A stretch of DNA of 64,000 nt, from positions 310,001 to 374,000 of the forward strand of contig NZ_SNYF01000005.1 of NCBI RefSeq assembly GCF_004362805.1. Direction: 5' to 3'. The translations under genes and the position numbers were made by a program. Of this stretch, positions 1-64,000 are shown in pieces. The notes below the pieces were generated by a model. The model was given only the letters and a program-made list of their open reading frames with translations, had not been told where the DNA came from and did not search any database. The stretch is from Algoriphagus boseongensis. GTDB lineage: Bacteria > Bacteroidota > Bacteroidia > Cytophagales > Cyclobacteriaceae. Every line of letters begins with the position of its first letter. Positions within the stretch are counted from its first letter, which is position 1.

Positions 1-1544
1 TGTTTTTGGCCATGGCCGTATTAATTCTATTTATTGCCTTTGTCAATTACATCAATCTTTCCTCTGCAAACCTTTTGACCCGAATTAAGGAAATCCGAAT
101 GAGGAAGGTGTTGGGAGCTTATTCCTGGCAGTTGGCTCAGCAATTTATGGTGGAGACTTTCTTGCTGATGGGACTTGCATTGATTTTAGCTTTGGGCTTA
201 TTCAATTTATTGGATCCTCTATTTTTTGAGATTTTAGGGAAGCCAGTTTGGACAGGTGTATTGCTGGAACTCATTACTATTTTGGTGATTTGTGGAATTT
301 TGGGATTTGCTGCTTTATTCTCTGGGCTTTATGTGGTTTTCCTTTCCGGTCAATTTGAGAAAAAATCCAAGCTTAGATTTATCGCTTCTGAGGGACAATG
401 GGGAAGAAAAGCCCTGGTTGTTTTTCAATTTGTGATTTCTATCGGAATCATCGTTTGTACTTTGGTTATTCGGGATCAGCTCTCTTTTATGCAGCAGCAG
501 CCTTTGGGGATGAATCTGAATCAGCGCGTAGTGGTAGAAGGGCCTGAAGATTTCAAAGGAGACAGAAAGGGGAAAATGAATGCCTTTAAAGAGAAGCTTT
601 CCTCCCAAAGCTTTATTCAAGGAATAGCAGGTTCGAATTCTTTGCCTGGGTATAGTTATAATTTTTCCGCAGGAGGAATTACTCCTTTGGTTCCAAGGCC
701 TGAGGATAAGGATTACAGCTATTCCATGTTTATCATCGACAATGAGTTTATTCCAACTTATGGAATAGAGGTGGTGGCCGGAAGAAATTTTACCTTTGAG
801 GAGGCGGATGCCAATTGGAATAATCTTCCCAAAGTCATGCTCAATGCAAAAGCAGCTCGGCAATTGGGCTTTGAAAATCCCGAATCGGCTGTAGGGCAAT
901 CTATTCTTTGGGGGAAGCCTTATGAAGTGGTTGGGGTAATAGCTGATTACCATCACATGTCTCTCAGGGAGGAAATCAGCCCCATGATACTTCTGGCAGC
1001 ACAAGCTTCCGGTTATTTTACTTTGATCATGGATACTCAGGAGATGCAAGGCAATCTTGCTCAGGTTCAATCCATTTATCAGGAGATTTTCCCGGGAAAT
1101 CCATTCACGTATTCCTTCCTAGATGAAATCTACGGAAGGCAATACCAAGCTGAACAGCAACTCAGTAGGGCGTTTAGCATTGCAGGAGCATTAGCGATTT
1201 TGATTTCCTGTCTGGGTTTATTTGGATTGGCGGCCTATTCTGTTCAGCAGAGAACAAAGGAAATAGGCATCCGAAAAGTGCTTGGTGCCAGTACCCAAAG
1301 TTTACTCAACCTGATCAGTAAGGATTTTCTGATCCTAGTTGGGATTGCGATGGTGCTTGCATTCCCACTCGCTTGGTATGCCATGCAAAGCTGGCAAGCG
1401 GATTTTCCATATAGGGCTGGGCTTTCTTGGATAACTTTTGTATGGGCGGGAATGGGCTCAATGGGAATTGCCTTGTTGACAGTGGGATTTCAAGCTTTAA
1501 AAGCAGCCTGGTCCAATCCGGTTGAGTCCATCCGAAATGAATGA
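1..1544 (+). CDS. MacB/FtsX-type ABC permease, 3' part (5' end outside window)
   Basis: The reading frame is already open at base 1, so about 290 N-terminal residues (first membrane helix and first periplasmic domain) lie outside the window. What is seen starts in the first FtsX core: a helix, then the cytosolic loop with EIRMRKVLGA, two further helices, a helix near residue 140, a second periplasmic domain, and a second FtsX core with the loop EIGIRKVLGA. The protein ends with the NPVESIRNE-type tail shared by all permeases of this locus. Known family role: inner-membrane mechanotransmission subunits that work with a LolD/MacB-type ATPase on periplasmic or lipoprotein substrates. The substrate cannot be told. 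It is the first of seven such permeases here; the only ATPase is at 21134. Confidence 0.93.
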   Translation, partial: FLAMAVLILFIAFVNYINLSSANLLTRIKEIRMRKVLGAYSWQLAQQFMVETFLLMGLALILALGLFNLLDPLFFEILGKPVWTGVLLELITILVICGILGFAALFSGLYVVFLSGQFEKKSKLRFIASEGQWGRKALVVFQFVISIGIIVCTLVIRDQLSFMQQQPLGMNLNQRVVVEGPEDFKGDRKGKMNAFKEKLSSQSFIQGIAGSNSLPGYSYNFSAGGITPLVPRPEDKDYSYSMFIIDNEFIPTYGIEVVAGRNFTFEEADANWNNLPKVMLNAKAARQLGFENPESAVGQSILWGKPYEVVGVIADYHHMSLREEISPMILLAAQASGYFTLIMDTQEMQGNLAQVQSIYQEIFPGNPFTYSFLDEIYGRQYQAEQQLSRAFSIAGALAILISCLGLFGLAAYSVQQRTKEIGIRKVLGASTQSLLNLISKDFLILVGIAMVLAFPLAWYAMQSWQADFPYRAGLSWITFVWAGMGSMGIALLTVGFQALKAAWSNPVESIRNE

Positions 1545-1548
1545 GTTT

Positions 1549-1582
1549 GCCCGAGAGCGGACGAATTGGACACTCCACGAAC
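1549..1582 (+). promoter_or_regulatory. Tandem-dyad upstream activating site A
   Basis: Two 14-bp dyads lie 6 bp apart: GCCCG-AGAG-CGGAC at 1549-1562 and GACAC-TCCA-CGAAC at 1569-1582. The same architecture recurs at 4179, 10253 and 18470. The end of the second dyad is 54 bp before the GG of a sigma-54-like promoter at 1635. Centre-to-centre distance is 20 bp, about two helical turns, as expected for two dimers of an NtrC-family activator on one DNA face. The function is inferred from the recurrence. Confidence 0.65.
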
Positions 1583-1594
1583 AGTTTTATTCCA

Positions 1595-1634
1595 AAAAAG
1601 GCCTTTCTGATCATCAGAAAGGCCTTTTTCTTTT
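1595..1634 (+). terminator. Intrinsic terminator of the first permease
   Basis: A perfect 16-bp stem (1595-1610 with 1614-1629, loop TCA) is followed by a T-rich run. It closes the upstream permease unit and lies inside the spacer between activating site A and its promoter. Confidence 0.85.
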
Positions 1635-1649
1635 TGGAATATTTCATGA
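1635..1649 (+). promoter_or_regulatory. Sigma-54-like -24/-12 promoter A
   Basis: TGGAATATTTCATGA has GG and GA separated by exactly 10 bp, the sigma-54 GG-N10-GC spacing but with GA at -12. It matches the promoter-like sites at 4265, 10338 and 18556. Predicted start of transcription is near 1661, giving a leader of about 86 nt for the permease at 1747. This is the weakest of the four -24 boxes because C is replaced by A after GG. Confidence 0.5.
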
Positions 1650-1746
1650 ACTCTCTTTGCAACCTTTAACTCAAAAGCTGCATCTGATTAATTGAAAGCT
1701 AAACCAACACTTTTTCTGAAAACTAAACCAACTAGTATAACCAGCC

Positions 1747-4170
1747 ATGTGGAAAAATTACCTAACCGTTGCCCTGCGTAATTTAAAACGCAACAAAATC
1801 TATTCAGCCATCAATATCATAGGTCTTGGACTTGGAATGGCTGCCAGTATTCTGATCGCTCTTTTTGTCCTAGATGAACTCAGTTACGACCAATTCATCC
1901 CAAATGGAAAACGAATCTACCGAGCTAATGTCAGTGGAAAAATGAACGGGAATGAGTTTACCACTTCTACTTCAGCCACGCCAATGGCTCCTACGATGCT
2001 CAATGAACTTCCCCAAGTGGAAGATGCTGTCCGTTTTGGATTGATGCGTACTTTCCTTTTTAGACTGGAGGAAAAGGCCTTTACCGAACCCATTGTATTG
2101 GCGGCTGATCCAAATTTCATTGACTTTTTTGGTCTGCAAATGCTCAAGGGAGATCCCAAAACAGCCTTGGTAGGTCCGGATCGGGTTGTTTTGACTCAGT
2201 CTGTGGCTGAAAAGTACTTTGGTACCGAAGACCCGGTTGGGCAATCCATTTTCAGTGGTTCGGAAAATAAACCCCTAGAGGTAACAGGAGTTGTTGCCGA
2301 TTTTCCTTCCAATTCCCATCTGGATTTTGATGCGATTATTTCAGGGGAAAACTTCTGGTACTTTGAGCAGGAAAACTGGACTAGTAATAACATCTACACT
2401 TATTACAGACTGGCTGAAGGCACAGATCCTCAACAAATCCAGCAAGCTATCAATGGCTTTGTCGAAAAGTATGTTGCTGAGGAAATTTTGGCCTTTTTGG
2501 GAATTCCGCTAAAAACTTTCCAGGAGCAAGGCAATGATTATGGGATTCAAACCATGCCTCTTCATGATATTTATTTGAATTCAAATACCAATGATGAGAT
2601 CAAAGCTCCTGGGAATGCCCAGTATCTGATTCTATTCACTGGGATTGCAGTATTTATCCTCTTGATAGCCTGTATCAATTTTATGAATTTGGCTACGGCC
2701 CGCTCTGCTAATCGGGCTAAAGAAGTGGGTGTCCGTAAATCTATCGGTGCCGACAAAGGCCGCTTGATTGGGCAATTTTTAGCAGAATCCTTACTGTATT
2801 GTGTTTTTGCAGGAGTTTTAGCATTAGTAATTATCCTGGTTTTGTTAAAACCATTTAATGTCTTAGCTGGAAAAGAATTGGGCTTTGGGTTTTTGATTCA
2901 ACCTCAATTCTTACTGGCTTTTGTCCTTTTTCTCCTGTTGGTTGGCTTGATGGCAGGATCTTATCCAGCGTTTTATCTGACCTCTTTTTCTCCTGTTACG
3001 GTTTTGAAAGGAAAGTTGAGAGGTGGGGTAAAGAGATCAGGACTGAGAAGTAGTTTGGTGGTATTCCAGTTCTTTATCTCTACCATTTTGATCATTTCCA
3101 GTATGGTGGTCTACAAACAGCTTGGCTACATGCAATCCAAAAATCTGGGATTTGACAAAGAAAATGTGCTTTCTCTACTTCATGTCAGGGCATTGGGAAC
3201 TAATCAGGAAACCTTTAAACAGGAATTGCTCAGCCAAACAGGATTTTTGGAAGCCAGTTATGCGAATAATCTCCCTCCGAAATTGGACTGGAACTCTGTC
3301 ATGCGAACCAAAGACAAGCAGCAGGATATCCTTTGCAATATCAATGTGGTCGACGAAGATCATTTGAAGACTTTGGGCTTCAAGTTGGCCTCAGGAAGGT
3401 TTTTTTCTAAAGAAATCACTGCTGATACCGGTTCTATTTTGATCAATAAGGCGGCCTTAGCTCAGATGGGTTGGACAGAATTGGATGGTTCGCAGGAAAT
3501 TGGAGGATTCTGGAGTGAAGACGGTTCCGTGACTTACCGCAAGGTTATCGGGGTTTTGGAGGATTTTAATTACGAGACCCTACGGCAAAATGTCCGTCCA
3601 TTGGTGATGATGCTGGGTACTCGAAATGATTTCAATGAAATGGCTATCCGCTTGAGTCCGGGAAACTATGCCGAGCAAATCGAGGTCTTGGAACAAATTT
3701 GGAAAAAACATTCAGGAGGAGCTCCATTTGAATATTCCTTTTTGGATGCTGACTTCAATCTCCTTTTTCAGAAGGAACAAAAGATGGGTAATATCATCCT
3801 CATCTTCACTGTTTTGGCGATTGGAATTGCTTGTTTGGGGCTGTTTGGATTAGCAGCTTATACCACAGAGCAACGATCCAAAGAAATAAGCATCCGAAAA
3901 GCTCTAGGAGCTTCCATGCTCAATTTGGTGACTATTTTGAGCAAAGACTTTACCCTTTTGGTGCTGATTGCATTTGTCTTGGGTGGGCCTCTAAGCTATT
4001 ATTTACTTGAAAAATATTGGCTTCAAAACTTTGCCTACCGAACAGAGATCGGGTTGGGGATGATTTTGATTGCTGGACTGATTTCAATTTTCATTGCCTG
4101 GCTGACCGTGAGTTATCAGAGCTTTAAAACAGCGGCTTCCAATCCTGTCGATTACCTAAAAAATGAATAA
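1747..4170 (+). CDS. MacB/FtsX-type ABC permease
   Basis: This 807-residue inner-membrane permease has the two-core layout. Helix 1 is near residues 21-43, followed by a large MacB-like periplasmic domain to about 290. FtsX core one has helices near 293-312, 349-368 and 385-405. A further helix lies near 435-455, then a second periplasmic domain and a second FtsX core to the end. Cytosolic loops carry EVGVRKSIGA and EISIRKALGA, the likely contact with the ATPase. The start MWKNYL matches the other permeases. No ATPase adjoins it, so it probably shares the one at 21134 (inference). It sits alone behind activating site A and its sigma-54-like promoter, with no gene before the next such element. 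Confidence 0.93.
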   Translation: MWKNYLTVALRNLKRNKIYSAINIIGLGLGMAASILIALFVLDELSYDQFIPNGKRIYRANVSGKMNGNEFTTSTSATPMAPTMLNELPQVEDAVRFGLMRTFLFRLEEKAFTEPIVLAADPNFIDFFGLQMLKGDPKTALVGPDRVVLTQSVAEKYFGTEDPVGQSIFSGSENKPLEVTGVVADFPSNSHLDFDAIISGENFWYFEQENWTSNNIYTYYRLAEGTDPQQIQQAINGFVEKYVAEEILAFLGIPLKTFQEQGNDYGIQTMPLHDIYLNSNTNDEIKAPGNAQYLILFTGIAVFILLIACINFMNLATARSANRAKEVGVRKSIGADKGRLIGQFLAESLLYCVFAGVLALVIILVLLKPFNVLAGKELGFGFLIQPQFLLAFVLFLLLVGLMAGSYPAFYLTSFSPVTVLKGKLRGGVKRSGLRSSLVVFQFFISTILIISSMVVYKQLGYMQSKNLGFDKENVLSLLHVRALGTNQETFKQELLSQTGFLEASYANNLPPKLDWNSVMRTKDKQQDILCNINVVDEDHLKTLGFKLASGRFFSKEITADTGSILINKAALAQMGWTELDGSQEIGGFWSEDGSVTYRKVIGVLEDFNYETLRQNVRPLVMMLGTRNDFNEMAIRLSPGNYAEQIEVLEQIWKKHSGGAPFEYSFLDADFNLLFQKEQKMGNIILIFTVLAIGIACLGLFGLAAYTTEQRSKEISIRKALGASMLNLVTILSKDFTLLVLIAFVLGGPLSYYLLEKYWLQNFAYRTEIGLGMILIAGLISIFIAWLTVSYQSFKTAASNPVDYLKNE

Positions 4171-4178
4171 AAATAATC

Positions 4179-4212
4179 GTCCGCTCTCGGTCAAAAATGG
4201 GCTTGAACGGAC
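4179..4212 (+). promoter_or_regulatory. Tandem-dyad upstream activating site B
   Basis: The first dyad is GTCCG-CTCT-CGGTC at 4179-4192. Six bases (AAAAAT) separate it from GGGCT-TGAA-CGGAC at 4199-4212. A 14-base stretch of the first dyad (4177-4190) is the exact reverse complement of 1551-1564 in site A. The second dyad ends 54 bp before the GG of the promoter at 4265. Confidence 0.68.
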
Positions 4213-4264
4213 ATCAAGAAACATTAAAAAATTGAATTGGGGACTGTAACAGCAGTTTTTCCCT

Positions 4265-4279
4265 TGGCATAATTACTGA
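4265..4279 (+). promoter_or_regulatory. Sigma-54-like -24/-12 promoter B
   Basis: TGGCATAATTACTGA carries a good -24 box (TGGCAT) and, 10 bp after GG, GA instead of the usual GC. The predicted start of transcription near 4291 lies after an upstream in-frame ATG at 4286, so it favours the ATG at 4322 for the downstream gene. TGGCATAAT is also present at 10338 and 18556. Confidence 0.6.
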
Positions 4280-4321
4280 AAATAAATGTTTAACCTAAAC
4301 CAACTGATTAATCAAAAAGCT

Positions 4322-5014
4322 ATGAATTACTCAAAAAAACTAGCCGCTTTGCTCCTCATGTTATTTGTAGGAGTTGCCGCATTTGCCCAAAAATCTGAAA
4401 CTCGAACTCCCGGCAGTTTCACCAAAATCGAAAACAATGGAAGCTGGGATGTCTATGTAACCAAAGGATCAAAAGATGAAGTAAGATTGGAGTCTTCAAA
4501 TTTTGACCTAAGCAAGGTCATAACCAAAGTGGAAAACGAAACGCTCAAAATCAAACTGGAAAAGGGTAACTGGAACAATGTCAATTTGAAAGTTTATGTG
4601 ACGGTCAGAAATCTAGAATCAGTGGGTAATGGAGGTTCAGGAGATATGATTTTAGAGTCTGATTTTGGTTCAAATAATTTTAACATTGGTCTATCAGGAT
4701 CTGGTACAATCACCGCAAAAAACATTACTGCTGATAGGCTGAATGTCGGAATGAGTGGATCTGGTAAAGTAATTATTGCCGGTGGACAAGCTGACAAGGC
4801 TACCATTGGCCAATCAGGATCCGGTGATTTGGAAGCTTTGGATTTCACAGCAGATGTGGTGGATATCGGAAAATCAGGCTCTGGAAATACTTCCATTGGC
4901 GTCACAGAATCCTTGACTGTAGGGTCATCGGGATCTGGCAATGTATACTATAGAGGAAATCCTGAAAAGCAAAGTATTGGAGTCTCTGGATCTTCCAGAG
5001 TCGTGAAAAAATAA
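4322..5014 (+). CDS. Exported DUF2807 (GIN/auto-transporter adhesin head-like) protein
   Basis: This 230-residue protein begins with a signal peptide (MNYSKKLAALLLMLFVGVAAFAQ). The body is a repetitive beta-solenoid: a glycine-serine motif (GSGD, GSGT, GSGK, GSGD, GSGN, GSGN, GSS) recurs about every 19-22 residues, seven times. This is typical of the DUF2807 family of periplasmic or surface proteins in Bacteroidota, whose biochemical role is unknown. An ATG 36 bases upstream (4286) is in frame, but the signal peptide and the predicted transcription start favour 4322. It is the first gene behind site B, and a terminator separates it from the next permease. It may be a periplasmic partner of the permeases, but that is inference from position. 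Confidence 0.88.
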   Translation: MNYSKKLAALLLMLFVGVAAFAQKSETRTPGSFTKIENNGSWDVYVTKGSKDEVRLESSNFDLSKVITKVENETLKIKLEKGNWNNVNLKVYVTVRNLESVGNGGSGDMILESDFGSNNFNIGLSGSGTITAKNITADRLNVGMSGSGKVIIAGGQADKATIGQSGSGDLEALDFTADVVDIGKSGSGNTSIGVTESLTVGSSGSGNVYYRGNPEKQSIGVSGSSRVVKK

Positions 5015-5039
5015 TAACCTAAACCTAGCCCTATGAATG

Positions 5040-5076
5040 AAAAGTGCCGGTGGAGTAAAATTTATCGGCATTTTTT
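5040..5076 (+). terminator. Intrinsic terminator after the DUF2807 gene
   Basis: A stem formed by 5040-5049 and 5066-5075 (core TGCCG/CGGCA, one G-T pair) runs into a T6 tract. It lies only 36 bp before the next permease start, and no promoter could be recognised between them. Confidence 0.7.
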
Positions 5077-5111
5077 AATCTCTATTTCAAACCCAACCCC
5101 ATCCCTTGATA

Positions 5112-7538
5112 ATGTTTAAAAACTATTTCAAAATCGTCTTCAGGAATGCCAAAAAGCATCCGATGTATGTTTTTATTAACCTCTTCGGGTTGGCAATTGG
5201 TATGACTGTCAGCATCCTAATTTTGCTTTATGTTCAATTCGAATTGAGTTATGACGACTACCATCCGGATAAGGAAAGGATTTTTAGGGTTTCTCGTGCT
5301 TGGTTTAATCCTGACGGGGATATAAGTCTTCACCTCGGTCATACAGCACCTCCTTTTGGGCCATTGATCAAGTCTGACTTTCCTGAGGATGTAGAAGTTT
5401 CTGCACGGATTTTCAATTTTGATCCACTGATAAAATCCGGAGAAAATGCCTTCGAAGAAACCCGCTTTTTCTTTGCTGACCCTGAGTCCTTTGATGTTTT
5501 TTCCTGGGAAATAGTAGAAGGAGAAGGCAAATCAGCTCTCTCCGAAGCCGATGGATTGGTAATCACAGAAAGTACCGCAAAGCGATATTTTGGAGATTCC
5601 CCTGCTGTAGGAAAGGATCTGCTGATTCTTTTGAATGGACAGGAGGTAACCTTTCAAGTTCGAGGCGTTATGAAAGACATGCCTGAGAATTCCCATTTCC
5701 ATGTGGACTTTTTGGCGTCCATGGTCCCGGTGGTTCAATTTTATGGGGGACTGGAGGCTTTCATGGGAAATTTCGGGTCAAATAATTTTTCAACCTTCAT
5801 CAAGCTAAATGAAGGACTTGATTACAAAGATTTTGAAGCTAAACTACCAAGCCTGATCGATCGGCATATGGGTGAGACTCAATCTGGAATTCCTATGTCT
5901 AAAGGAACCCAGTTATTTCTTTGGCCGATCACAGACATTCATTTGTATTCCAACCTGGATTCTGAAATCGAACCCAATGGAAATATTGACTACGTCTATA
6001 TTTACCTGGCTGTGGCATTTTTTATTCTTCTGATTGCTTGTATCAATTTCATGAATCTTTCAACCGCGAGATCTTCTTTGAGATCCATGGAAGTAGGACT
6101 GAGGAAAGTAATGGGAGCGGATAAGGGACTTCTCATCAGGCAGTTTTTAGGGGAATCCTTTGTGATGACTATTTTTTCCATGGTGCTTGCTTTGGTATTG
6201 GTTTACTTGTTTCTGCCCACTTTTGGTGATTTTACTGAGCGACCTTTATCTCTGAATTTGATCCAAAGTCCAGAATATCTGCTGTTGATTTTTGGGATCA
6301 TTGCCTTTGTAGGATTGATTTCAGGAAGTTATCCAGCCTTATTCTTGTCCGGGTTTATGCCTGCCAAAGTTTTAAAAGGAGCCTTTAAAGCTGGAAAAGC
6401 CCATGAGAGATTTCGGTCTGTTTTGGTGGTTGGGCAGTTTGCTATTTCTGTGATGTTGATAGTCGCCGTTTTGGTGGTTGTCAATCAACTGAGTTTTATG
6501 CAGAGCAAAGATCTCGGTTTCAAAAAGGAGGATATTGTAGTCCTTCCAAGCAGCGGGGCTATCACGGAGAATTATCTGATTTTTAAGGACAGGCTGGAAA
6601 ATCATCCGGGAGTTAACTCAGTGACTATCTCAAGCAGAGTCCCTTCAGGCCGGCTCTTAGATTCACAAGGAGCAACTGCCGAGGTCAATGGGGAAATGAA
6701 CCAGCTCAATATCCGAATCGCAGATATTCACGTGGGTCATAATTTTCTGGAAACCTATGGAATTGATTTGGTGGCTGGTAGAAACTTTAATTTTCAGCTT
6801 GCAAGTGATTCTACGGAGGCTTTTATCCTGAATGAAACCTCAGTGAGAGAAATCGGCTGGTCAAGTCCTGAAGAGGCAATTGGAAAACAGTTCCTTTATG
6901 GAGGAAGAAGGGGTTTTGTCACTGGAGTGATGAAAGATTTTCACTTTGAAAGCCTCCATCAGCCTATTGTTCCTATTGTTTTTATGATTTCTCAGGACCG
7001 GAATAATCAGCTTAGCATCAAGATAGATTCTGAGGAGAGGGATCAAGTTTTAGCCTATTTGAAGGAAGAATGGGCTCAAATGAGACCTGACTTTCCATTC
7101 GAACCCTTATTTGTAGATGAAGGTTTTAATCGACAATACGAGGCTGAAAATCGGGTAAAAACAATCTTTACTTTCTTCTCTGTTTTGGCCATTTTGATTT
7201 CTGTGCTCGGCCTTTTAGGATTGGTTACTTTTGCTACCGAACAAAGAACGCGGGAGATCGGAATACGGAAAGTAATGGGAGCTGAGACGAGCAATATTCT
7301 GCTTCTTTTGGGAAGGGATTTTCTCAAATTGGTGGTTCTTGGATTCTTGCTTGCTATTCCAATTTCCTGGTTTGGAATGAATAAATGGCTGGATGACTTT
7401 GCTTACCATATCGGTGTTCATTGGACAGTCTTCCTTTGGGCTGGGCTTTTGGCCGGTGCAATCGCAGCGATTACCATCACATCCCAGACTATCAAAGCAG
7501 CCTGGGCTAATCCTATAAAAAGTATCAAGAGCGAATAA
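5112..7538 (+). CDS. MacB/FtsX-type ABC permease
   Basis: This permease of 808 residues starts at ATG 5112 (MFKNYFKI); a TTG two codons earlier is less likely because every other permease starts at this M-x-K/R-N-Y motif. It has one N-terminal helix (about 20-42), a periplasmic domain, FtsX core one with the loop EVGLRKVMGA near residue 340, a helix near 440, a second periplasmic domain, and FtsX core two with EIGIRKVMGA near 720. The family role is an inner-membrane ABC subunit acting on periplasmic substrates. It follows the DUF2807 gene, but a terminator intervenes, so expression may depend on read-through or on a promoter not recognised here. It has its own strong terminator. Confidence 0.93.
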   Translation: MFKNYFKIVFRNAKKHPMYVFINLFGLAIGMTVSILILLYVQFELSYDDYHPDKERIFRVSRAWFNPDGDISLHLGHTAPPFGPLIKSDFPEDVEVSARIFNFDPLIKSGENAFEETRFFFADPESFDVFSWEIVEGEGKSALSEADGLVITESTAKRYFGDSPAVGKDLLILLNGQEVTFQVRGVMKDMPENSHFHVDFLASMVPVVQFYGGLEAFMGNFGSNNFSTFIKLNEGLDYKDFEAKLPSLIDRHMGETQSGIPMSKGTQLFLWPITDIHLYSNLDSEIEPNGNIDYVYIYLAVAFFILLIACINFMNLSTARSSLRSMEVGLRKVMGADKGLLIRQFLGESFVMTIFSMVLALVLVYLFLPTFGDFTERPLSLNLIQSPEYLLLIFGIIAFVGLISGSYPALFLSGFMPAKVLKGAFKAGKAHERFRSVLVVGQFAISVMLIVAVLVVVNQLSFMQSKDLGFKKEDIVVLPSSGAITENYLIFKDRLENHPGVNSVTISSRVPSGRLLDSQGATAEVNGEMNQLNIRIADIHVGHNFLETYGIDLVAGRNFNFQLASDSTEAFILNETSVREIGWSSPEEAIGKQFLYGGRRGFVTGVMKDFHFESLHQPIVPIVFMISQDRNNQLSIKIDSEERDQVLAYLKEEWAQMRPDFPFEPLFVDEGFNRQYEAENRVKTIFTFFSVLAILISVLGLLGLVTFATEQRTREIGIRKVMGAETSNILLLLGRDFLKLVVLGFLLAIPISWFGMNKWLDDFAYHIGVHWTVFLWAGLLAGAIAAITITSQTIKAAWANPIKSIKSE

Positions 7539-7570
7539 TAAATTTCTAAAACCTTTCGGGTTTAGAATTC

Positions 7571-7613
7571 AAAAAGGCAGAGGTCAGATATCAAGTTCTG
7601 ATTTCTGCTTTTT
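7571..7613 (+). terminator. Intrinsic terminator
   Basis: AAAAAGGCAGAGGTCAG at 7571-7587 pairs with CTGATTTCTGCTTTTT at 7598-7613, with one bulge and a 3' T run. It ends the permease unit that stops at 7538. The remaining bases up to 7774 are AT-rich and show neither a dyad site nor a TGG-N10-GA element. Confidence 0.75.
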
Positions 7614-7774
7614 CATTTTAGGGATAGCCATGAAGCTTTCTGGTAAAATTGAAGTAATTACAAAAAGCTTCAAAGATGCAGTTTAAGATGTTTTTTATTA
7701 GAGATGCAGGGGTTTAAAAACAGTTTATTATTAAGCACTTGTAACCATTTTTCTCCTTTTTTCATCTAATCGGT

Positions 7775-10216
7775 ATGCTAAGAAATTATTTAAAAATCGC
7801 TTGGAGAAATTTACTCCGGAATAGATCCTTCAGCCTTATCAATATTCTTGGGCTGGCAGTCAGCATGTCAGTATGCCTTCTGATCATCATGATAGGAGTC
7901 GATCAATACAGTTTCGATTCTTATCATTCCAAAGGTGATAGAGTCTATCGAATCCATACCACTGAATACCAGCAAAACATCGGGGAAGTTGCCAGTTCGG
8001 CTTTGCCCTTGGCAGAGAAGCTGAAAAATGATTATCCAATTATTGAAGAGGCAGCTGTACTCAATCGAGAAATCGGCGGTGATTTGATCTATGAGGATAA
8101 ATTTGCCACAGGTGGGGGATATTTTGCCGATGGAAATATTTTCAAAATCCTTGATTTTTCATTCAAAGAAGGGAACCCTGAGACTTCCTTAAATGAGCCT
8201 TTTTCCTTGGTCATCACTTCAGAAATGGCCGATATTCTTTTTAATGGGGAATCTGCTTTAGGAAAAACAGTTGCTTTTCATGACAAAGACGTTCAGCCAA
8301 CTGGTCTGGAAGAAGGGAATTTTGAAACGGATTTTGGGTATTTTACTATCACGGGAGTTTTGAATCCTAATCCTGGTAAAACCCATTTGCCTTTCAAGAT
8401 TCTAGCTTCCATGAGCACCAGAAAGTCCCTTCCTATTGAGGCCCTGCGTTCAGAAAAGGAAAATGATTGGGAGAATGTATGGACAAACTACACCTATGTA
8501 CTTCTAAAGAAGGGACAGCGCAAGGAGAATTTGCAATTGATTTTGGATGAAGTTTCTGAAAGTATTTACGCCCAGAAATATGAAAACAAGCATTCCTTCA
8601 AGGCCATGGCCCTAGGAGAAATCACTCCGATGGAAATGATCGGGAATACAACCCATGTTTCTGTTCCTAAAATAGTCTTGATGATTTTAGGGATTCTTTG
8701 CCTTATTGTGATGTTTTCAGCCTGCTTGAATTATACCAATATGTCAGTGGCTAGAGCGCTTACTCGAGTTAAGGAAGTAGGAATCCGAAAAGTTTCAGGA
8801 GCTAATAGAAGACAGGTTTTTGCTCAGTTTATTACTGAGGCTGTCGTTATTTCCTTATGTTCTTTGGTGTTTGCATTCATCTTCCTTCAATTTTTACAAA
8901 AGGGTTTTGAAGGGTTGACATTCAACCAATACTTGCAAATTTCATTTAGACAAAGCCTACCTGCTATGCTTCTTTTCCTTGGATTCAGCTTAGTGGTCGG
9001 CGTGGTTGCCGGATTGCTCCCAGCGACTTACGTGGCCAAATTGAATCCAATAAATCTATTCAATAAACTTTCCGGGGTTAAGCTATTTAAAAGCATGGGA
9101 ATCAGAAATGTCCTGATGGTTCTTCAGTTTACGATTTCCTTGATTTTTATTATTTCGGTTGTTTTGATCCAATCTCAGGCAAAGCATATTCTCAACTTTG
9201 ATTTTGGATTCAATAAAGACAATGTCGTAACCGTAAAACTTTTCAACACTGAAAATTACCAAAGATTTGCTCAGGCCATATCTTCCAATCCTTCAGTATC
9301 TGCCGTGGGGGCAAGTTCCTTGATTCCTGCTGCTGGATGGAATTTTGGTACGGAGGTTGTCAATCCTCAAAACCCCTTGGATAGCATCCAAACCAATTAT
9401 TTTGACATCAATTCAGGTACAGTTTCAGTGCTTGATTTGGAATTGATTGCCGGTAATAATCTTCCTGAAGGAGGAAGTGAAAATCTTGTGCTGATCAATG
9501 AACTAGCAGTCAATAAATTTGATCTGGGATCACCTGCTGATGCTATCGGAAAACAATTGGTGATTATGGATGGGGAAGAATTTAAAAATGTAGAAGTAGC
9601 AGGTATTGTTAAAAACTTTCAGTTTTTGTCTCCAGATCAGGCCATGGAAAGCTTGGTTCTAAGAAGTAGGAACTCCACTATGGGTTTTGCCTTGGTAAGG
9701 GTCAATGGAGATAATCCATCTGCAACTATCGCTTCCTTGGAATCGGCCTGGAAAGAAGTTAATCCAACCACTAAGTTTTCCTATAAATATCTTGATCAAG
9801 AACTCCTATTTATTCACGAGGTATTGGGAGATGTGATATCAGTGATCGGCTTGATTTCGTTTTTGGCGATTTTTGTGTCTTGCCTGGGACTTCTCGGCAT
9901 GGCGACTTACACCGCCCAGACCCGGGTGAAAGAAATTGGAATTCGAAAAACGCTTGGGTCTAGTATTCCAGAGATTATCGCTTTGCTTTCAAAAGGATTT
10001 ATTGGCCTATTGTTCATCGCAGTTCTTATTGCTGTTCCTGCGGCTTATTTTATCAATAATTTTTGGTTGGAATTCTTTGCCTCAAGAGTAAGCATAGGTG
10101 TAGTCCCGATCGGGATAGGAGTGGGATCCCTTATGCTAATTAGCTTCGGGATCATATTTTCTCAAGCTTATAGAGCGGCGATTATCAATCCTATTGAAAG
10201 TTTGAAGAATCAGTGA
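7775..10216 (+). CDS. MacB/FtsX-type ABC permease
   Basis: An 813-residue permease with the same two-core plan. It has an N-terminal helix (about 22-44), a periplasmic domain, a first FtsX core with EVGIRKVSGA near residue 335, a helix near 450-468, a second periplasmic domain and a second FtsX core with EIGIRKTLGS near 730. Its start, MLRNYLKIAWRNLLRN, matches the array. It stands apart from its neighbours: 236 bp of leader after a terminator, no activating dyads upstream, and a terminator after it at 10288. It is therefore probably transcribed singly and from a different type of promoter than its four co-regulated relatives. Confidence 0.92.
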   Translation: MLRNYLKIAWRNLLRNRSFSLINILGLAVSMSVCLLIIMIGVDQYSFDSYHSKGDRVYRIHTTEYQQNIGEVASSALPLAEKLKNDYPIIEEAAVLNREIGGDLIYEDKFATGGGYFADGNIFKILDFSFKEGNPETSLNEPFSLVITSEMADILFNGESALGKTVAFHDKDVQPTGLEEGNFETDFGYFTITGVLNPNPGKTHLPFKILASMSTRKSLPIEALRSEKENDWENVWTNYTYVLLKKGQRKENLQLILDEVSESIYAQKYENKHSFKAMALGEITPMEMIGNTTHVSVPKIVLMILGILCLIVMFSACLNYTNMSVARALTRVKEVGIRKVSGANRRQVFAQFITEAVVISLCSLVFAFIFLQFLQKGFEGLTFNQYLQISFRQSLPAMLLFLGFSLVVGVVAGLLPATYVAKLNPINLFNKLSGVKLFKSMGIRNVLMVLQFTISLIFIISVVLIQSQAKHILNFDFGFNKDNVVTVKLFNTENYQRFAQAISSNPSVSAVGASSLIPAAGWNFGTEVVNPQNPLDSIQTNYFDINSGTVSVLDLELIAGNNLPEGGSENLVLINELAVNKFDLGSPADAIGKQLVIMDGEEFKNVEVAGIVKNFQFLSPDQAMESLVLRSRNSTMGFALVRVNGDNPSATIASLESAWKEVNPTTKFSYKYLDQELLFIHEVLGDVISVIGLISFLAIFVSCLGLLGMATYTAQTRVKEIGIRKTLGSSIPEIIALLSKGFIGLLFIAVLIAVPAAYFINNFWLEFFASRVSIGVVPIGIGVGSLMLISFGIIFSQAYRAAIINPIESLKNQ

Positions 10217-10252
10217 GTTGCAATTTTTCACTGGTGAAGAAATAAAATCTTT

Positions 10253-10286
10253 GACCGCATGCGGACATCTTTGTCCGTAGGAATTT
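10253..10286 (+). promoter_or_regulatory. Tandem-dyad upstream activating site C
   Basis: Dyad GACCG-CATG-CGGAC at 10253-10266 is followed after six bases by GTCCG-TAGG-AATTT at 10273-10286, where only the left half is good. It ends 53 bp before the GG of the promoter at 10338. Read on the opposite strand, site B is GACCG-AGAG-CGGAC, so both arms of B and C are identical. Confidence 0.66.
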
Positions 10287-10287
10287 G

Positions 10288-10333
10288 CCCCAAAATCAAA
10301 AAATAGGTCTCTATTTGCTGATTTTGGGGTTTT
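10288..10333 (+). terminator. Intrinsic terminator inside the site C spacer
   Basis: CCCCAAAATCA at 10288-10298 pairs with TGATTTTGGGG at 10319-10329, with an inner AAATAG/CTATTT stem and a following TTTT. It would end transcription of the permease stopping at 10216. It fills the gap between activating site C and its promoter. Confidence 0.75.
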
Positions 10334-10337
10334 AGTA

Positions 10338-10352
10338 TGGCATAATCCTAGA
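10338..10352 (+). promoter_or_regulatory. Sigma-54-like -24/-12 promoter C
   Basis: TGGCATAATCCTAGA has GG-N10-GA spacing and the same TGGCATAAT core as the sites at 4265 and 18556. The predicted transcription start near 10364 leaves about 20 nt of leader before ATG 10384. Confidence 0.58.
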
Positions 10353-10383
10353 CTAATGATTGGCACACTAAGGATCTTTGTCT

Positions 10384-10974
10384 ATGAAACTTACCACACT
10401 TTTATTCTCTTTACTGCTTATCCCAGGCAGCTATTTCCCAAGGCTTCAGGTGGTGATACCTGTTGGCGAGAGCGTTCAACTCACTTGGGATAATTCAGCC
10501 ACTAGTAAGGTGAAAATTTTTAACACCTCCTCTCAGGGGATTGATGTCAAAGTCGTACATGCCGAGACTAAAGAATTTATCAGAGGATTTGGTCTTAGCA
10601 AAAATTCCACCGAGGAGGTCTTAGTAGAAGAATTTGCCAGCCTTCTGCTGAGCAATCCTTCCAAGGAAGCAATCAAGGTTGGCTACTTGGTTAGTTTGAA
10701 GGCTGAGGAATCCCAAGTTTTTGGGAAAGAGGTGGGACTTACTTTTTATAACAGCTCCAAGTCAAGTATTCCTTTGATCATTCCTGGAGTCATGAATCCA
10801 AACCTCAATCCTATGTCTACTAGCGGAGTGGCTCTCAAAATTGGTCAAGAAGTGTTTTTTAAAGTGAATGGTAAAAAATACCTGCTACTGAAGATAGACA
10901 ATACTTACCAGGACGGACAAGTTTTGGATATTCCTACTTTGATCAAAGTGAGAAAAAAAGAATTTGGAATCTAA
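10384..10974 (+). CDS. Exported protein of unknown function, 196 residues
   Basis: I do not recognise this family. The protein starts at ATG 10384 (a TTG two codons earlier is possible) with a hydrophobic N-terminus (MKLTTLLFSLLLIPGSYF) that looks like a signal peptide. The mature part alternates polar and hydrophobic residues in a beta-rich pattern and has no cysteine cluster or known catalytic motif. It is the first gene behind activating site C, and the next permease starts 18 bp after its stop, so the two are almost certainly cotranscribed. Like the DUF2807 gene, it is a small exported protein leading a regulated unit. A periplasmic accessory or substrate role is possible but unproven. 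Confidence 0.8.
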   Translation: MKLTTLLFSLLLIPGSYFPRLQVVIPVGESVQLTWDNSATSKVKIFNTSSQGIDVKVVHAETKEFIRGFGLSKNSTEEVLVEEFASLLLSNPSKEAIKVGYLVSLKAEESQVFGKEVGLTFYNSSKSSIPLIIPGVMNPNLNPMSTSGVALKIGQEVFFKVNGKKYLLLKIDNTYQDGQVLDIPTLIKVRKKEFGI

Positions 10975-10992
10975 GCCTTAACCTTTAGAAAT

Positions 10993-13437
10993 ATGCTTAA
11001 AAACTATTTCAAGATCGCAATCCGAAATTTATTCAAGCATAAACTCCATACAGGGATCAATCTGATTGGCTTATCCTTGGGTCTGGGAGTCGGCATTTTG
11101 ATTTTTTTCTTTGTCCAATTTGAATTGAGTTTTGATTCTTTTCATGAAGACCAAGACCGGATTTTTAGGGTGAAAACTCATGAAAGGATAGATGGAGAAA
11201 TGCGGGAAACTTATGCTTCTCCTGTAATCCTTGCTGCTGCTTTTCGTGATGAGTTTCCTCAAATCGAGGCAATTTCAGGGGTTACAGGTGCTGATGTACA
11301 GGCGATTTTGCCAGATCAAAGTTCTCAAAATCAAAGGCTACGTTTGGTGGATGCGGATTTTTTGAAGATTCTGAATTTCCCGCTTCTTAAGGGAGATATT
11401 TCCAATCAGCTTCAGGACAAGTTTAGTGTGGTGATCACCGAAGAAGTGGGTGAAAAATATTTCGGAAATGAAAACCCAATCGGAAAATCCATTCAACTAA
11501 AAATGGGTGAAGACTTTGTGGATTATCAGGTAACTGGTGTTTTGCAAAACCCACCCGCTAATTCCTCCATTCCCTTTGAAATCCTCATGCCCATAGCAAA
11601 CATGGACTTCTTTGCGGATGAGGAAAGTTTGGCTTCCTGGTACAACGTCTGGGGCTTTAATCTGGTCAAATTGCAATCCTCAGAGCAGGTAGAGTCGATC
11701 CATCAGAGCATGGAGGCCTTTATGAAAAAGTCTCTTGGAGAGGAATACGAAGAAGGGGGTCTCTATTTTTCGCTTTCTCCCATTTCAGAAATGCATTTTT
11801 CCCAAGGAGCAGGCAATGGTGGAATTGAAACCACGCAGGCTTCTTTGTTATGGATTTTAGCCGGAATTGCATTTTTAGTATTGCTGATTGCCTGCATCAA
11901 TTTCACTACAATGGCGATTGGAAGAGCGACTTCCAGAGCCAAGGAAGTTGGGGTTAGAAAAACCATGGGAGCAAGTTTTGCCCAGCTGATAGGCCAATTT
12001 TTGACAGAGGCATTTTTGACTACTTTAATGGCATCCATTATTGGATTGGTCTTGGCAGAATTGCTTTTGCCTACTTTTAATGACCTCTTTCAGAAGGAAT
12101 TGGATATTGTCTACGGACCGGTGCAATTCTCCATTTTGCTGGGTTTGATATTGATTATTACAGGCCTTGCAGGAGCTTACCCGGCATTTTTCCTTTCTGG
12201 TCTTCGACCTATCAAAGTGCTAAAGGGAAATCTCTCTATACATTTTGGAAAACAAGGACTTCGAAAAGGATTAGTGACTTTTCAGTTTTTCATTTCTTTT
12301 CTCCTGATAGCAGCAACACTCATCATGGTCAACCAGATGAATGCCATCAGAAATTATGATTTGGGATTTGCTCAGGATCAGATCCTGATTGTGGATATGC
12401 CGGATTACCCTTCCAAAAGTTTTCTTACCTCCCTGAAGGAAAGTTATAGAACCGCAGAAACTTTCCGACAGACTTTAGCTGCCAGAGCAGAAGTCGCTTC
12501 AACTGCCATTTCTGTTGCTACTTACGGAGATGATGCTTATTGGCAGGTAGGCTATCCCAAAGAGGATGGAACTCTATTCTCTTTCAAAGTCAATTTTGTT
12601 GCGGGAGATTACTTGAAAACTCTGGGAATGGAGCTAGTTGAGGGTAGAGATCTCAATCCAACCATCGGCGCAGATAGCAGTTCCTTTTTGATCAACGAGG
12701 CATTTGCTCAAGCTTTTGACTGGGATGATCCAACCGGAGAAATGATCCCAGGAACCCGATTTGACCCACATCAAATAGTGGGTGTAGTAAAGGATTTCCA
12801 CCATGCTTCGCTATACCAGCCTATTGAACCGGTTTTAATCGCCAAGAGTCCTGAGGCAGTTTTTAGTGGTATTTCCAATTTGATGATCAATTCCACCACA
12901 AATCCTAAGCTGCTTGTTCAATCTGCCGTTGGGGATTTGAATCAGATAAAAGGTGTGATTGAGGAAGAATGGAATAAGATGTATGCTGGACTACCCCTGA
13001 ATATCACCTTTATGGACGAGACGGTACAAGAGCAATATCAAGCCGATGAGCGGCTGGGGAAAATGGTCTTTATCGCCTCCTGCATTGCCATATTGATTGC
13101 ATCTATGGGTTTACTTGCCATGGTTGCTTTGTCCATCGCTGGACGTACCAAGGAAATTGGAATCAGAAAAGTGTTGGGAGCCTCAGGCTGGAGTATTTCC
13201 TGGATGTTTGGAAAGGAATATTTGGTAATCACAGCCTTGGGTTTACTGGTTGCACTTCCGTTTAGCTTGTATTTGATGCAAGGCTGGGTTTCACAGTTTG
13301 CAATAAAAGCCTGGCCATCATGGCTGAGTTTCGGCTTGCTCAGTTTAGGAGGAATAGCTTTCACTCTTTTGATCGTATATGTTCAATCTCTCAAGGCCAG
13401 CCTGAGTAACCCGGTAAATACCTTGAAGGATGAATAG
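10993..13437 (+). CDS. MacB/FtsX-type ABC permease
   Basis: This 814-residue permease begins MLKNYFKIAIRNLF. It shows an N-terminal helix near 20-42, a periplasmic domain, FtsX core one with the loop EVGVRKTMGA near residue 325, a helix near 430-450, a second periplasmic domain, and FtsX core two with EIGIRKVLGA near 725. It lies 18 bp after the exported 196-residue protein, so it should share the sigma-54-like promoter at 10338. No terminator hairpin was found after it; instead the 160 bp to the next permease hold short degenerate repeats. Family role and lack of an adjacent ATPase are as for the other permeases here. Confidence 0.93.
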   Translation: MLKNYFKIAIRNLFKHKLHTGINLIGLSLGLGVGILIFFFVQFELSFDSFHEDQDRIFRVKTHERIDGEMRETYASPVILAAAFRDEFPQIEAISGVTGADVQAILPDQSSQNQRLRLVDADFLKILNFPLLKGDISNQLQDKFSVVITEEVGEKYFGNENPIGKSIQLKMGEDFVDYQVTGVLQNPPANSSIPFEILMPIANMDFFADEESLASWYNVWGFNLVKLQSSEQVESIHQSMEAFMKKSLGEEYEEGGLYFSLSPISEMHFSQGAGNGGIETTQASLLWILAGIAFLVLLIACINFTTMAIGRATSRAKEVGVRKTMGASFAQLIGQFLTEAFLTTLMASIIGLVLAELLLPTFNDLFQKELDIVYGPVQFSILLGLILIITGLAGAYPAFFLSGLRPIKVLKGNLSIHFGKQGLRKGLVTFQFFISFLLIAATLIMVNQMNAIRNYDLGFAQDQILIVDMPDYPSKSFLTSLKESYRTAETFRQTLAARAEVASTAISVATYGDDAYWQVGYPKEDGTLFSFKVNFVAGDYLKTLGMELVEGRDLNPTIGADSSSFLINEAFAQAFDWDDPTGEMIPGTRFDPHQIVGVVKDFHHASLYQPIEPVLIAKSPEAVFSGISNLMINSTTNPKLLVQSAVGDLNQIKGVIEEEWNKMYAGLPLNITFMDETVQEQYQADERLGKMVFIASCIAILIASMGLLAMVALSIAGRTKEIGIRKVLGASGWSISWMFGKEYLVITALGLLVALPFSLYLMQGWVSQFAIKAWPSWLSFGLLSLGGIAFTLLIVYVQSLKASLSNPVNTLKDE

Positions 13438-13453
13438 GGCTTAAAGAAAATAG

Positions 13454-13477
13454 GATTTACGATTTACGAATTACGAG
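13454..13477. repeat. Short heptamer tandem repeat
   Basis: Three tandem 7-mers (GATTTAC, GATTTAC, GAATTAC) plus GAG lie between two permease genes. They look like one of several degenerate short-word arrays in the gaps of this locus. No function can be assigned. Confidence 0.6.
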
Positions 13478-13558
13478 GGCATGGATACAATTTAGGCCTC
13501 ATATACTTGGATACCTTAATGGCTTAAAACATTACAAACTTTCAACTTTAGAAACCTA

Positions 13559-13586
13559 AATCTTCCAATTTTAAAATCTTTCAATT
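13559..13586 (+). repeat. 28-bp dispersed repeat, copy 1
   Basis: This 28-base AT-rich sequence matches 18684-18711 at 26 of 28 positions. Both copies lie just before a permease start codon, here 14 bp before ATG 13601. It consists of two near-copies of ATCTTYCAATTTT. Confidence 0.75.
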
Positions 13587-13600
13587 TTCAAATTTAGATC

Positions 13601-16012
13601 ATGCTCAAAAACTACCTTAAAATCGCCTGGAGAAATATTCTTCGCAATAAAGTCCGAGCTGGTATTCATGTGCTTGGACTTTCCTTAGGAATATCGATTT
13701 GCTTTTTGATTTTCAATGTCGTCTGGCATGCCTATAGTTTTGATACTTTTCATCCGGACTCGGATCAGATTTACAGAATCAACACGCTGACGGATTGGGG
13801 AGGAGGGAGAGCGTTTCCAAATTCAGGAACCCCCGGACCACTCGGTGAAGTCATTGACCTTGAGGTGCCTGGAATTCAACACAAAGGTCGTCTTTATACA
13901 TGTTATCAGACTTTGATTACCGACCCTGAATCCAATCGATCCTTCGGAAGAGAAAATACAGTCACTTATGCAGATCAAGGGTTTTTTCAGATTTTTCCCA
14001 GAGAATGGCTAGCAGGCAATTCCACAACTTCCCTTGTGGAGCCAAACTCAGTAGTGATTACAGAGTCTAGTTTGAAAAAATACTTCCCCAATTTTGAACC
14101 TATTGAAGTTTTGGGGAAAGAAATGGCTTTCATAGAGTCAGACACCCTTTTGGCAAAAATCACTGGTGTGGTAGCCGATTTCACGGAGAACTCCGATTTT
14201 ATTTTTAATGAGTTTATCTCTTACAGCTCCATCCAATCTGAGGAACAAAAAGAGTGGTTTGGCTTACATAGCTGGGGAAATGTGAATTCAAGTTCACAGC
14301 TTTTTGTCAAAACAATAAAGCCTGGAATGGAGGAGAGTCTTGAGCTTGCTTTGGCGAAACTTGCAGAGAAAAACTATGATAAAAGTGAAGATGCGACGAC
14401 TAGTTTCACGGCCGAACCGCTTCGAGAAATTCATTTTGGTGAGAACTATGACATGACTTCTGTGTCCAAAGTTTTCTTGTATGGGATGATTTATATCGGC
14501 TTGATCATTCTGGCCTTGGCTACTTTGAATTTCATTAATTTGGAAACTGCCCATGCCATGAGTAGGGGCAAAGAAGTAGGAATCCGAAAAACTTTGGGTG
14601 GAAGAAAAGGTCAGCTGATTTTTCAATTCTTAACTGAGACATACCTTTTGGTAGGCTTTTCTATGTTAGTAGGATTGGGATTGACTGGTTTGCTGATCAA
14701 TATTTTCGGCACCTATTTACCAAGTGGGTTTGAATTAGAATATTTCACCAAAATAAACTTTGGGTTTTATCTCCTTTTTCCTCTGGTGCTAAGCTTGGTT
14801 TCTGGGATTTATCCAGCTTTGATATTATCGGGATATCAGCCAGCGCGGGCATTAAAAGGAGAAAAAACTAAAACAGGTAAATTCTCGATAGGAGTATTTC
14901 TTCGTAAAAACCTTACGGTCCTTCAGTTTTCCTCGTCCATTGCTTTCATCATTTTGGTTTTAGTCCTTCAGGCTCAAATCAAATATGTAACAAGTCAACC
15001 ATTAGGATTTGAGAAAGAGGAGGTACTTTATTCATCTCTGCCTTTTATGTCAGATCCGGATAAAATGCTTCGCCTTCAAGAGTTAATCAATCAACAATCA
15101 GACGTCCTCAGTACAAGTTTAAGTGGAAGCTTGGTTTCCTCTACCAGTCTTTGGACTTCCGATTCCAGAGTGGCTGTGGATACCACCGAGAAGGAAATTT
15201 ACCAACAAGTAATGAATGTGGATTCGGCTTTTATTGGGGTAAATGGCATACCATTACTTGCTGGAAAGCCGGGATCGAATAGAATGGATGAAATCCTTAT
15301 CAATGAAAATTACCTAAAGGAGATGGGAGCTTCTATCCCTGAAGAGGCAATCAATCGAGTTGTTAGCTTTGGAGGAGAGGAAAAAAAGATCGTAGGTGTT
15401 GTGGGGAATTTTCATTCTAGGTCATTGAGAGAGGAAATCAAACCGCTTATTCTTACCTATAATCCAAAGTTTTTTCAGACAATCAGTGTGAAGCTTCAGG
15501 CAGGAAGAAACCTCTCCGAGGCAAAATCGGCTTTGGAAGCTATTTATAAGCAAGTGTATCCCTATGAAAATGCTGAATTCAACTTCCTAGATGAGGAAAT
15601 CAATAGATTCTATGAGGAGGATACCCGAATCAAAAATGTGTTGAGCGGGGCGAGTATTTTGGCAATTTTGATTTCTGCAATGGGCCTTTTTGGGCTTTCA
15701 TCCTTTACCATTGCCCAGCGAACTAAAGAGATTAGCATCAGAAAGGTGCTTGGAGCCACGATGGGACAGATTTTAGCGCTTATCTCAAAGGATTATGTTG
15801 TTCTTATTCTGATTTCCTTCTTTATCGCTGTTTTTCCCGCCTATTATTTTCTAAAGGATTGGTTAAGTGATTTTACCTACCGAATTGATATGCCTTTTGG
15901 TCTATATGGGTTGGCGGGTTTAGGCGTCATGGTTCTTTGCCTGATGATAGTAGGGCTTCATTCCTACATCGCTGCACAAACCAATCCAGCCCAAGTTCTC
16001 AAAGACGAGTAA
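13601..16012 (+). CDS. MacB/FtsX-type ABC permease
   Basis: This 803-residue permease starts MLKNYLKIAWRNILRN. An N-terminal helix (about 22-45) leads to a periplasmic domain. FtsX core one has the loop EVGIRKTLGG near residue 325, followed by a helix near 440-458 and a second periplasmic domain. FtsX core two has EISIRKVLGA near 710. The first periplasmic domain is more divergent in sequence than those of its neighbours, which suggests a different ligand. It has no upstream activating dyads; its leader holds a 28-bp repeat shared with the permease at 18715. A strong terminator follows at 16043. Confidence 0.92.
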   Translation: MLKNYLKIAWRNILRNKVRAGIHVLGLSLGISICFLIFNVVWHAYSFDTFHPDSDQIYRINTLTDWGGGRAFPNSGTPGPLGEVIDLEVPGIQHKGRLYTCYQTLITDPESNRSFGRENTVTYADQGFFQIFPREWLAGNSTTSLVEPNSVVITESSLKKYFPNFEPIEVLGKEMAFIESDTLLAKITGVVADFTENSDFIFNEFISYSSIQSEEQKEWFGLHSWGNVNSSSQLFVKTIKPGMEESLELALAKLAEKNYDKSEDATTSFTAEPLREIHFGENYDMTSVSKVFLYGMIYIGLIILALATLNFINLETAHAMSRGKEVGIRKTLGGRKGQLIFQFLTETYLLVGFSMLVGLGLTGLLINIFGTYLPSGFELEYFTKINFGFYLLFPLVLSLVSGIYPALILSGYQPARALKGEKTKTGKFSIGVFLRKNLTVLQFSSSIAFIILVLVLQAQIKYVTSQPLGFEKEEVLYSSLPFMSDPDKMLRLQELINQQSDVLSTSLSGSLVSSTSLWTSDSRVAVDTTEKEIYQQVMNVDSAFIGVNGIPLLAGKPGSNRMDEILINENYLKEMGASIPEEAINRVVSFGGEEKKIVGVVGNFHSRSLREEIKPLILTYNPKFFQTISVKLQAGRNLSEAKSALEAIYKQVYPYENAEFNFLDEEINRFYEEDTRIKNVLSGASILAILISAMGLFGLSSFTIAQRTKEISIRKVLGATMGQILALISKDYVVLILISFFIAVFPAYYFLKDWLSDFTYRIDMPFGLYGLAGLGVMVLCLMIVGLHSYIAAQTNPAQVLKDE

Positions 16013-16042
16013 AAAAGTACCGAGAAATCTAATTTAAAAGCT

Positions 16043-16087
16043 GAAGCTAGAAATCTGAGAAATCAGGTTTTTAGCTTCTCCTTTTTT
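16043..16087 (+). terminator. Intrinsic terminator
   Basis: GAAGCTAGAAATCTGA at 16043-16058 pairs with TCAGGTTTTTAGCTTC at 16063-16078, with minor wobble, and is followed by CTCCTTTTTT. It ends the permease unit stopping at 16012. Confidence 0.78.
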
Positions 16088-16089
16088 CT

Positions 16090-16173
16090 CCCCAACCCCC
16101 TAACTTCCCAACCACCCAACTCCCTGCTCCCCAACCTCCCGACTTCCTAACTCCCTAACTTCCCAACCTCCAA
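16090..16173. repeat. Pyrimidine-rich degenerate tandem repeat
   Basis: About 84 bp are built from imperfect 8-11-mers of the type CCCAACTTC and CCTAACTCC. One strand has almost no G, so the tract is strongly strand-asymmetric. It lies between a terminator and the promoter of the DUF1080 gene. No coding potential or known motif was seen. Confidence 0.7.
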
Positions 16174-16186
16174 TTGACAAACGGCA

Positions 16187-16216
16187 TTTGAAAAACCATT
16201 AACTCTTTTAGATTTG
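16187..16216 (+). promoter_or_regulatory. Bacteroidota-type promoter of the DUF1080-oxidoreductase pair
   Basis: TTTG at 16187-16190, an 18-bp spacer and TAGATTTG at 16209-16216 match the primary-sigma consensus TTTG / TAnnTTTG of Bacteroidota. The predicted start of transcription is near 16222, 20 nt before ATG 16242. This unit thus uses a housekeeping promoter, unlike the sigma-54-like units around it. Confidence 0.75.
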
Positions 16217-16241
16217 TACTAGACCATTTCCACCACCTACT

Positions 16242-16904
16242 ATGACAAATCGATTTCGCTTTCTAAGGATTTTCACTTTAGCTTTTTCCCTTTCTGTTTT
16301 ATCAAGTTCTCAGATTTTTGCTCAGGAAGCCGGTTTCACTTCACTTTTCAATGGAAAAAATTTGGATGGATGGGTAGGGAATAAGGATTCCTATCAGGTT
16401 AAGGATGGTATGATCGTCATTGAACCTAAAGGTGGAGGAGGAGGGAACCTCTATACCGAAAAAGAATACGGAAATTTTATCCTTCGATTTGAGTTCAAAT
16501 TGACCCCTGGAGCTAACAATGGCTTGGGTATTCATGCCCCCCTTGAAGGTGATGCTGCGTATGTGGGTAAAGAAATTCAGATTCTGGAAAATACTGCTGA
16601 TAAATATAAAGGCTTAAAAGAGTACCAATTTCACGGTTCTGTCTATGGAGTAATTGCTGCCAAGAAGGGATTTTTGAAACCTGTAGGGGAATGGAATGTG
16701 GAGGAAGTAATTGTCGAGCATCCCAAAATCAAGGTCGTTTTAAATGGAGAAACCATTCTGGAAGGAGACTATTTAGAAGAAAGTAAAGAGGGTACTTTGG
16801 ATAAAAGAGATCATCCTGGTCTTCAGCGATCCACTGGCCATATCGGATTTTTAGGGCATGGAGATGTGGTCTTTTTCAGAAATATTCGAATCAAAGAATT
16901 GTAA
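16242..16904 (+). CDS. Exported DUF1080 protein (3-keto-disaccharide hydrolase-like)
   Basis: This 220-residue protein has a signal peptide (about residues 1-28, ending near FAQ) and a single DUF1080 jelly-roll domain. Recognisable features are the early SLFNGKNLDGW motif, the NFILRFEFKLTPGANNGLGIH segment in the middle, and the ending GHIGFLGHGDVVFFRNIRIKEL. Members of this family have been shown in gut Bacteroides to cleave 3-keto-glycosides, while others remain uncharacterised. The next gene, 25 bp downstream, is a Gfo/Idh/MocA oxidoreductase, the enzyme class that makes or reduces the 3-keto sugar. The pair is therefore likely one pathway in the periplasm. It interrupts the permease array. 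Confidence 0.88.
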   Translation: MTNRFRFLRIFTLAFSLSVLSSSQIFAQEAGFTSLFNGKNLDGWVGNKDSYQVKDGMIVIEPKGGGGGNLYTEKEYGNFILRFEFKLTPGANNGLGIHAPLEGDAAYVGKEIQILENTADKYKGLKEYQFHGSVYGVIAAKKGFLKPVGEWNVEEVIVEHPKIKVVLNGETILEGDYLEESKEGTLDKRDHPGLQRSTGHIGFLGHGDVVFFRNIRIKEL

Positions 16905-16929
16905 TCACTAGTCAAAACATTACCCAAAA

Positions 16930-18279
16930 ATGAATAAGAAATTTCAAGTTATTGATCGCCGGGACTTCTTAAAAAGAACCGGATTGGGGATTTTGGGACT
17001 TTCCCTCGCTCCCTCTCTTTTAGCCAAAGCTCAGGCTAATGGAAAATTACGAACAGCCCATATTGGATTGGGCGGCATGGGAATGGCTGATTTGGATGCT
17101 ATTTCATCTCATGAGCTAGTCAAGGTCGTGGGACTTTGTGATGTAGATAGCAAAGCACTGGCAGGGGCCAAGACCCTTCATCCCAATGCCAAAACCTATG
17201 CAGACTATCGCACCATGCTTAAAGAGCTGGAAGATCAAATAGATGCGGTCATTGTCTCCACCCCTGACCATACTCATGCTCCAGCATCCTTGATGGCGAT
17301 GAAAATGGATAAGCCTGTGTATTGTCAAAAACCCCTGACTCACCATGTGACCGAGGCCAGAGCGATGAAAAAACTGGCAGCCAAGAAAAACCTGGTGACC
17401 CAAATGGGGATTCAGGTTCATTCTTTTTATGACTATAAGCTGGCAACTCTTCTGATCCAATCCGGGATAATTGGAAAGGTAAATACGGTTAGGGCCTGGT
17501 CTCCTAAAAACTGGGGCTTTGATGGGCCTGAGCCAAGTGGAAGTGATCCCGTGCCAGCTAATTTGGATTGGAATCTATGGCTTGGAACAGCTCCGGAAAG
17601 ACCTTTCAAAGAAGGTTACTATCATCCCGGCAATTGGAGGAAAATCATGGATTTTGGTTGCGGAACTTTGGGAGATATGGGTGTTCACATTTTTGATACT
17701 CCATACAACGCGCTCCAATTAGATGTGCCCAGAACTATCATCAATGAATGTAGACAGCCGACGGGTTTTGGTTTCCCAGAGCATAACACCGTTACCTATG
17801 AATTTCCTGGCACTCCATACACCACGGATTCTCTAAAATGGGTATGGTATGACGGCATGGGAGCCCCAGATGAGCATCCTGATTTGGTTTTACCGAATGG
17901 AGATAAGCTTCCAGATCAGGGAGCCATGTTTATGGGAGAAAAGGGAAGATTGCTCCTTCCGCATTTCCAGCAATTGCCTCGCTTGATCGTGGATGGGAAA
18001 TATCAGGAAATGGATATTGAAAAATTTAATCTTGGTAAGCCTGTAAAAGACTATGATTCAGAAAGTAAAAAGCACTACCATCAATTTGTAGATGCTTGTT
18101 TGGGAAAAGGGGAATGCAGTGCGCCTTTCGAATATTCAGCCAGGCTTACCGAGACAATTCTTTTGGGCGTAATCGCCGGAAGATTCCCGAATCAAATGCT
18201 TCACTGGGATAGCAAAAAGGCGAAATTCCAAGAAAAGGAAGCGAATCAGTATTTGGGTGGGAAGTATCGGAAGTTTTAA
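16930..18279 (+). CDS. Tat-exported Gfo/Idh/MocA-family oxidoreductase
   Basis: A 449-residue NAD(P)-dependent sugar oxidoreductase. The N-terminus carries a twin-arginine signal (DRRDFLKRTGLGILGLSL, residues 9-26), so it is exported folded with cofactor. The Rossmann part shows GLGGMGMADLDA near residue 47, DVDSKALAGA, and QKPLTH near 134 (the usual EKP motif with Q). The substrate domain has DMGVHIFD near 254. Such Tat-type enzymes in Bacteroidota often act on glycosides and pair with DUF1080 hydrolases, as here. The gene follows DUF1080 by 25 bp and ends the operon. The substrate is not identifiable from sequence. Confidence 0.92.
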   Translation: MNKKFQVIDRRDFLKRTGLGILGLSLAPSLLAKAQANGKLRTAHIGLGGMGMADLDAISSHELVKVVGLCDVDSKALAGAKTLHPNAKTYADYRTMLKELEDQIDAVIVSTPDHTHAPASLMAMKMDKPVYCQKPLTHHVTEARAMKKLAAKKNLVTQMGIQVHSFYDYKLATLLIQSGIIGKVNTVRAWSPKNWGFDGPEPSGSDPVPANLDWNLWLGTAPERPFKEGYYHPGNWRKIMDFGCGTLGDMGVHIFDTPYNALQLDVPRTIINECRQPTGFGFPEHNTVTYEFPGTPYTTDSLKWVWYDGMGAPDEHPDLVLPNGDKLPDQGAMFMGEKGRLLLPHFQQLPRLIVDGKYQEMDIEKFNLGKPVKDYDSESKKHYHQFVDACLGKGECSAPFEYSARLTETILLGVIAGRFPNQMLHWDSKKAKFQEKEANQYLGGKYRKF

Positions 18280-18469
18280 GCTAGTATCAAGTATTTAGTA
18301 GCAAGAGTTTAGAAAGTCTGATCAACTTTCTATTGATCGATGCGGCTGAGTTCTGAAATCTGCGACTGCCGTCTATTAAGTGCTTCTATTTCGAGACTAT
18401 TGTCTCTCAGGTGCTCAGTCTTAAAGACCTACCAAATGACCAATGAGACTGCTCACTGCCTACTGATTT
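18280..18469. other. Non-coding gap with low-complexity words
   Basis: No gene is supported in the 435 bases between 18279 and 18715. This first part has slip-like repeated words such as AGTATCAAGTATTTAGTAGC near 18285 and CTGCTCACTGCCTACTG near 18449. The rest holds activating site D, a terminator, a sigma-54-like promoter, a long hairpin and a 28-bp repeat, each listed separately. Confidence 0.6.
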
Positions 18470-18503
18470 GTTCGCTGGCGAACAAAAATGTTCGAGAGCT
18501 TGT
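18470..18503 (+). promoter_or_regulatory. Tandem-dyad upstream activating site D
   Basis: A perfect dyad GTTCG-CTGG-CGAAC at 18470-18483 is followed after AAAAAT (the same six bases as in site B) by GTTCG-AGAG-CTTGT at 18490-18503. The second dyad ends 54 bp before the GG of the promoter at 18556, the same distance as in sites A and B. Confidence 0.68.
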
Positions 18504-18524
18504 CAGCATACTAATTAAAAAATG

Positions 18525-18554
18525 GCCTTTGGAGCTTTTCCAGAGGCTTTTTTT
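18525..18554 (+). terminator. Intrinsic terminator inside the site D spacer
   Basis: GCCTTTGGA at 18525-18533 pairs with TCCAGAGGC at 18539-18547 (one G-T pair), followed by seven T. It lies 245 bp after the oxidoreductase stop, so the transcript of that operon probably runs through the low-complexity gap before ending here. Confidence 0.75.
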
Positions 18555-18555
18555 A

Positions 18556-18570
18556 TGGCATAATAGTGGA
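18556..18570 (+). promoter_or_regulatory. Sigma-54-like -24/-12 promoter D
   Basis: TGGCATAATAGTGGA has GG-N10-GA spacing and the shared TGGCATAAT core. The predicted transcription start near 18582 gives a leader of about 133 nt that begins almost directly with the hairpin at 18588. It should drive the permease, ATPase and TolC genes. Confidence 0.58.
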
Positions 18571-18587
18571 AAAGGGTAGAGGAGAAA

Positions 18588-18660
18588 TTCAGTTAGAATT
18601 TTGGCCGACTCTGGAACTAGGAAATTCCATGTTAAAGAATCGCCAAAATTCCTGACTGAA
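18588..18660 (+). other. Long imperfect leader hairpin
   Basis: TTCAGTTAGAATTTTGGC at 18588-18605 is an inverted copy of 18642-18660 with one mismatch and one gap, extendable by CGA/TCG. The loop is about 36 bases. There is no T tract after it, so it is not a simple terminator. It lies in the predicted leader of the permease-ATPase-TolC operon. Confidence 0.6.
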
Positions 18661-18683
18661 AGGTTGCAATGAGTGAATCTTTC

Positions 18684-18711
18684 AATCTTCCAATTTTATA
18701 ATCTTCCAATT
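18684..18711 (+). repeat. 28-bp dispersed repeat, copy 2
   Basis: It matches 13559-13586 at 26 of 28 positions and ends 3 bp before ATG 18715. It keeps an open frame into the permease, which could mislead start calling: an in-frame TTG at 18673 would add 14 residues encoded by the repeat. Confidence 0.75.
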
Positions 18712-18714
18712 GTT

Positions 18715-21117
18715 ATGTGGAAAAATTACCTCAAAATTTCTTTTAGGAACCTCCAAAAGAGGAAGCTGTACACAGGGATCAATCTTCTTGGATTGACGAT
18801 AGCTTTGGTGAGCTTTATCGCCATTTCCCTTTATATCCATCATGAGTGGAGCTACGACCGAATGTATTCGGATTATGAGCGGATTTATAAACTCAATCAA
18901 GAGTTTACTTCTGAAGGTCAAAATCAATTGGTCGGAACTTCTCCCTCTTCTCTGCCTATCACTCTTCGAGAGGAATTTCCGGAAGTTGAAAAAGCAACTT
19001 TGGTTTTTGACCTGAGTATTTTTTCCTCAGTCATGATTGACGCTGGAGCAGGGAATCAGGAGGAGAAGAGATATGCCATGGTGGATGAGAATTTTTTGGA
19101 CGTTTTTGACTTTCAATTATTGGCCGGGCAAAAAGGAAAGCTTTGGGATGAACCCAATAAATTGGTAGTAACTGAAGAAACAGCTGATCGCCTTTTTGGG
19201 AATGTTTCCAATGCTGTGGGTAAAGTAATCAAGGTGGATGGACAGGAGTTTGAAATCACAGGGGTGATGCAGAATTTTCCAAGCAACAGCCACATGGATT
19301 TTGACTTTTTGGCCTCCTTTCAAACACACCGACATGGAAAAAATCCTCAATGGTCTCCAAGTAATTATTACAATTATGTGAAGCTTAGAGAGGGAACTGA
19401 TGTGGTAGCTTTCGAATCCAAAATGGCTCAAATGGTTGAAAAATACCTCGGGGCTGATCAGAAAGAATATGGGTTTCAAACTGCCTTTTATACCCAGCCC
19501 ATTGCCGCTGTTCATACAGGAGATCCGACGCTTAACAGGATCAAACCAGGTACTGATTTAAAGTACCTCTACATTTTCGGGGTGGTGGCGATTTTGTTGA
19601 TTGCCATAGGAATCATCAACTATGTGAATTTGGCTACTGCCGAAGCCACAGAAAGAAATAAAGAAGTAGGCTTACGTAAGGTTATGGGTGCTGACCGATT
19701 CCAACTTTTCGGTCAGTTTGTCTCAGAATCTTTTATTCTTACTCTTGGAGCGTTGTTGGTTAGCCTTTTGGTAATCTATCTTCTTGCGCCGTTTTTAGTG
19801 AATTTAGGGCAGGTTCCTCTGAGTTTGGATTTACTGGCTTCTCCCTTGGGAATTGGGTTTTTAATAGCCTTGGCTCTTCTCGTTGGCTTATTGGCGGGAT
19901 TGTATCCTTCCCTGATTTTATCTGGAATGGAGCCAATCAAAGCTTTGGGAAACAAAATCAAAATGGGGGGTGGAGCATGGGTGAGAAAATCTCTTGTTGT
20001 TTTCCAATTCTTTGTCTCAATGGGTTTATTGATTTCCACTTTTGTGGTAAAAGCTCAGTTGGATTTTATGAAAGAAGTCAATTTGGGTTATAGCAAAGAA
20101 AGGCTAGTCGCTGTAAGCTACCCCTATGAGAGCAGATCCCAGATGCCCACGATAAAGGCCGAACTAATCCGCTCAGGTGCAGCGATTCAGGTTGCTCAGG
20201 CTGGCGACATGCCAATTCACATCAAGGCCGGATACAAAATGTTTCCCGGAGGAGATAATCAGAGTGAATTCATGATTACGGGTTACTCCGTAGATACTGA
20301 TTTGATTAACACTATCGATCTTGAACTTGTTGCTGGAGAGAATTTTTCCGAATCAGATATCAAAAGAAGTGATTTGGAGGATGGGACTGAAGAGTTTCCT
20401 ATAATTCTAAATGAGGCGGCCATCAGACAAATGGGATGGAATTCAGAGGAAGCCATCGGAAAGCATGTCAATTTGGGTTACATGCAAAATTCTCTGATTA
20501 AAGGGGTGGTGAAAGACTTTTACTTCAATTCCTTGCATCATGAAGTGGGCCCTTTGGCGATTTTTAATGATCCTGCAGATGCCAGTGTTCTTTTGATTAA
20601 AATTCCAGAGGGAGACCCTTCCAAACATTTATCCACTTTAGCCGGAATTTGGGCAAAGCTAGTTCCCGGAAGACCTTTCAATCCTGTCTTTGTGGATTCG
20701 GCCTACAATAACCTTTACCAATCCGAGCAAAATTCAAGTGCAGTTTTCACCCTGTTTTCAGGAATTGCAATTCTTTTGGCACTGATGGGACTATTTGGAT
20801 TGGTGAGCTATGTGGCACTTAGACGAACCAGAGAAATCAGCATCCGAAAAGTTTTGGGCGCCACAGGAAGAGATGTTCTTGGAGTGTTGGCCATTGATTT
20901 CATGAAATTACTGGGAGTGTCAGCCATTTTAGCGATAGGCTTTGGACTTTGGTTTGCCCAAATGTGGCTAAAGGGCTTTGCCAACCAAACCGAAGTAGGA
21001 GTAACTCCATTTCTTATCTCCATAGGACTAGTATTCACACTTGCAATCCTAACCATTGGCTACCGAAGCTGGAAGGTATTCCGCTTAAATCCTGCAAAAA
21101 CCTTAAAATCTGAATAA
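18715..21117 (+). CDS. MacB/FtsX-type ABC permease heading the ATPase operon
   Basis: This permease has 800 residues from ATG 18715 (MWKNYLKISFRNL); an in-frame TTG at 18673 is rejected because the extra residues come from a dispersed repeat. It has an N-terminal helix (about 20-43), a periplasmic domain, FtsX core one with EVGLRKVMGA near residue 323, a helix near 425-445, a second periplasmic domain, and FtsX core two with EISIRKVLGA near 705. It is the only permease next to the ATPase gene, which starts 16 bp after its stop, and the only one cotranscribed with the TolC-like gene. It is thus the core permease of the system and the best candidate for the original unit from which the array expanded. 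Confidence 0.94.
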   Translation: MWKNYLKISFRNLQKRKLYTGINLLGLTIALVSFIAISLYIHHEWSYDRMYSDYERIYKLNQEFTSEGQNQLVGTSPSSLPITLREEFPEVEKATLVFDLSIFSSVMIDAGAGNQEEKRYAMVDENFLDVFDFQLLAGQKGKLWDEPNKLVVTEETADRLFGNVSNAVGKVIKVDGQEFEITGVMQNFPSNSHMDFDFLASFQTHRHGKNPQWSPSNYYNYVKLREGTDVVAFESKMAQMVEKYLGADQKEYGFQTAFYTQPIAAVHTGDPTLNRIKPGTDLKYLYIFGVVAILLIAIGIINYVNLATAEATERNKEVGLRKVMGADRFQLFGQFVSESFILTLGALLVSLLVIYLLAPFLVNLGQVPLSLDLLASPLGIGFLIALALLVGLLAGLYPSLILSGMEPIKALGNKIKMGGGAWVRKSLVVFQFFVSMGLLISTFVVKAQLDFMKEVNLGYSKERLVAVSYPYESRSQMPTIKAELIRSGAAIQVAQAGDMPIHIKAGYKMFPGGDNQSEFMITGYSVDTDLINTIDLELVAGENFSESDIKRSDLEDGTEEFPIILNEAAIRQMGWNSEEAIGKHVNLGYMQNSLIKGVVKDFYFNSLHHEVGPLAIFNDPADASVLLIKIPEGDPSKHLSTLAGIWAKLVPGRPFNPVFVDSAYNNLYQSEQNSSAVFTLFSGIAILLALMGLFGLVSYVALRRTREISIRKVLGATGRDVLGVLAIDFMKLLGVSAILAIGFGLWFAQMWLKGFANQTEVGVTPFLISIGLVFTLAILTIGYRSWKVFRLNPAKTLKSE

Positions 21118-21133
21118 GTCAAGTCTTAGCTAT

Positions 21134-21808
21134 ATGATTGAATTAAAAAATATTGACAAATACATTGAGTCCAGATTTCAGCGGATTTTCATTCTCAAGG
21201 GGGTGAATCTTAGTATCCAGGAAGGTGAGTTTATCACCCTAATGGGGCCCTCTGGAGCCGGAAAATCCACCTTATTAAATATTCTGGGTCTGTTGGATGA
21301 GGATTATGCTGGGGAGTACTTCTTTGGAGAAAGAAACATCCTTAATATGAAGGAGAAGGAAAGATCCAATCTTCACAAAAGTGAATTTGGCTACATTTTT
21401 CAGGCCTATCACCTAATCGATGAATTGACGGTGTATGAAAACATTGAAACACCTCTTTTGTATCGAAATGTGTCTTCGGCAGAGCGAAAAAGCATCATAG
21501 CCGAACTTTTGGATCGCTTTAAAATGGTAGCCAAGAAAGATCTGTTTCCAGCCCAACTATCGGGTGGACAGCAACAATTGGTTGGGATTGCTCGGGCAAT
21601 TGCAGGGAGACCTCGAGTGTTGTTGGCAGATGAGCCAACGGGTAACCTTCATTCAGGTCAGGCCAAAGAAATTATGGAAGTATTTAAGGAACTGCATGCT
21701 GAGGGAACCACAATAATTCAAGCAACTCACGCACGCGAAAACGCCGATTACGGCACAAGATTAATCAATTTGGTAGACGGAAGAATTGAATCAGATGAAC
21801 GTATTTAA
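21134..21808 (+). CDS. ABC transporter ATP-binding protein, LolD/MacB type
   Basis: A 224-residue cytosolic ATPase. Visible motifs are Walker [10 protein letters not shown] (residues 38-46), the Q-loop after YIFQAYHL, the signature LSGGQQQ near 140, Walker [12 protein letters not shown] near 160, and a switch His in QATHAREN near 198. Length and motifs fit the LolD/MacB/FtsE class, which pairs with FtsX-like permeases. It is the only such ATPase in the window although there are seven permeases, so it may power all of them (inference). It follows the permease by 16 bp, and its last 14 bases overlap the TolC-like gene, indicating translational coupling. Confidence 0.95.
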
Positions 21809-23135
21809 AAAAGGAAGTCTTCTTACCGGATTTTTGGTAATGGGCTTTTTGGTAATAGGGAAGGCTCAAGATACTCTCAGATTGAATTTCAGAGAGGCTG
21901 TGGAAATAGCCATGGAAAAAAATCTGGAGTATCAAATTCAAAAAAACAACCTGGAGATTGCACAAAAAGAAAAGCAGGTCGCTCTACTTTCTCACTTGCC
22001 ATCCGTAGGTGTCAGTTCAAATTTTCTTAAACAGTCTGGTCAGCAATTCCAGCAAATCGAGGGTGAGATTGTAGTAACTAATGTAACCAACGATATCGTC
22101 AGCGGAAATTTGAATATGAACATGCCTGTGTTCAATTCGGGTCGAAGAATTCTGGATACTCAATCAGCCAAATTGGCTTTTGAGGCAGGGGAGAAGGGAC
22201 TTGAGCGAGCCAAGCAGCAGATTACTTTTGACGTGGCTAGGCGGTATTTACAGGTTCTACTTGATCAAGAACTTCTTCGTATTGCTCAGCAAAATCTGGA
22301 CAATCAAAAGGAGGTTTTGCGACAAATCGAAGGTTTTGTTGATGCTGGATTGAGGACTGTATCGGATTTGTATAATCAACAATCTGAAGTGGCTCGTGTA
22401 GAATCGGTGAAAGTGGATGCAGAAATTGCTCTGGAAAACGATCTCTGGTCACTTACCGAATACCTTCAACTGGAACCGGGAATCGTTCCGTTTTTGGAAA
22501 CGGTGGATCCGGAATCCGGAAGCAGAGAGTTTCAGGGTTTTGGAGTAGATGAACTTTATGAAATGGCAGAACTCAATCGTGCGGACAAGCTTCAGCAATC
22601 CCTTTTGAAGGATTCCTACAAAAAAGATATGCAGGCGATCAAGGCCATGTATTATCCCAGAATCAACGCCTTCTACAATTACAATACCTTCTTTACTTCC
22701 TTGGATGGCAGGTCCCTTCAAGAGCAATTCCTGAAAATTTATCCCCAAAACACATTGGGTTTGAGCTTAGCCATTCCAATTTTCTCCAATTTCCAAACCC
22801 GTCTTGACGTTACTCGATCTAAAGTGATGTATCAAAATCAAATTTTGAGGGAAAAGGCAATTGATCGAAAAGTATATCAGGATGTGAAATTGGCACATCA
22901 AAATTACCAAGCCGCCTTGAGAAAAGAGTTTAATACCAAAGTTCAGGTTCAAGCTGCTGAAGAAGCTTATAAAGCAGTTCAGGAAAGATTCCGATTAGGT
23001 CTATCCACGTTTGTAGATTTGGCTACCGCAAACCAGCAATTGGTTCGATCTCAGGCTGATCAAGCTCAGGCTGTCTATACGCTCTTTTTCCAGGATGTCC
23101 TGATGAAATTTGCCATGGGTACTTTGGAACTTTGA
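21795..23135 (+). CDS. TolC-family outer-membrane efflux protein
   Basis: The protein has 446 residues from ATG 21795, overlapping the ATPase gene by 14 bases; the signal peptide ([23 protein letters not shown]) fixes this start. It shows the two-fold helical TolC layout: DTLRLNFREAVEIAMEKN at the mature N-terminus, long amphipathic helices with coiled-coil character, and a second half ending in DLATANQQLVRSQADQAQA and a terminal helix. Known role: trimeric outer-membrane channel for tripartite efflux or secretion. No HlyD/MacA-type adaptor gene is in the window, so the system as seen is incomplete or uses an adaptor encoded elsewhere. A terminator closes the operon. Confidence 0.93.
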   Translation: MNVFKKGSLLTGFLVMGFLVIGKAQDTLRLNFREAVEIAMEKNLEYQIQKNNLEIAQKEKQVALLSHLPSVGVSSNFLKQSGQQFQQIEGEIVVTNVTNDIVSGNLNMNMPVFNSGRRILDTQSAKLAFEAGEKGLERAKQQITFDVARRYLQVLLDQELLRIAQQNLDNQKEVLRQIEGFVDAGLRTVSDLYNQQSEVARVESVKVDAEIALENDLWSLTEYLQLEPGIVPFLETVDPESGSREFQGFGVDELYEMAELNRADKLQQSLLKDSYKKDMQAIKAMYYPRINAFYNYNTFFTSLDGRSLQEQFLKIYPQNTLGLSLAIPIFSNFQTRLDVTRSKVMYQNQILREKAIDRKVYQDVKLAHQNYQAALRKEFNTKVQVQAAEEAYKAVQERFRLGLSTFVDLATANQQLVRSQADQAQAVYTLFFQDVLMKFAMGTLEL

Positions 23136-23156
23136 TTAGCTGTTTCCTATAAAGCA

Positions 23157-23188
23157 AAAAGCAGGTTTTTAGGAACCTGCTTTTTTTA
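23157..23188 (+). terminator. Intrinsic terminator (possibly bidirectional)
   Basis: GCAGGTT at 23161-23167 pairs with AACCTGC at 23174-23180, flanked by an A run and a T7 run. It lies between the convergent TolC-like gene and the DUF4136 lipoprotein gene, so it may serve both. Confidence 0.88.
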
Positions 23189-23207
23189 TGATTTAAGAGA
23201 GAATTCT

Positions 23208-23792
23208 TTATTCCATCATCCTATTCACGATTTTGAATTCGTTCATCACCCGATAGGCTGCGCGGGTAATATCTGAGGCGAATGTTGGGGATTCAAAATC
23301 AAAAGTAGCAGCCGTATATCCTTGCCAAATGGTATGCCCTTTCTTGCTGTCAATGACATAGATGACCAACATTCCATTGTTTTCGGCATATTTTACCATG
23401 TTGTAGGTCTCATCTTTTTCCTGTTCTCGCTCGATTTCCCCTTCATCATTTCTATAGGTCATCCCCGTTCTGTTTAGCCAATAGTCAAATTCGGGCTGCA
23501 CATATCCTCTATACCTCACTGAATCGGTGAAAATCTTATAGCTGACCAGCATATCAGGTTTTTGGTCCTGCTCTCTAAAACCCTGTGAACCCAATCTTGC
23601 TCCAATTGTAGAATTCAGAACCGGAGTTAAAATAGTGGTGTCTATGTCAGTGGGTTCAATGAATGAGAAGGTTTTATATTTTTTGAAAGAACCCGTGTAA
23701 TTATAATCGTAGTCTGTGATGTAGTCTTTAGATGTAAAACAAGAAGAGCAGAATACCAAAAGAAGTAAGGGAAGGATGGTAGAATTTTTCAT
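23208..23792 (-). CDS. DUF4136 lipoprotein
   Basis: A 194-residue lipoprotein. The signal ends in the lipobox LLVFCSSC (Cys near 18). The mature part begins with DYDYNYTGSFKKYKTFSFIEPTD, typical of DUF4136, and later carries the DMLVSYKIF, KGHTIWQGYTAATFD and SDITRAAYRVMNEF segments of that family. DUF4136 proteins are envelope lipoproteins of unknown biochemical role. The gene is monocistronic and convergent with the TolC-like gene. Lipidation and likely outer-membrane location follow from the lipobox; nothing more can be said about function. Confidence 0.88.
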   Translation of the reverse strand: MKNSTILPLLLLVFCSSCFTSKDYITDYDYNYTGSFKKYKTFSFIEPTDIDTTILTPVLNSTIGARLGSQGFREQDQKPDMLVSYKIFTDSVRYRGYVQPEFDYWLNRTGMTYRNDEGEIEREQEKDETYNMVKYAENNGMLVIYVIDSKKGHTIWQGYTAATFDFESPTFASDITRAAYRVMNEFKIVNRMME

Positions 23793-24017
23793 GGCCTTTT
23801 CAATTAGAGATCAAAGCTTTTTTTGAGCAACTTAATAGGAAACCTCCTTTCGGGAAGTTTGTTTTCAAATGCCTAATATTCAGTTTACTATCTCTTTATA
23901 AGTTAGAAAAACTGAGTCATAAAAATGAAACAAGCCTTGAATTTTCTTTTGATTCCAAGAAAAATTCAAGAATTGCCTGACGGAAGACAGAAAATTGAGG
24001 CTTTTGATAAAGTTAAT

Positions 24018-24046
24018 TTTGTGGAGTATGGATATTTCTAATTTTT
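24018..24046 (+). promoter_or_regulatory. Candidate Bacteroidota-type promoter
   Basis: TTTG at 24018-24021, a 17-bp spacer and TAATTTTT at 24039-24046 fit TTTG / TAnnTTTG with one mismatch at the last base. It would start transcription about 34 nt before the lipoprotein gene at 24086. Confidence 0.4.
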
Positions 24047-24085
24047 AAGATATATTAAACTATTAATCTTCTAACTATTTACATT

Positions 24086-25231
24086 ATGAAAAACTATTCC
24101 TTTGGACTTTTAATATTGAGTTTTTGTTTTTTCGCTTGTTCAAGCTCTCAGGAGTCTGAGAATTTCTCATTTTCATTGATTTTGGAAGATTCTGTATTGA
24201 TTGATTATCTCGAGCCAAGATACCTTGTGGATTATGATAGGTCTACTGGACACTTTCTCCTTTCCAATGAATCTTATTACCGATATATTGAAGTAGACGA
24301 GAGTGGAAAAATCTCATGGGAAGATAGCATACCTTGGGATGGCCCTGGTGCTGTTTCTATGATTTTGGGAATGGGTTATGTGAATGGGAAAGTAGGGATA
24401 GCCACAGATTTGGAAGGATTTAAATTTTATGAAAAAGGAAATTCTACTGATCAATTAAAGATCCCGTATTCGTATACTTCCTTCACCTTTCTTCCTAAAT
24501 TATCTTTAATACCATGGAATGGTGGATTTCTTTATCCAAAGTTTATGGCTGAAAGTGATTTGGAAGGTGGTTTTACTGATGATTTTTATAAGCGAACGTA
24601 TACAGATTCCCTATTTTCCTTTCAATCAAATGAAGAATCAGTACGATTTTTAATTTCACTCCCACAAGAGTCAAAATTCCTAAATGGCGAGTACCATGGT
24701 TCCCTGATTCCAGTCCCGTTTCTCGAAGGAAAAGAGTTCTATTTACTGAATTGGATTCGTCCTGAAATTTTACATTATCAGCAACAAGGGAATGAATTTA
24801 TTTATCAAAAAACGGTGAATTTGGATTTGGAAAATTGGGTGAGCTATGATGAAGTTCCACTCAATCAGGCTAGTAAGTTCTATGATAGTTTTGGAAAAAA
24901 AATGCCAGGGACTTTTAGAGATATTTTTTCTATAGGTGATTATTTAGTAGTCCAATATACCCTTGGAATTTCAGAAGATACTTTTTCTCAAGCTAAAGGT
25001 GAGTCCGGTCGCTTGGATCCTGAAAAAATCTATCAATTAAATCCACCTTTATTGGCTGTTCTAGATAAAGAGTTAAATGTTTTGGCAAAAGGAATTGTAT
25101 TGCCAAATGGAGTAAATGGACAGTTAGTAGTGGATAGGAAAGGAAGGTTAGTTGGCCAAAAAAATCCATCCCTATCATCAGTAGAAGAATCTAATTTGGT
25201 CCTTTATAGAATGAATTTAAAAGCCTATTAG
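24086..25231 (+). CDS. Lipoprotein of unknown function, probable beta-propeller
   Basis: A 381-residue lipoprotein with the signal MKNYSFGLLILSFCFFAC (lipobox Cys at 18). No family was recognised with certainty. The chain is rich in short beta-strand-like stretches with repeated D-G-x-L/F turns (DYDRSTGHFLL, NGKVGIATDLEGFKF, DRKGRLVG), in keeping with a six-bladed propeller as in DUF4221-type Bacteroidota lipoproteins. Its last four bases overlap the end of the convergent epimerase gene. The gene stands alone; a likely promoter is at 24018. Confidence 0.8.
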   Translation: MKNYSFGLLILSFCFFACSSSQESENFSFSLILEDSVLIDYLEPRYLVDYDRSTGHFLLSNESYYRYIEVDESGKISWEDSIPWDGPGAVSMILGMGYVNGKVGIATDLEGFKFYEKGNSTDQLKIPYSYTSFTFLPKLSLIPWNGGFLYPKFMAESDLEGGFTDDFYKRTYTDSLFSFQSNEESVRFLISLPQESKFLNGEYHGSLIPVPFLEGKEFYLLNWIRPEILHYQQQGNEFIYQKTVNLDLENWVSYDEVPLNQASKFYDSFGKKMPGTFRDIFSIGDYLVVQYTLGISEDTFSQAKGESGRLDPEKIYQLNPPLLAVLDKELNVLAKGIVLPNGVNGQLVVDRKGRLVGQKNPSLSSVEESNLVLYRMNLKAY

Positions 25232-26145
25232 AGACAGGATTCCAATCCCTCCTCAAAAGGAGTAGGCTTTAATTCAAATGCATTTTCAATTTTTGAAGAA
25301 TCAAAACAATAGTCTTCCGCGGTCTGATATTTTATCTCACGGATTTCTTTCAGAGGTGGAATAAACCAGCCCAAAAGCCAAACCATAAAATCAGGCATGA
25401 CCATTAGCTTGGTGTTTTTTCCCAATTTTTCATTGAGAAGTTGGGTGATTTCCCTCGCACTTGGATAGCTGGGATCGGTAGGCAGATTCCAGGTTTGATT
25501 CCATGCACTTTGGTGCAATGCTAATTGAACAGTTGCTTTCCCGGCATCTGGGATAAAAGTGAAAGAATGCTTCTTGTCTCCCGAATAGGTCCACTGAGGA
25601 CTTTTACCAGCTTTGACCCGGTTAATTACCAACTCCTGAAGAAAACTGTTTTTTGCATCTGGACCGTAAAAGTCTGCTGCCCTCACTACCATGGCTGTAA
25701 GATCTCCTGAATTGACTTTTTGCCAAAGCATTTCCAGTATCTGCTTTCTTACTTTCCCTTTTCTGCTCTTTGGATTCATTGGAGTTTTTTCTGTCAAGTG
25801 TCCTATTTCATCTGGATCCAAAGCGTACATGTTATCAAAAAACACCAGCTTACAATTTTCAGCTATACAGGCCTCAAGAGTATTTTTCATGATTATTGGC
25901 CAATCTCTTTCCCAGATTTTAGCCGAGTAGGTGATTCCAGCACATAAATAAACAACCTCAGATCCCTTGACTGCTTCCCTTATCGAAACTGAATCCAATA
26001 AGTCGCCTACAAAAACTTCATCTGACTCATGGATTTTTTTGGGATTTCTACTCACTTGTCGTACTTGAATTCCTGCAAGATGTAATTCATGCGAAATAGC
26101 AATGCCGATATTCCCGTTAGCGCCAAGAATGGTGTGAAGTTTCAT
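25228..26145 (-). CDS. NAD(P)-dependent epimerase/dehydratase-like protein
   Basis: A 305-residue protein of the extended/atypical short-chain dehydrogenase class. The N-terminal Rossmann motif is GANGNIG (residues 8-14). Further signs are DLLDSVSIREAVKGSEVVYLCAG and RAADFYGPDAKNSF, which in this class lines the active site. A canonical YxxxK is not evident, so catalysis may differ from classical epimerases. The substrate is unknown. The gene is divergent from the methyltransferase at 26225 and convergent with the lipoprotein gene, with which it shares a 4-bp overlap of stops. Confidence 0.85.
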   Translation of the reverse strand: MKLHTILGANGNIGIAISHELHLAGIQVRQVSRNPKKIHESDEVFVGDLLDSVSIREAVKGSEVVYLCAGITYSAKIWERDWPIIMKNTLEACIAENCKLVFFDNMYALDPDEIGHLTEKTPMNPKSRKGKVRKQILEMLWQKVNSGDLTAMVVRAADFYGPDAKNSFLQELVINRVKAGKSPQWTYSGDKKHSFTFIPDAGKATVQLALHQSAWNQTWNLPTDPSYPSAREITQLLNEKLGKNTKLMVMPDFMVWLLGWFIPPLKEIREIKYQTAEDYCFDSSKIENAFELKPTPFEEGLESCL

Positions 26146-26224
26146 AAGTTCAGTTGTTTTGGAAGAAGTTAAGTCCTTTTGGAATTTTTTAAAAGAAAAT
26201 CACATTCCCTTAAAAAACTTGAGC

Positions 26225-26839
26225 ATGAAAGAATTTTGGAACTCCCGCTATCAGGAATCGGAATACGCCTACGGAACTGAACCCAATGAATTTTTAAAGG
26301 AAAAGTTGGAAGGATTAACACCAGGAATGGCGCTTTTTCCAGCCGAAGGTGAAGGGAGAAATGCTGTTTTTGCAGCTCAGAAAGGTTGGGATGTTACAGC
26401 ATTTGATTTTTCTGAGTCGGCAAAAGTTAAAGCTCAAAAATTGGCTTCAGAGCGAGGAGTGGAGATAAACTATCAAGTAGCAAGCTTTGAAGAATTTGAA
26501 GCAAAGGAAAGTTCCTTTGATCTTTTGGTCTTGATTTTCGCTCATTTTCTCCCTTCAAAGAGAAAAGAATACCACAGAAAACTCAGTCAATTTTTAAAGC
26601 CCGGAGGTTTGGTGATTTTGGAAGCTTTTTCAAAAAATCATATCCAGTTCAATTCTGTAAATGAAAAGGCGGGAGGTCCAAAAGATCCTGAATTTTTGTT
26701 TAGCGAAGAAAACTTGAAGGCTGATTTTTCAGGTTTTGAAATCCTCCAATTGGAAGTGGTAGAAAAGGAACTAAAGGAAGGAAATTATCATGTAGGAAAG
26801 TCTTCAGTCATCCAGATGATTGCCAAAAAACCTGAATGA
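26225..26839 (+). CDS. SAM-dependent class I methyltransferase
   Basis: A 204-residue protein. The start at ATG 26225 (MKEFWNSRYQESEYAYGTEPNEF) is preferred to an in-frame TTG at 26159 because homologous small methyltransferases begin with this W-x-x-R-Y segment. Motif I is FPAEGEGRNAVFAAQKGWDVTAFD near residues 38-61, with a conserved Asp at the end of strand 2. A post-motif segment, LLVLIFAHF, precedes LKPGGLVILEAF. The overall form is TehB-like or thiopurine-methyltransferase-like, often with soft metabolite or metalloid substrates. The true substrate cannot be assigned. It is divergent from the epimerase gene. Confidence 0.88.
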   Translation: MKEFWNSRYQESEYAYGTEPNEFLKEKLEGLTPGMALFPAEGEGRNAVFAAQKGWDVTAFDFSESAKVKAQKLASERGVEINYQVASFEEFEAKESSFDLLVLIFAHFLPSKRKEYHRKLSQFLKPGGLVILEAFSKNHIQFNSVNEKAGGPKDPEFLFSEENLKADFSGFEILQLEVVEKELKEGNYHVGKSSVIQMIAKKPE

Positions 26840-26893
26840 ATTTGGAGAAATAAATTCCAACTAATTTCCTAAATTAGTTTAAACTTTTTGGAT

Positions 26894-27262
26894 ATGGATT
26901 CTGATAAAAAACTTTGTCTCCACTGCGGAAAGCCAATTCAAGGCCGAATAGATAAGAGATTTTGTGATGACTATTGCCGCAATACTTACAATAATCAGCA
27001 AAATTCAGCTTCTACGAATTTCATTCGGAACGTCAATCATACCCTGAAAAAGAATCGAAATATCCTGGAATCGCATATTCCTACCGGGGAAGAGATGGGT
27101 AAAACTACCCGTGATAAGCTGGCGCTGGAGGGATTTAATTTCAAATTTTTCACCCATATCTATCAAAACAAAAAGGGAAATCAATACCATTTCTGCTATG
27201 ATTACGGGTATTTGGAATTGGAAGGAGATTGGTTTTTGATTGTAAAGGGAAAAGAAAAATAA
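26894..27262 (+). CDS. Small zinc-ribbon protein of unknown function
   Basis: The protein has 122 residues from ATG 26894; a TTG two codons upstream is possible. The N-terminus has a CLHCGKPI...RFCDDYCRNTYNN arrangement, i.e. CxxC followed by CxxxC, which should bind one zinc ion and resembles zinc-ribbon tails of small Bacteroidota proteins. A basic, probably helical middle (about 45-75) and a beta-rich C-terminus (KFFTHIYQNKKGNQYHFCYDYGYLEL) follow. Proteins of this pattern are annotated as hypothetical. A nucleic-acid-binding role is plausible because of the ribbon and basic charge but is not shown. Confidence 0.8.
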   Translation: MDSDKKLCLHCGKPIQGRIDKRFCDDYCRNTYNNQQNSASTNFIRNVNHTLKKNRNILESHIPTGEEMGKTTRDKLALEGFNFKFFTHIYQNKKGNQYHFCYDYGYLELEGDWFLIVKGKEK

Positions 27263-27363
27263 GTCTCAAAGGATTTTATTGACCTCTTACATAATTGGCT
27301 GGGATTTGAACCGAGATTTTTCATAGTATTCTCTATCAATTCATCACTCATACCCATAACCTT

Positions 27364-28656
27364 ATGAAAAGACTCTTTTCAATAGCCCTATTGCTTTTCC
27401 TTTCTGTCTTTCTTGTTCAGGCCAAGGAAAATCCTTTTGCTGCGCCAGGAAATTACAAATTGATTGTGGAAGGATTTGACTGGGGACCTGCAGTGAGCAA
27501 GGTCGTGTTAAGTTTGGACCAGCCGATGGCGGATGCAAATGCCAATGATTTTGAAATCTATGTTTCCCGTTCTTCAAGTCTTGGGGAATTGCCAGAGGCT
27601 GTAAGAAATGGTAAGAGAACCGTACTTTTTACCTATCCATCAGATGCTAACGGGACAAGAATGGCTGAAGGAAAATTCCTCACTCTGGTCCTAGCAGTAA
27701 GCCCCAATAATCCAATTGCCTCTTCAATGCAATACATGCGAATTGGTAGCAGAGCTGCGAATAACTGGATTGACTACCAAATGACAGTTGTTCATTCCAA
27801 ATCCGGAAAAATCTGGAATGAGTCTAATGGCATTCTCCAGGCAGATCTCAAGGAATTTGATTTGACGGGCAAGTTTACCCATGGAAAGGTGAGTTTGACC
27901 TATGGCTCTTTTGCCCCAAAAAATGTAAGCGGAAAGGCTCCTCTGATCATTTGGCTTCATGGGGGCGGAGAAGGTGGAACAGATCCAAGTATTGCCTTGC
28001 TCGGAAATAAAGCCTACAATTATGCCTCTCCCGAAATCCAAGTCCTATTTGGTGGGGCTTATGTTTTGGCTCCCCAGACCCCAACTTTCTGGATGGACGC
28101 TGGTGAAGGCATGACCCGAGGTCAGGTAAATGACATCTACAATGAAGCTGTCTTTGCTTTGATTCAGGATTTCGTAGCCAAGAACCCAGGAGTTGATCCA
28201 ACTCGGATTTATGTGGGTGGTTGCTCCAATGGAGGATATATTTCCTTGAAATTAATTTTCGAGCATCCGGATTACTTTGCAGCCGGATATATCAGTGCCT
28301 TGGCTTATAACAATGAGTTTGTTACGGATCAAATGATCCAAAAAATCAAAAATGTTCCTATCTGGTTTGTTCATGCAAAAAATGACCCTACCACCAAGGC
28401 CCCTGAAACCGTGATTCCAATCTACGATCGCCTAAAGCAGGCTGGTGCTAAAAATGTCTATTTGAGCTTGTATGATACTGTTCATGACATCACCGGTTTG
28501 TTTGGAGGAGAGGACTTTAGATACAATGACCATTGGTCTTGGATTTATTCCCATGCCAATGTCGCGAGATTGGATCGGGATGGCTCGCCGGTCATGCTCA
28601 ACGGAAAGCCAGTATCCATCATGGAATGGATGGCTGCCCAGAAGAAGAAAAAATAA
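27364..28656 (+). CDS. Exported alpha/beta-hydrolase (esterase/PHB-depolymerase-like)
   Basis: A 430-residue protein with a signal peptide (MKRLFSIALLLFLSVFLVQA). An N-terminal beta-rich domain (about 25-170) precedes an alpha/beta-hydrolase domain. That domain has an oxyanion-hole-type LIIWLHGGGEGG near 196, the nucleophile elbow GGCSNGGY near 288 with the Ser, an Asp region in VHAKNDPTT, and His in DTVHDIT. This resembles exported polysaccharide-esterase or PHB-depolymerase-like enzymes. The substrate is unknown; ester removal from plant or algal glycans is a reasonable guess. The gene is monocistronic and ends at a strong terminator at 28660. Confidence 0.85.
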   Translation: MKRLFSIALLLFLSVFLVQAKENPFAAPGNYKLIVEGFDWGPAVSKVVLSLDQPMADANANDFEIYVSRSSSLGELPEAVRNGKRTVLFTYPSDANGTRMAEGKFLTLVLAVSPNNPIASSMQYMRIGSRAANNWIDYQMTVVHSKSGKIWNESNGILQADLKEFDLTGKFTHGKVSLTYGSFAPKNVSGKAPLIIWLHGGGEGGTDPSIALLGNKAYNYASPEIQVLFGGAYVLAPQTPTFWMDAGEGMTRGQVNDIYNEAVFALIQDFVAKNPGVDPTRIYVGGCSNGGYISLKLIFEHPDYFAAGYISALAYNNEFVTDQMIQKIKNVPIWFVHAKNDPTTKAPETVIPIYDRLKQAGAKNVYLSLYDTVHDITGLFGGEDFRYNDHWSWIYSHANVARLDRDGSPVMLNGKPVSIMEWMAAQKKKK

Positions 28657-28659
28657 GAA

Positions 28660-28696
28660 AAGAGAGCCGGTTGAGTAGCCGGCTCTCATTTTTTAA
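28660..28696 (+). terminator. Intrinsic terminator
   Basis: GAGAGCCGG at 28662-28670 pairs perfectly with CCGGCTCTC at 28679-28687, followed by ATTTTTTT. It ends the esterase-like gene. Confidence 0.9.
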
Positions 28697-28730
28697 CGAT
28701 TACCTCCATTGATTTTGGTAAACTTGCTAT

Positions 28731-29804
28731 ATGAATTGGAATGAAATTTTTTTTTCTGAAAAGGCTCAAGAAGCTGAGAAATCAGGAAGGTTGCCTGAGG
28801 ATTGGTTAACCGAAATATATCAAGAGAAATGGTTTAAACTTTTTGTTCCCCAAAGTCTTGAAGGGCTGGGTCTTTCTCTTCCGGAAGCTTTAAACTTGGA
28901 AGAAAAGCTGGCTGAATGGGATGGTAGTCTGGGTTGGACAGTCACTCTTTGTGCTGGAGCGGGCTGGTTTGTGGGATTTTTAGAGGAATCTCTCCAAAAG
29001 GAAGTGTTCTCAGATCCGAAAGTTTGTCTAGCCGGAAGCGGATTTGTCGGCGGACAAGCTGATCTTATCGGAGATGAATACCTAGTTTCTGGGCATTGGA
29101 CCTATGCATCTGGGGTTTTACATTCCACACATTTGACAGCTAACTGTGAGATTTTAGAAAATGGGAAACCACTTTTGGATAAAAAGGGAAATCCGGTAAT
29201 CAAGGCTTTTATTCTAAAAAGAAGCGAAGTCGAAATTTTGGACGGCTGGAGCTATATGGGAATGATCGCTACTGGAAGCCATGCCTTTAAAGCTGAAAAA
29301 GTCCGTATTCCTTCCAATCGCTGTTTTGAAATCCTTCCCAAGCATGCAAAACTTACCGATTCTGTTTTTCAATATCCCTTTCTTCAATTTGCCGAGACTA
29401 CCTTGGCTGTGAATATTCTGGGGATTTCCCAGCACCTTCAGCGTTTAATTTCAATGACATTCTGGAAAAGAAATGAGGCGAAAGGATACGATAAAAAGCA
29501 TCGGCATTACTTTGAGAAACAGGAGAAAAAGGCAAAATCCAGGTTGGAAAAGGCCAAGGAAAGATTCTACAAAGAGGTGAATTGGTCTTGGGAGGAATTG
29601 GAGAAGAAGGGAAAAATCTCCAGAAAGACCCTAAATTCTGTAAGTAGGTCAAGTCGAAAATTGACTCAAACCAGTCGGGAAGTGAACAGTAAACTCTATC
29701 CTTTTGCCGGTTTGGAAGCTGCAAAAACCGAAACAGAACTCAATCGTGTCTGGAGAGATTTTAACACGGTAAGCCAACATGCTTTGCTGATTTTTCCTTT
29801 TTAG
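28731..29804 (+). CDS. Acyl-CoA-dehydrogenase-like flavoprotein
   Basis: This 357-residue protein shows the acyl-CoA dehydrogenase fold: an N-terminal helical part (about 1-75) with VPQSLEGLGLSLPEALNLEEKLAEWDGSLGW, a beta domain with FVGGQADLIGDEYLVSGHWTYASGVLHSTHL near 105-140, and a helical C-terminus. The usual catalytic Glu region is not obvious. Such short, divergent members include flavin-dependent monooxygenase-like (HpaB/DszC type) proteins. The C-terminal stretch near 245-290 is very rich in Lys and Glu. Substrate and partner reductase are unknown. The gene is monocistronic and convergent with the VOC gene. Confidence 0.8.
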   Translation: MNWNEIFFSEKAQEAEKSGRLPEDWLTEIYQEKWFKLFVPQSLEGLGLSLPEALNLEEKLAEWDGSLGWTVTLCAGAGWFVGFLEESLQKEVFSDPKVCLAGSGFVGGQADLIGDEYLVSGHWTYASGVLHSTHLTANCEILENGKPLLDKKGNPVIKAFILKRSEVEILDGWSYMGMIATGSHAFKAEKVRIPSNRCFEILPKHAKLTDSVFQYPFLQFAETTLAVNILGISQHLQRLISMTFWKRNEAKGYDKKHRHYFEKQEKKAKSRLEKAKERFYKEVNWSWEELEKKGKISRKTLNSVSRSSRKLTQTSREVNSKLYPFAGLEAAKTETELNRVWRDFNTVSQHALLIFPF

Positions 29805-29833
29805 TCGGAAAAAGAGCATCCTAATTTTAAAGT

Positions 29834-30190
29834 TTAAACAGCCTCCCCGAAAGTGATCAGATTGGTATCTGGATCAAGAATTGAAAATTCCTTTTGTCCC
29901 CATGGCTTCAATTGGAGAGGTCCCTTAGGGTGAATGGGGACTTTTCGATCCAGAAAATCTTGGTAGAGCTTTTCTATTCCTTTCACACGGATATAAATCT
30001 GCCCATAATTTTCCTTTGGGTCCAAGTCCTTAAACAGGAAAAAATGAATTTCCACCTGATCTTTTTCTACCATCAGGTATTCAGGAAAATTTCCACTTCC
30101 CATGGTCCTAAATCCAAGGAGGTTCACATAAAAGTCCCGGGTGATTTTTTTATCCCGCATTGGGAGTTTGGGGTTGACAGCTGTTAGCAT
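29834..30190 (-). CDS. VOC-superfamily (glyoxalase/bleomycin-resistance-like) protein
   Basis: A 118-residue protein made of the paired beta-alpha-beta-beta-beta units of the vicinal-oxygen-chelate fold. It opens with LTAVNPKLPMRDKKITRDFYVNLLGF and contains DQVEIHFFLF and YIRVKGIEKLYQDF, ending in the characteristic EFSILDPDTNLITFGE. Family members bind metal or sequester drugs as dimers. The sequence resembles bleomycin-resistance-type binding proteins, but no resistance function can be claimed. It lies 21 bp after the ATP-grasp gene on the same strand, so cotranscription is likely. Confidence 0.88.
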   Translation of the reverse strand: MLTAVNPKLPMRDKKITRDFYVNLLGFRTMGSGNFPEYLMVEKDQVEIHFFLFKDLDPKENYGQIYIRVKGIEKLYQDFLDRKVPIHPKGPLQLKPWGQKEFSILDPDTNLITFGEAV

Positions 30191-30211
30191 AGCACAAATA
30201 GTTTGATAAGT

Positions 30212-31087
30212 TTAGCTTTCAGAATCCTTCCAAAATTCATTTAAAAGTTTTGCAAAAACCTTTGGAGAATCCGGATCAAATCTAAAATACAAGCAAGGTT
30301 CAATTAACTCCAATTCCATTAGCGCGAAGGTGTTTTGGGGAGTTCGGACTAAATCTACCCTTGCATAAAAGGGTTGCTGAGGGAGGGCTTGGATGGCTTT
30401 TTCAGCAGCTTCGAAAAGGGCCGGCTCAGGTTTTGAAATAGGAATTACCCCACCGCCATGCTCTTCTTGAACTCGAAAATCTCCCTTTCCAACCGTTTTG
30501 AGGATGGTATGACTCAGTTTTCCATTGAAATACATCAGTGAAAACTCACCCTCCTCAACCACGCTATTCATAAAAGGCTGAAGCATGCCCACTTTATTTT
30601 GGAAGAAAGGCAAGACTTTACCCCAATCGGCTTCTCTGGTTTTGCTTAGCCTAAATGTATCATCTGCATTGGCTCCGATTTGAGGCTTCACAATTAATTC
30701 ATCCGTTTGGAATTTTTCGAAGGCATTTCTTATATCTGAAAGTTGCAAAATGGATGGCTTGATCGTCGGCACCAATTCCACTCCTTTGGCCTGGAGTTCA
30801 AATAGGTAGCTTTTGTTGATGTTCCAATGAACCAATTCTATCGGGTTCAAAAGAAGGGCTTTGGATCGGTTAATCCGGTCTAGAACTCTCAGAAAATCCA
30901 CCAAATGATTTTGGTAATCCCAAGGGCTCCGGATCACCACCAAATCAAACTTGTCCCAATCAGTTTCTTGATTCCAGGGGATGTTTTGCACTGTCCAACC
31001 CAAGTCTTCGAGATAGGGATGAACTAGGTCATCGTCAATAAACCAACCTTCGGTATTGGAGATGGAGAGGAAAGCACATGCTGGCAT
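30212..31087 (-). CDS. ATP-grasp enzyme (RimK/glutathione-synthetase-like)
   Basis: A 291-residue protein with ATP-grasp features: a preATP-grasp Rossmann part with DLVVIRSPWDYQNHLVDFL near 50, DELIVKPQIGANADDTFRL near 130 (the nucleotide-binding Lys), VEEGEFSLMYFNGKLSHTILK near 178, and the Mg-binding ALMELELIEPCLYFRFDP near 255. ATP-grasp enzymes join a carboxylate to an amine or thiol through an acyl-phosphate. This variant is widespread as an uncharacterised type. It lies 30 bp downstream of the amidohydrolase and 21 bp upstream of the VOC gene, forming a likely three-gene operon. Confidence 0.86.
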   Translation of the reverse strand: MPACAFLSISNTEGWFIDDDLVHPYLEDLGWTVQNIPWNQETDWDKFDLVVIRSPWDYQNHLVDFLRVLDRINRSKALLLNPIELVHWNINKSYLFELQAKGVELVPTIKPSILQLSDIRNAFEKFQTDELIVKPQIGANADDTFRLSKTREADWGKVLPFFQNKVGMLQPFMNSVVEEGEFSLMYFNGKLSHTILKTVGKGDFRVQEEHGGGVIPISKPEPALFEAAEKAIQALPQQPFYARVDLVRTPQNTFALMELELIEPCLYFRFDPDSPKVFAKLLNEFWKDSES

Positions 31088-31117
31088 AAAAGGACATGAG
31101 GGGGAAAGGGTTTTGGC

Positions 31118-32833
31118 TTAATTCGACTGACGCTTAAATATAGTTTTTCCTTCTTTGATTGTTTCCTCGACCTGAATTTCTTTTATAGCGTCCGGCTCCA
31201 CCTTTAATGGATTTTTGTCCAAAATCACCAAGTCGGCAAGTTTTCCTTCTTTCAAACTTCCCTTCTTATCTTCTTCAAAATGCTGGTAAGCAGACCAAAT
31301 CGTAATAGCCTGAAGTGCTTCATATGGAGTTAATCTTTCGTTTTCTCCTATGATGGCTCCAGATCTTGAAGTCCTATTCACAGCAGTCCAGACTACTCTC
31401 ATCAGGTTTGGTAAAGCCACCGGAGCATCGGTATGAATGGTAACTTTTAATCCCTTATTTAAGGCCGTTTTTACTGGACTGATCTTATTTCCCAACTCAT
31501 CTCCAATGATTTGCTTGTGCCAATCTCCCCAATAAAAAGTGTGGAGAGGAAATAGAGAAGCAATCACATCCAATTCTTTAAAAGCATCCAGTTGATCTTC
31601 CCGTACATATTGGCCATGTATCAAGGTGTTTCTGCGATCTCCTTTTCCATATTTTTCAACATTGGGTCTTAGGGTACGGATTAACTGGTCCATCGCAGCA
31701 TCTCCATTGGCATGGATAAGCGTTTGCCAGTTATTTTTGAAGGCCTTTTCTAAAATTGCCTGAACGGTAGAATCACTGGGAATGGCAGGATATCCCAGAT
31801 AGTCCTTGTTTTGTCCATCAGGAGGGATCAGGTAAGGTTTTGTTCTCCAGGCAGTTCGCCCCTGAGGAGAACCGTCAAGGGTAACTTTCATCCCTCCAAT
31901 TCGGTAGTGTGAGTTGTAATCTTTCGAGTTCCAGGGACTACTCATGTATTGATCCACGAACATGTAATCAATGTAACTGACCACATCTATTTTCAACTTT
32001 CCACTTTCTGCATTGACAGCCAGAAGTTGGTGATTATCCATTGCCCGACCTTCTTGAGCTGTAGTGTACCCATAGGAAAGAGCCATGTCCTGACCTGCTT
32101 GGAAAAATTTATCAGCCGATTCCTGATCCTTGGGCATTAAAGCATTGAGCATATAGGGAATTGCTGCCAATTCTTCCAAAACCCCATTGGGAGTTTTGCC
32201 ATCTGCTTCTCTTCGAATCACCCCACCTTCCGGATTTGGGGTTTCAGAAGTGATGCCAAGAATTTCTAAACCTTTACTGTTTACCACAGAAAAATGCCCA
32301 GAGATATGGGTAATCATGATCGGGAATTCGGTGCTTACCTGATCCAGGTCGTGGCGGTTAGGAAAACGCTTTTCCTCCAAAACCGAATCGTCAAAACCGG
32401 TTCCGAAAATCCATCCCGTCAAAGCTCGATTTTCAGGAGTATTCCAGTCTTTTAATATTTGAATCAAGGTTGGAATATCCTTGCAATTTGCATCTGGTGG
32501 AGCAAGCAAAAGTGCTCCAATGGCTTGCAATCCGAAATTTCCAAAATGAGCATGCCCATCTATAAATCCTGGAACCAGGGTCTTGCCCTGTAAATCCACC
32601 ATTTGATGCCCAGCTCCAGCCTGTTTCATGGCCTCATCTCTGGAACCTACAAAAAGGATTTTTCCGTCCTTCTCCACCAAGGCTTCAGCATATTGGGGTA
32701 AATTTCCCTCCATCGTAAGGATATCTCCCCCGAAATACATGGTGGCGATGGATTCATTGGATTCCTCGGAGGGAGGTTGACAGGAGAAGATTAGGATACT
32801 TCCTAAGACTAGTAAAAAGTTTATAGCTCTCAT
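31118..32833 (-). CDS. Lipoprotein amidohydrolase, family 3 (YtcJ-like)
   Basis: A 571-residue protein with a lipoprotein signal (MRAINFLLVLGSILIFSC, Cys at 18), so it acts in the periplasm or at the outer membrane. It has the amidohydrolase metal site: PGFIDGHAHFGNFG near residue 90, THISGHFSVVN near 180, LIHANGDAAMD near 370, and TIHTDAPVALPN near 475. The C-terminus has the family's KEGKLADLVILDKNPL closing beta segment. Family 3 members hydrolyse C-N bonds of diverse compounds. The substrate is unknown. It heads the operon with the ATP-grasp and VOC genes. Confidence 0.9.
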   Translation of the reverse strand: MRAINFLLVLGSILIFSCQPPSEESNESIATMYFGGDILTMEGNLPQYAEALVEKDGKILFVGSRDEAMKQAGAGHQMVDLQGKTLVPGFIDGHAHFGNFGLQAIGALLLAPPDANCKDIPTLIQILKDWNTPENRALTGWIFGTGFDDSVLEEKRFPNRHDLDQVSTEFPIMITHISGHFSVVNSKGLEILGITSETPNPEGGVIRREADGKTPNGVLEELAAIPYMLNALMPKDQESADKFFQAGQDMALSYGYTTAQEGRAMDNHQLLAVNAESGKLKIDVVSYIDYMFVDQYMSSPWNSKDYNSHYRIGGMKVTLDGSPQGRTAWRTKPYLIPPDGQNKDYLGYPAIPSDSTVQAILEKAFKNNWQTLIHANGDAAMDQLIRTLRPNVEKYGKGDRRNTLIHGQYVREDQLDAFKELDVIASLFPLHTFYWGDWHKQIIGDELGNKISPVKTALNKGLKVTIHTDAPVALPNLMRVVWTAVNRTSRSGAIIGENERLTPYEALQAITIWSAYQHFEEDKKGSLKEGKLADLVILDKNPLKVEPDAIKEIQVEETIKEGKTIFKRQSN

Positions 32834-32874
32834 TTTTAAATGGTTTTCTCTTTAAAAGTTAAGTTATTCCTCAA

Positions 32875-34620
32875 TCAATCAAAAGAAAAAATCAAGGCCT
32901 GATAAGGTTTCAGATTCAAGGACATGTCTTGGTCATTCACATTAACATCTGAATAATTATTGATGATCAAATTGGATTCAGTGGGAAGTTGATCCAATTT
33001 TATGGAGGATGAATTTTTGGAAAAATTCAATATCACCATCAAGTTTTGTCCTTCTCCCTTTCTGGTAAAAGCATAAATATCCGGATGCTCTTTTTGCACC
33101 AATTCGTATTTGCCATAGACAAGGGCAGGGTTTTCCTTTCTCACCTTCGTCATTTTCCGGAAGTGATTTAGGATACTAGTTGGATCCTGATCTTGAGCTG
33201 AAACATTGATTTCTGTGTAATTCGGATTCACGCGCATCCAAGGTGTACCTGTGGTAAAGCCAGCTTGGAGAGTAGCATCCCACTGCATGGGAGTACGTCC
33301 ATTTTCACGGGAATTGTAATTGAGTATCTGCATAAATTCCTCCATATCCTGACCTGAGGATTTTGCCGCTTGGTATTTTCCCAAAGCTTCCACGTCCACA
33401 TATTCCTCAATCGTTGGCATATCGATATTCGTCATCCCGATTTCGTCTCCATAATAGGTAAAAGGGGTACCTCGCATACTCATCAGGAAGGTATTGATGA
33501 GTTGAGTCGAAGGAGTTATAAATTTCGGATCTGGATTGGCAAAGCGATTGACCATCCGGGCATTGTCATGATTGGACAGGAAAATGGAAATCCAGCCTTT
33601 TTCTGCAAAGGCACTATCCCATTTGGAAAAGACATTTTTGAAATCTGCCAAATCATATCCTTCTGGAGTTCGGGATAGGTCTACTGTTTCAAAATGGTAG
33701 GCCATCTGGAGTTCTTTTCGATCTGCATCGACTAAGTCATGGGCATCCTGAAAGGTGCTTCCTGCGCCTTCAGCCACCGCAAAAACTCCGTAAGGTTCGA
33801 TGACTTCGGCATACATTTCCTTCAGGTATTCATGCAATTGGGGACGCATGCCATACCATTTAATGAAATCCTTTTCATGCCCTTCGGGGAATTCCGGCCA
33901 TGTGGTATCCTTGCTGGCAAACTGAAAAGCATCCATTCGGAAGCCGTCCACGCCTTTTTCGGCCCAAAATTTCATGATGTCATAAACCTCTTGACGCACT
34001 TTGGGATTCTCCCAGTTCAAGTCTGGCTGCTGTTCCGCGAAAGTGTGGAGATAAAAAGCATTGGTCAGGGAATCGTATTCCCAAGCGCCTTCTGGATCAA
34101 ACAAACTATGTCGGTAAGGCGGTGTTCCTTTTTCTGCCGGCCACCAGTGATAATAGTCCCGATACGGATTGTCCCTTGAACTTCGGCTCTGCAAAAACCA
34201 ATCGTGCTGATCGCTGCTGTGATTTACCACCACGTCCAAAACAAACTTGATTCCACGGGCATGCATTCCGTCTAACATGGCCTGAAAATCTTCCATAGTC
34301 CCATATCGAGGATTAATCCCTCTATAGTCGCTCACATCGTAGCCATTGTCTACCATGGGAGATTCAAAAAAAGGATTCATCCAAACCATGGTAATTCCCA
34401 AACTTTCCAGATAATCCAGTTTTTCGATAACTCCCTTAAAGTCCCCATATCCATCCCCATCCGTGTCCTTGAAGCTTTGCGGGTAGATCTGGTATAAGAC
34501 CCCTTCCTTCCACCAAGCTTTGCCTTCCAAGTTATCCTTTTCAGGTGCAGGCTTTTTGGGTTCACAGGCAATAAGGTTCAGGAAAAGAAAGGCTAAGAAA
34601 ATAGGGAGCAGGTTTTTCAT
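32875..34620 (-). CDS. GH13 alpha-glucosidase/alpha-amylase lipoprotein
   Basis: The protein has 581 residues from ATG 34620; upstream in-frame starts would displace the lipoprotein signal (MKNLLPIFLAFLFLNLIAC, Cys 19). The GH13 barrel is complete: VLYQIYPQSFKDTDGDGYGD (calcium-type loop) at 41-60, DVVVNHSSD at 129-137, nucleophile Asp230 in GFRMDAF, acid/base Glu284 in AVAEGAG, and transition-state Asp352 in LSNHDNARM. It resembles GH13_31-type oligo-glucosidases. AVAEGAG differs from the usual GE motif spacing, so specificity is uncertain. Being lipidated, it likely acts on maltooligosaccharides at the cell envelope. The glycogen branching enzyme is encoded nearby at 35994. Confidence 0.92.
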   Translation of the reverse strand: MKNLLPIFLAFLFLNLIACEPKKPAPEKDNLEGKAWWKEGVLYQIYPQSFKDTDGDGYGDFKGVIEKLDYLESLGITMVWMNPFFESPMVDNGYDVSDYRGINPRYGTMEDFQAMLDGMHARGIKFVLDVVVNHSSDQHDWFLQSRSSRDNPYRDYYHWWPAEKGTPPYRHSLFDPEGAWEYDSLTNAFYLHTFAEQQPDLNWENPKVRQEVYDIMKFWAEKGVDGFRMDAFQFASKDTTWPEFPEGHEKDFIKWYGMRPQLHEYLKEMYAEVIEPYGVFAVAEGAGSTFQDAHDLVDADRKELQMAYHFETVDLSRTPEGYDLADFKNVFSKWDSAFAEKGWISIFLSNHDNARMVNRFANPDPKFITPSTQLINTFLMSMRGTPFTYYGDEIGMTNIDMPTIEEYVDVEALGKYQAAKSSGQDMEEFMQILNYNSRENGRTPMQWDATLQAGFTTGTPWMRVNPNYTEINVSAQDQDPTSILNHFRKMTKVRKENPALVYGKYELVQKEHPDIYAFTRKGEGQNLMVILNFSKNSSSIKLDQLPTESNLIINNYSDVNVNDQDMSLNLKPYQALIFSFD

Positions 34621-34916
34621 AGGGGTAAATAGGGAATTGTGCATGATCAATTGCAACTTAAAAAATACTCCTGAAAAGTATGCAAATGACTTGGATTGGG
34701 GTAAAAGAAAAAGGATTAGGATAAGCTGTTTTGAGGAATTTTGGAGAAGGGATAAAAAAATCTGGGAAGTGGATTACTTAACGGGATTCAGCTTGGAGAC
34801 GGCGGGCATTCGGAGCCGTATTCTTCAAGCCTACTCCTGACATCTTAAAGATACTGAACTTTCCTATTTACTCTGAACCGCCCGCTGTATCCAAGGTGAT
34901 GTTAGCAGCTGGGCAA
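34621..34916. other. Non-coding gap with a hairpin and cassette-end-like repeat
   Basis: No gene is supported here. At the right end GCCCGCTG (34880-34887) pairs with CAGCTGGGC (34906-34914) with one bulged base. The hairpin loop contains GTTAGCAGC, whose inverted copy GCTGCTAAC lies on the far side of the next gene. Elsewhere the sequence is featureless and slightly purine-rich. Confidence 0.55.
34901..34909. repeat. Inverted repeat, left end of a cassette-like segment
   Basis: GTTAGCAGC here and GCTGCTAAC at 35915-35923 are exact reverse complements that flank one AT-rich lipoprotein gene on both sides, 7 bp beyond its stop and 8 bp before its start. The left copy is embedded in a longer hairpin; the right copy is not. 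Confidence 0.5.
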
Positions 34917-35906
34917 TTAATCTCTTCTTACAATTTGTTTGATATCAAAGTCATTCTCTTTCATGGTAAATTGTAAAATTCCATTCTCAAATGTGGATAA
35001 GAATATTAAGTTGTCTTTTACTACAAAGCTTTCTGGAATAATTTTACTGCTTCGTAGGTCAATTGAAATCAATTCGTTTAGTTTTCTGTCTTTGAGTTCA
35101 AAAAAACCTAAATTCTCAGATAAAAAATATATTGAACTATTGTTGGAATATATTGAAGCTATGTCCATATCATCTGGAATATCCTTTATAAGCACTTCTT
35201 CAATATTACCTTGTTTAATTTTTAAAACCTTTTTTTCAACGATTTTTCTACCTTCATTAGATTCAAAGAACCCAGTTGCTAGCCATAGTTCATCATTGTG
35301 GATTGTAAAATCCCTAACCTTACTATCATTTGGTAAACTATATTTATTACTATCACTATCTAGGTACGAAATCAAAAGTCCTCCATTAAAATAGTCTGCG
35401 TATTTTGTTAAAAAGATGAAGTTTTCAAAATAGCCAAATTTATCGGAGATATTGAGCGCAATATTTTTAAATCCATAAACTTTATTCATATCAATAAAGG
35501 TTTCTTCTTGAATCTTAAAAGCAATCATTCCATACTCTAATAGTATTTCACATTTTTCATTTGTACGTATAGTGAAATATTTTGATTCAAAACCAGTTTT
35601 ATTACTTACAAGCCATTCAGAATTGTCAGGTCTTGTGATGATGAATGTTGAATCATTAGGAACTTTTAATATATAGTGTTCATTTTTGCACTTGCTGATG
35701 CTTTCAATATTATCAAAATTAAACTTCTCAAGTGATTCTCCTTCTATAGAATGTAAAGTCCCGATGTTGTCTTTTACTAGTATTTTATTCTTCCATTCTA
35801 TTATTTCGGTTAGTCTGTCAGAGGTAGTTTCAAATTGGAAGGTTGGCCTTTCTTTACATGAAATCACCAAAACTGAGATGATTATAAATATTGGGAGTGT
35901 TTTCAT
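34917..35906 (-). CDS. AT-rich lipoprotein gene of unknown function
   Basis: A 329-residue lipoprotein with the signal MKTLPIFIIISVLVISC (Cys at 17). The family was not recognised. The mature chain has repeated short beta-strands (KNKILVKDNIGTLHSIEGESLEKF, NDELWLATGFFES, SIYFLSENLGFFELKDRKLNELISI, NLIFLSTFENGILQF) that suggest a propeller made of two-component-sensor-like blades. Base composition is clearly richer in A and T than that of the flanking GH13 genes, with heavy use of AAA, ATT and TTT codons. It is enclosed by inverted GTTAGCAGC/GCTGCTAAC repeats, which suggests acquisition as a cassette. Confidence 0.78.
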   Translation of the reverse strand: MKTLPIFIIISVLVISCKERPTFQFETTSDRLTEIIEWKNKILVKDNIGTLHSIEGESLEKFNFDNIESISKCKNEHYILKVPNDSTFIITRPDNSEWLVSNKTGFESKYFTIRTNEKCEILLEYGMIAFKIQEETFIDMNKVYGFKNIALNISDKFGYFENFIFLTKYADYFNGGLLISYLDSDSNKYSLPNDSKVRDFTIHNDELWLATGFFESNEGRKIVEKKVLKIKQGNIEEVLIKDIPDDMDIASIYSNNSSIYFLSENLGFFELKDRKLNELISIDLRSSKIIPESFVVKDNLIFLSTFENGILQFTMKENDFDIKQIVRRD

Positions 35907-35914
35907 TTTTTCTT

Positions 35915-35923
35915 GCTGCTAAC
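35915..35923. repeat. Inverted repeat, right end of the cassette-like segment
   Basis: GCTGCTAAC is the reverse complement of 34901-34909. It lies 8 bp before the start codon of the enclosed lipoprotein gene, on that gene's upstream side. Confidence 0.5.
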
Positions 35924-35993
35924 TTGTTTATTAATATACCTTTTTTCCGCCTACTTGCTTAATTTGGTTGCATTTGTGTACCTTTTATACTTT

Positions 35994-38006
35994 TTACTTC
36001 TTCCTTTCCATTACCATCACTACCCTGTTTGGTATATAGAGATGGATTTGTTGATCCTTATCCGTAGGGTAGGCGATTTGTTGATCCAGACGATCAAATC
36101 CTCCATACTTCTTTTCATCAGACTGGAGTACCAAGTGGTATGTTCCTGCCTCAGGAACCCGGATTGGGAAGCCGAAAATGGATTCGGTAGGATGGAAGGA
36201 GAAGATAAAAATCAGCCCACCTCGCTCATAGGCTAGGATTTTTTTGTCAGGATCCAGATGGAGCTGATTTGCTGGTGGAGCCGAGAGGATATTGTAATTT
36301 TTGCAGAGTTGGATCATTGCCTTGTCCCAGGCATCCAGTTGCTGGTAGCGAAGGTGAGGAGTATCTACCAAGGACCATTGACGTCTGGCGTATTGGTAGC
36401 TCCAGTCATTTCCCAAGCGAGGGAAATCCACCCATTCTGGATGTCCGAATTCATTCCCGATAAAATTGAGGTAGCCTTCACCACCCAGGGAAATGGTAAT
36501 CATCCGGATCATTTTGTGTAAAGCAATTCCCCGGTCTACGACCAGGTTTTGCTCCAGCACAGACATGGAAAAGTACATTTCCTTGTCCATCAGCCAAAAG
36601 GCAATGCTTTTATCCCCGACTAGCGCCTGATCATGGCTTTCTGCATAGGCGATTGATTTTTCTTTCTTAGGTCTATTAGTCAGCTCATGCCAAAGCTCAA
36701 ACATATCCCATTGCTCATCCAGTTTGTGCTTGAGGGTTTTGATCCAAAAATCCGGAATCCCCATTGCCAACCTGAAATCAAAACCGATTCCCCCATCAGC
36801 CACCGACCTGCAAAGTCCAGGCATTCCGCTGACCTCTTCGGCAATGGAGAGGGCATGAGGCTTTAGGCCATGAATCAGGGTGTTTGCCAATTGGAAATAC
36901 AACAATGCATCTTCATCTATTCCCGAATCGAAATATTTCTCAGCAGAATCGAAAGAAGTATGCCCATGATGGTGATACAACATGGAAGTGGCCCCGTCAA
37001 ACCGGAACCCGTCGAAATGAAATTCCTCCAACCAATAGCGAATATTGGAAAGTAGGAATTGTTGGACTTCCCATTTTCCATAATTGAAAAGCTTGGAATC
37101 CCATCCCTCATGGTAGCCTCTTTCTCCGGGATGGAAATAGAGGTCGTCCGTCCCGTCAAATTCATTCAGCCCTTCATTGACATTTTTCACTGCATGGGAA
37201 TGCACAATATCCATGATCACGGCGATGCCCATTTGGTGAGCAGTGTTGATCAGGGACTTTAATTCCTCTGGAGTTCCAAATCGAGAGGAGGGAGCAAAAA
37301 AGTTGGACACGTGATAGCCAAAGGAACCGTAATAAGGATGCTCCATCACAGCCATCATCTGAATGGCATTGTAACCACCTGCTTTGATTCTGGGGAGGAT
37401 TTTTTCCTCGAATTCCTTGTAGGTACCTACTCCTAGTTTTTCCTGAGCCATGCCTACATGACATTCGTAGATCAGGGGCATTTCAGCGGCTTTTTTCAAG
37501 GAGAATTCTTGGTCAGTCCATTTGAATTCTTTTTTGGGAAACCAAAGTTGCCCGGCGAAGTCATGGGTTTTTTCGTCTTGCACTACCCGTGTGATGTAGG
37601 CTGGGATGCGATCTAGGTCTGTATCATTGGCTCCGATAACCCGAACTTTGATTTTGCTCTCATGGATGAAGGTATTTTGGTATTGCTCGAAAGGAAGAAA
37701 AATCTCCCAATCGCCCCGATGGTTTTTACGAAGAGGATGAGAATTTCTATCCCACCAGTTGAAGTCGCCCATCAGGAAAAGAGCCTTGGCATTCGGCGCC
37801 CATTCCCGATAGACCCATCCATTTCTTATTTTATCAAAATGGACTCCGTAATATTCGTGCATTCTGGCAAACTCCAGGATACTTCCAGAATAGTCATTGA
37901 TAGCCCGAATAGCGGATTGGAACTGATCGTAGCGCTTTTGGATGACCGATGCATAAGGCTCTAGCCAGGCTTCATCTAGGAGAATAGGTAATTGATTTTG
38001 GCTCAC
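35994..38006 (-). CDS. glgB: 1,4-alpha-glucan branching enzyme, GH13_8 type
   Basis: A 670-residue cytosolic enzyme that forms alpha-1,6 branches in glycogen. The N-terminal CBM48-like domain shows YREWAPNAKALFLMGDFNWWDR near 66-87. The GH13 barrel has DIVHSH near 266, nucleophile Asp337 in FRFDGATS, acid/base Glu390 in SIAEEVSG, and Asp459 in ESHDQAL. A beta-sandwich domain closes the protein. The short length and motifs fit the eukaryote-like GH13_8 subfamily rather than E. coli-type GH13_9. The start is GTG at 38006: an in-frame TAA lies ten codons upstream and no ATG lies between. No other glycogen gene adjoins it. Confidence 0.94.
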   Translation of the reverse strand: MSQNQLPILLDEAWLEPYASVIQKRYDQFQSAIRAINDYSGSILEFARMHEYYGVHFDKIRNGWVYREWAPNAKALFLMGDFNWWDRNSHPLRKNHRGDWEIFLPFEQYQNTFIHESKIKVRVIGANDTDLDRIPAYITRVVQDEKTHDFAGQLWFPKKEFKWTDQEFSLKKAAEMPLIYECHVGMAQEKLGVGTYKEFEEKILPRIKAGGYNAIQMMAVMEHPYYGSFGYHVSNFFAPSSRFGTPEELKSLINTAHQMGIAVIMDIVHSHAVKNVNEGLNEFDGTDDLYFHPGERGYHEGWDSKLFNYGKWEVQQFLLSNIRYWLEEFHFDGFRFDGATSMLYHHHGHTSFDSAEKYFDSGIDEDALLYFQLANTLIHGLKPHALSIAEEVSGMPGLCRSVADGGIGFDFRLAMGIPDFWIKTLKHKLDEQWDMFELWHELTNRPKKEKSIAYAESHDQALVGDKSIAFWLMDKEMYFSMSVLEQNLVVDRGIALHKMIRMITISLGGEGYLNFIGNEFGHPEWVDFPRLGNDWSYQYARRQWSLVDTPHLRYQQLDAWDKAMIQLCKNYNILSAPPANQLHLDPDKKILAYERGGLIFIFSFHPTESIFGFPIRVPEAGTYHLVLQSDEKKYGGFDRLDQQIAYPTDKDQQIHLYIPNRVVMVMERKK

Positions 38007-38119
38007 GAAAAAGTAATTTTGAGATTGTTGAAATTAGGAAAAATAAACACTTTTTAACGTGGACCTCTAGGAAGCTTATCAAAAAAGTGAATTTTCTCTA
38101 ACTTTAGTAAAAAACTACT

Positions 38120-38344
38120 ATGGGCTCCGCTGACCTCAAAGAAGAAATACATGCATTAATTGAAAAAGCTAATCAGGATGTTCTTGAATTGATTTTCAAT
38201 ATTTTGAGTCCTTCGGAGAAAGTTTTGGATATGAATCCTGAACAGGTTGCTGAATTAGAAAGACGATATTCGGTTCATTTAAAAAATCCTGAAGCTGGTT
38301 CTAGTTGGATTGAAGTAAAAAATCGGATTTCTAAGAAAAATTAA
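38120..38344 (+). CDS. Putative antitoxin (addiction-module component)
   Basis: A 74-residue acidic helical protein. The C-terminal half (VAELERRYSVHLKNPEAG, SSWIEVKNRI) matches the pattern of the small addiction-module antitoxin family in which a helix ends with a G-x-SW-x-E-VK motif that occupies the toxin. The stop codon overlaps the start of the downstream RelE/ParE-like gene in the form TAATG, so the pair is translationally coupled. Expected role: binds and neutralises the toxin and represses the operon. Confidence 0.78.
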   Translation: MGSADLKEEIHALIEKANQDVLELIFNILSPSEKVLDMNPEQVAELERRYSVHLKNPEAGSSWIEVKNRISKKN

Positions 38345-38637
38345 TGAAGTATTCATTGATCATCAAACCCGAAGCAGAAACTGATATTCGGGATATTTTT
38401 GAATGGTATGAGTCAAAAGTTCCCGGTTTGGGAGAATATTTTTTAAGTGATCTGGAAGAAAAATTTGAAAAAGTAATTTTAGAGCCCAAGGGGTACCAAT
38501 TTCATCACCAAAATTTCCGGTTTGCCTTTTTGAAAAAATTCCCAGTTTCCATTCATTTTAAAATAGAAGGAAACCGTGTCTATGTCTTTGGCGTTCTTTC
38601 AACTTCTGCGAATCCAGGGAAATGGAGAAATGCATAA
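38344..38637 (+). CDS. RelE/ParE-family toxin
   Basis: A 97-residue protein with the RelE/ParE fold pattern: YSLIIKPEAETDIRDIFEWYESKVPGLGEYFLSDLEEKFEKV (strand-helix-helix), then YQFHHQNFRFAFLKKFPVSIHFKIEGNRVYVFGVLST, a beta-hairpin typical of this superfamily, and a closing basic segment. Toxins of this superfamily cut ribosome-bound mRNA or poison gyrase; the target here is not predictable. It overlaps the antitoxin gene by one base and is convergent with mtaB 19 bp away. Confidence 0.85.
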   Translation: MKYSLIIKPEAETDIRDIFEWYESKVPGLGEYFLSDLEEKFEKVILEPKGYQFHHQNFRFAFLKKFPVSIHFKIEGNRVYVFGVLSTSANPGKWRNA

Positions 38638-38656
38638 AATAGCTCAGGATTCTTGG

Positions 38657-39976
38657 CTAATGTTTTTCATACACCATCTCCGGCTCCAAAACTTCTACAT
38701 TCCCTGATTCATTGATTTGATCAAGATGAACGGTTTTTAATTCGTTGATTAGCATCGGGTCATACTTGGCAGCTACCCGAATATAGTTTTCGGTGAAGCC
38801 GTGCATTTTTCCATTTTCTACATCTTCTTCAAAAAGGACGCTGAAAGTTTTGCCTAGATTTTCTTCGTAAAACTTTCTTCTTTTTTTCTCAGAAAGAATG
38901 CGCAACATTTTGGATCGCTCATTTCGCTTTTTCATGGGAACGACCCCATCCATTTCCATTGCTCTTGTATTAGCTCGTTCGGAATAGGTGAAAACGTGGA
39001 GATAGGAAATGTCCAGTTCGTTCAGGAAGTTGTAGGTTTCGAGAAAAAGTTCATCCGTTTCCCCAGGAAAACCCACTATTACATCCACACCGATACATGC
39101 ATGAGGCATCAAGGTTTTGATTTTGGAAACCCTGTCCTCGTAAAGCTCCCGAAGATATCTACGGCCCATCCTTCTCAAAATGGTATTGGAACCCGATTGA
39201 AGAGGGATGTGAAAATGAGGTACAAAACGCTTGGAGGTAGAGACAAATTCAATGATCTCATTAGTCAGCAAGTTCGGCTCGATGGAGGAAATTCTGAATC
39301 GATCTATCCCTTCCACTTCGTCGAGAGCAAATACCAAATCTGCAAATCGCTCGTTTCTTTTTCCTTCTACAATTCCAAAGTCACCGATATTTACCCCAGT
39401 CAGGACGATTTCTTTTACGTCAGTCGCTGCGATTTCTCTAGCTGAAGCCAAAACTGATTCAATGGTATTGCTTCGGCTTTTTCCTCTAGCTAAAGGGATT
39501 GTACAAAAAGCACATCCATAATTACAGCCATCTTGGACTTTCAGAAAAGTCCGGGTTCTGTCATTAATAGAGTAGGCGTTGTTGAAGGATTTAGCTTCGG
39601 TGATTTCGCTAGCCAGTACTTTTGCCTCCTGTTCTTTAGCAAAATCTCCCAGGAGCTCATGTAATCTGAATTTTTCAGCTGCGCCTAATACCGCATCTAC
39701 CCCTTCGATTTCTGAGATTTCGGTTGGTTTTAACTGAGCATAGCAACCAATTATCGCGACGTAAGAGTTGGGGGAAATCTTTTTTGCCTCTTTTACGATC
39801 TTTTTACACTTCTTGTCAGCATTCTCGGTTACTGAGCAGGTGTTGATGATGAAAATGTCGGGATTTTCCTGAAAATCGACTTTCTGGTAGCCTTTTTCTT
39901 CAAATTGTCTACTGATAGTAGATGTTTCTGAAAAATTCAGCTTGCAACCGAGGGTATAGAAGGCAACTTTTTTCAC
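38657..39976 (-). CDS. mtaB: tRNA t6A37 methylthiotransferase MtaB
   Basis: A 439-residue radical-SAM enzyme that adds a methylthio group to t6A at position 37 of ANN-decoding tRNAs. The N-terminal MTTase domain has the three cluster cysteines Cys11 (GCKLN), Cys47 (NTCSVT) and Cys78 (GCYAQ). The radical SAM motif is C151-x3-C155-x2-C158 in GCNYGCAFCTIP. A C-terminal TRAM-like domain follows. The length fits MtaB rather than MiaB/RimO. The start is GTG at 39976. A promoter with both -33 and -7 elements lies just upstream. Confidence 0.93.
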   Translation of the reverse strand: MKKVAFYTLGCKLNFSETSTISRQFEEKGYQKVDFQENPDIFIINTCSVTENADKKCKKIVKEAKKISPNSYVAIIGCYAQLKPTEISEIEGVDAVLGAAEKFRLHELLGDFAKEQEAKVLASEITEAKSFNNAYSINDRTRTFLKVQDGCNYGCAFCTIPLARGKSRSNTIESVLASAREIAATDVKEIVLTGVNIGDFGIVEGKRNERFADLVFALDEVEGIDRFRISSIEPNLLTNEIIEFVSTSKRFVPHFHIPLQSGSNTILRRMGRRYLRELYEDRVSKIKTLMPHACIGVDVIVGFPGETDELFLETYNFLNELDISYLHVFTYSERANTRAMEMDGVVPMKKRNERSKMLRILSEKKRRKFYEENLGKTFSVLFEEDVENGKMHGFTENYIRVAAKYDPMLINELKTVHLDQINESGNVEVLEPEMVYEKH

Positions 39977-40001
39977 AAATCTGGAAAGAAGGATGATTTT
40001 G

Positions 40002-40031
40002 CAAAGGTAAGTATTCCCCAGCTTTTTTCAA
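40002..40031 (-). promoter_or_regulatory. Bacteroidota-type promoter of mtaB
   Basis: On the minus strand TTG (40029-40031) is followed by a 19-bp spacer and TACCTTTG (40002-40009), matching the TTG / TAnnTTTG consensus. The predicted transcription start is near 39995, about 20 nt before the GTG start. Confidence 0.65.
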
Positions 40032-40093
40032 TTTTCCAATTTTAGGGATCAAAACACACTTTTTTTCAGGTTTTGCCTATAAAAAGGACATGT

Positions 40094-40125
40094 TTTTTTG
40101 AAAAAAGTGGAAATTTTTCAAAAAA
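40094..40125. promoter_or_regulatory. A/T inverted repeat upstream of glnN
   Basis: TTTTTTGAAAAA at 40094-40105 and TTTTTCAAAAAA at 40114-40125 are exact reverse complements with an 8-bp spacer. They sit 84-116 bp before the glutamine synthetase start. This could be an operator, but A/T-rich inverted repeats arise easily by chance. Confidence 0.35.
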
Positions 40126-40149
40126 TGAGTTCAAAAAAGGCTGAATATC

Positions 40150-40178
40150 TTTTTCGAGTACATATTTTTCTATTTTTG
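40150..40178 (+). promoter_or_regulatory. Candidate promoter of glnN
   Basis: TATTTTTG at 40171-40178 is a full TAnnTTTG -7 element. The -33 part (TTTT at 40150-40153, spacer 17) is weak. Transcription would start near 40185, about 25 nt before the ATG. Confidence 0.5.
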
Positions 40179-40209
40179 TGGGTGTATTCTTAAACCACAC
40201 ATTGTAGAT

Positions 40210-42372
40210 ATGGCAACACTAAGACAGCAAGCCCTGGCGATGGTTCAGGCGAGACAGCGAGTGTCAGTTACCGCTCCTTCTTTTAAGATTTCAGATTACT
40301 TCGGGACTAACGTTTTTGGTCCAGCTCAAATGAAGCAATCTTTAGCACCTTCCGTTTACAAAAAAGTAATGGAAGCGATCGATAAAGGCTCCAAGATCGA
40401 TCCGGCAACTGCAGAGGAAATTGCATCTGCTGTAAAAATTTGGGCCATTTCTAAAGGCGTAACGCATTACACCCACTGGTTTCAGCCATTGACAGGGTCT
40501 ACAGCTGAGAAGCATGACTCATTCTTTGACATGTATGCCGGTATGGAGAAATTCAAGGGTTCTGCACTAGTTCAGCAGGAGCCAGATGCTTCTTCATTCC
40601 CAAATGGAGGTATCCGTTCTACTTTTGAGGCTAGAGGATATACTGCTTGGGATCCTTCTTCTCCGATTTTCATCTTCGAAAAGACTCTTTGTATCCCTAC
40701 CATCTTTGTGTCCTACACTGGTGAGGCTTTGGATTACAAGACTCCATTGTTGAAATCCATGGAAGCAATAAGTAATGCGGCAGTGGAGATTTGCCAATTG
40801 TTTGACAGAAATGTCAGAAAGGTGAATCCTTCTTTAGGGGTGGAGCAAGAATATTTCGTGGTAGATAAGGCGCTTTACAATGCAAGGCCTGATTTGGTGA
40901 TGTCAGGAAGATCAGTTTATGGACATACCCCAGCTAGAGGACAGCAGCTAGAAGACCATTATTTTGGATCAATTCCTACCCGAGTAAAAGATTTCATGAT
41001 GGACTTCGAAATCGAGGCTCATAAATTAGGTATTCCAGTTTCAACTCGTCACAATGAAGTGGCTCCGGGTCAGTTTGAAGTAGCTCCAATTTTCGAAGAA
41101 ATTAACAAGGCAATTGACCACAACCAATTGTTGATGGATGTAATGGATAAAGTTGCTGACAAGCATGGCTTGAAAGTTTTGTTCCATGAAAAGCCATTCG
41201 CCGGAGTAAACGGTTCAGGTAAGCACAACAACTGGTCTTTGATCACCGATACAGGTGTGAATCTTTTCCAGCCAAGCAATTCAGCTAGAGAAAATCTTCA
41301 GTTTTTGGCATTTTTGGTTGGTACAGTTAAAGCAGTACACGATCACGCTGATTTGTTAAGAGCAAGTATAGCTTCAGCTTCTAACGATTTCCGTTTGGGT
41401 GCGAATGAAGCCCCTCCAGCAATTATGTCAACTTTCTTGGGAGCTACTTTAACAGAGCTTTTGGATGAGTTGGAAAAGAACGGAAACGTGAAAATCGAGA
41501 AGGGTGATAACATGTATATGAAATTGGGTATCTCCAAGATCCCAGAAATCATCCTAGACAATACCGATAGAAACAGAACTTCTCCTTTTGCCTTCACCGG
41601 AAACAAGTTCGAATTCCGAGCAGTAGGATCTTCTGCAAACTGTGGAGGACCAATGACCACCCTGAACGTAATCGTTGCTGATGTTTTGAAAACAATGGCA
41701 AAGGACATCGAGAAGGAAATGAGTGCTGGCAAGGAAAAGAAAATTGCCATAGTAAACGTTTTGAGAAAGTACATTAAGGAATCTAAGAAAATCAGATTCG
41801 AAGGTGATGGCTACTCTGAAGAGTGGGAAAAAGAAGCAGCAAAAAGAGGACTTTCTAACCTGAAGTCTACTCCAGAAGCTTTGGACGTTTATGCGAAGAA
41901 AGCTACTAAGGAGCTTTTCGAGCGTCATAATGTACTTAATGCGATTGAAGTTCATGCCAGACATGAAATCATGTTGGAAGAGTTTATTAAGAAGGTTCAG
42001 ATCGAAAGCCGTGTAATGGGTGATTTGGCTTTGAATCATATCATTCCTACCGCTATCCTTTATCAAAACAAGGTGATTCAAAACGCAAACGGTTTGAAAG
42101 GACTTGGCTTGGATCACTCTGCTGCTGTAGATACTATCAAGGAATTGTCTAAGCATATTGAGTCTTTGAAGTCAGATGTAACGGCAATGACCGAGGCAAG
42201 AAAGAAACTCAACAAGGAAGATGATGTCGTAAAGCGTGCTAAAGGATATCAGAAAGAAGTGAAGGAAGCTTACTTCGACAAAATCCGATATGCAGTTGAC
42301 AAACTTGAGCTTTTGGTTGACGACGAAAGCTGGCCTTTGGTGAAGTATCGCGAAATGCTATTTATCCGCTAA
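40210..42372 (+). CDS. glnN: Type III glutamine synthetase
   Basis: This 720-residue enzyme makes glutamine from glutamate and ammonia with ATP. The length of about 720 and the motifs mark GSIII, the large dodecameric form found in Bacteroidota and cyanobacteria. Visible are the N-terminal FGTNVFGP block (31-38), the metal-site GVEQEYF (210-216), RHNEVAPGQFEVAP (280-293), and the ATP/ammonium region GVNGSGKHNNWSL (332-344). The long C-terminal extension, special to type III, runs to the end. It stands alone with a strong terminator. An A/T inverted repeat in its leader may be involved in nitrogen control, but this is unproven. Confidence 0.96.
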   Translation: MATLRQQALAMVQARQRVSVTAPSFKISDYFGTNVFGPAQMKQSLAPSVYKKVMEAIDKGSKIDPATAEEIASAVKIWAISKGVTHYTHWFQPLTGSTAEKHDSFFDMYAGMEKFKGSALVQQEPDASSFPNGGIRSTFEARGYTAWDPSSPIFIFEKTLCIPTIFVSYTGEALDYKTPLLKSMEAISNAAVEICQLFDRNVRKVNPSLGVEQEYFVVDKALYNARPDLVMSGRSVYGHTPARGQQLEDHYFGSIPTRVKDFMMDFEIEAHKLGIPVSTRHNEVAPGQFEVAPIFEEINKAIDHNQLLMDVMDKVADKHGLKVLFHEKPFAGVNGSGKHNNWSLITDTGVNLFQPSNSARENLQFLAFLVGTVKAVHDHADLLRASIASASNDFRLGANEAPPAIMSTFLGATLTELLDELEKNGNVKIEKGDNMYMKLGISKIPEIILDNTDRNRTSPFAFTGNKFEFRAVGSSANCGGPMTTLNVIVADVLKTMAKDIEKEMSAGKEKKIAIVNVLRKYIKESKKIRFEGDGYSEEWEKEAAKRGLSNLKSTPEALDVYAKKATKELFERHNVLNAIEVHARHEIMLEEFIKKVQIESRVMGDLALNHIIPTAILYQNKVIQNANGLKGLGLDHSAAVDTIKELSKHIESLKSDVTAMTEARKKLNKEDDVVKRAKGYQKEVKEAYFDKIRYAVDKLELLVDDESWPLVKYREMLFIR

Positions 42373-42392
42373 TCGGAAAAGCTTATAAACAC

Positions 42393-42422
42393 AAGCCACT
42401 TGGATTTCCAAGTGGCTTTTTT
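42393..42422 (+). terminator. Intrinsic terminator of glnN
   Basis: AAGCCACTTGGA at 42393-42404 pairs perfectly with TCCAAGTGGCTT at 42407-42418 and is followed by TTTT. Confidence 0.92.
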
Positions 42423-42503
42423 AATGCATTTTCATTTCAATGGAGAGAATTTATTGCGTTATCGCCCAAAATCAGTTCAGTTTTAACAAAATCTTTGGAG
42501 ATA

Positions 42504-42511
42504 TAACTTTG
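42504..42511 (+). promoter_or_regulatory. Candidate -7 element upstream of the GH18 gene
   Basis: TAACTTTG matches TAnnTTTG. An identical octamer occurs again at 42540-42547, 18 bp before the start codon. The -33 element is poor in both cases (TTTT at 42481-42484 for the first), so either could be used. Confidence 0.45.
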
Positions 42512-42564
42512 GCTTTACCGCTCGGCTTAGCTCTTTTTTTAACTTTGACCAGAATTAAAATCCT

Positions 42565-43722
42565 ATGAAATACTTATTCCCGATCCTGCTTGTAGTTTTA
42601 TTTTCCTGTGGCCAAAAGAAGTCAGACGATGGCCAAAAAGTCATTGTAGCCTATGTGGCAGGATGGAAAAATATCCGCGAAAAGCATATCCCGGCAGAAA
42701 GAATTACCCATGTGAATTATGCTTTTGCCCATGTGGACAGTACGGGAAGAATTGCTCCGATGAATCCAAAGGATGCGGAACGGGATAGCCTGAATTTTAT
42801 CAAGTTGCAAACCTTGAAAGAGCGAAATCCAGCGATAAAAATTTTGGTTTCTATTGGTGGGTGGACACATTCCAAAGGTTTTTCAGATGCCGTGGCTACT
42901 GAAGAAGGTAGGAAAAAACTTACGCAATCTGGGTTGGAATACCTGATTAATCATAATCTGAATGGACTGGATTTTGACTGGGAATATCCTGCCATGCAGG
43001 GGGACAATAATCCTTACAGGCCAGAGGATAAAGAAAACTTTGTCCTAATGCTAAAAAGCTTTCGGGAAGCATTGGATTCTTTGGGGATGGTCACCGACAC
43101 TCATTATTTGACTACGATTGCTTCTGGGGGATTTAGGAGATATTTGGAGGTCAATAATCTTGCGGAAGCCCAGAAGTACCTCGATTTTATCAATATTATG
43201 GCCTATGATTTTTATACAGCAGGAGATGAAGAGACTGGTCATCATGCTAACCTTTATCCAAACGGAAATAAGAAAACTTCAGCTGCTACTGCGGTTGAGG
43301 AACAAATAGAATTTGGTGTGCCTGCAGAAAAGTTGGTTTTAGGAATTCCTTTTTATGGAAGAATGTGGAAAAAAGTTAATCCAGAGCAGAATGGGCTTTT
43401 TCAAAAAGGAGAATACGCAATGGGATTGCCTTATCATCAGATTTATGCTTTGACCATGACTTCCAAATACAAGAGATTTTGGGATGAAAAAGCTCAGGCT
43501 CCTTATCTTTTTGCGGCACAGGATTCAACTTGGATTACCTATGAGGACCCAGAATCTGTAAAAAAGAAAACCGATTACATAAGAGAAAAAGGCCTCAAAG
43601 GAGGGATGTTTTGGGAAATGAGCGAGGATAATACCCGATTACTTCTGAAAACCTTATTCGAAGGCTTAAATCCAGGGATGGAATACACACCCAGAATAAC
43701 CGAAAAGGTTCCCGGAGCGTGA
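42565..43722 (+). CDS. GH18 chitinase-like lipoprotein
   Basis: A 385-residue lipoprotein (MKYLFPILLVVLFSC, Cys 15) with a GH18 barrel. It shows VIVAYVAGW near 26-34, KILVSIGGW at 92-100, and the catalytic strand NGLDFDWEYP at 133-142, where Glu140 is the proton donor and Asp136 and Asp138 support it. The first acidic residue of the usual DGxDxDxE is Asn133, a tolerated change in some members. MAYDFY near 212 and GGMFWEMSED near the end complete the barrel. It probably cleaves chitin or other N-acetylglucosamine polymers at the envelope. The ROK regulator encoded convergently next door may respond to a related sugar. Confidence 0.92.
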   Translation: MKYLFPILLVVLFSCGQKKSDDGQKVIVAYVAGWKNIREKHIPAERITHVNYAFAHVDSTGRIAPMNPKDAERDSLNFIKLQTLKERNPAIKILVSIGGWTHSKGFSDAVATEEGRKKLTQSGLEYLINHNLNGLDFDWEYPAMQGDNNPYRPEDKENFVLMLKSFREALDSLGMVTDTHYLTTIASGGFRRYLEVNNLAEAQKYLDFINIMAYDFYTAGDEETGHHANLYPNGNKKTSAATAVEEQIEFGVPAEKLVLGIPFYGRMWKKVNPEQNGLFQKGEYAMGLPYHQIYALTMTSKYKRFWDEKAQAPYLFAAQDSTWITYEDPESVKKKTDYIREKGLKGGMFWEMSEDNTRLLLKTLFEGLNPGMEYTPRITEKVPGA

Positions 43723-43795
43723 CTGAAAAAGGATTTGGGATTGGTTTATTTAGAATTTTAAAGAGTTCGAAATCTGCTGAGGTCAGACCTCAATA

Positions 43796-45034
43796 TTAAT
43801 TTAAGACATCTTCGAAGAGCTTCTCATTCACGACTGCGACACCCCCAAGTAGACCGACGTCTTTTCCTAATTTATACAATGCCAACTGGGTTTTTTCCCT
43901 TGATTTGGCCATGCTGTAAATATTGAGTGCCTGCTGAATTGGTGTGATCAAGTATTGATTGGCTTCCGCAACTGAACCTCCGATGATAATTAGTTCAGGA
44001 TTGAGCAATTGGATGAGCATGGAAATTCCTCTGCCTAGGTCTAGTCCCGCCTCTGAAAGAATTGTTATCGCTCTTTGATCTCCTGCTAGTGCGGCTTCAA
44101 CCACCAATTCCGGATCTAACTCCCCGCTATGGTCTCTGACCATTCTTGCCAAAATACTGTCTTTATCTAGTTGGATGGCTTCCTCGGCCATTCTTACAAT
44201 TGCCGTACCTGAGGCTACTGCTTCCAGACAGCCTTTTTTTCCACAGGTGCAGGTTACGTCTCTGGATTCAAAAATTGGAGAATGTGAAAACTCCCCTGCA
44301 AATCCCGAGCTTCCTTGGTAGATTTTTCCATCTATGATGATTCCCAATCCGATTCCCCAGCCAATAAAAAGCCCCAATACATTCTTGTGAGTATCCTCAG
44401 CACCAAATTTGAATTCTGCTAAAGTCATCGCTCTAGCGTCGTTTTCCAAGAAAATTTTCTTTTTGAATCTTGCTTCGAGATTTTCTAAAAGTGTCTTTTT
44501 CCCAAATCTTAAATAGGTATAATTGACCCCACCAATAGAGTCCACCAGACCGGGCATTGAAAATCCTATGGCAATAATTTTTTCTGAAGGAATTCCGGTT
44601 TTCGAAAGGTATGCATCAATTTTATCACAGACTTCGTCAAAAGTCTCTTTCTCGTTATTCAAGTTGATTTTATGGCTTTGCTTCTCATAGGCCAATTCAT
44701 GATTGCAGGAATATAAGGCCAAGTGAATGTTGTACTTAGAAAGATCAACTGAAAGCACGTAAAAAGCGTCCGAGGCCAATCGGTATAAATCCGGCTTTCT
44801 TCCTCCTTGAGATTCCGCTCGTCCTTGTTTGATGACCTCTCCAGAACTCATTAAGTCAGAAAGAAGGCTATTAACTGTGGGAAGGGATATCCCAACTTCA
44901 TTGCAGATTTCGCTGGCGGTATTGGCACCTTTGAGGTAAAGATTCTTAATGATTTTTATTTTGTTGAGGTAGCTTTTGATTTCTACCACGCCATCCATTT
45001 TAGAAATTTCCTCTTTAGGGTTAATTAGGTTCAT
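43796..45034 (-). CDS. ROK-family transcriptional regulator (NagC/XylR-like)
   Basis: The protein has 412 residues from ATG 45034; an in-frame TTG at 45055 is less likely. An N-terminal winged helix-turn-helix is visible (KIIKNLYLKGANTASEICNEVGISLPTVNSLLSDLM). The ROK sugar-kinase-like domain follows, with GFSMPGLVDS, LFIGWGIGLGIIIDG and the zinc motif CTCGKKGCLEAVASG. ROK repressors release DNA on binding a sugar or sugar phosphate. The gene is divergent from the phosphomannose-isomerase-like cupin gene (204 bp gap) and convergent with the GH18 gene, so amino-sugar or mannose control is a reasonable inference. Confidence 0.92.
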   Translation of the reverse strand: MNLINPKEEISKMDGVVEIKSYLNKIKIIKNLYLKGANTASEICNEVGISLPTVNSLLSDLMSSGEVIKQGRAESQGGRKPDLYRLASDAFYVLSVDLSKYNIHLALYSCNHELAYEKQSHKINLNNEKETFDEVCDKIDAYLSKTGIPSEKIIAIGFSMPGLVDSIGGVNYTYLRFGKKTLLENLEARFKKKIFLENDARAMTLAEFKFGAEDTHKNVLGLFIGWGIGLGIIIDGKIYQGSSGFAGEFSHSPIFESRDVTCTCGKKGCLEAVASGTAIVRMAEEAIQLDKDSILARMVRDHSGELDPELVVEAALAGDQRAITILSEAGLDLGRGISMLIQLLNPELIIIGGSVAEANQYLITPIQQALNIYSMAKSREKTQLALYKLGKDVGLLGGVAVVNEKLFEDVLN

Positions 45035-45213
45035 AAAATTCAAGAATTGCCTCAAATAAGCGAAATTTTATCCTTCAAAAAAGTACTTCCTGAAAAAAAT
45101 CGAATAATAAATTAAAGTTTAGCCCTTGAAAATAAATTTCTTGATTAGATAAATCCTCTTTTAGAAAAGATTTTTTTGGTTTGAATACTTAGGGTAAAAA
45201 TCAGATCATGTAT

Positions 45214-45221
45214 TAAGTTTG
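45214..45221 (+). promoter_or_regulatory. Candidate -7 element of the cupin gene
   Basis: TAAGTTTG is a full TAnnTTTG match 17 bp before ATG 45238, implying a short leader of about 10 nt. No good -33 element was found at the normal distance, which would suit an activator-dependent promoter. Confidence 0.45.
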
Positions 45222-45237
45222 GGGAAAAATTGTTTGA

Positions 45238-45756
45238 ATGAGTATTTTAGTAGATTCTGGTTTTTCAAAAGAAGAAGTTTTTAACGTCGTTGAGGAGTAC
45301 CTTCAACAGGCAGGTATCGAAATAGTTTCTTTCGATAAGAACAGACCATGGGGCGGCTTTTATGTGATTGATGAAACTCAAATTGGAGCCTTTAGGGAAA
45401 AGTTCTTTCCGGAAGTAGAGCTTTCCAAAGAGCAGTTGAGTTTGAAATTAAGTCCTAAAATTCTGATTGTAGGTCCAGGAAAGAGGCTTTCTTGGCAATA
45501 TCACCACAGAAGGGCCGAAATTTGGAAACTAATCTTTGGCGAGTCTTCGATTGCCATTAGTCCAAATGATGTTGAAACACCAAAACAAGTCATGGAAATA
45601 GGGAAGGTAATTCGCCTGGCACAAGGTGAAAGACATCGATTGATTGGTGATAACAACTGGGGGATAGTAGCCGAGATTTGGATGCACATTGACCCTGAAA
45701 ATCCATCGGATGAAGAGGATATCGTTCGGGTCCAAGATGATTTTGCTAGAAAATAA
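45238..45756 (+). CDS. Phosphomannose-isomerase-like cupin protein
   Basis: A 172-residue single-domain cupin. It matches the C-terminal domain of type II phosphomannose isomerases: RPWGGFYVID near 36-45, LIVGPGKRLSWQYHHRRAEIWKLI near 75-100 (metal-binding His pair and Glu), and a later LAQGERHRLIGD with a His ligand. The nucleotidyltransferase part found in bifunctional enzymes is absent. Likely role: isomerisation of mannose-6-phosphate and fructose-6-phosphate or a related sugar phosphate. It is divergent from the ROK regulator gene, its probable controller. Confidence 0.85.
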   Translation: MSILVDSGFSKEEVFNVVEEYLQQAGIEIVSFDKNRPWGGFYVIDETQIGAFREKFFPEVELSKEQLSLKLSPKILIVGPGKRLSWQYHHRRAEIWKLIFGESSIAISPNDVETPKQVMEIGKVIRLAQGERHRLIGDNNWGIVAEIWMHIDPENPSDEEDIVRVQDDFARK

Positions 45757-45757
45757 A

Positions 45758-45785
45758 AAAACTCGGGGTGTCAAGCCCGAGTTTT
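45758..45785 (+). terminator. Intrinsic terminator (symmetrical)
   Basis: AAAACTCGGG at 45758-45767 pairs perfectly with CCCGAGTTTT at 45776-45785. Being flanked by A and T runs on both sides, it could also stop transcription from the opposite strand. It directly follows the cupin gene. Confidence 0.85.
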
Positions 45786-45956
45786 CAAAAGTTTAGAATA
45801 TTGTCCGTAGCTCAATCACCCTTAAAATAAACTTGTTTTGTTTATAAACGTCTGCGGACTAGGTTAAAAAGTGTCATCTAATATACCTTTAAATATCTAA
45901 AATCCAAATATTTATATTCAAAAAATGAATTAGATATTTTGAAATACATTTTTGGA

Positions 45957-46121
45957 TTAATTCAAGCTTTCAATTTTCTTGGCTATTTCCTCAGCTTCGG
46001 CCATTAATTTGTCCGATTGGGTTCTGTTTACATGTGAAACTTTATGAGCTTCGGAAAGCTTTTTTGCATAAGCTTCTTGAAGCTTTTCTTTTTCGGTTTT
46101 CTTTTTGAATAGTCCAAACAT
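45957..46121 (-). CDS. Lacal_2735-type mini-protein, 54 residues
   Basis: This short gene encodes MFGLFKKKTEKEKLQ..., a 54-residue, highly charged, helical protein ending KIESLN. The start MFGLFKKK, the central VNRTQSDKLMAEAEEI and the length match the small Bacteroidota family known as Lacal_2735, conserved but of unknown function. The charge pattern suggests one or two amphipathic helices and perhaps membrane-surface binding through the N-terminal FGLF. It lies 64 bp downstream of the YwqK-like gene on the same strand. Confidence is high because codon usage and family pattern both fit. Confidence 0.8.
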   Translation of the reverse strand: MFGLFKKKTEKEKLQEAYAKKLSEAHKVSHVNRTQSDKLMAEAEEIAKKIESLN

Positions 46122-46185
46122 GATCTTTTTTTAGGTATAACTGCTCCTGATTTGCATTGTTTGGAATGATGAAAGACCGTTTAGG

Positions 46186-47754
46186 TTAATTTCTGATCAA
46201 GGAAGAGTTAGAATTAGCCACAACCTCGTCTTTCTGATAATTGATCAAATCTTCAAGCCTTCCTGATGTATTGTAATATCTCCAAGGCCCTTCCTTCTTT
46301 CCGTCGATCATGGCACCTTCGGAGGCTTTCTTTCCATTTTCATGGTAAAACACCCAAAGTCCATCAGGTTTTCCTGATCTATAATTGCCCTCTGATTCCT
46401 TTTGTCCTGTGACGTAATAAGTTATTCTTACTCCATTTCCGTCTTTGAGAGAACCTTTCTCAAGCTGGGTTTTTCCATCATAAGAAAAATAGTCTCCCAC
46501 ATTGGTAAGCCTGCCATTATCCCAAAATTCTTCTTGAGTTAGCTGCTTGTTGTCATAAAAAAGACCCCAGATTCCATCTTCTTCTCCCAATTTGAAAGAA
46601 CCTACTGATTTGAGTTGGCCTCCATCGTAGTAGTAAACCCACTGCCCGTCTTCCATACCCAAAATGTATTTACCCTCAGCGATTAGGATTCCTATCTTAT
46701 TGAAGTATTTCCAAAGTCCAGTTTTCAGGTCATTTTTATATTCACCGATCGAGAATAATTGCCCGTCTGGGTAATAACTTTTCCATAGGCCGCTCTTGGC
46801 TCCACCCTCATACTGTCCTCGCACAGATAGATCTCCCGAGTCGTGGTATTCTAAATATTCACCTACTGGCACACCTAGCTCAAAAGATTTTCGCTTAGCC
46901 AATGCTTTGTTTGGGAAATATTCTTCCCAGGTGCCTACTGCAATATTGTTTTCGTAGGTTTCAATTCTAGCTATTCGACCAGATTGATAATAATATTTCC
47001 ATTGCCCAGTTCGATTACCATTGTCAGAATAATACTCTTCGGCTTCTACAATTCTGGTACCCGGAAAATATCTTTTCCATTCGCCGACTTTTACTCCATT
47101 TTTATAATTACCTACTTCCAATGGGACATTGGGAAGTGAATAAGTCTTGAAAGATCCATTGAATTGACCTTTTGTAGCAAATGCCTCAGTTACAACTGTG
47201 CCTTCTGGATCATACTCTAAGTAAGGACCTTCCCTCAAGCCATCGATATAAAATTCATTGATTGCAACTTCTCCAAATTCAAAATAAGTAACCCATTGAC
47301 CTGTTTTTTGGCCTTTATCATATTGTCCGTCAACTCTTACTTGCTTTGGGGTGACATAGTTGGGAACACCGGTTTTGCCATAATATTCAATGTATTTTCC
47401 GACTAAAACACTGTCTTGAAAAATCATTTCCTTTTTCAGGGCTCCGTCTTCGTCATAATATTTTGCTGGTCCGAAGAGTTTTCCATCCCGATATTCAGCT
47501 GTTTCTTTTGGCTTTCCTGAAGGATAAAAAGAATTCCACGTCCCGTCCTTTTTTCCATTTCTAAAAATTCCTTCAGAAATCAAGGTATTGGTCTTGGGAT
47601 TATAAAATTTCCATAAACCTGTGCGTTGGTTTTTTTCTACAACACCGGTACCCATTATGGTTGAGTCAGAATTAAACTGACGAACCAATTGGGATTCTTG
47701 GGCGAAAGCTGAATTGAAAAGTAGGAGAAAGGCTACCGGAAGTAGGTATTTCAT
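46186..47754 (-). CDS. Exported YwqK/MORN-repeat protein, 522 residues
   Basis: The N-terminus is a signal peptide (MKYLLPVAFLLLFNSAFAQ). The remainder is a long run of about 20 MORN-like repeats with a period near 22 residues, of the form G-x-W-K-x-Y-x-x-x-G-x-L (for example GLWKFYNP, GTWNSFYPSGK, GQWVYYYDGGQL, GLWVFYHENGKK). Members are called YwqK-family antitoxins after a Bacillus protein, but exported Bacteroidota versions are probably structural or binding proteins, and no toxin gene adjoins this one. The length is well above the usual 150-300 residues. It lies 98 bp downstream of a hypothetical gene. Confidence 0.88.
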   Translation of the reverse strand: MKYLLPVAFLLLFNSAFAQESQLVRQFNSDSTIMGTGVVEKNQRTGLWKFYNPKTNTLISEGIFRNGKKDGTWNSFYPSGKPKETAEYRDGKLFGPAKYYDEDGALKKEMIFQDSVLVGKYIEYYGKTGVPNYVTPKQVRVDGQYDKGQKTGQWVTYFEFGEVAINEFYIDGLREGPYLEYDPEGTVVTEAFATKGQFNGSFKTYSLPNVPLEVGNYKNGVKVGEWKRYFPGTRIVEAEEYYSDNGNRTGQWKYYYQSGRIARIETYENNIAVGTWEEYFPNKALAKRKSFELGVPVGEYLEYHDSGDLSVRGQYEGGAKSGLWKSYYPDGQLFSIGEYKNDLKTGLWKYFNKIGILIAEGKYILGMEDGQWVYYYDGGQLKSVGSFKLGEEDGIWGLFYDNKQLTQEEFWDNGRLTNVGDYFSYDGKTQLEKGSLKDGNGVRITYYVTGQKESEGNYRSGKPDGLWVFYHENGKKASEGAMIDGKKEGPWRYYNTSGRLEDLINYQKDEVVANSNSSLIRN

Positions 47755-47852
47755 TGGTCTTCGGTTTCGGATAAGAGTTCCAGGAAAATTTCCAGGGGAA
47801 GAATGCTTTGCCCTACGTTTACGAAGGAAACAATCTTCAGTTTAAAATTAAG

Positions 47853-48428
47853 TTAATTCCTTTTTGTTTGGGATGAAAGTTTTAGAATATCCAAGAGATT
47901 TTCAACCTCTCCAGCTACCAAACGAATACTGCTTTCCAAATCGTATACGGGGATAAGCGGTTTGAACCAGAGATTTAAAACTCCCTCCTGAAAAATAATC
48001 TGATTTTCATCGGAAGTGTGTCTTTTTTCCAAAATCAACTCTGGATAATCCCAAGGGGAATCGGTCAAAGAAAACTCAAAACCACTTTGGATAAGCTTAT
48101 TTGAGTCCAGGCTGAATTCCGAGCCATGAATTAGCATCAGAAACATTCCATGACCAAACCAATTAAAAATTCGTATATCACATCCAGAAGTCAGAGTAAA
48201 ATCCCTGATCATATCCAGAACTTGATAGGGAAATCCTACCAAGTCACTTCCTTTTGAAATCTTCTTTCCTTTTGAATTTTGATGAATTTGAGAAAGTGTT
48301 TCGTTTGAGAATGAATTGGCAACCCCCTCCAATACTTGCAGAAAACCTGCTTTAAGCTTGTTTTGTCGCTTGATCAATTCCTGATCCAGCCATAAGTTTA
48401 AATCTAGCCGCTGATGGGGATCAGTCAT
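47853..48428 (-). CDS. Hypothetical protein, 191 residues
   Basis: I do not recognise this family. There is no signal peptide or membrane helix. The protein is mixed alpha/beta with a helical N-terminus (DLNLWLDQELIKRQNKLKAGFLQVLEGVANSF). A central DIRIFNWFGHGMFLMLIHGSEFSL segment and a short C-terminal helix (VAGEVENLLDILKL) follow. It begins 1 bp after the fabH stop codon, so the two are cotranscribed. A link to fatty-acid synthesis is therefore possible but rests on position only. Confidence 0.72.
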   Translation of the reverse strand: MTDPHQRLDLNLWLDQELIKRQNKLKAGFLQVLEGVANSFSNETLSQIHQNSKGKKISKGSDLVGFPYQVLDMIRDFTLTSGCDIRIFNWFGHGMFLMLIHGSEFSLDSNKLIQSGFEFSLTDSPWDYPELILEKRHTSDENQIIFQEGVLNLWFKPLIPVYDLESSIRLVAGEVENLLDILKLSSQTKRN

Positions 48429-48429
48429 T

Positions 48430-49428
48430 TTACCATCTCAATAGCGCCGAGGCCCAAGTGAATCCTGATCCAAAAGCCGCGAGGCATAACAAATCACCTT
48501 CTTTTATTCTTCCTTGTTCCCAAGCTTGGGATAAGGCGATTGGAATAGTTCCAGCAGTAGTATTTCCCAAATACATGATGTTATTGAACACCTTCTCATC
48601 AGGAAGCTGAAGTTTCTGCTGGATGTATTGGCTGATTCTCAGGTTAGCTTGGTGAGGGACAAGAAGATCAATATCCTCTTTTTTCATCCCATTAAAGTCG
48701 AGGGCTTCCTTGATTACTTCCATGAATCTAACTACAGCGTGTTTGAACACAGCATTTCCATTCATTTTAAGGAAGAAATCTCCTCGATCAATCATTTCTT
48801 GAGAAATTCTAACTTTCCCGCTAGAGCTGGGAGCTATACAATACAATTCCTCAGCATGGGAACCTTCGGAATGTAAATGGGTACTCAAAATTCCGGGTTG
48901 ATCAGAATCCACTGCTCCTAATACCACAGCACCGGCACCATCTGCGAAAATTACGGCACTTGATCTTCCTTCATCACTTTTATCTAAAGCTGAAGATTGG
49001 ATTTCGGCTCCGACGACAAGGATTTTTTTATACATCCCGGTTTTGATAAACTGGTCTGCTACTGATAAGGCATAGATAAAACCCGAGCAGGCATTTCTAA
49101 TATCCAAGGCACCGATGGAAGTTAACCCTAGCTCTCTTTGCAAAAGAACCCCGTTTCCGGGTAAAAAGTAATCAGCCGTAATCGTTGCAAAAACAATGAA
49201 ATCAATCTCTTTTGGATCCACTTGAGCCCGCTCAAGCGCCATTCGAGAAGCTTTGGCAGACATGTTGGTTACTGTGTCAACTCCCGGTGTAAACCATCTT
49301 CTCTCCTGAATTCCAGTTCTTTCTACAATCCATTCATTGTTGGTATTCATCATCTGAGAGAGTTCCTCATTGGTTACTATTCTCTCAGGGACATAATGAC
49401 CAGCGCCAAGTATTCTGGATTTTTTCAT
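48430..49428 (-). CDS. fabH: Beta-ketoacyl-ACP synthase III
   Basis: A 332-residue condensing enzyme that starts fatty-acid chains by joining acetyl-CoA (or branched acyl-CoA) with malonyl-ACP. The triad is visible: Cys114 in IRNACSGF, His in LVPHQANLRI near 258, and Asn in YLGNTTAGT near 288. The start segment ILGAGHYVPERIVTNEEL and the ERTGIQERRW motif are typical of FabH. It is followed 1 bp later by a hypothetical gene. Many Bacteroidota carry several fabH copies, so specificity for branched primers cannot be decided. Confidence 0.94.
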   Translation of the reverse strand: MKKSRILGAGHYVPERIVTNEELSQMMNTNNEWIVERTGIQERRWFTPGVDTVTNMSAKASRMALERAQVDPKEIDFIVFATITADYFLPGNGVLLQRELGLTSIGALDIRNACSGFIYALSVADQFIKTGMYKKILVVGAEIQSSALDKSDEGRSSAVIFADGAGAVVLGAVDSDQPGILSTHLHSEGSHAEELYCIAPSSSGKVRISQEMIDRGDFFLKMNGNAVFKHAVVRFMEVIKEALDFNGMKKEDIDLLVPHQANLRISQYIQQKLQLPDEKVFNNIMYLGNTTAGTIPIALSQAWEQGRIKEGDLLCLAAFGSGFTWASALLRW

Positions 49429-49527
49429 CAGTATTTGGGTTTATCTGAATGCAAAGAAATTTTTGGGACTGCCAATATCGGAACAAGATGGCATTCCTAC
49501 AAAAAAGAAAAAAGCTTGGAGTCTTAC

Positions 49528-50226
49528 TTAGCCAAAGAGGGTGTAGTTTCCAAATTGGTCCATCGGAGAAGTTTTTCGAATAATTCCAGGAGAATCATTT
49601 TGGACGGAATTTACCAATGGAGAAACTGGATAGCTTACCATTAATTCTACAGGGTAGGGCTTTAGCATATTCAGGAGTTCTGCCTCACTGGTGTATTTGT
49701 CTAGCCATTTTTTTTCATTTTCTCTGGATAAAATCACCGGCATACGGTCGTGAACCTCTTCCACCAGTTCATTTGGAGTGGTGGTAAGAATCAAAAATGT
49801 ATGCTGCACCTCCCCAGAAAGCCCTTCGTATTCTTCCCAAATCCCTGCAAAAGAGAAAAGGCTATCATCTCGAAGAGTAAACCGATTTGGGATTTTAGTC
49901 TTTTTGCCCAGCCTTTTCCATTCAAAAAAACCATCGGCTGGCACAAGACATCTTCTTCTTTCAAAAGAACTTTTGAAGGAAATTTTTTCATGAACCGTTT
50001 CCGCTTTGGCATTGATCAGTTTCTGGGAAACAGGCTTATTTTGACCAAAATCTGGAGTGATTCCCCAATAAAAAAAGGAAAATCCCTTGGGACTATCAGA
50101 AGTAATGACAGGGACTAGTTGGGTAGGGGCGATGTTGTATCTGGGTTTGAAGTCAGCCAACATCTCTGCCTGAAAGCGCTCTTCCAGGTCAATTTTACTT
50201 TTACTCAGGGAATATCTTCCGCACAT
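49528..50226 (-). CDS. SOS response-associated peptidase (SRAP/YedK/HMCES-type)
   Basis: A 232-residue protein. It begins MCGRYSL: Cys2 becomes the N-terminal residue and forms the thiazolidine crosslink to abasic sites in single-stranded DNA. Further conserved parts are PRYNIAPTQLVPV near 29 (Asn), FEWK near 105 (Glu) and VEEVHDRMPVIL near 160 (His). The protein shields abasic sites during replication. Monocistronic; no LexA-type box was recognised upstream. Confidence 0.93.
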   Translation of the reverse strand: MCGRYSLSKSKIDLEERFQAEMLADFKPRYNIAPTQLVPVITSDSPKGFSFFYWGITPDFGQNKPVSQKLINAKAETVHEKISFKSSFERRRCLVPADGFFEWKRLGKKTKIPNRFTLRDDSLFSFAGIWEEYEGLSGEVQHTFLILTTTPNELVEEVHDRMPVILSRENEKKWLDKYTSEAELLNMLKPYPVELMVSYPVSPLVNSVQNDSPGIIRKTSPMDQFGNYTLFG

Positions 50227-50255
50227 GATAAGGGGATCCTAGATTTGTTGGGAAG

Positions 50256-51215
50256 TTAGAGATCATGAGTTATAAATTCAACTGCCCTACGCTCAGAATA
50301 GTAGCTTTTTTCATTGCCTCCTGAAGAAAAGCCCACATGTCCTCCATGTTTTGGGAATTCAAAGAAGACGGTTTCCAACTTTTTTGCCAAAGAATATGGG
50401 AAGCAGGTATCACTCAGGAAGGGGTCATTGATGGCATTTAAAACCAGTGCAGGGACTTCTATTTGATCCAAAAATTGCAGAGAGGAATTGACCTCATAGT
50501 ACTCTTGGGCATCTTGGAAGCCATGCAATGGACCTGTAAAGACGTCGTCGAAATCCCGAAGTGTTTTTACTTTTTCTAATTTTTGAGGGGTGATTTCTTC
50601 TGGGAAAAGCATTGATTTCCTGACCACCTTCTCCTTGAGTGTTGAAAGAAAACGCTTTGAATACAAAATATTTTCACCGCTTGAGATTTTGTCGCAGGAC
50701 TTACCCAAATCCAATGGGACTGAAATTGCAACAGCCTTTTTGATTTGGGGTAGGCTATTTTTCTTTTCTCCAAGATACTTCAAGGTGAGGTTCCCGCCCA
50801 GACTAAAACCCACTAAATATATTTCCTCATAGGATTTTAGCGCGTGGCTTATCACCGTGTCCAGATCATAGGTCGCCCCGCTATGGTAGAAAATCGGTTT
50901 ATTGTTTAATTCATCTCCACAGCCTCTATAGTTCCAGGCTAGGGCATCAAAGCCATTTTGAACAAATTCCCTAACCATCCCCATTATATAAGGTCGGGAG
51001 CTATTTCCCTCCAATCCATGACTGATCAGAACAAGTTTGGGCTTATGATTTTTGTACCAATCCAAATCCAAAAAATCTCCGTCCGGAGTACTTATTCGCT
51101 CACGTTCAGGTTTTTGAAAATCAACTTTTCGGAATAGAGCGGGATAAATGGTTTCTAAATGCCCGTTAAACAACCATTTTGGGCGTTTGTATGTTGACTG
51201 CTGAATGATAGGCAT
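50256..51215 (-). CDS. YheT-like alpha/beta-hydrolase
   Basis: A 319-residue cytosolic hydrolase. Motifs include the opening LFNGHLETIYPALFRK, the oxyanion region LISHGLEGNSSRPYIMGM near 80, the nucleophile elbow VGFSLGGNLTLKYLG near 143 (Ser), an Asp in NAINDPFLSD near 265, and His in HGGHVGF near 295. This is the YheT/EMB8-like family of putative esterases with unknown natural substrate. It is divergent from the E2 gene, whose promoter at 51256 lies in the 114-bp gap. Confidence 0.88.
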   Translation of the reverse strand: MPIIQQSTYKRPKWLFNGHLETIYPALFRKVDFQKPERERISTPDGDFLDLDWYKNHKPKLVLISHGLEGNSSRPYIMGMVREFVQNGFDALAWNYRGCGDELNNKPIFYHSGATYDLDTVISHALKSYEEIYLVGFSLGGNLTLKYLGEKKNSLPQIKKAVAISVPLDLGKSCDKISSGENILYSKRFLSTLKEKVVRKSMLFPEEITPQKLEKVKTLRDFDDVFTGPLHGFQDAQEYYEVNSSLQFLDQIEVPALVLNAINDPFLSDTCFPYSLAKKLETVFFEFPKHGGHVGFSSGGNEKSYYSERRAVEFITHDL

Positions 51216-51255
51216 GTTCTACTAGACCTAAAAGGACTTGTCAAATTAGAAGATA

Positions 51256-51263
51256 TAAATTTG
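51256..51263 (+). promoter_or_regulatory. Candidate -7 element of the E2 gene
   Basis: TAAATTTG is a full TAnnTTTG match; TTG at 51238-51240 is a possible but close (15 bp) -33 element. Transcription would start near 51270, which rules out an in-frame TTG start at 51261 and supports ATG 51330. Confidence 0.55.
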
Positions 51264-51329
51264 AATAAAGCGTTTTTAAAAACTATTTTTGGACACTTTA
51301 AAAAAAACGAACAAGCTCGAAAATTACCT

Positions 51330-52970
51330 ATGGCCGAAATTATAAGAATGCCAAAAATGAGCGACACCATGGAAGAAGGTGTAATCGCTGCTTGGTTGAA
51401 AAAAGTGGGAGATACTGTCAAACCGGGTGATATCCTGGCTGAAGTGGAAACCGACAAAGCTACCATGGAGCTGGAATCCTACGAAGAGGGTGTGCTTTTA
51501 TATATCGGAGTACAAGAAAAAGACTCTGTTCCTGTGAATGGAGTGATCGCAATAATCGGTGAAAAAGGAGAAGATTTTCAGCATTTGTTGAATGGATCTT
51601 CCTCCGCACCAAAAACTGAGGAGCCTAAAAAAGAAGAACCAAAAGCAGCTGAGCCTGCCAAAGCTTCTGCTCCAGCAGAAAAAATTGATACTTCTTCCAT
51701 CAATGCTACAGTAGTCACCATGCCTAAGATGAGTGATACGATGCAGGAAGGGACTATCGCTACTTGGTTGAAGAAAGTTGGTGATTCAGTGAAAGCGGGT
51801 GAAATCATTGCCGAAGTTGAAACTGATAAAGCTACAATGGAACTCGAATCTTACGAAGATGGAGTTCTATTATATATAGGTGTCGAAGCTGGTAATAGCA
51901 TCCCAGTGGATGGAGTAATTGCTGTGATCGGTGAAAAAGGCGCCGATTATCAGACGCTGTTGAAAGCTCATGAATCAGGAGGATCCGAATCAGCTCCTGC
52001 TGAAACTCCTGCAGTACCGACTCCTGAAGCAAAAACAGAAACTAAGCCTGCAGCAGCTCCTGCTCCAACTGCAGCTTCTGCACCTGCAATTTCCAATGGA
52101 GAGAGAGTAAAAGCTTCTCCTTTGGCAAAGAAAATTGCAGAGGAAAAAGGCCTAGACATTCGTCAGGTTGCAGGTTCTGGTGAAGGAGGAAGAATTGTTA
52201 AGCGAGACGTTGAGAATTTTGTACCTGCCGCAGCTCCTGCTGCCGCTGTAGCCACTACTGCCGGAGCTACCGCTCCTGCTCTGGGCCAGGAAAGCTTCAG
52301 AGAAGAGAAAGTTTCTCAAATGAGAAAAACCATCGCGAAGCGATTGGCTGAAAGTAAATTCGGAGCTCCACACTTCTATTTGACCATGGAAATCAACATG
52401 GACAAAGCCATCGAAGCACGTAAGAGCATGAATGAGATTTCTCCGGTGAAAATTTCATTTAATGATATGGTGATCAAGGCGGCCGCTGCTGCTTTGCGCC
52501 AGCATCCAAAGGTGAATTCTAGCTGGTTGGGAGATAAAATCAGATACAACGATCATATCCATATCGGAATGGCTGTTGCAGTGGAAGAAGGCCTTTTGGT
52601 TCCTGTGATCCGTTTTGCAGACAGCTTGTCTTTATCTCAAATTTCTAATCAAGCCAAAACTTTGGGAGGAAAAGCCAAAAATAAAGAGCTTCAGCCAAAG
52701 GATTGGGAAGGAAATACTTTCACCATTTCTAACCTAGGCATGTTTGGAATCGATGAGTTTACCGCTATCATCAATCCACCAGATGCTTGTATTCTTGCTG
52801 TAGGAGGGATTAAGGAAACTGTTATCGTGAAGGACGGTCAAATGAAAATTGGCAATATCATGAAAGTGACCTTGTCATGCGACCATAGGGTAGTGGATGG
52901 AGCTGTTGGCTCCGCCTTCCTTTTGACCTTGAAAGGTCTTCTTGAAGATCCAGTCAGAATATTGATCTAA
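51330..52970 (+). CDS. Dihydrolipoamide acetyltransferase (E2) of pyruvate dehydrogenase
   Basis: The protein has 546 residues from ATG 51330 (MAEIIRMPKMSDTMEEG). It has two lipoyl domains, each with the lipoylated Lys in ETDKATMELESYE (near residues 43 and 170). Ala/Pro-rich linkers join them to an E1/E3-binding domain (ASPLAKKIAEEKGLDIRQVAGSGEGGRI). The catalytic domain ends with DHRVVDGAVG, the His of the acyltransferase site. Two lipoyl domains and the MPKMSDTM start favour a pyruvate rather than a branched-chain or 2-oxoglutarate complex. E1 and E3 genes are not in the window. The gene is monocistronic with its own promoter and terminator. Confidence 0.94.
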   Translation: MAEIIRMPKMSDTMEEGVIAAWLKKVGDTVKPGDILAEVETDKATMELESYEEGVLLYIGVQEKDSVPVNGVIAIIGEKGEDFQHLLNGSSSAPKTEEPKKEEPKAAEPAKASAPAEKIDTSSINATVVTMPKMSDTMQEGTIATWLKKVGDSVKAGEIIAEVETDKATMELESYEDGVLLYIGVEAGNSIPVDGVIAVIGEKGADYQTLLKAHESGGSESAPAETPAVPTPEAKTETKPAAAPAPTAASAPAISNGERVKASPLAKKIAEEKGLDIRQVAGSGEGGRIVKRDVENFVPAAAPAAAVATTAGATAPALGQESFREEKVSQMRKTIAKRLAESKFGAPHFYLTMEINMDKAIEARKSMNEISPVKISFNDMVIKAAAAALRQHPKVNSSWLGDKIRYNDHIHIGMAVAVEEGLLVPVIRFADSLSLSQISNQAKTLGGKAKNKELQPKDWEGNTFTISNLGMFGIDEFTAIINPPDACILAVGGIKETVIVKDGQMKIGNIMKVTLSCDHRVVDGAVGSAFLLTLKGLLEDPVRILI

Positions 52971-52982
52971 AATTTATCTGTC

Positions 52983-53016
52983 AAAAAGTCCTGTTTCGAT
53001 AGGACTTTTTGCTTTT
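52983..53016 (+). terminator. Intrinsic terminator
   Basis: AAAAAGTCCT at 52983-52992 pairs with AGGACTTTTT at 53001-53010 and runs into a T-rich stretch. It ends the E2 gene. Confidence 0.9.
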
Positions 53017-53108
53017 GTATGGTTATTGGTAGAAAAGGTGGAATTGGAGTTTTTATTACTTGAAAAACTTCCTTCAGACCAAAATCTAGAACTTATCATT
53101 TTTACCTC

Positions 53109-53651
53109 ATGGAAAAAATAAAATCAACAACGGTTGTAGCCATCCGACACAATGGTGAAGTAGTCATCGGAGCGGATGGACAAGCAACCTTAGGAAATAC
53201 AGTAGCTAAAAGCACAGTCAAGAAAATCAGAGTTTTGCAAGGAGGAAAAATCGTTACTGGTTTTGCAGGATCTACCGCCGATGCCTTTACTCTTCTTGAG
53301 AAATTCGAAGAAAAGCTTAACGCTTTTGGAAACAACATGAAGCGTGCAGCAGTGGAACTAGCCAAAGAATGGAGGATGGACCGGATGCTTAGCCGCTTGG
53401 AGGCAATGATGATTATCGCTGACAAGGATGATATTTTGATCATTTCAGGAACTGGCGATGTAATCGAACCAGATATGGAAATTGCGACCATTGGTTCAGG
53501 AAGTATGTTTGCTCAGTCAGCCGCAAGAGCCTTGAAAAAATATGCTCCTCAACTCAGTGCTGAAGAAATGGTGAGAGAAAGTCTACACATTGCAGCGGAT
53601 GTTTGCATCTATACTAACCATAACTTGGTGGTCGAAAAGGTGAAAAACTGA
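53109..53651 (+). CDS. hslV: ATP-dependent protease proteolytic subunit HslV
   Basis: A 180-residue N-terminal-nucleophile hydrolase. Removal of MEKIKS would expose Thr7 in STTVVAIRHNG as the catalytic residue. The proteasome-like core shows GADGQATLGNTVAK near 22-35, KIRVLQGGKIVTGFAGSTAD near 39-58, and TIGSGSMFAQSAARAL near 136-151. HslV forms a dodecamer capped by the unfoldase HslU. No hslU gene adjoins it here, unlike in many Proteobacteria. It has a six-residue propeptide where the E. coli protein loses only Met. A terminator follows at 53674. Confidence 0.94.
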   Translation: MEKIKSTTVVAIRHNGEVVIGADGQATLGNTVAKSTVKKIRVLQGGKIVTGFAGSTADAFTLLEKFEEKLNAFGNNMKRAAVELAKEWRMDRMLSRLEAMMIIADKDDILIISGTGDVIEPDMEIATIGSGSMFAQSAARALKKYAPQLSAEEMVRESLHIAADVCIYTNHNLVVEKVKN

Positions 53652-53673
53652 TCTAATAAACTTGAGATTAATC

Positions 53674-53703
53674 AAAAGCCGGATTTTTATCCGGCTTTTT
53701 TTG
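53674..53703 (+). terminator. Intrinsic terminator of hslV
   Basis: AAAAGCCGGA at 53674-53683 pairs with TCCGGCTTTT at 53690-53699, followed by more T. Confidence 0.92.
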
Positions 53704-53761
53704 TGGTTTTTAAAACCTGAAGCTTCAATACCTTGTTGTGTACTTGAATCTGAATTAGTTT

Positions 53762-54427
53762 ATGGAAACGACAACCTCAAAAAAATCAGTCAAGAAGGAT
53801 TATAAAAAGCTTATTCTTGAGGGCTATGTGAATTATGTATTGGAGCATGGGAATGAGCCACCTTCTGTTTTCAAGTTTGCCAAAGAATTGAAAATGAAAG
53901 AGGAGGACTTTTATACCTACTACACCTCTTTTGATTCAATCAAATCCTCGATATGGGTATCTATTTTAGACGCAACTATTGCCTCTATCGAATCCCAAGA
54001 AGTTTATGCCGGATACACAGCAAGAGAAAAATTTCTAAGCTTTTTGTTCACTTGGATTGAGGAGTTAAAGAAAGTCCGCTCATATCTTCTAGTCCTTTAT
54101 GGAGATAAACTTAAGTCTGCTAGAGCTTTGCATGCCGATTCTGCAGATTTTAAGTCAAAATTCAAGGAGTTTGCCAATGACATCGTTTCAGCAGGAAAGG
54201 AATCTGAGGAAATTGCCTCCAGACCTTATGTTTCTGAAAAGTACGACGAGGCTCTTTGGATTCAGGCAGCATTTATCTTCAGATTTTGGCTTGGTGACAA
54301 GAGTCCAAGATTTGAAAAAACAGACGCAGCTATCGAAAAGTCAGTCAACCTTGCTTTTGACCTTATGGGAAAAAGTGCGCTTGATACCTTTTTGGACTTC
54401 GCAAAATTTCTATACCAAAACAAGTAA
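53762..54427 (+). CDS. TetR-like transcriptional regulator
   Basis: A 221-residue, mainly helical protein. The N-terminus (KKLILEGYVNYVLEHGNEPPSVFKFAKELKMKEEDFYTYYTSFDSIKSSIWVSIL, paraphrased by position 15-70) has the TetR helix-turn-helix pattern, although the turn is divergent. The C-terminal helices should form a ligand pocket and dimer interface. The ABC1-kinase gene begins 3 bp after its stop, so the two form an operon. It may regulate that operon or act with the kinase in lipid or quinone homeostasis. Both are inferences. Confidence 0.82.
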   Translation: METTTSKKSVKKDYKKLILEGYVNYVLEHGNEPPSVFKFAKELKMKEEDFYTYYTSFDSIKSSIWVSILDATIASIESQEVYAGYTAREKFLSFLFTWIEELKKVRSYLLVLYGDKLKSARALHADSADFKSKFKEFANDIVSAGKESEEIASRPYVSEKYDEALWIQAAFIFRFWLGDKSPRFEKTDAAIEKSVNLAFDLMGKSALDTFLDFAKFLYQNK

Positions 54428-54430
54428 TTC

Positions 54431-55750
54431 ATGCCATCCCAGATGAAAGAGCAGGATTCTATTCCTGTTTCAAAAGTGCAGAGAGCAGCTAAATTTATTT
54501 CTACCGGAGCGAAAGTTGGGGGGAATTACGTGAAGCATTATGCTAAAAAGATTGTCAATCCTTCCTTAGAAAAGGAAGAACTTCATCAGAATAACGCTGA
54601 GGATATCTATAAATCATTGAGTCAATTGAAAGGTTCTGCCTTGAAAGTGGCTCAAATGATGTCTATGGATAAGAATATCCTTCCCCGAGCCTATCAGGAT
54701 AAATTTACTATGGCTCAATATTCTGCGCCACCTTTATCCTTTCCTTTGGTGGTAAAGACTTTCCAGAAATATTTCTTTAAAGGACCTGAGCAGTTGTTTG
54801 AAACTTTCACCCGATCTGCAGTGAATGCTGCCTCTATTGGCCAAGTTCATCAAGCTACCCTAAATGGAAAGACCCTTGCCGTAAAAATCCAATATCCTGG
54901 AGTCGCTGATTCGGTGAGTTCTGATCTGAAATTGGTTCGTCCATTTGCCCTTCGACTTTTGAATATGAATGAAAGGGAATTGGATCATTATATGGAGGAA
55001 GTGGAGGAAAGACTGCTTGAAGAAACCGATTACCTATTAGAGGTTCAGCGCTCCAGAGAAATCTCTCAAGCTTGCTCTTCAATTCCTAATTTGAGTTTCC
55101 CGAATTATTATGATGAATTCAGTTCTGAGCGAATCATCACCATGGATTGGATCTATGGGAAGCATATTAAGGAGTGGATGGAAACGAATCCAACGCAAGA
55201 GGAGAAAAATAAAATAGGCCAGGCCCTTTGGGATTTTTATCATTTCCAAGTGCATGAATTGATGCAGGTTCACGCGGATCCGCATCCTGGAAATTTCATT
55301 GTTCAGGATAATGGAACTTTGGGAATTATTGATTTTGGTTGTGTGAAGGTAATTCCTCAAGACTTCTACCATGGATACTTTTCCCTAATCAAAAAAGACT
55401 TGGTGGTTAAAGAAGACGAGCTGAATCAGATTTTCTACGATCTAGAATTTATTTCTGACCGAGATACTGAAGAAGAGAAAAAGTACTTCAAAGGAGTGTT
55501 CAAAGAAATGATCAGCCTATTGGGTAAGCCGTTCCATGCCGAATCTTTTGATTTCGCCAATGATGGATATTTTGAGCAAATCTTTCAATTAGGAGATAGA
55601 ATTTCCAATGAAAAGATGTTCAAAAAATCCCGTCAAGCGAGAGGATCAAAGCATGGCTTATACATCAACAGGACCTATTTTGGGTTATACAATTTGCTAA
55701 ACCAGCTTCAGGCCAATGTGGTCACAACTAAACCGGAATGGTTAAAATAA
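54431..55750 (+). CDS. ABC1/UbiB-family atypical kinase
   Basis: A 439-residue protein of the ADCK/UbiB family. The KxGQ-like region is altered to KGSALKVAQMMS near 70. Others are AASIGQVHQATLNGKTLAVKIQYPG near 135-160 (the Ala-rich nucleotide loop and the conserved Lys), LLEETDYLLEVQRS near 195, VHADPHPGNFIV near 277 (catalytic loop) and IIDFGCVKVIP near 300 (metal-binding Asp). Such proteins support quinone or lipid metabolism as unorthodox ATPases or kinases. It lies 3 bp after the TetR-like gene, and a terminator follows at 55752. Confidence 0.93.
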   Translation: MPSQMKEQDSIPVSKVQRAAKFISTGAKVGGNYVKHYAKKIVNPSLEKEELHQNNAEDIYKSLSQLKGSALKVAQMMSMDKNILPRAYQDKFTMAQYSAPPLSFPLVVKTFQKYFFKGPEQLFETFTRSAVNAASIGQVHQATLNGKTLAVKIQYPGVADSVSSDLKLVRPFALRLLNMNERELDHYMEEVEERLLEETDYLLEVQRSREISQACSSIPNLSFPNYYDEFSSERIITMDWIYGKHIKEWMETNPTQEEKNKIGQALWDFYHFQVHELMQVHADPHPGNFIVQDNGTLGIIDFGCVKVIPQDFYHGYFSLIKKDLVVKEDELNQIFYDLEFISDRDTEEEKKYFKGVFKEMISLLGKPFHAESFDFANDGYFEQIFQLGDRISNEKMFKKSRQARGSKHGLYINRTYFGLYNLLNQLQANVVTTKPEWLK

Positions 55751-55751
55751 G

Positions 55752-55779
55752 AAAGGGAGGTTTTACCTCCCTTTTTTTA
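55752..55779 (+). terminator. Intrinsic terminator
   Basis: AAAGGGAGGT at 55752-55761 pairs with ACCTCCCTTT at 55765-55774, followed by T. The T tract touches the stop codon of the convergent sugar-dehydrogenase gene. Confidence 0.9.
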
Positions 55780-56964
55780 TTTCGAATAAGTCACTCGATA
55801 GATGCAATTGGCCATGTCGTCAGAGACTAAAAGGCTACCATCTGGTAATTCCTGAACGTCGACTGGTCTTCCCCAAACATCCTGAGTTGCGTCATTTAAC
55901 CAACCGGAAATCAAAACTTCCTGACCGGTAACTTTTCCTGTTCCATCAATTTTTGCAACCACGACCTGGTAGCCAGCTTTTTTACTTCTGTTCCAGCTGC
56001 CATGTTTAGCAATGATTGCGCTGTTTTTGTAGTTTGTTGGAAACATTCCCCCTTCATAAAAACGCATTCCAAGTGGAGCGTTGTGAGGTCCCATTTTCGC
56101 TGCAGGAGCTACATAGGCTGAGGCAGCTTTTCCCTTATCTCCAAAATCAGGATCTTTTACAGTTCCGGCATGCCAATAAGGATAGCCGAAATGTTGCCCT
56201 TTTGCGGTTGCTCTATTTAATTCACAATCTGGGATATCATCTCCCATCATGTCCCGACCATTGTCTGTAAACCAAAGTTCTGTCGTCCCTGGTCTCCAAT
56301 CAAACCCCACCGTATTTCTAACTCCCTGAGCATAGATCTCAGGTTTTGCTCCTGGCTTACTTACATCCAAACGGGTGATGCTCGCATAGATTGGATTCTC
56401 ACTTTCGCAAATATTGCAAGGAGCTCCAACAGGAACATAGAGCATTCCGTCAGGTCCAAAGGAAATGAATTTCCATCCATGATGTCCGTCTGTTGGATAA
56501 CCATCATAAACCACTTCATACTTTGGATTGGTCAAATTGTTTTTGATATCCTTGAATCGTAGAATTCGATTCACTTCAGCCACATAAAGGTCTCCGTTTT
56601 TATAGGCTACTCCATTTGGCATTCGAAGTCCTTCTGCAAGGATAAATTTTGCGTCAGCTTTTCCATCAGCATTTTCATCAACTACTGCATAGACATTCTT
56701 CTCCTGACGATTTCCTACAAAGACAATCCCATTGTCGGAGATTGCCATGGATCTTGCATTGGGAATATCTGCCGCCCAAACTGAGATTTTAAAACCAGCT
56801 GGAAGTTTGAGTTGGTCTAATTTTACCTCAGCTTTTGCATTTTGGATATTTCTTTTGTTGCTGCTGTTGGGAGTGGAAATCGGGGTGAGTTTTCCCTGTG
56901 CAGCCACACCAAGGGAGAATACTCCCAGGGCCAAGCTTAGAATTATGGGTTTGAGTTTATTCAT
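55777..56964 (-). CDS. Exported PQQ-dependent sugar dehydrogenase-like protein
   Basis: A 395-residue protein with a signal peptide (MNKLKPIILSLALGVFSLGVAAQ). It has the six-bladed propeller of soluble glucose/sorbosone dehydrogenases: LKLPAGFKISVWAADIPNARSMAISDNGIVFVGNR, MPNGVAYKNGDLYVAEVNRILRF, GHHGWKFISFGPDGMLYVPVGAPCNICE and GVRNTVGFDWRPGTTELWFTDNGRDMMGDDIPDCELN (quoted as short signature blocks along the chain). The catalytic-type His and Arg positions and calcium ligands are present in these blocks. It probably oxidises a sugar in the periplasm with PQQ. PQQ synthesis genes are not in the window, so the cofactor is inferred from the family. Confidence 0.88.
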   Translation of the reverse strand: MNKLKPIILSLALGVFSLGVAAQGKLTPISTPNSSNKRNIQNAKAEVKLDQLKLPAGFKISVWAADIPNARSMAISDNGIVFVGNRQEKNVYAVVDENADGKADAKFILAEGLRMPNGVAYKNGDLYVAEVNRILRFKDIKNNLTNPKYEVVYDGYPTDGHHGWKFISFGPDGMLYVPVGAPCNICESENPIYASITRLDVSKPGAKPEIYAQGVRNTVGFDWRPGTTELWFTDNGRDMMGDDIPDCELNRATAKGQHFGYPYWHAGTVKDPDFGDKGKAASAYVAPAAKMGPHNAPLGMRFYEGGMFPTNYKNSAIIAKHGSWNRSKKAGYQVVVAKIDGTGKVTGQEVLISGWLNDATQDVWGRPVDVQELPDGSLLVSDDMANCIYRVTYSK

Positions 56965-57041
56965 GAGTTTAAAATTTGAATAAATAAGTTAATAATCCTG
57001 ATAATGTTTTACCAGCTAAGCGGGATAAGCGGGCCATTGGT

Positions 57042-57049
57042 TATTTTTG
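57042..57049 (+). promoter_or_regulatory. -7-like element immediately before the ABC-F start codon
   Basis: TATTTTTG matches TAnnTTTG and ends 4 bp before ATG 57054. If used, transcription would begin at or about the start codon and the mRNA would be leaderless. No good -33 element is seen. Confidence 0.35.
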
Positions 57050-57053
57050 GGGC

Positions 57054-58979
57054 ATGTTATCGATTAGCAATCTTTCCTATTACATCGGCGGACGTCCGCT
57101 TTACGAAAATGCCAACCTTCATATCAAGCCAAAAGATAAAATTGGATTGGTTGGTCAAAACGGAACCGGTAAATCTACCCTCTTAAAAATCATCAATGGA
57201 GATTACCAACCCTCGACCGGTGAGGTTCAAAAAGCGAAGGATTGTACTATTGGTTTTTTGAATCAGGATTTGCTTTCCTACCAGTCCGATGATAGTATTT
57301 TGAATGTGGCTTTGGCTGCTTTTAAAGAAACTTTGGCCCTTCAGGAAGAAATCGATCAGGTATTGAAGCAAATGGAAACCGATTATTCAGATGAAATAAT
57401 CAATAGACTGGCGAAGCTTCAGGATAGATTCGAAAGTAACGAAGGCTATACCATCAAAGCTAAAGCTGAAGAGGTTTTGGAAGGAATTGGCTTTCAAACA
57501 GCAGACTTAAATAAACCCTTAAGGCAGTTTTCCGGAGGTTGGAGAATGCGGGTGATGCTTGCCAAACTTCTTTTGGAAAAGCCTTCTTTGCTCATGTTGG
57601 ATGAACCTACCAACCACTTGGATTTACCTTCTATTCAATGGGTGGAAAATTATCTGAAAAATTATGAAGGTGCAGTGATTGTGGTTTCTCACGATCAGAC
57701 CTTTTTGGATAATTGTATCAGCACCACAGTTGAAGTCGCAAATCAGACTTTGACTACCTATCCCGGGAATTATACTTTTTATAAAGAGGAGAAAAAGCTC
57801 AGGATGGAGCTCCAACAAAATGCCTATGAAAATCAGCAGCAGATGATCAAGCAAACGGAGCGGTTCATCGAGAGATTCCGGGCAAAAGCTACCAAATCCA
57901 ACCAAGTTCAGTCCAGAATAAAGGCTTTGGAGCGTATGGATCGGGTTCATGAAGTGGTAGACGATGAGGCTTTTGTGAATTTCAAATTCAAATTTTCCCA
58001 AAAATCAGGTAGAGATGTCGTGGTTTTGGATCATGTTTCGAAGTCCTATGGGGATTTGGTGATTTTGAAAAATACATCAGCTCGAATAGAAAGGGGAGAT
58101 AAGATCGCGCTAATAGGTGCCAATGGAAAAGGAAAGTCAACCCTGCTAAGAATAATTGACGGATCGGAAAAAATTCAGGGGAATAGAGCTGAGGGTCATA
58201 ATGTGATCAAATCCTTTTTTGCCCAGCATCAGCTAGAAGCCCTGACTTTGGATAATGAAATTATCCAGGAAATGTCCCAATCAGGAAGTCCAAAAACCGA
58301 AACCGAATTGAGAAACGTATTGGGATGTTTTCTTTTTACCAATGATGATGTTTTTAAGAAGATCAAAGTCCTTTCAGGTGGAGAGAAGTCAAGAGTTGCT
58401 TTGGCTAAAACTTTGATTTCGGAAGCAAATTTTCTCTTGCTTGACGAACCGACTAACCACCTTGATTTCCAGTCGGTGAATATTTTGATCCAAGCCCTTC
58501 AGCAATATGAGGGGACTTTTGTGACGGTATCTCACGATAGACATTTTATCAAGGGAGTGGCAAATAAGATCTGGTACATCGAGGATCAAGAAATCAAGGA
58601 ATATCCGGGGACTTACGAAGAGTATGAATTTTGGCGAAGCCAGCAAATCGAAAATACTCCGTCAAAGCAGGAAGTGAAAGCTGCAAAAAAGTCTCCCGTC
58701 GAGACTCCAAGGAATACTCCAGAATTCCAGCAAGCCAAAAAGGACCTTAAAAAATTGGAAGAACAGGTTGAGAAAACAGAAAAGGAAATTGAATCCTTGG
58801 AGATTTTGAAGTCTGAATTAGAAGAAAAATTGGCTGACCCTGAGGTCTACTCTGATGAAGAAAAGGTCCAAAAAATCCAGGAGAGCTATCAAAATGTACA
58901 GAATAGCCTGTATGAATCGACTGCAAAATGGGAAAGTCTGGTAGATCAGGTATCTACGCTTCAGGAAAAACTAGCCTGA
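57054..58979 (+). CDS. ABC-F family ATPase
   Basis: A 641-residue soluble protein with two ABC domains and no membrane part. Domain one has Walker A GQNGTGKST (36-44), signature FSGGWRMR near 160 and Walker B LLMLDEPTNHLD near 180. The interdomain linker near 240-290 is basic and helical. Domain two has Walker A GANGKGKST near 355, signature LSGGEKSR near 442 and LLLDEPTNHLD near 463. The C-terminus is a Glu/Lys-rich coiled coil (about 555-641). ABC-F proteins bind the ribosomal E site and help stalled translation; some confer resistance to ribosome-targeting antibiotics. The housekeeping type is more likely here. Confidence 0.93.
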   Translation: MLSISNLSYYIGGRPLYENANLHIKPKDKIGLVGQNGTGKSTLLKIINGDYQPSTGEVQKAKDCTIGFLNQDLLSYQSDDSILNVALAAFKETLALQEEIDQVLKQMETDYSDEIINRLAKLQDRFESNEGYTIKAKAEEVLEGIGFQTADLNKPLRQFSGGWRMRVMLAKLLLEKPSLLMLDEPTNHLDLPSIQWVENYLKNYEGAVIVVSHDQTFLDNCISTTVEVANQTLTTYPGNYTFYKEEKKLRMELQQNAYENQQQMIKQTERFIERFRAKATKSNQVQSRIKALERMDRVHEVVDDEAFVNFKFKFSQKSGRDVVVLDHVSKSYGDLVILKNTSARIERGDKIALIGANGKGKSTLLRIIDGSEKIQGNRAEGHNVIKSFFAQHQLEALTLDNEIIQEMSQSGSPKTETELRNVLGCFLFTNDDVFKKIKVLSGGEKSRVALAKTLISEANFLLLDEPTNHLDFQSVNILIQALQQYEGTFVTVSHDRHFIKGVANKIWYIEDQEIKEYPGTYEEYEFWRSQQIENTPSKQEVKAAKKSPVETPRNTPEFQQAKKDLKKLEEQVEKTEKEIESLEILKSELEEKLADPEVYSDEEKVQKIQESYQNVQNSLYESTAKWESLVDQVSTLQEKLA

Positions 58980-59013
58980 TCCTTGCATCAAGGATAAATT
59001 CTTATTTTTAGCT

Positions 59014-60282
59014 ATGATCAAATCGAGATGGTTTCTGTTTTTCTTCCTTTTGCTTCCAAGTTTGGGTTTTACTCAGGTATTGGAGGATAAGGTTTACTCT
59101 GAACATATACAGTCTGTCCGCCTATTTCCCGCAGGATTTCAGGCAGACAGCCCATTGGACGCTCCGGTTGTCTCCTTGACCGATCAAAGGTCTCTTATTT
59201 TATTGTTTGATGATTTGGCTTATGATCCAGAATTGTACACCGCAAAACTGATTCACTGTAATGCTGATTGGACAAAGTCATCTTTGAGAGACAATGATTT
59301 TTCCATCAATTTCAATCAATTTAATGTCAATGAGTACGAATATTCTGTCAATACAAGGATTCCCTACATCCATTACAAATTTGAGGTCCCCAGAGTTACT
59401 AAATCTGGCAATTACATCTTAAAGGTCTTCCGTAATCGAAATGAGGATGAGGTGATCTTGACAAAAAGATTCATGGTCTTTGAGGAATTATTTACGGTTG
59501 GAGCTGGGATAGTTCCCCCAACTCAGACGGAAGACAGGCGTGCACTTCAACAAATCAATGCGGTGGTCAATTACTCCAAGGTAGAAGTAGTTGACCCTAG
59601 TACTCAGATCAAGATTTTGATCCGTCAAAACCAGCGGTGGGATAATGCGAAATACCTTACCAAACCAACTTTTCTAAATCAAAGCGCAAAAACTATCAGA
59701 TATGAACCCTTCGACGGATCGAGCACTTTTCGGGCTGGGAATGAATTTAGGTTTGTGGATTTGAGATTTATCCGTGCGACCGGTGTTAATGTTTCATCCG
59801 TAACTGTAGAGGAAAATATCGTTTTGGCAGAGTCTAACTTGGATATTTCAAGACCTGGGGGTGCTTATTCCCAATATTTGGATTTGAATGGGCAGTATTT
59901 AATCTATACAAATGACAGACCAGGCGGAAATCCGGAAGTTGAAAGTGAGTACATCTATACCACGTTTTACTTGAGAGCTGATCCAGCCAGAGATATCCGA
60001 ATGATTGGTTCCTTAACGGGATGGGGTAAAAACCCAGAAGCTCAAATGAAATATGATCCTAAAAACAATGTCTATACCACCTCAATTCTTTTGAAGCAGG
60101 GATGGTATGATTTTCAATATGGGATCCAAACTCCAGAAGGGATAGATACAGAACCTTTGGAAGGAAGTCATTTCGAGACCGAAAATGAATATGAAGTTTT
60201 GGTCTATTTCCGAAACCTTGGTTCCCGCTATGATCAACTAGTCGGATACGTTTACCTTCATCCAAATAGAAGAAGATTATAA
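59014..60282 (+). CDS. DUF5103 / type IX secretion plug protein
   Basis: A 422-residue exported protein with a signal peptide (MIKSRWFLFFFLLLPSLGFTQ). It shows the DUF5103 layout: an N-terminal beta-domain with DKVYSEHIQSVRLFP and LTDQRSLILLFDDL, CNADWTKSSLRDNDFSINFNQFNVNEYEYS near 88-115, and a C-terminal carbohydrate-binding-like domain ending in a YPxx-type segment (VGYVYLHPNRRRL). Homologues act as the plug that seals the SprA translocon of the type IX secretion system. It is typical of Bacteroidota. No other T9SS gene is in the window. It follows the ABC-F gene by 34 bp. Confidence 0.88.
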   Translation: MIKSRWFLFFFLLLPSLGFTQVLEDKVYSEHIQSVRLFPAGFQADSPLDAPVVSLTDQRSLILLFDDLAYDPELYTAKLIHCNADWTKSSLRDNDFSINFNQFNVNEYEYSVNTRIPYIHYKFEVPRVTKSGNYILKVFRNRNEDEVILTKRFMVFEELFTVGAGIVPPTQTEDRRALQQINAVVNYSKVEVVDPSTQIKILIRQNQRWDNAKYLTKPTFLNQSAKTIRYEPFDGSSTFRAGNEFRFVDLRFIRATGVNVSSVTVEENIVLAESNLDISRPGGAYSQYLDLNGQYLIYTNDRPGGNPEVESEYIYTTFYLRADPARDIRMIGSLTGWGKNPEAQMKYDPKNNVYTTSILLKQGWYDFQYGIQTPEGIDTEPLEGSHFETENEYEVLVYFRNLGSRYDQLVGYVYLHPNRRRL

Positions 60283-60284
60283 AC

Positions 60285-60316
60285 AAAAAACCCTTCGAAA
60301 TTTCGAAGGGTTCTTT
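60285..60316. terminator. Bidirectional terminator between the plug gene and cas6
   Basis: AACCCTTCGAAA at 60289-60300 and TTTCGAAGGGTT at 60301-60312 form a perfect 12-bp palindrome flanked by A and T runs. It lies between two convergent genes and should stop both. Confidence 0.88.
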
Positions 60317-60318
60317 GT

Positions 60319-61200
60319 TTAGTCGTTGCTTTCTTCTTGTTCCTCAGATTCAGGAGCTACATTTTGCCTTACTCTTTCTGTCGGCTTGTAAGGTACAAAT
60401 CCTTCTCTTTTGAATTTGTAAGGGCTAGTTCTATTTCCAGCAGGGTGGTTTGCAAGGTCAAGCATACCGAATCCTTTATGGGTAAATGCTCCAAGACCAC
60501 ACTTGAATACAAAGTCATGAACTTCTGGTGCTGCGTACAAAGTAAATGGAAGGGTGTATCCTCTTACCTCATATTTGACGTCCATGTCATAAACCGCATA
60601 GATTCTGGCGAATTTTTTCTGCTGTTCTTTAAGCTTATTAATATAAACCATGTCAGGAACAACTTGGAATTTGTAGAAAGATTCCATCTGCTCAGGAGTA
60701 TACCATCCTGATTTCTCCATTCTGGTCAAGGTTGACTCATAAAGCAAATCAGAAAATTCGTCACTGTCCGGGCTGATAAATCTCTTGCCAGCTTCTTCAT
60801 TGAAAGCTGGAGTGATCAAAACCAAAGGAGAAATACAAACAAACTTGTTTGCAGTTTCCAACTCTGGTGCAGTTTCTAACTCAGTATATTCAGGAGAAAG
60901 AATCAGGTTTCCCAACTCAATTTTTGGGGTTGCAAATACCTGTTCCAATAAGTAATCCATAAAATCTTCATCATGGGAAGATAATACTAGGGTTACCAAA
61001 CTAGAATAGTAATGCAATCCACTTCTACTCACTTTTGTCTGACCTTTTAGGCCAGAAAAGTTGAAGTAGTTGTAGTTGTAGAATTCTTCTCTACCTCCTT
61101 TTACAATCAATCCCTTTAGGAATTGAGCAAGGATATACTGGTGATGAAAGGGTAAATAGGATCCCTTGTTCTTTAAGGAAAATATAAGTCTAACTCTCAC
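60319..61200 (-). CDS. cas6: Cas6-family CRISPR endoribonuclease (isolated)
   Basis: A 293-residue RAMP protein. The start RVRLIFSLKNKGSYLPFHHQYI is typical of Cas6. NYNYFNFSGLKG near 42-53 matches the FtFS block, and VTLVLSSHDEDFMDYLLEQV near 69-88 the first ferredoxin-like fold. The diagnostic Gly-rich loop GLGAFTHKGFG (235-245) fits GhGxxxxxGhG exactly. The usual catalytic His after FtFS is not at its normal place; His19, His20 and His63 are candidates. Cas6 cuts CRISPR precursor RNA, but there is no array or other cas gene here. It starts with GTG and is next to ychF, a housekeeping setting. The C-terminal tail is acidic. Confidence 0.87.
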   Translation of the reverse strand: MRVRLIFSLKNKGSYLPFHHQYILAQFLKGLIVKGGREEFYNYNYFNFSGLKGQTKVSRSGLHYYSSLVTLVLSSHDEDFMDYLLEQVFATPKIELGNLILSPEYTELETAPELETANKFVCISPLVLITPAFNEEAGKRFISPDSDEFSDLLYESTLTRMEKSGWYTPEQMESFYKFQVVPDMVYINKLKEQQKKFARIYAVYDMDVKYEVRGYTLPFTLYAAPEVHDFVFKCGLGAFTHKGFGMLDLANHPAGNRTSPYKFKREGFVPYKPTERVRQNVAPESEEQEESND

Positions 61201-61297
61201 GGTGTATTAAAAATAAAATGAGACAAATGTTGTATTAAAGTACTTTTTTGTTTGGGTGATTAAGCGCTTTAAAACTACAAATAAATTTCAAAAAAAG

Positions 61298-62395
61298 TTA
61301 AACATTGAACCTAAAATGCATAATGTCACCATCCTGAACAATATATTCTTTTCCTTCAATTGCAATTTTTCCATTTTCCCTACAACCTGCTTCTGTTTTA
61401 TACTTTTGATAATCTGAAAGTTTGATGACTTCAGCCTTAATAAATCCTCTTTCAAAGTCGGTGTGAATTACTCCAGCTGCTTGAGGTGCTTTCCAGCCTC
61501 TTCTGATAGTCCAAGCCCTCACTTCCTGTACTCCGGCAGTGAAATAGGTAATTAAGTTGAGTAAAGAATAGGCTCCAGAAATCAATTTATTCAAACCGCT
61601 TTCTTCCAAACCATACTCTGAAAGAAACATTTCCTTCTCTTCAGGATCCTCAAACTCCGCTATTTGAGATTCAATGGCTGCACAAAGAAGAATGACATCA
61701 GCATTTTCTTCTTTGACTTTTTCCTTAAGCTGGTCTACAAATTTGTTTCCTGTATGAATGCTTTTTTCATCAACATTGGCCACATATAATACAGGCTTGA
61801 TAGTCAATAAATGTAAATCCCGAACCACTTCAAGATCCTCTTTATCAACTTCGACAGCTCTGGCATTTAATCCGGATTCCAGGCCAGACTTGAATAGGTT
61901 TAGCGTTTCTAATTCCTTTTTTGCCTTTGCATCACCTGATTTGGCTATTTTTTCAATTCTCTGGATTTTCTTCTCTACGGATTCCAAATCTTTCAACTGG
62001 AGTTCTGTGTCGATTACTTCCTTATCAAAAACCGGATCTACTCCACCAGCCACGTGAACAATGTTGTCATCTTCAAAGCAACGGATCACATGGATCACTG
62101 CATCTACTTCACGAATGTTGGCAAGAAACTTATTACCCAAACCTTCTCCTTTTGAAGCGCCTTTCACTAAGCCGGCGATATCTACAAATTCAATAATGGT
62201 CGGAACTACTCGCTGAGGGCTTACTAACTCTTCCAAGATTTGAAGTCTCTTATCTGGAACTGTTACGACACCCACATTAGGTTCTATGGTACAAAAGGGG
62301 AAGTTTGCTGCTTCTGCTTTGGCACTGGAAAGTGCATTAAACAAGGTAGACTTTCCTACGTTAGGAAGTCCAACAATGCCACATTGTAAAGCCAT
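61298..62395 (-). CDS. ychF: Obg-like ATPase YchF
   Basis: A 365-residue translation-associated P-loop ATPase. Motifs: G1 [12 protein letters not shown] (residues 8-19), G3 [22 protein letters not shown] near 70-91, and in place of the NKxD specificity motif the YVANVDE segment near 205, as in ATP-preferring YchF. A central coiled coil and a C-terminal TGS domain ([26 protein letters not shown]) follow. Its start overlaps the stop of the AI-2E-type gene by one base, so the two are translationally coupled. Confidence 0.96.
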
Positions 62396-63489
62396 TAATT
62401 TGTTGCTTTGATTTTGAAAATTCTATATGATTTGTAACCCGAGTAAAACTCCATCACCGATACTCTGAAGATGGTGTAAACCGGAATGGCAAAGATCATC
62501 CCTATGATTCCTCCGATTTTTGCCCCGGCAAAGATAATAACAAAAATTTCAAGCGGGTGAGCTTTCACTGATTTGGAAAAAATCATAGGCTGAAGAACCA
62601 CATTATCAGTGATTTGTACCACTGCAAATACTGAGAGAATTTTAATCAATAGGTAATTATAATCCTGTTGGGTCTCAAAAATTCCTGTGGAAAGGCCTAC
62701 CACGATCCCAAAAATTGCACCTAGAATTGGTCCCGCATAAGGAATTAAATTGGCTACAGCAGCAAATAAGGCAATCGTCAAAGCGTACTCAATACCCGCG
62801 AGTGAAAGGCCTAAGCTTGCCAGTAAAAAGATAGACAACATCTGGACTAGAAGACCCGATAAATAATTAGAAAGTAGCTTTTCCACTTTGGTAAACGTCG
62901 CAACTGAGATCTCAAAGTAGGAGTTGGGCACTAGATTAAGTAAGTTTCTTCGAAGGAGACCATTTTCCAACAGAAGGAAGAAAGTAATAAAGGCCACAGC
63001 CATTACTCCGATGAAGATGCTGGAAGTAATTCCAATGAGTCCACTGATAAAGCCCCCAAAATCGATTCCTTTTATGGTCTCGATTACGGCTGATTTAAGC
63101 TCGTCTAGAAGAAATCCCGGGCGATTTTCAAATAATTTATTTTTGTAAAGAAAGGTCTCTAAAGAAGTGAGAGGTTCATCTAATTGCTGATAGATGTAAT
63201 CCAAATCTACCTGAGCCAGAAGTAGAATCTGATTATTGATCAAAGGGAAGAACAAAAGCCCAAATAGAAAAGCCACAAATAGGATAGCGGCATAAGAAAT
63301 CAAAATAGCGGCCCATCTGGGAATATGCTGGGCAAAGACATGGAAGTCATTGATTTTATTGGTAAGCGGTCTAAGGATCGCTGCAATGATCAGAGAAATG
63401 ACCAGATATGAGGTCACATTGGAAAAGTACCAACCAAAAACCAGGAAGGCGACTATAGCTGCGAGTAGATATAAAAAAAAGCGTTGCAT
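62395..63489 (-). CDS. AI-2E/PerM-family membrane transporter
   Basis: A 364-residue inner-membrane protein with about eight hydrophobic helices: two at the N-terminus (10-45), one near 60-85, a soluble stretch near 90-145, and a helical block from 150 to 345. The family signature region YAGPILGAIFGIVVGL and the KSVKAHPLEIFVIIFAGAKIGGIIGMIFAIPVYTIFRV part near 310-350 are clear. Family members move small molecules or ions across the membrane; E. coli YdgG was linked to AI-2, others to Na+/H+ exchange. The substrate is unknown. It is upstream of and coupled to ychF. Confidence 0.9.
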   Translation of the reverse strand: MQRFFLYLLAAIVAFLVFGWYFSNVTSYLVISLIIAAILRPLTNKINDFHVFAQHIPRWAAILISYAAILFVAFLFGLLFFPLINNQILLLAQVDLDYIYQQLDEPLTSLETFLYKNKLFENRPGFLLDELKSAVIETIKGIDFGGFISGLIGITSSIFIGVMAVAFITFFLLLENGLLRRNLLNLVPNSYFEISVATFTKVEKLLSNYLSGLLVQMLSIFLLASLGLSLAGIEYALTIALFAAVANLIPYAGPILGAIFGIVVGLSTGIFETQQDYNYLLIKILSVFAVVQITDNVVLQPMIFSKSVKAHPLEIFVIIFAGAKIGGIIGMIFAIPVYTIFRVSVMEFYSGYKSYRIFKIKATN

Positions 63490-63496
63490 AGAGGCA

Positions 63497-63520
63497 AAAG
63501 AAAAGGAGGCAAGGCCTCCT
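63497..63520 (-). terminator. Minus-strand terminator of the DUF3276 gene
   Basis: AGGAGGC at 63504-63510 and GCCTCCT at 63514-63520 form a 7-bp stem with loop AAG. On the minus strand it is followed by TTTTCTTTT. It lies 8 bp upstream of the AI-2E-type start codon. A minus-strand TATATTTG (63521-63528) directly before it could be a promoter, in which case this hairpin would lie in a leader. Confidence 0.65.
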
Positions 63521-63558
63521 CAAATATACTAGTTTAGATTATGCAATGAACCGGCAAG

Positions 63559-63888
63559 TTATTCCCACTTTAGTTCATCGTTCATTTCGCTTTCTGAATC
63601 TTCGTTTTCAAATTGCTCAAAATCGAAATCCGGCATCAATTCAGTCTTGACATGATCTACGGCTTCATTGAGTGCATTGACAAACTTGAAGAAATCCTCC
63701 TTGTATAGGAAAATTTTGTGCTTTTCGTAGCTGAAGTTATCTCCATTAACTCTTCGCTTACTTTCAGTAATGGTCAGATAATAGTCATTTGACCTAGTCG
63801 ACTTGATGTCGAAAAAATAGGTCCGTTTACCTGCCTTTACTTTTTTAGAGAATATCTCATCTCTATCATAACCTCGATGATCTTCCAC
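63559..63888 (-). CDS. DUF3276 (PUR-domain) nucleic-acid-binding protein
   Basis: The protein has 109 residues from GTG 63888, giving EDHRGYDRDEIFSKKVKAGKRTYFFDIKSTRSNDYYLTITESKRR, the usual form of the family (shown over positions 2-46). An in-frame TTG at 63927 preceded by a stop would add 13 residues and cannot be excluded; no ATG is available. DUF3276 is a PUR-alpha-like fold that binds single-stranded DNA or RNA and is conserved across Bacteroidota. The C-terminus is acidic (FENEDSESEMNDELKWE). Its exact cellular role is not established. Confidence 0.88.
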   Translation of the reverse strand: MEDHRGYDRDEIFSKKVKAGKRTYFFDIKSTRSNDYYLTITESKRRVNGDNFSYEKHKIFLYKEDFFKFVNALNEAVDHVKTELMPDFDFEQFENEDSESEMNDELKWE

Positions 63889-64000
63889 AGTGCTTTCTTT
63901 TTGGGTTGAAACGTACTTTATCGGCAACTAAGATAAATGAAAACCCTTCTAGATATCAAAATAGAAGTTTGTTTTTTTTGAAATACGAAAGAAATGCTTC

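What the first reader, a model, noticed from the sequence alone, without database searches (positions are those of the whole stretch)
1549..18570. Four copies of a composite element: tandem 14-bp dyads plus a sigma-54-like promoter at fixed distance
At 1549, 4179, 10253 and 18470 two dyads of type GNYCG-N4-CGRNC lie exactly 6 bp apart. The distance from the end of the second dyad to the GG of a TGG-N10-GA element is 54, 54, 53 and 54 bp. Three of the four promoters share TGGCATAAT. Each element stands before a separate unit of the permease locus (starts 1747, 4322, 10384, 18715). The 20-bp dyad spacing fits two dimers of an NtrC-family activator on one DNA face. Such regularity in four unrelated intergenic sequences is hard to explain by chance and points to a dedicated regulon; the regulator is not in the window.
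Basis: partly seen in the sequence, partly recalled or inferred. Interest (0 to 1): 0.88.

Follow-up and report, generated by a model that had tools for sequence, protein, structure and literature searches.

The report
One enhancer regulon for orphan permeases
In an environmental Bacteroidota bacterium, six similar gene switches tie an array of membrane-pump genes to one neighbouring sensor-regulator pair, and the same switch stands before scattered pump genes in related genera; the mechanism is of a known type, and its function is untested.

Summary
The composite element is real. The other two lie 1-7 kb upstream of the window, where an NtrC-type response regulator (RR1) and kinase stand divergent from a HlyD adaptor gene. 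A model built only from relatives recovers all six (E 8e-18 to 5e-8; next 4e-4). The element lies upstream of RR1 in 77 of 80 related loci. In five other genera, 40 of 40 sampled copies precede FtsX/MacB permeases (32), an ATPase plus outer-membrane efflux gene (5) or Toastrack-type genes (3). It tracks RR1: 26 of 26 congeneric genomes with RR1 have three or more copies, 0 of 14 without, though 13 of those 14 keep paralogue RR2. One correction: the second 'dyad' is a half-site (both strict halves in 0 of 109 elements). The enhancer-promoter gap is nearly rigid (51-56 bp in 89 of 94 cases) and sometimes holds a terminator. Best reading: a sigma-54 regulon driven by RR1, controlling a MacAB-like tripartite pump with several alternative permeases. 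All of this is inferred from sequence.

The parts
1549..1582 (+). Enhancer (UAS) E3: palindrome 1549-1562 + right half-site in 1569-1582, 4 bp after the stop codon of the upstream permease gene
   Evidence: R2 model E 4.7e-8; at background in leave-one-out PWM
1583..1634 (+). Spacer E3 with a strong terminator-like hairpin (-21.3 kcal/mol)
1635..1650 (+). sigma-54-like -24/-12 promoter E3, TGGAATATTTCATGAA; predicted start about 1660
   Evidence: the TGGAA variant recurs before P3-like genes in L070 (A. hitonicola) and L106 (A. faecimaris)
1747..4170 (+). Permease P3 (MacB_PCD + FtsX), 807 aa
   Evidence: Pfam
4179..4212 (+). Enhancer E4: palindrome 4179-4192 + right half-site in 4199-4212
4265..4280 (+). 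sigma-54-like promoter E4, TGGCATAATTACTGAA
4322..5014 (+). DUF2807 (Toastrack/head-GIN) protein, first gene of unit E4
   Evidence: Pfam 168 bits
5106..7538 (+). Permease P4
7775..10216 (+). Permease P5
10253..10286 (+). Enhancer E5: palindrome 10253-10266 + left half-site in 10273-10286
10287..10337 (+). Spacer E5 with a strong terminator-like hairpin (-20.9 kcal/mol)
10338..10353 (+). sigma-54-like promoter E5, TGGCATAATCCTAGAC
10384..10974 (+). ORF of 196 aa, no Pfam family above cut-off, first gene of unit E5
10993..13437 (+). Permease P6
13601..16012 (+). Permease P7
18470..18503 (+). Enhancer E6: palindrome 18470-18483 + left half-site in 18490-18503
18504..18555 (+). Spacer E6 with a terminator-like hairpin (-14.9 kcal/mol)
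18556..18571 (+). sigma-54-like promoter E6, TGGCATAATAGTGGAA
18715..21117 (+). Permease P8
21134..21808 (+). ABC ATPase (ATP2) of unit E6
21786..23135 (+). Outer-membrane efflux protein (OEP, TolC-like) of unit E6
   Evidence: PF02321 157 bits
1..1544 (+). End of permease P2. Upstream of the window: element E2 994 bp away; regulator, kinase, HlyD, ATPase, P1 and element E1 1-10 kb away (locus L011 = G000:C1:293001-312000: HK 7295-8647 -, RR1 8637-10028 -, E1 10208, HlyD 10331-11596, ATPase 12257-13006, P1 13630-15990, E2 16006, P2 16139-18544)

Best explanation
Each element is an enhancer plus a sigma-54 promoter. A membrane kinase with hydrophobic N-terminal helices and no room for an external sensor domain phosphorylates the NtrC-family regulator RR1 encoded beside it. 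RR1 binds a palindrome (GNYCG-N4-CGRNC) plus one half-site in the next 14-mer, about 78-111 bp upstream of the expected start, and remodels RpoN polymerase at the TGG(-24)/G(-12) promoter. This switches on, together, an adaptor (HlyD), two ATPases, an outer-membrane channel and eight FtsX/MacB permeases: a MacAB-TolC-like pump with alternative permeases. In related genera the permease units are scattered but keep the same switch. Shown by sequence: the elements, the genes behind them, their conservation, the co-occurrence with RR1. Inferred: binding, RpoN dependence, the signal, the transcription units, and shared use of ATPase, adaptor and channel.
For: Six full-length hits, all at this locus, with R1 and with the relatives-only model R2. 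A strict dyad with a TGG box at the fixed distance upstream of RR1, reading away from it, in 77 of 80 loci. 114 of 116 composite hits in those loci on the transporter strand. 40 of 40 sampled elements from five other genera before permease, ATPase+OEP or Toastrack genes (three of the 40 are identical copies). Co-occurrence with RR1: genus 26 of 26 against 0 of 14 with three or more elements; family 31 of 34 against 4 of 26 with two or more; a further complete congener without RR1, G154, has one element. Invariant TGG and -12 G, 12 bp from the first G, in alignments of 40 and 43 elements (elements were picked by a matrix). Gap when dyads are picked without a promoter condition: 89 of 94 at 51-56 bp. 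One RpoN; RR1 has REC, Sigma54_activat and HTH_8.
Against: No binding, expression or start-site data. RR1's loop reads GSFTDA, not GAFTGA (GSFTDA 52, GAFTDA 28 of the 80 orthologues). The -12 box is GA or GG, not GC, at the six own promoters. Paralogue RR2 has a nearly identical recognition helix. The RR1-less congeners are 67-93% complete and 12 of 14 are 2.2-2.8 Mb; they may be one clade, so the association may rest on few events. 3 of 34 RR1 genomes of the family show no element; 9 of 26 without RR1 show one or two, and 4 of 14 such congeners plus G154 do too. Of 29 best-scoring loci across the family, 7 elements stand before genes that did not match this locus's proteins. 12 of 106 dyad pairs had no promoter of 8 bits or more within 10-160 bp.
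Confidence: 0.87

Rival explanations
1. The paralogous pair RR2/HK2 (G000:C3, 62% identical, no transporter next to it), not RR1, is the main activator, or both share the sites.
For: RR2 ends LTRASLYRRLEKYGL against LTRSSLYRRLEKYGL in RR1; one element precedes an RR2-like gene in G022 (L201); single elements remain in some genomes without RR1.
Against: 13 of 14 congeneric genomes without RR1 keep RR2, yet 0 of 14 have three or more elements; complete genome G154 keeps RR2 and has one; G161 (99% complete, 6% contaminated) has RR1 and three elements but no RR2 match at E<=1e-150. The element sits beside RR1 in 77 of 80 loci.
Confidence: 0.08
2. The dyads serve another DNA-binding protein and the TGGCATAAT boxes are part of terminators or ordinary promoters; no sigma-54 involved.
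For: Strong terminator-like hairpins lie in the gap at 1583-1634, 10287-10337 and 18504-18555; the -12 box is non-canonical.
Against: TGG and the -12 G are invariant in alignments of 40 and 43 elements, also at the divergent HlyD promoter, where a terminator signal is not far above the shuffled level (8 of 76 against 4 and 4). The nearly fixed gap and the neighbouring NtrC-type regulator fit sigma-54.
Confidence: 0.04
3. Chance, or copying of one duplicated segment that drags a non-functional intergenic sequence along.
For: The permeases look like paralogues; three copies in G043 are identical over the 3,330 bp compared; copy 1549 is at background in the own-genome matrix.
Against: Spacers differ in sequence while box positions hold across genera; shuffles do not reach the scores of five of the six; elements also stand before HlyD, ATPase and Toastrack genes, which are not permeases.
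Confidence: 0.01

Closest known systems
NtrC-family enhancer-binding proteins with sigma-54 promoters (NtrC, ZraR, AtoC, PspF; general knowledge, NCBIfam hits, PMC12316311 passages)
   Same: REC-AAA+-HTH regulator with partner kinase; inverted-repeat site upstream; -24/-12 promoter with invariant GG and G
   Different: Site is one palindrome plus a half-site; gap held to about 51-56 bp across non-orthologous promoters, at some with a terminator inside; GSFTDA loop; RR1 is below the cut-off of all 25 NCBIfam models shown
Predicted sigma-54 control of COG0577 (FtsX-type permeases) in Bacteroidia (PMC12316311, 2025; passages seen)
   Same: Same class of target and sigma factor; that paper speaks of a previously unrecognised regulatory axis
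   Different: In the passages seen it works from promoter matrices and names no activator, enhancer site, adaptor or channel for this group
MacAB-TolC and darobactin DarBCD exporters
   Same: HlyD adaptor, separate ATPase, MacB_PCD/FtsX permease, OEP channel
   Different: Eight permeases in one locus; scores below the Dar and MacA/MacB equivalog cut-offs
ADOP duplicated permeases (TIGR03434)
   Same: Matches over most of the length of P1 and P3
   Different: 308 and 279 bits against a cut-off of 622
Bce/Lia-type modules: intramembrane-sensing kinase with FtsX-fold transporter (recalled)
   Same: Kinase without an external sensor domain beside FtsX-type transporters
   Different: Regulator is NtrC-family; tripartite Gram-negative pump

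Membership tests
NtrC-type sigma-54 activator (RR1) | REC + Sigma54_activat AAA+ + Fis-type HTH | tested here: met
NtrC-type sigma-54 activator (RR1) | GAFTGA loop | tested here: inconclusive
   GSFTDA here; GSFTDA 52 and GAFTDA 28 of 80 orthologues: F and T kept, one or two positions differ
sigma-54 promoter | GG and G 12 bp apart, conserved | tested here: met
   (matrix-selected elements)
sigma-54 promoter | canonical -12 GC | tested here: not met
   GG at E1 and GA at E2-E6, none GC, read from the promoter letters printed
sigma-54 promoter | transcription depends on RpoN and activator | not testable with these tools
   one RpoN gene present
dedicated regulon of RR1 | sites confined to a coherent gene set and co-occurring with the regulator | tested here: met
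   less pure in distant genera
MacAB-TolC-like tripartite pump | adaptor, ATPase, MacB-fold permease and OEP under one control | tested here: met
   by domain and element only:
Darobactin exporter (NF038007/8/10) | score over equivalog cut-off | tested here: not met
   289 vs 375, 89 and 167 vs 700, 198 vs 450 bits
ADOP TIGR03434 | score over cut-off | tested here: not met
   308 and 279 vs 622 bits for P1 and P3; the other permeases were not scanned with NCBIfam
Intramembrane-sensing histidine kinase | two TM helices, loop under about 25 residues, no external domain | tested here: inconclusive
   hydropathy of own HK and 12 relatives leaves no room for an external domain, but the windows overlap and do not resolve two helices; loop judged by eye

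The most novel reading that the evidence does not exclude
The enhancer is a fixed-geometry device: three half-sites at a set distance and helical face from a sigma-54 promoter, at several units with the upstream gene's terminator inside the short loop. Through it one kinase-regulator pair unites scattered 'orphan' FtsX permeases with a shared adaptor, ATPase and channel, so that the regulon defines a combinatorial pump whose membrane subunit is exchangeable.
Probability: 0.35. Interest if true: 0.75.

Novelty: new member of a known kind. Interest (0 to 1): 0.6.

Why it matters
Duplicated FtsX/MacB permeases without an ATPase of their own are common in Bacteroidota, and their partners and signals are mostly unknown (general knowledge, not searched here). 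A shared, recognisable switch groups them with an adaptor, ATPases and an outer-membrane channel and names a testable kinase and regulator. It adds a candidate activator and its sites to the sigma-54 link predicted from promoters in 2025 (PMC12316311, passages). The nearly rigid enhancer-promoter distance, unusual for activators that normally tolerate variable distance (general knowledge), gives a natural series of 3-15 promoters per genome for testing why.

Tried and rejected
Two tandem complete dyads: rejected for these genera, since strict left and right halves of the second site occur together in 0 of 109 distinct elements (the elements were picked with a matrix trained on the six own copies, and the Fulvivirga sites carry a palindromic second site of another type, GTTCA-N4-TGAAC or close to it). 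RR2 as main regulator: unlikely. A regulon beyond this locus in the own genome: no full-length match (the tool scored 150 of 3937 and 150 of 2180 first-look candidates); reverse-strand hits on the dyads, E 0.008 and weaker, show roughly what a dyad pair without promoter would score. Spread through the class: 4 of 99 genomes at E<=1e-5, one of them this genome (stricter filters), so lineage-limited as far as this model sees. A terminator as a fixed part of the element: not general. Structure prediction was not run; domain scans seemed enough. Literature: listings show no paper that by title or abstract start treats this regulator or enhancer; PMC12316311, PMC9723704 and PMC11237479 were seen as passages only.
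Full report
WHAT WAS CHECKED. The first dyad is perfect in all four. The second 14-mer, exactly 6 bp later, misses the stated type by 2, 2, 4 and 3 positions and keeps one half only. The spacing to the TGG box is as stated (53, 53, 52 and 53 bases between; 54, 54, 53, 54 as position difference). In a leave-one-out test on a matrix from six copies, five of six outscore every other place in 81 kb and the maxima of 20 shuffles of the window; the copy at 1549 does not (15.7 bits).

WHERE IT LIES. The window is G000:C1:310001-374000, in a genome of 4.18 Mb in 13 contigs. The closest named regulators are those of Algoriphagus species, up to 97% identical. The sequence upstream of the window (L011) holds a kinase, an NtrC-type regulator RR1 (REC, Sigma54_activat, HTH_8), a divergent HlyD adaptor, an ABC ATPase and permeases P1 and P2, and two more copies of the element: E1 between RR1 and HlyD, E2 before P2. 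The six element-led units are E1 HlyD-ATPase-P1, E2 P2, E3 P3, E4 DUF2807-P4-P5, E5 ORF196-P6-P7, E6 P8-ATPase-OEP (the grouping is inferred from order and strand). Together they encode every part of a tripartite pump.

GENOME SCAN. Model R1 (40 elements, own six included) gives six hits at E 2e-17 to 1.3e-9, all here; the next is 0.008, the reverse strand of E1. Model R2, built from 43 elements of relatives only, finds the same six at E 8e-18 to 4.7e-8; the next, partial hit, without the first dyad, is 4.3e-4. Both scans score only 150 first-look candidates. One search lists 7 MacB_PCD places outside the locus; none has a match or 42 at E below 0.01 close by.

RELATIVES. In 80 named loci with RR1 orthologues (the tool kept the best 80 of 246), a strict dyad with a TGG box at the fixed distance stands upstream of the regulator, reading away from it, in 77 of 80 (52-56 bases between). 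Of the three others, L137 holds only 375 bases there, L129 shows none, and L076 has a variant found by the matrix. The matrix scan gave 116 hits at 24 bits or more, 114 on the transporter strand. When dyad pairs are picked without looking at promoters (106 on the transporter strand), 94 have a promoter of 8 bits or more within 10-160 bases, and in 89 of these it lies 51-56 bases away; 12 have none. On the other strand 0 of 14 lie at 51-56.

A DISPERSED REGULON. In 60 genomes of the family R2 finds up to 15 elements a genome. From five of them (G001, G039, G043, G045, G050; 64 matches in all) I fetched 40 elements other than the one at RR1. All 40 stand before a gene of this system: 32 before an approximately 800-aa permease (start up to 312 bases on), 5 before ATPase plus OEP, 1 before DUF2807 plus permease, 2 before DUF4097-type Toastrack proteins (Pfam was run on one of the two, the other judged by its likeness). 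Three of the 40, in G043, are identical copies. Some lie on RR1's contig, tens of kb away; others on other contigs. Among 29 best-scoring loci of the whole family search, however, 7 elements (L188, L191, L192, L195, L197, L198, L203, all from genomes with RR1 under 80% or none) stand before genes without a match to this locus, and one (L201) before a regulator gene. So the set is less pure far away.

WHICH REGULATOR. The genome has four strong Sigma54_activat proteins. The closest rival, RR2 on C3, is 62% identical with almost the same recognition helix. Genus test: of 40 genomes, 26 have RR1 (91-100%) and all 26 have 3-15 elements; 14 lack RR1, 13 of them keep RR2, and 0 of 14 have three or more (4 of 14 have one or two). 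A further congener, G154 (100% complete), has RR2 but not RR1 and one element; G073, of the same family, has an RR1 at 71% and two. Family test: 31 of 34 with RR1 at 67% or more have at least 2 elements against 4 of 26; at least 3 in 24 of 34 against 0 of 26; at least 1 in 31 of 34 against 9 of 26 (the 67% line is mine, set after seeing the identities). RR1 sits beside HlyD in 25 of the 30 best loci; in two of the three RR1 genomes without elements, G028 and G057, it does not. The tests do not correct for shared descent, and the RR1-less congeners are 67-93% complete.

ANATOMY. Invariant in alignments of 40 and 43 elements: G..C and CG..C of the palindrome, TGG, A, and the -12 G twelve bases after the first G of GG (the elements had been picked by a matrix, which favours these letters). 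The second site keeps the left half in 61 of 69 elements at HlyD or without a label and in 22 of 40 others, the right half in 0 and 11, both in none. So the device is a palindrome plus one half-site, about two helical turns on. Hairpins followed by T runs (-6 kcal/mol or better) lie between enhancer and promoter in 15 of 42 internal spacers (1 and 3 in two shuffled sets) and in 8 of 76 HlyD or unlabelled spacers (4 and 4 shuffled): at those internal units the enhancer stands before, and the promoter after, the upstream gene's terminator. This may insulate the units (inference).

MECHANISM. The first 60 or so residues of the kinase are hydrophobic without room for an external domain, in 13 sequences looked at (crude hydropathy), so the signal probably comes from within the membrane or from the pump, as in Bce/Lia systems (recalled analogy). 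The Toastrack proteins point to envelope stress: PMC11237479 (passages) unifies DUF2807 and DUF4097 as Toastrack and links it to membrane-stress two-component systems. The likely logic is: stress, kinase, RR1~P, loop to RpoN polymerase, pump and several permeases made together. Substrates are unknown.

PRIOR WORK. PMC12316311 (2025, passages) reports predicted sigma-54 control of COG0577 permeases in Bacteroidia. PMC9723704 (passages) shows a -24/-12 motif in Flavobacterium psychrophilum, with one promoter region carrying it tested by mutagenesis. The listings show no paper on this regulator-enhancer pair; subscription journals are mostly not held. I therefore call it a new member of a known kind, with an unusually rigid and half-site-based enhancer.

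Noticed in passing
L011:11713-12066 (+) and L011:13071-13442 (-): Two 23S_rRNA_IVP (S23 four-helix) genes sit between HlyD, ATPase and P1, with simple C/T-rich repeats nearby (L011:13537-13620, seen).
   Followed up: no
L210, L211, L212 (G043 contigs C5, C12, C19): Three contigs of one genome carry an element plus an 819-aa permease identical over the 3,330 bp compared, so a permease-plus-switch cassette was probably copied recently; the ends of the repeat were not reached.
   Followed up: partly
window 16242-18279: A 3-keto-disaccharide hydrolase-type gene and a GFO/IDH/MocA oxidoreductase gene lie in the permease array between P7 and element E6, without an element of their own.
   Followed up: no
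L201 (G022:C4:6711-6809): A similar element stands before a regulator gene 60% identical to RR1, suggesting self-control in that lineage or a site type shared by the RR1/RR2 family.
   Followed up: no
L014:4908-7623: RR2 and its kinase have no transporter beside them in this genome; RR2-like proteins recur across the family; their targets are unknown.
   Followed up: partly
G159, G160, G162-G165, G168-G170, G177, G184, G192: Twelve small (2.2-2.8 Mb), incomplete congeneric genomes lack RR1 and have 0 or 1 element but keep RR2; they may be a streamlined lineage.
   Followed up: no
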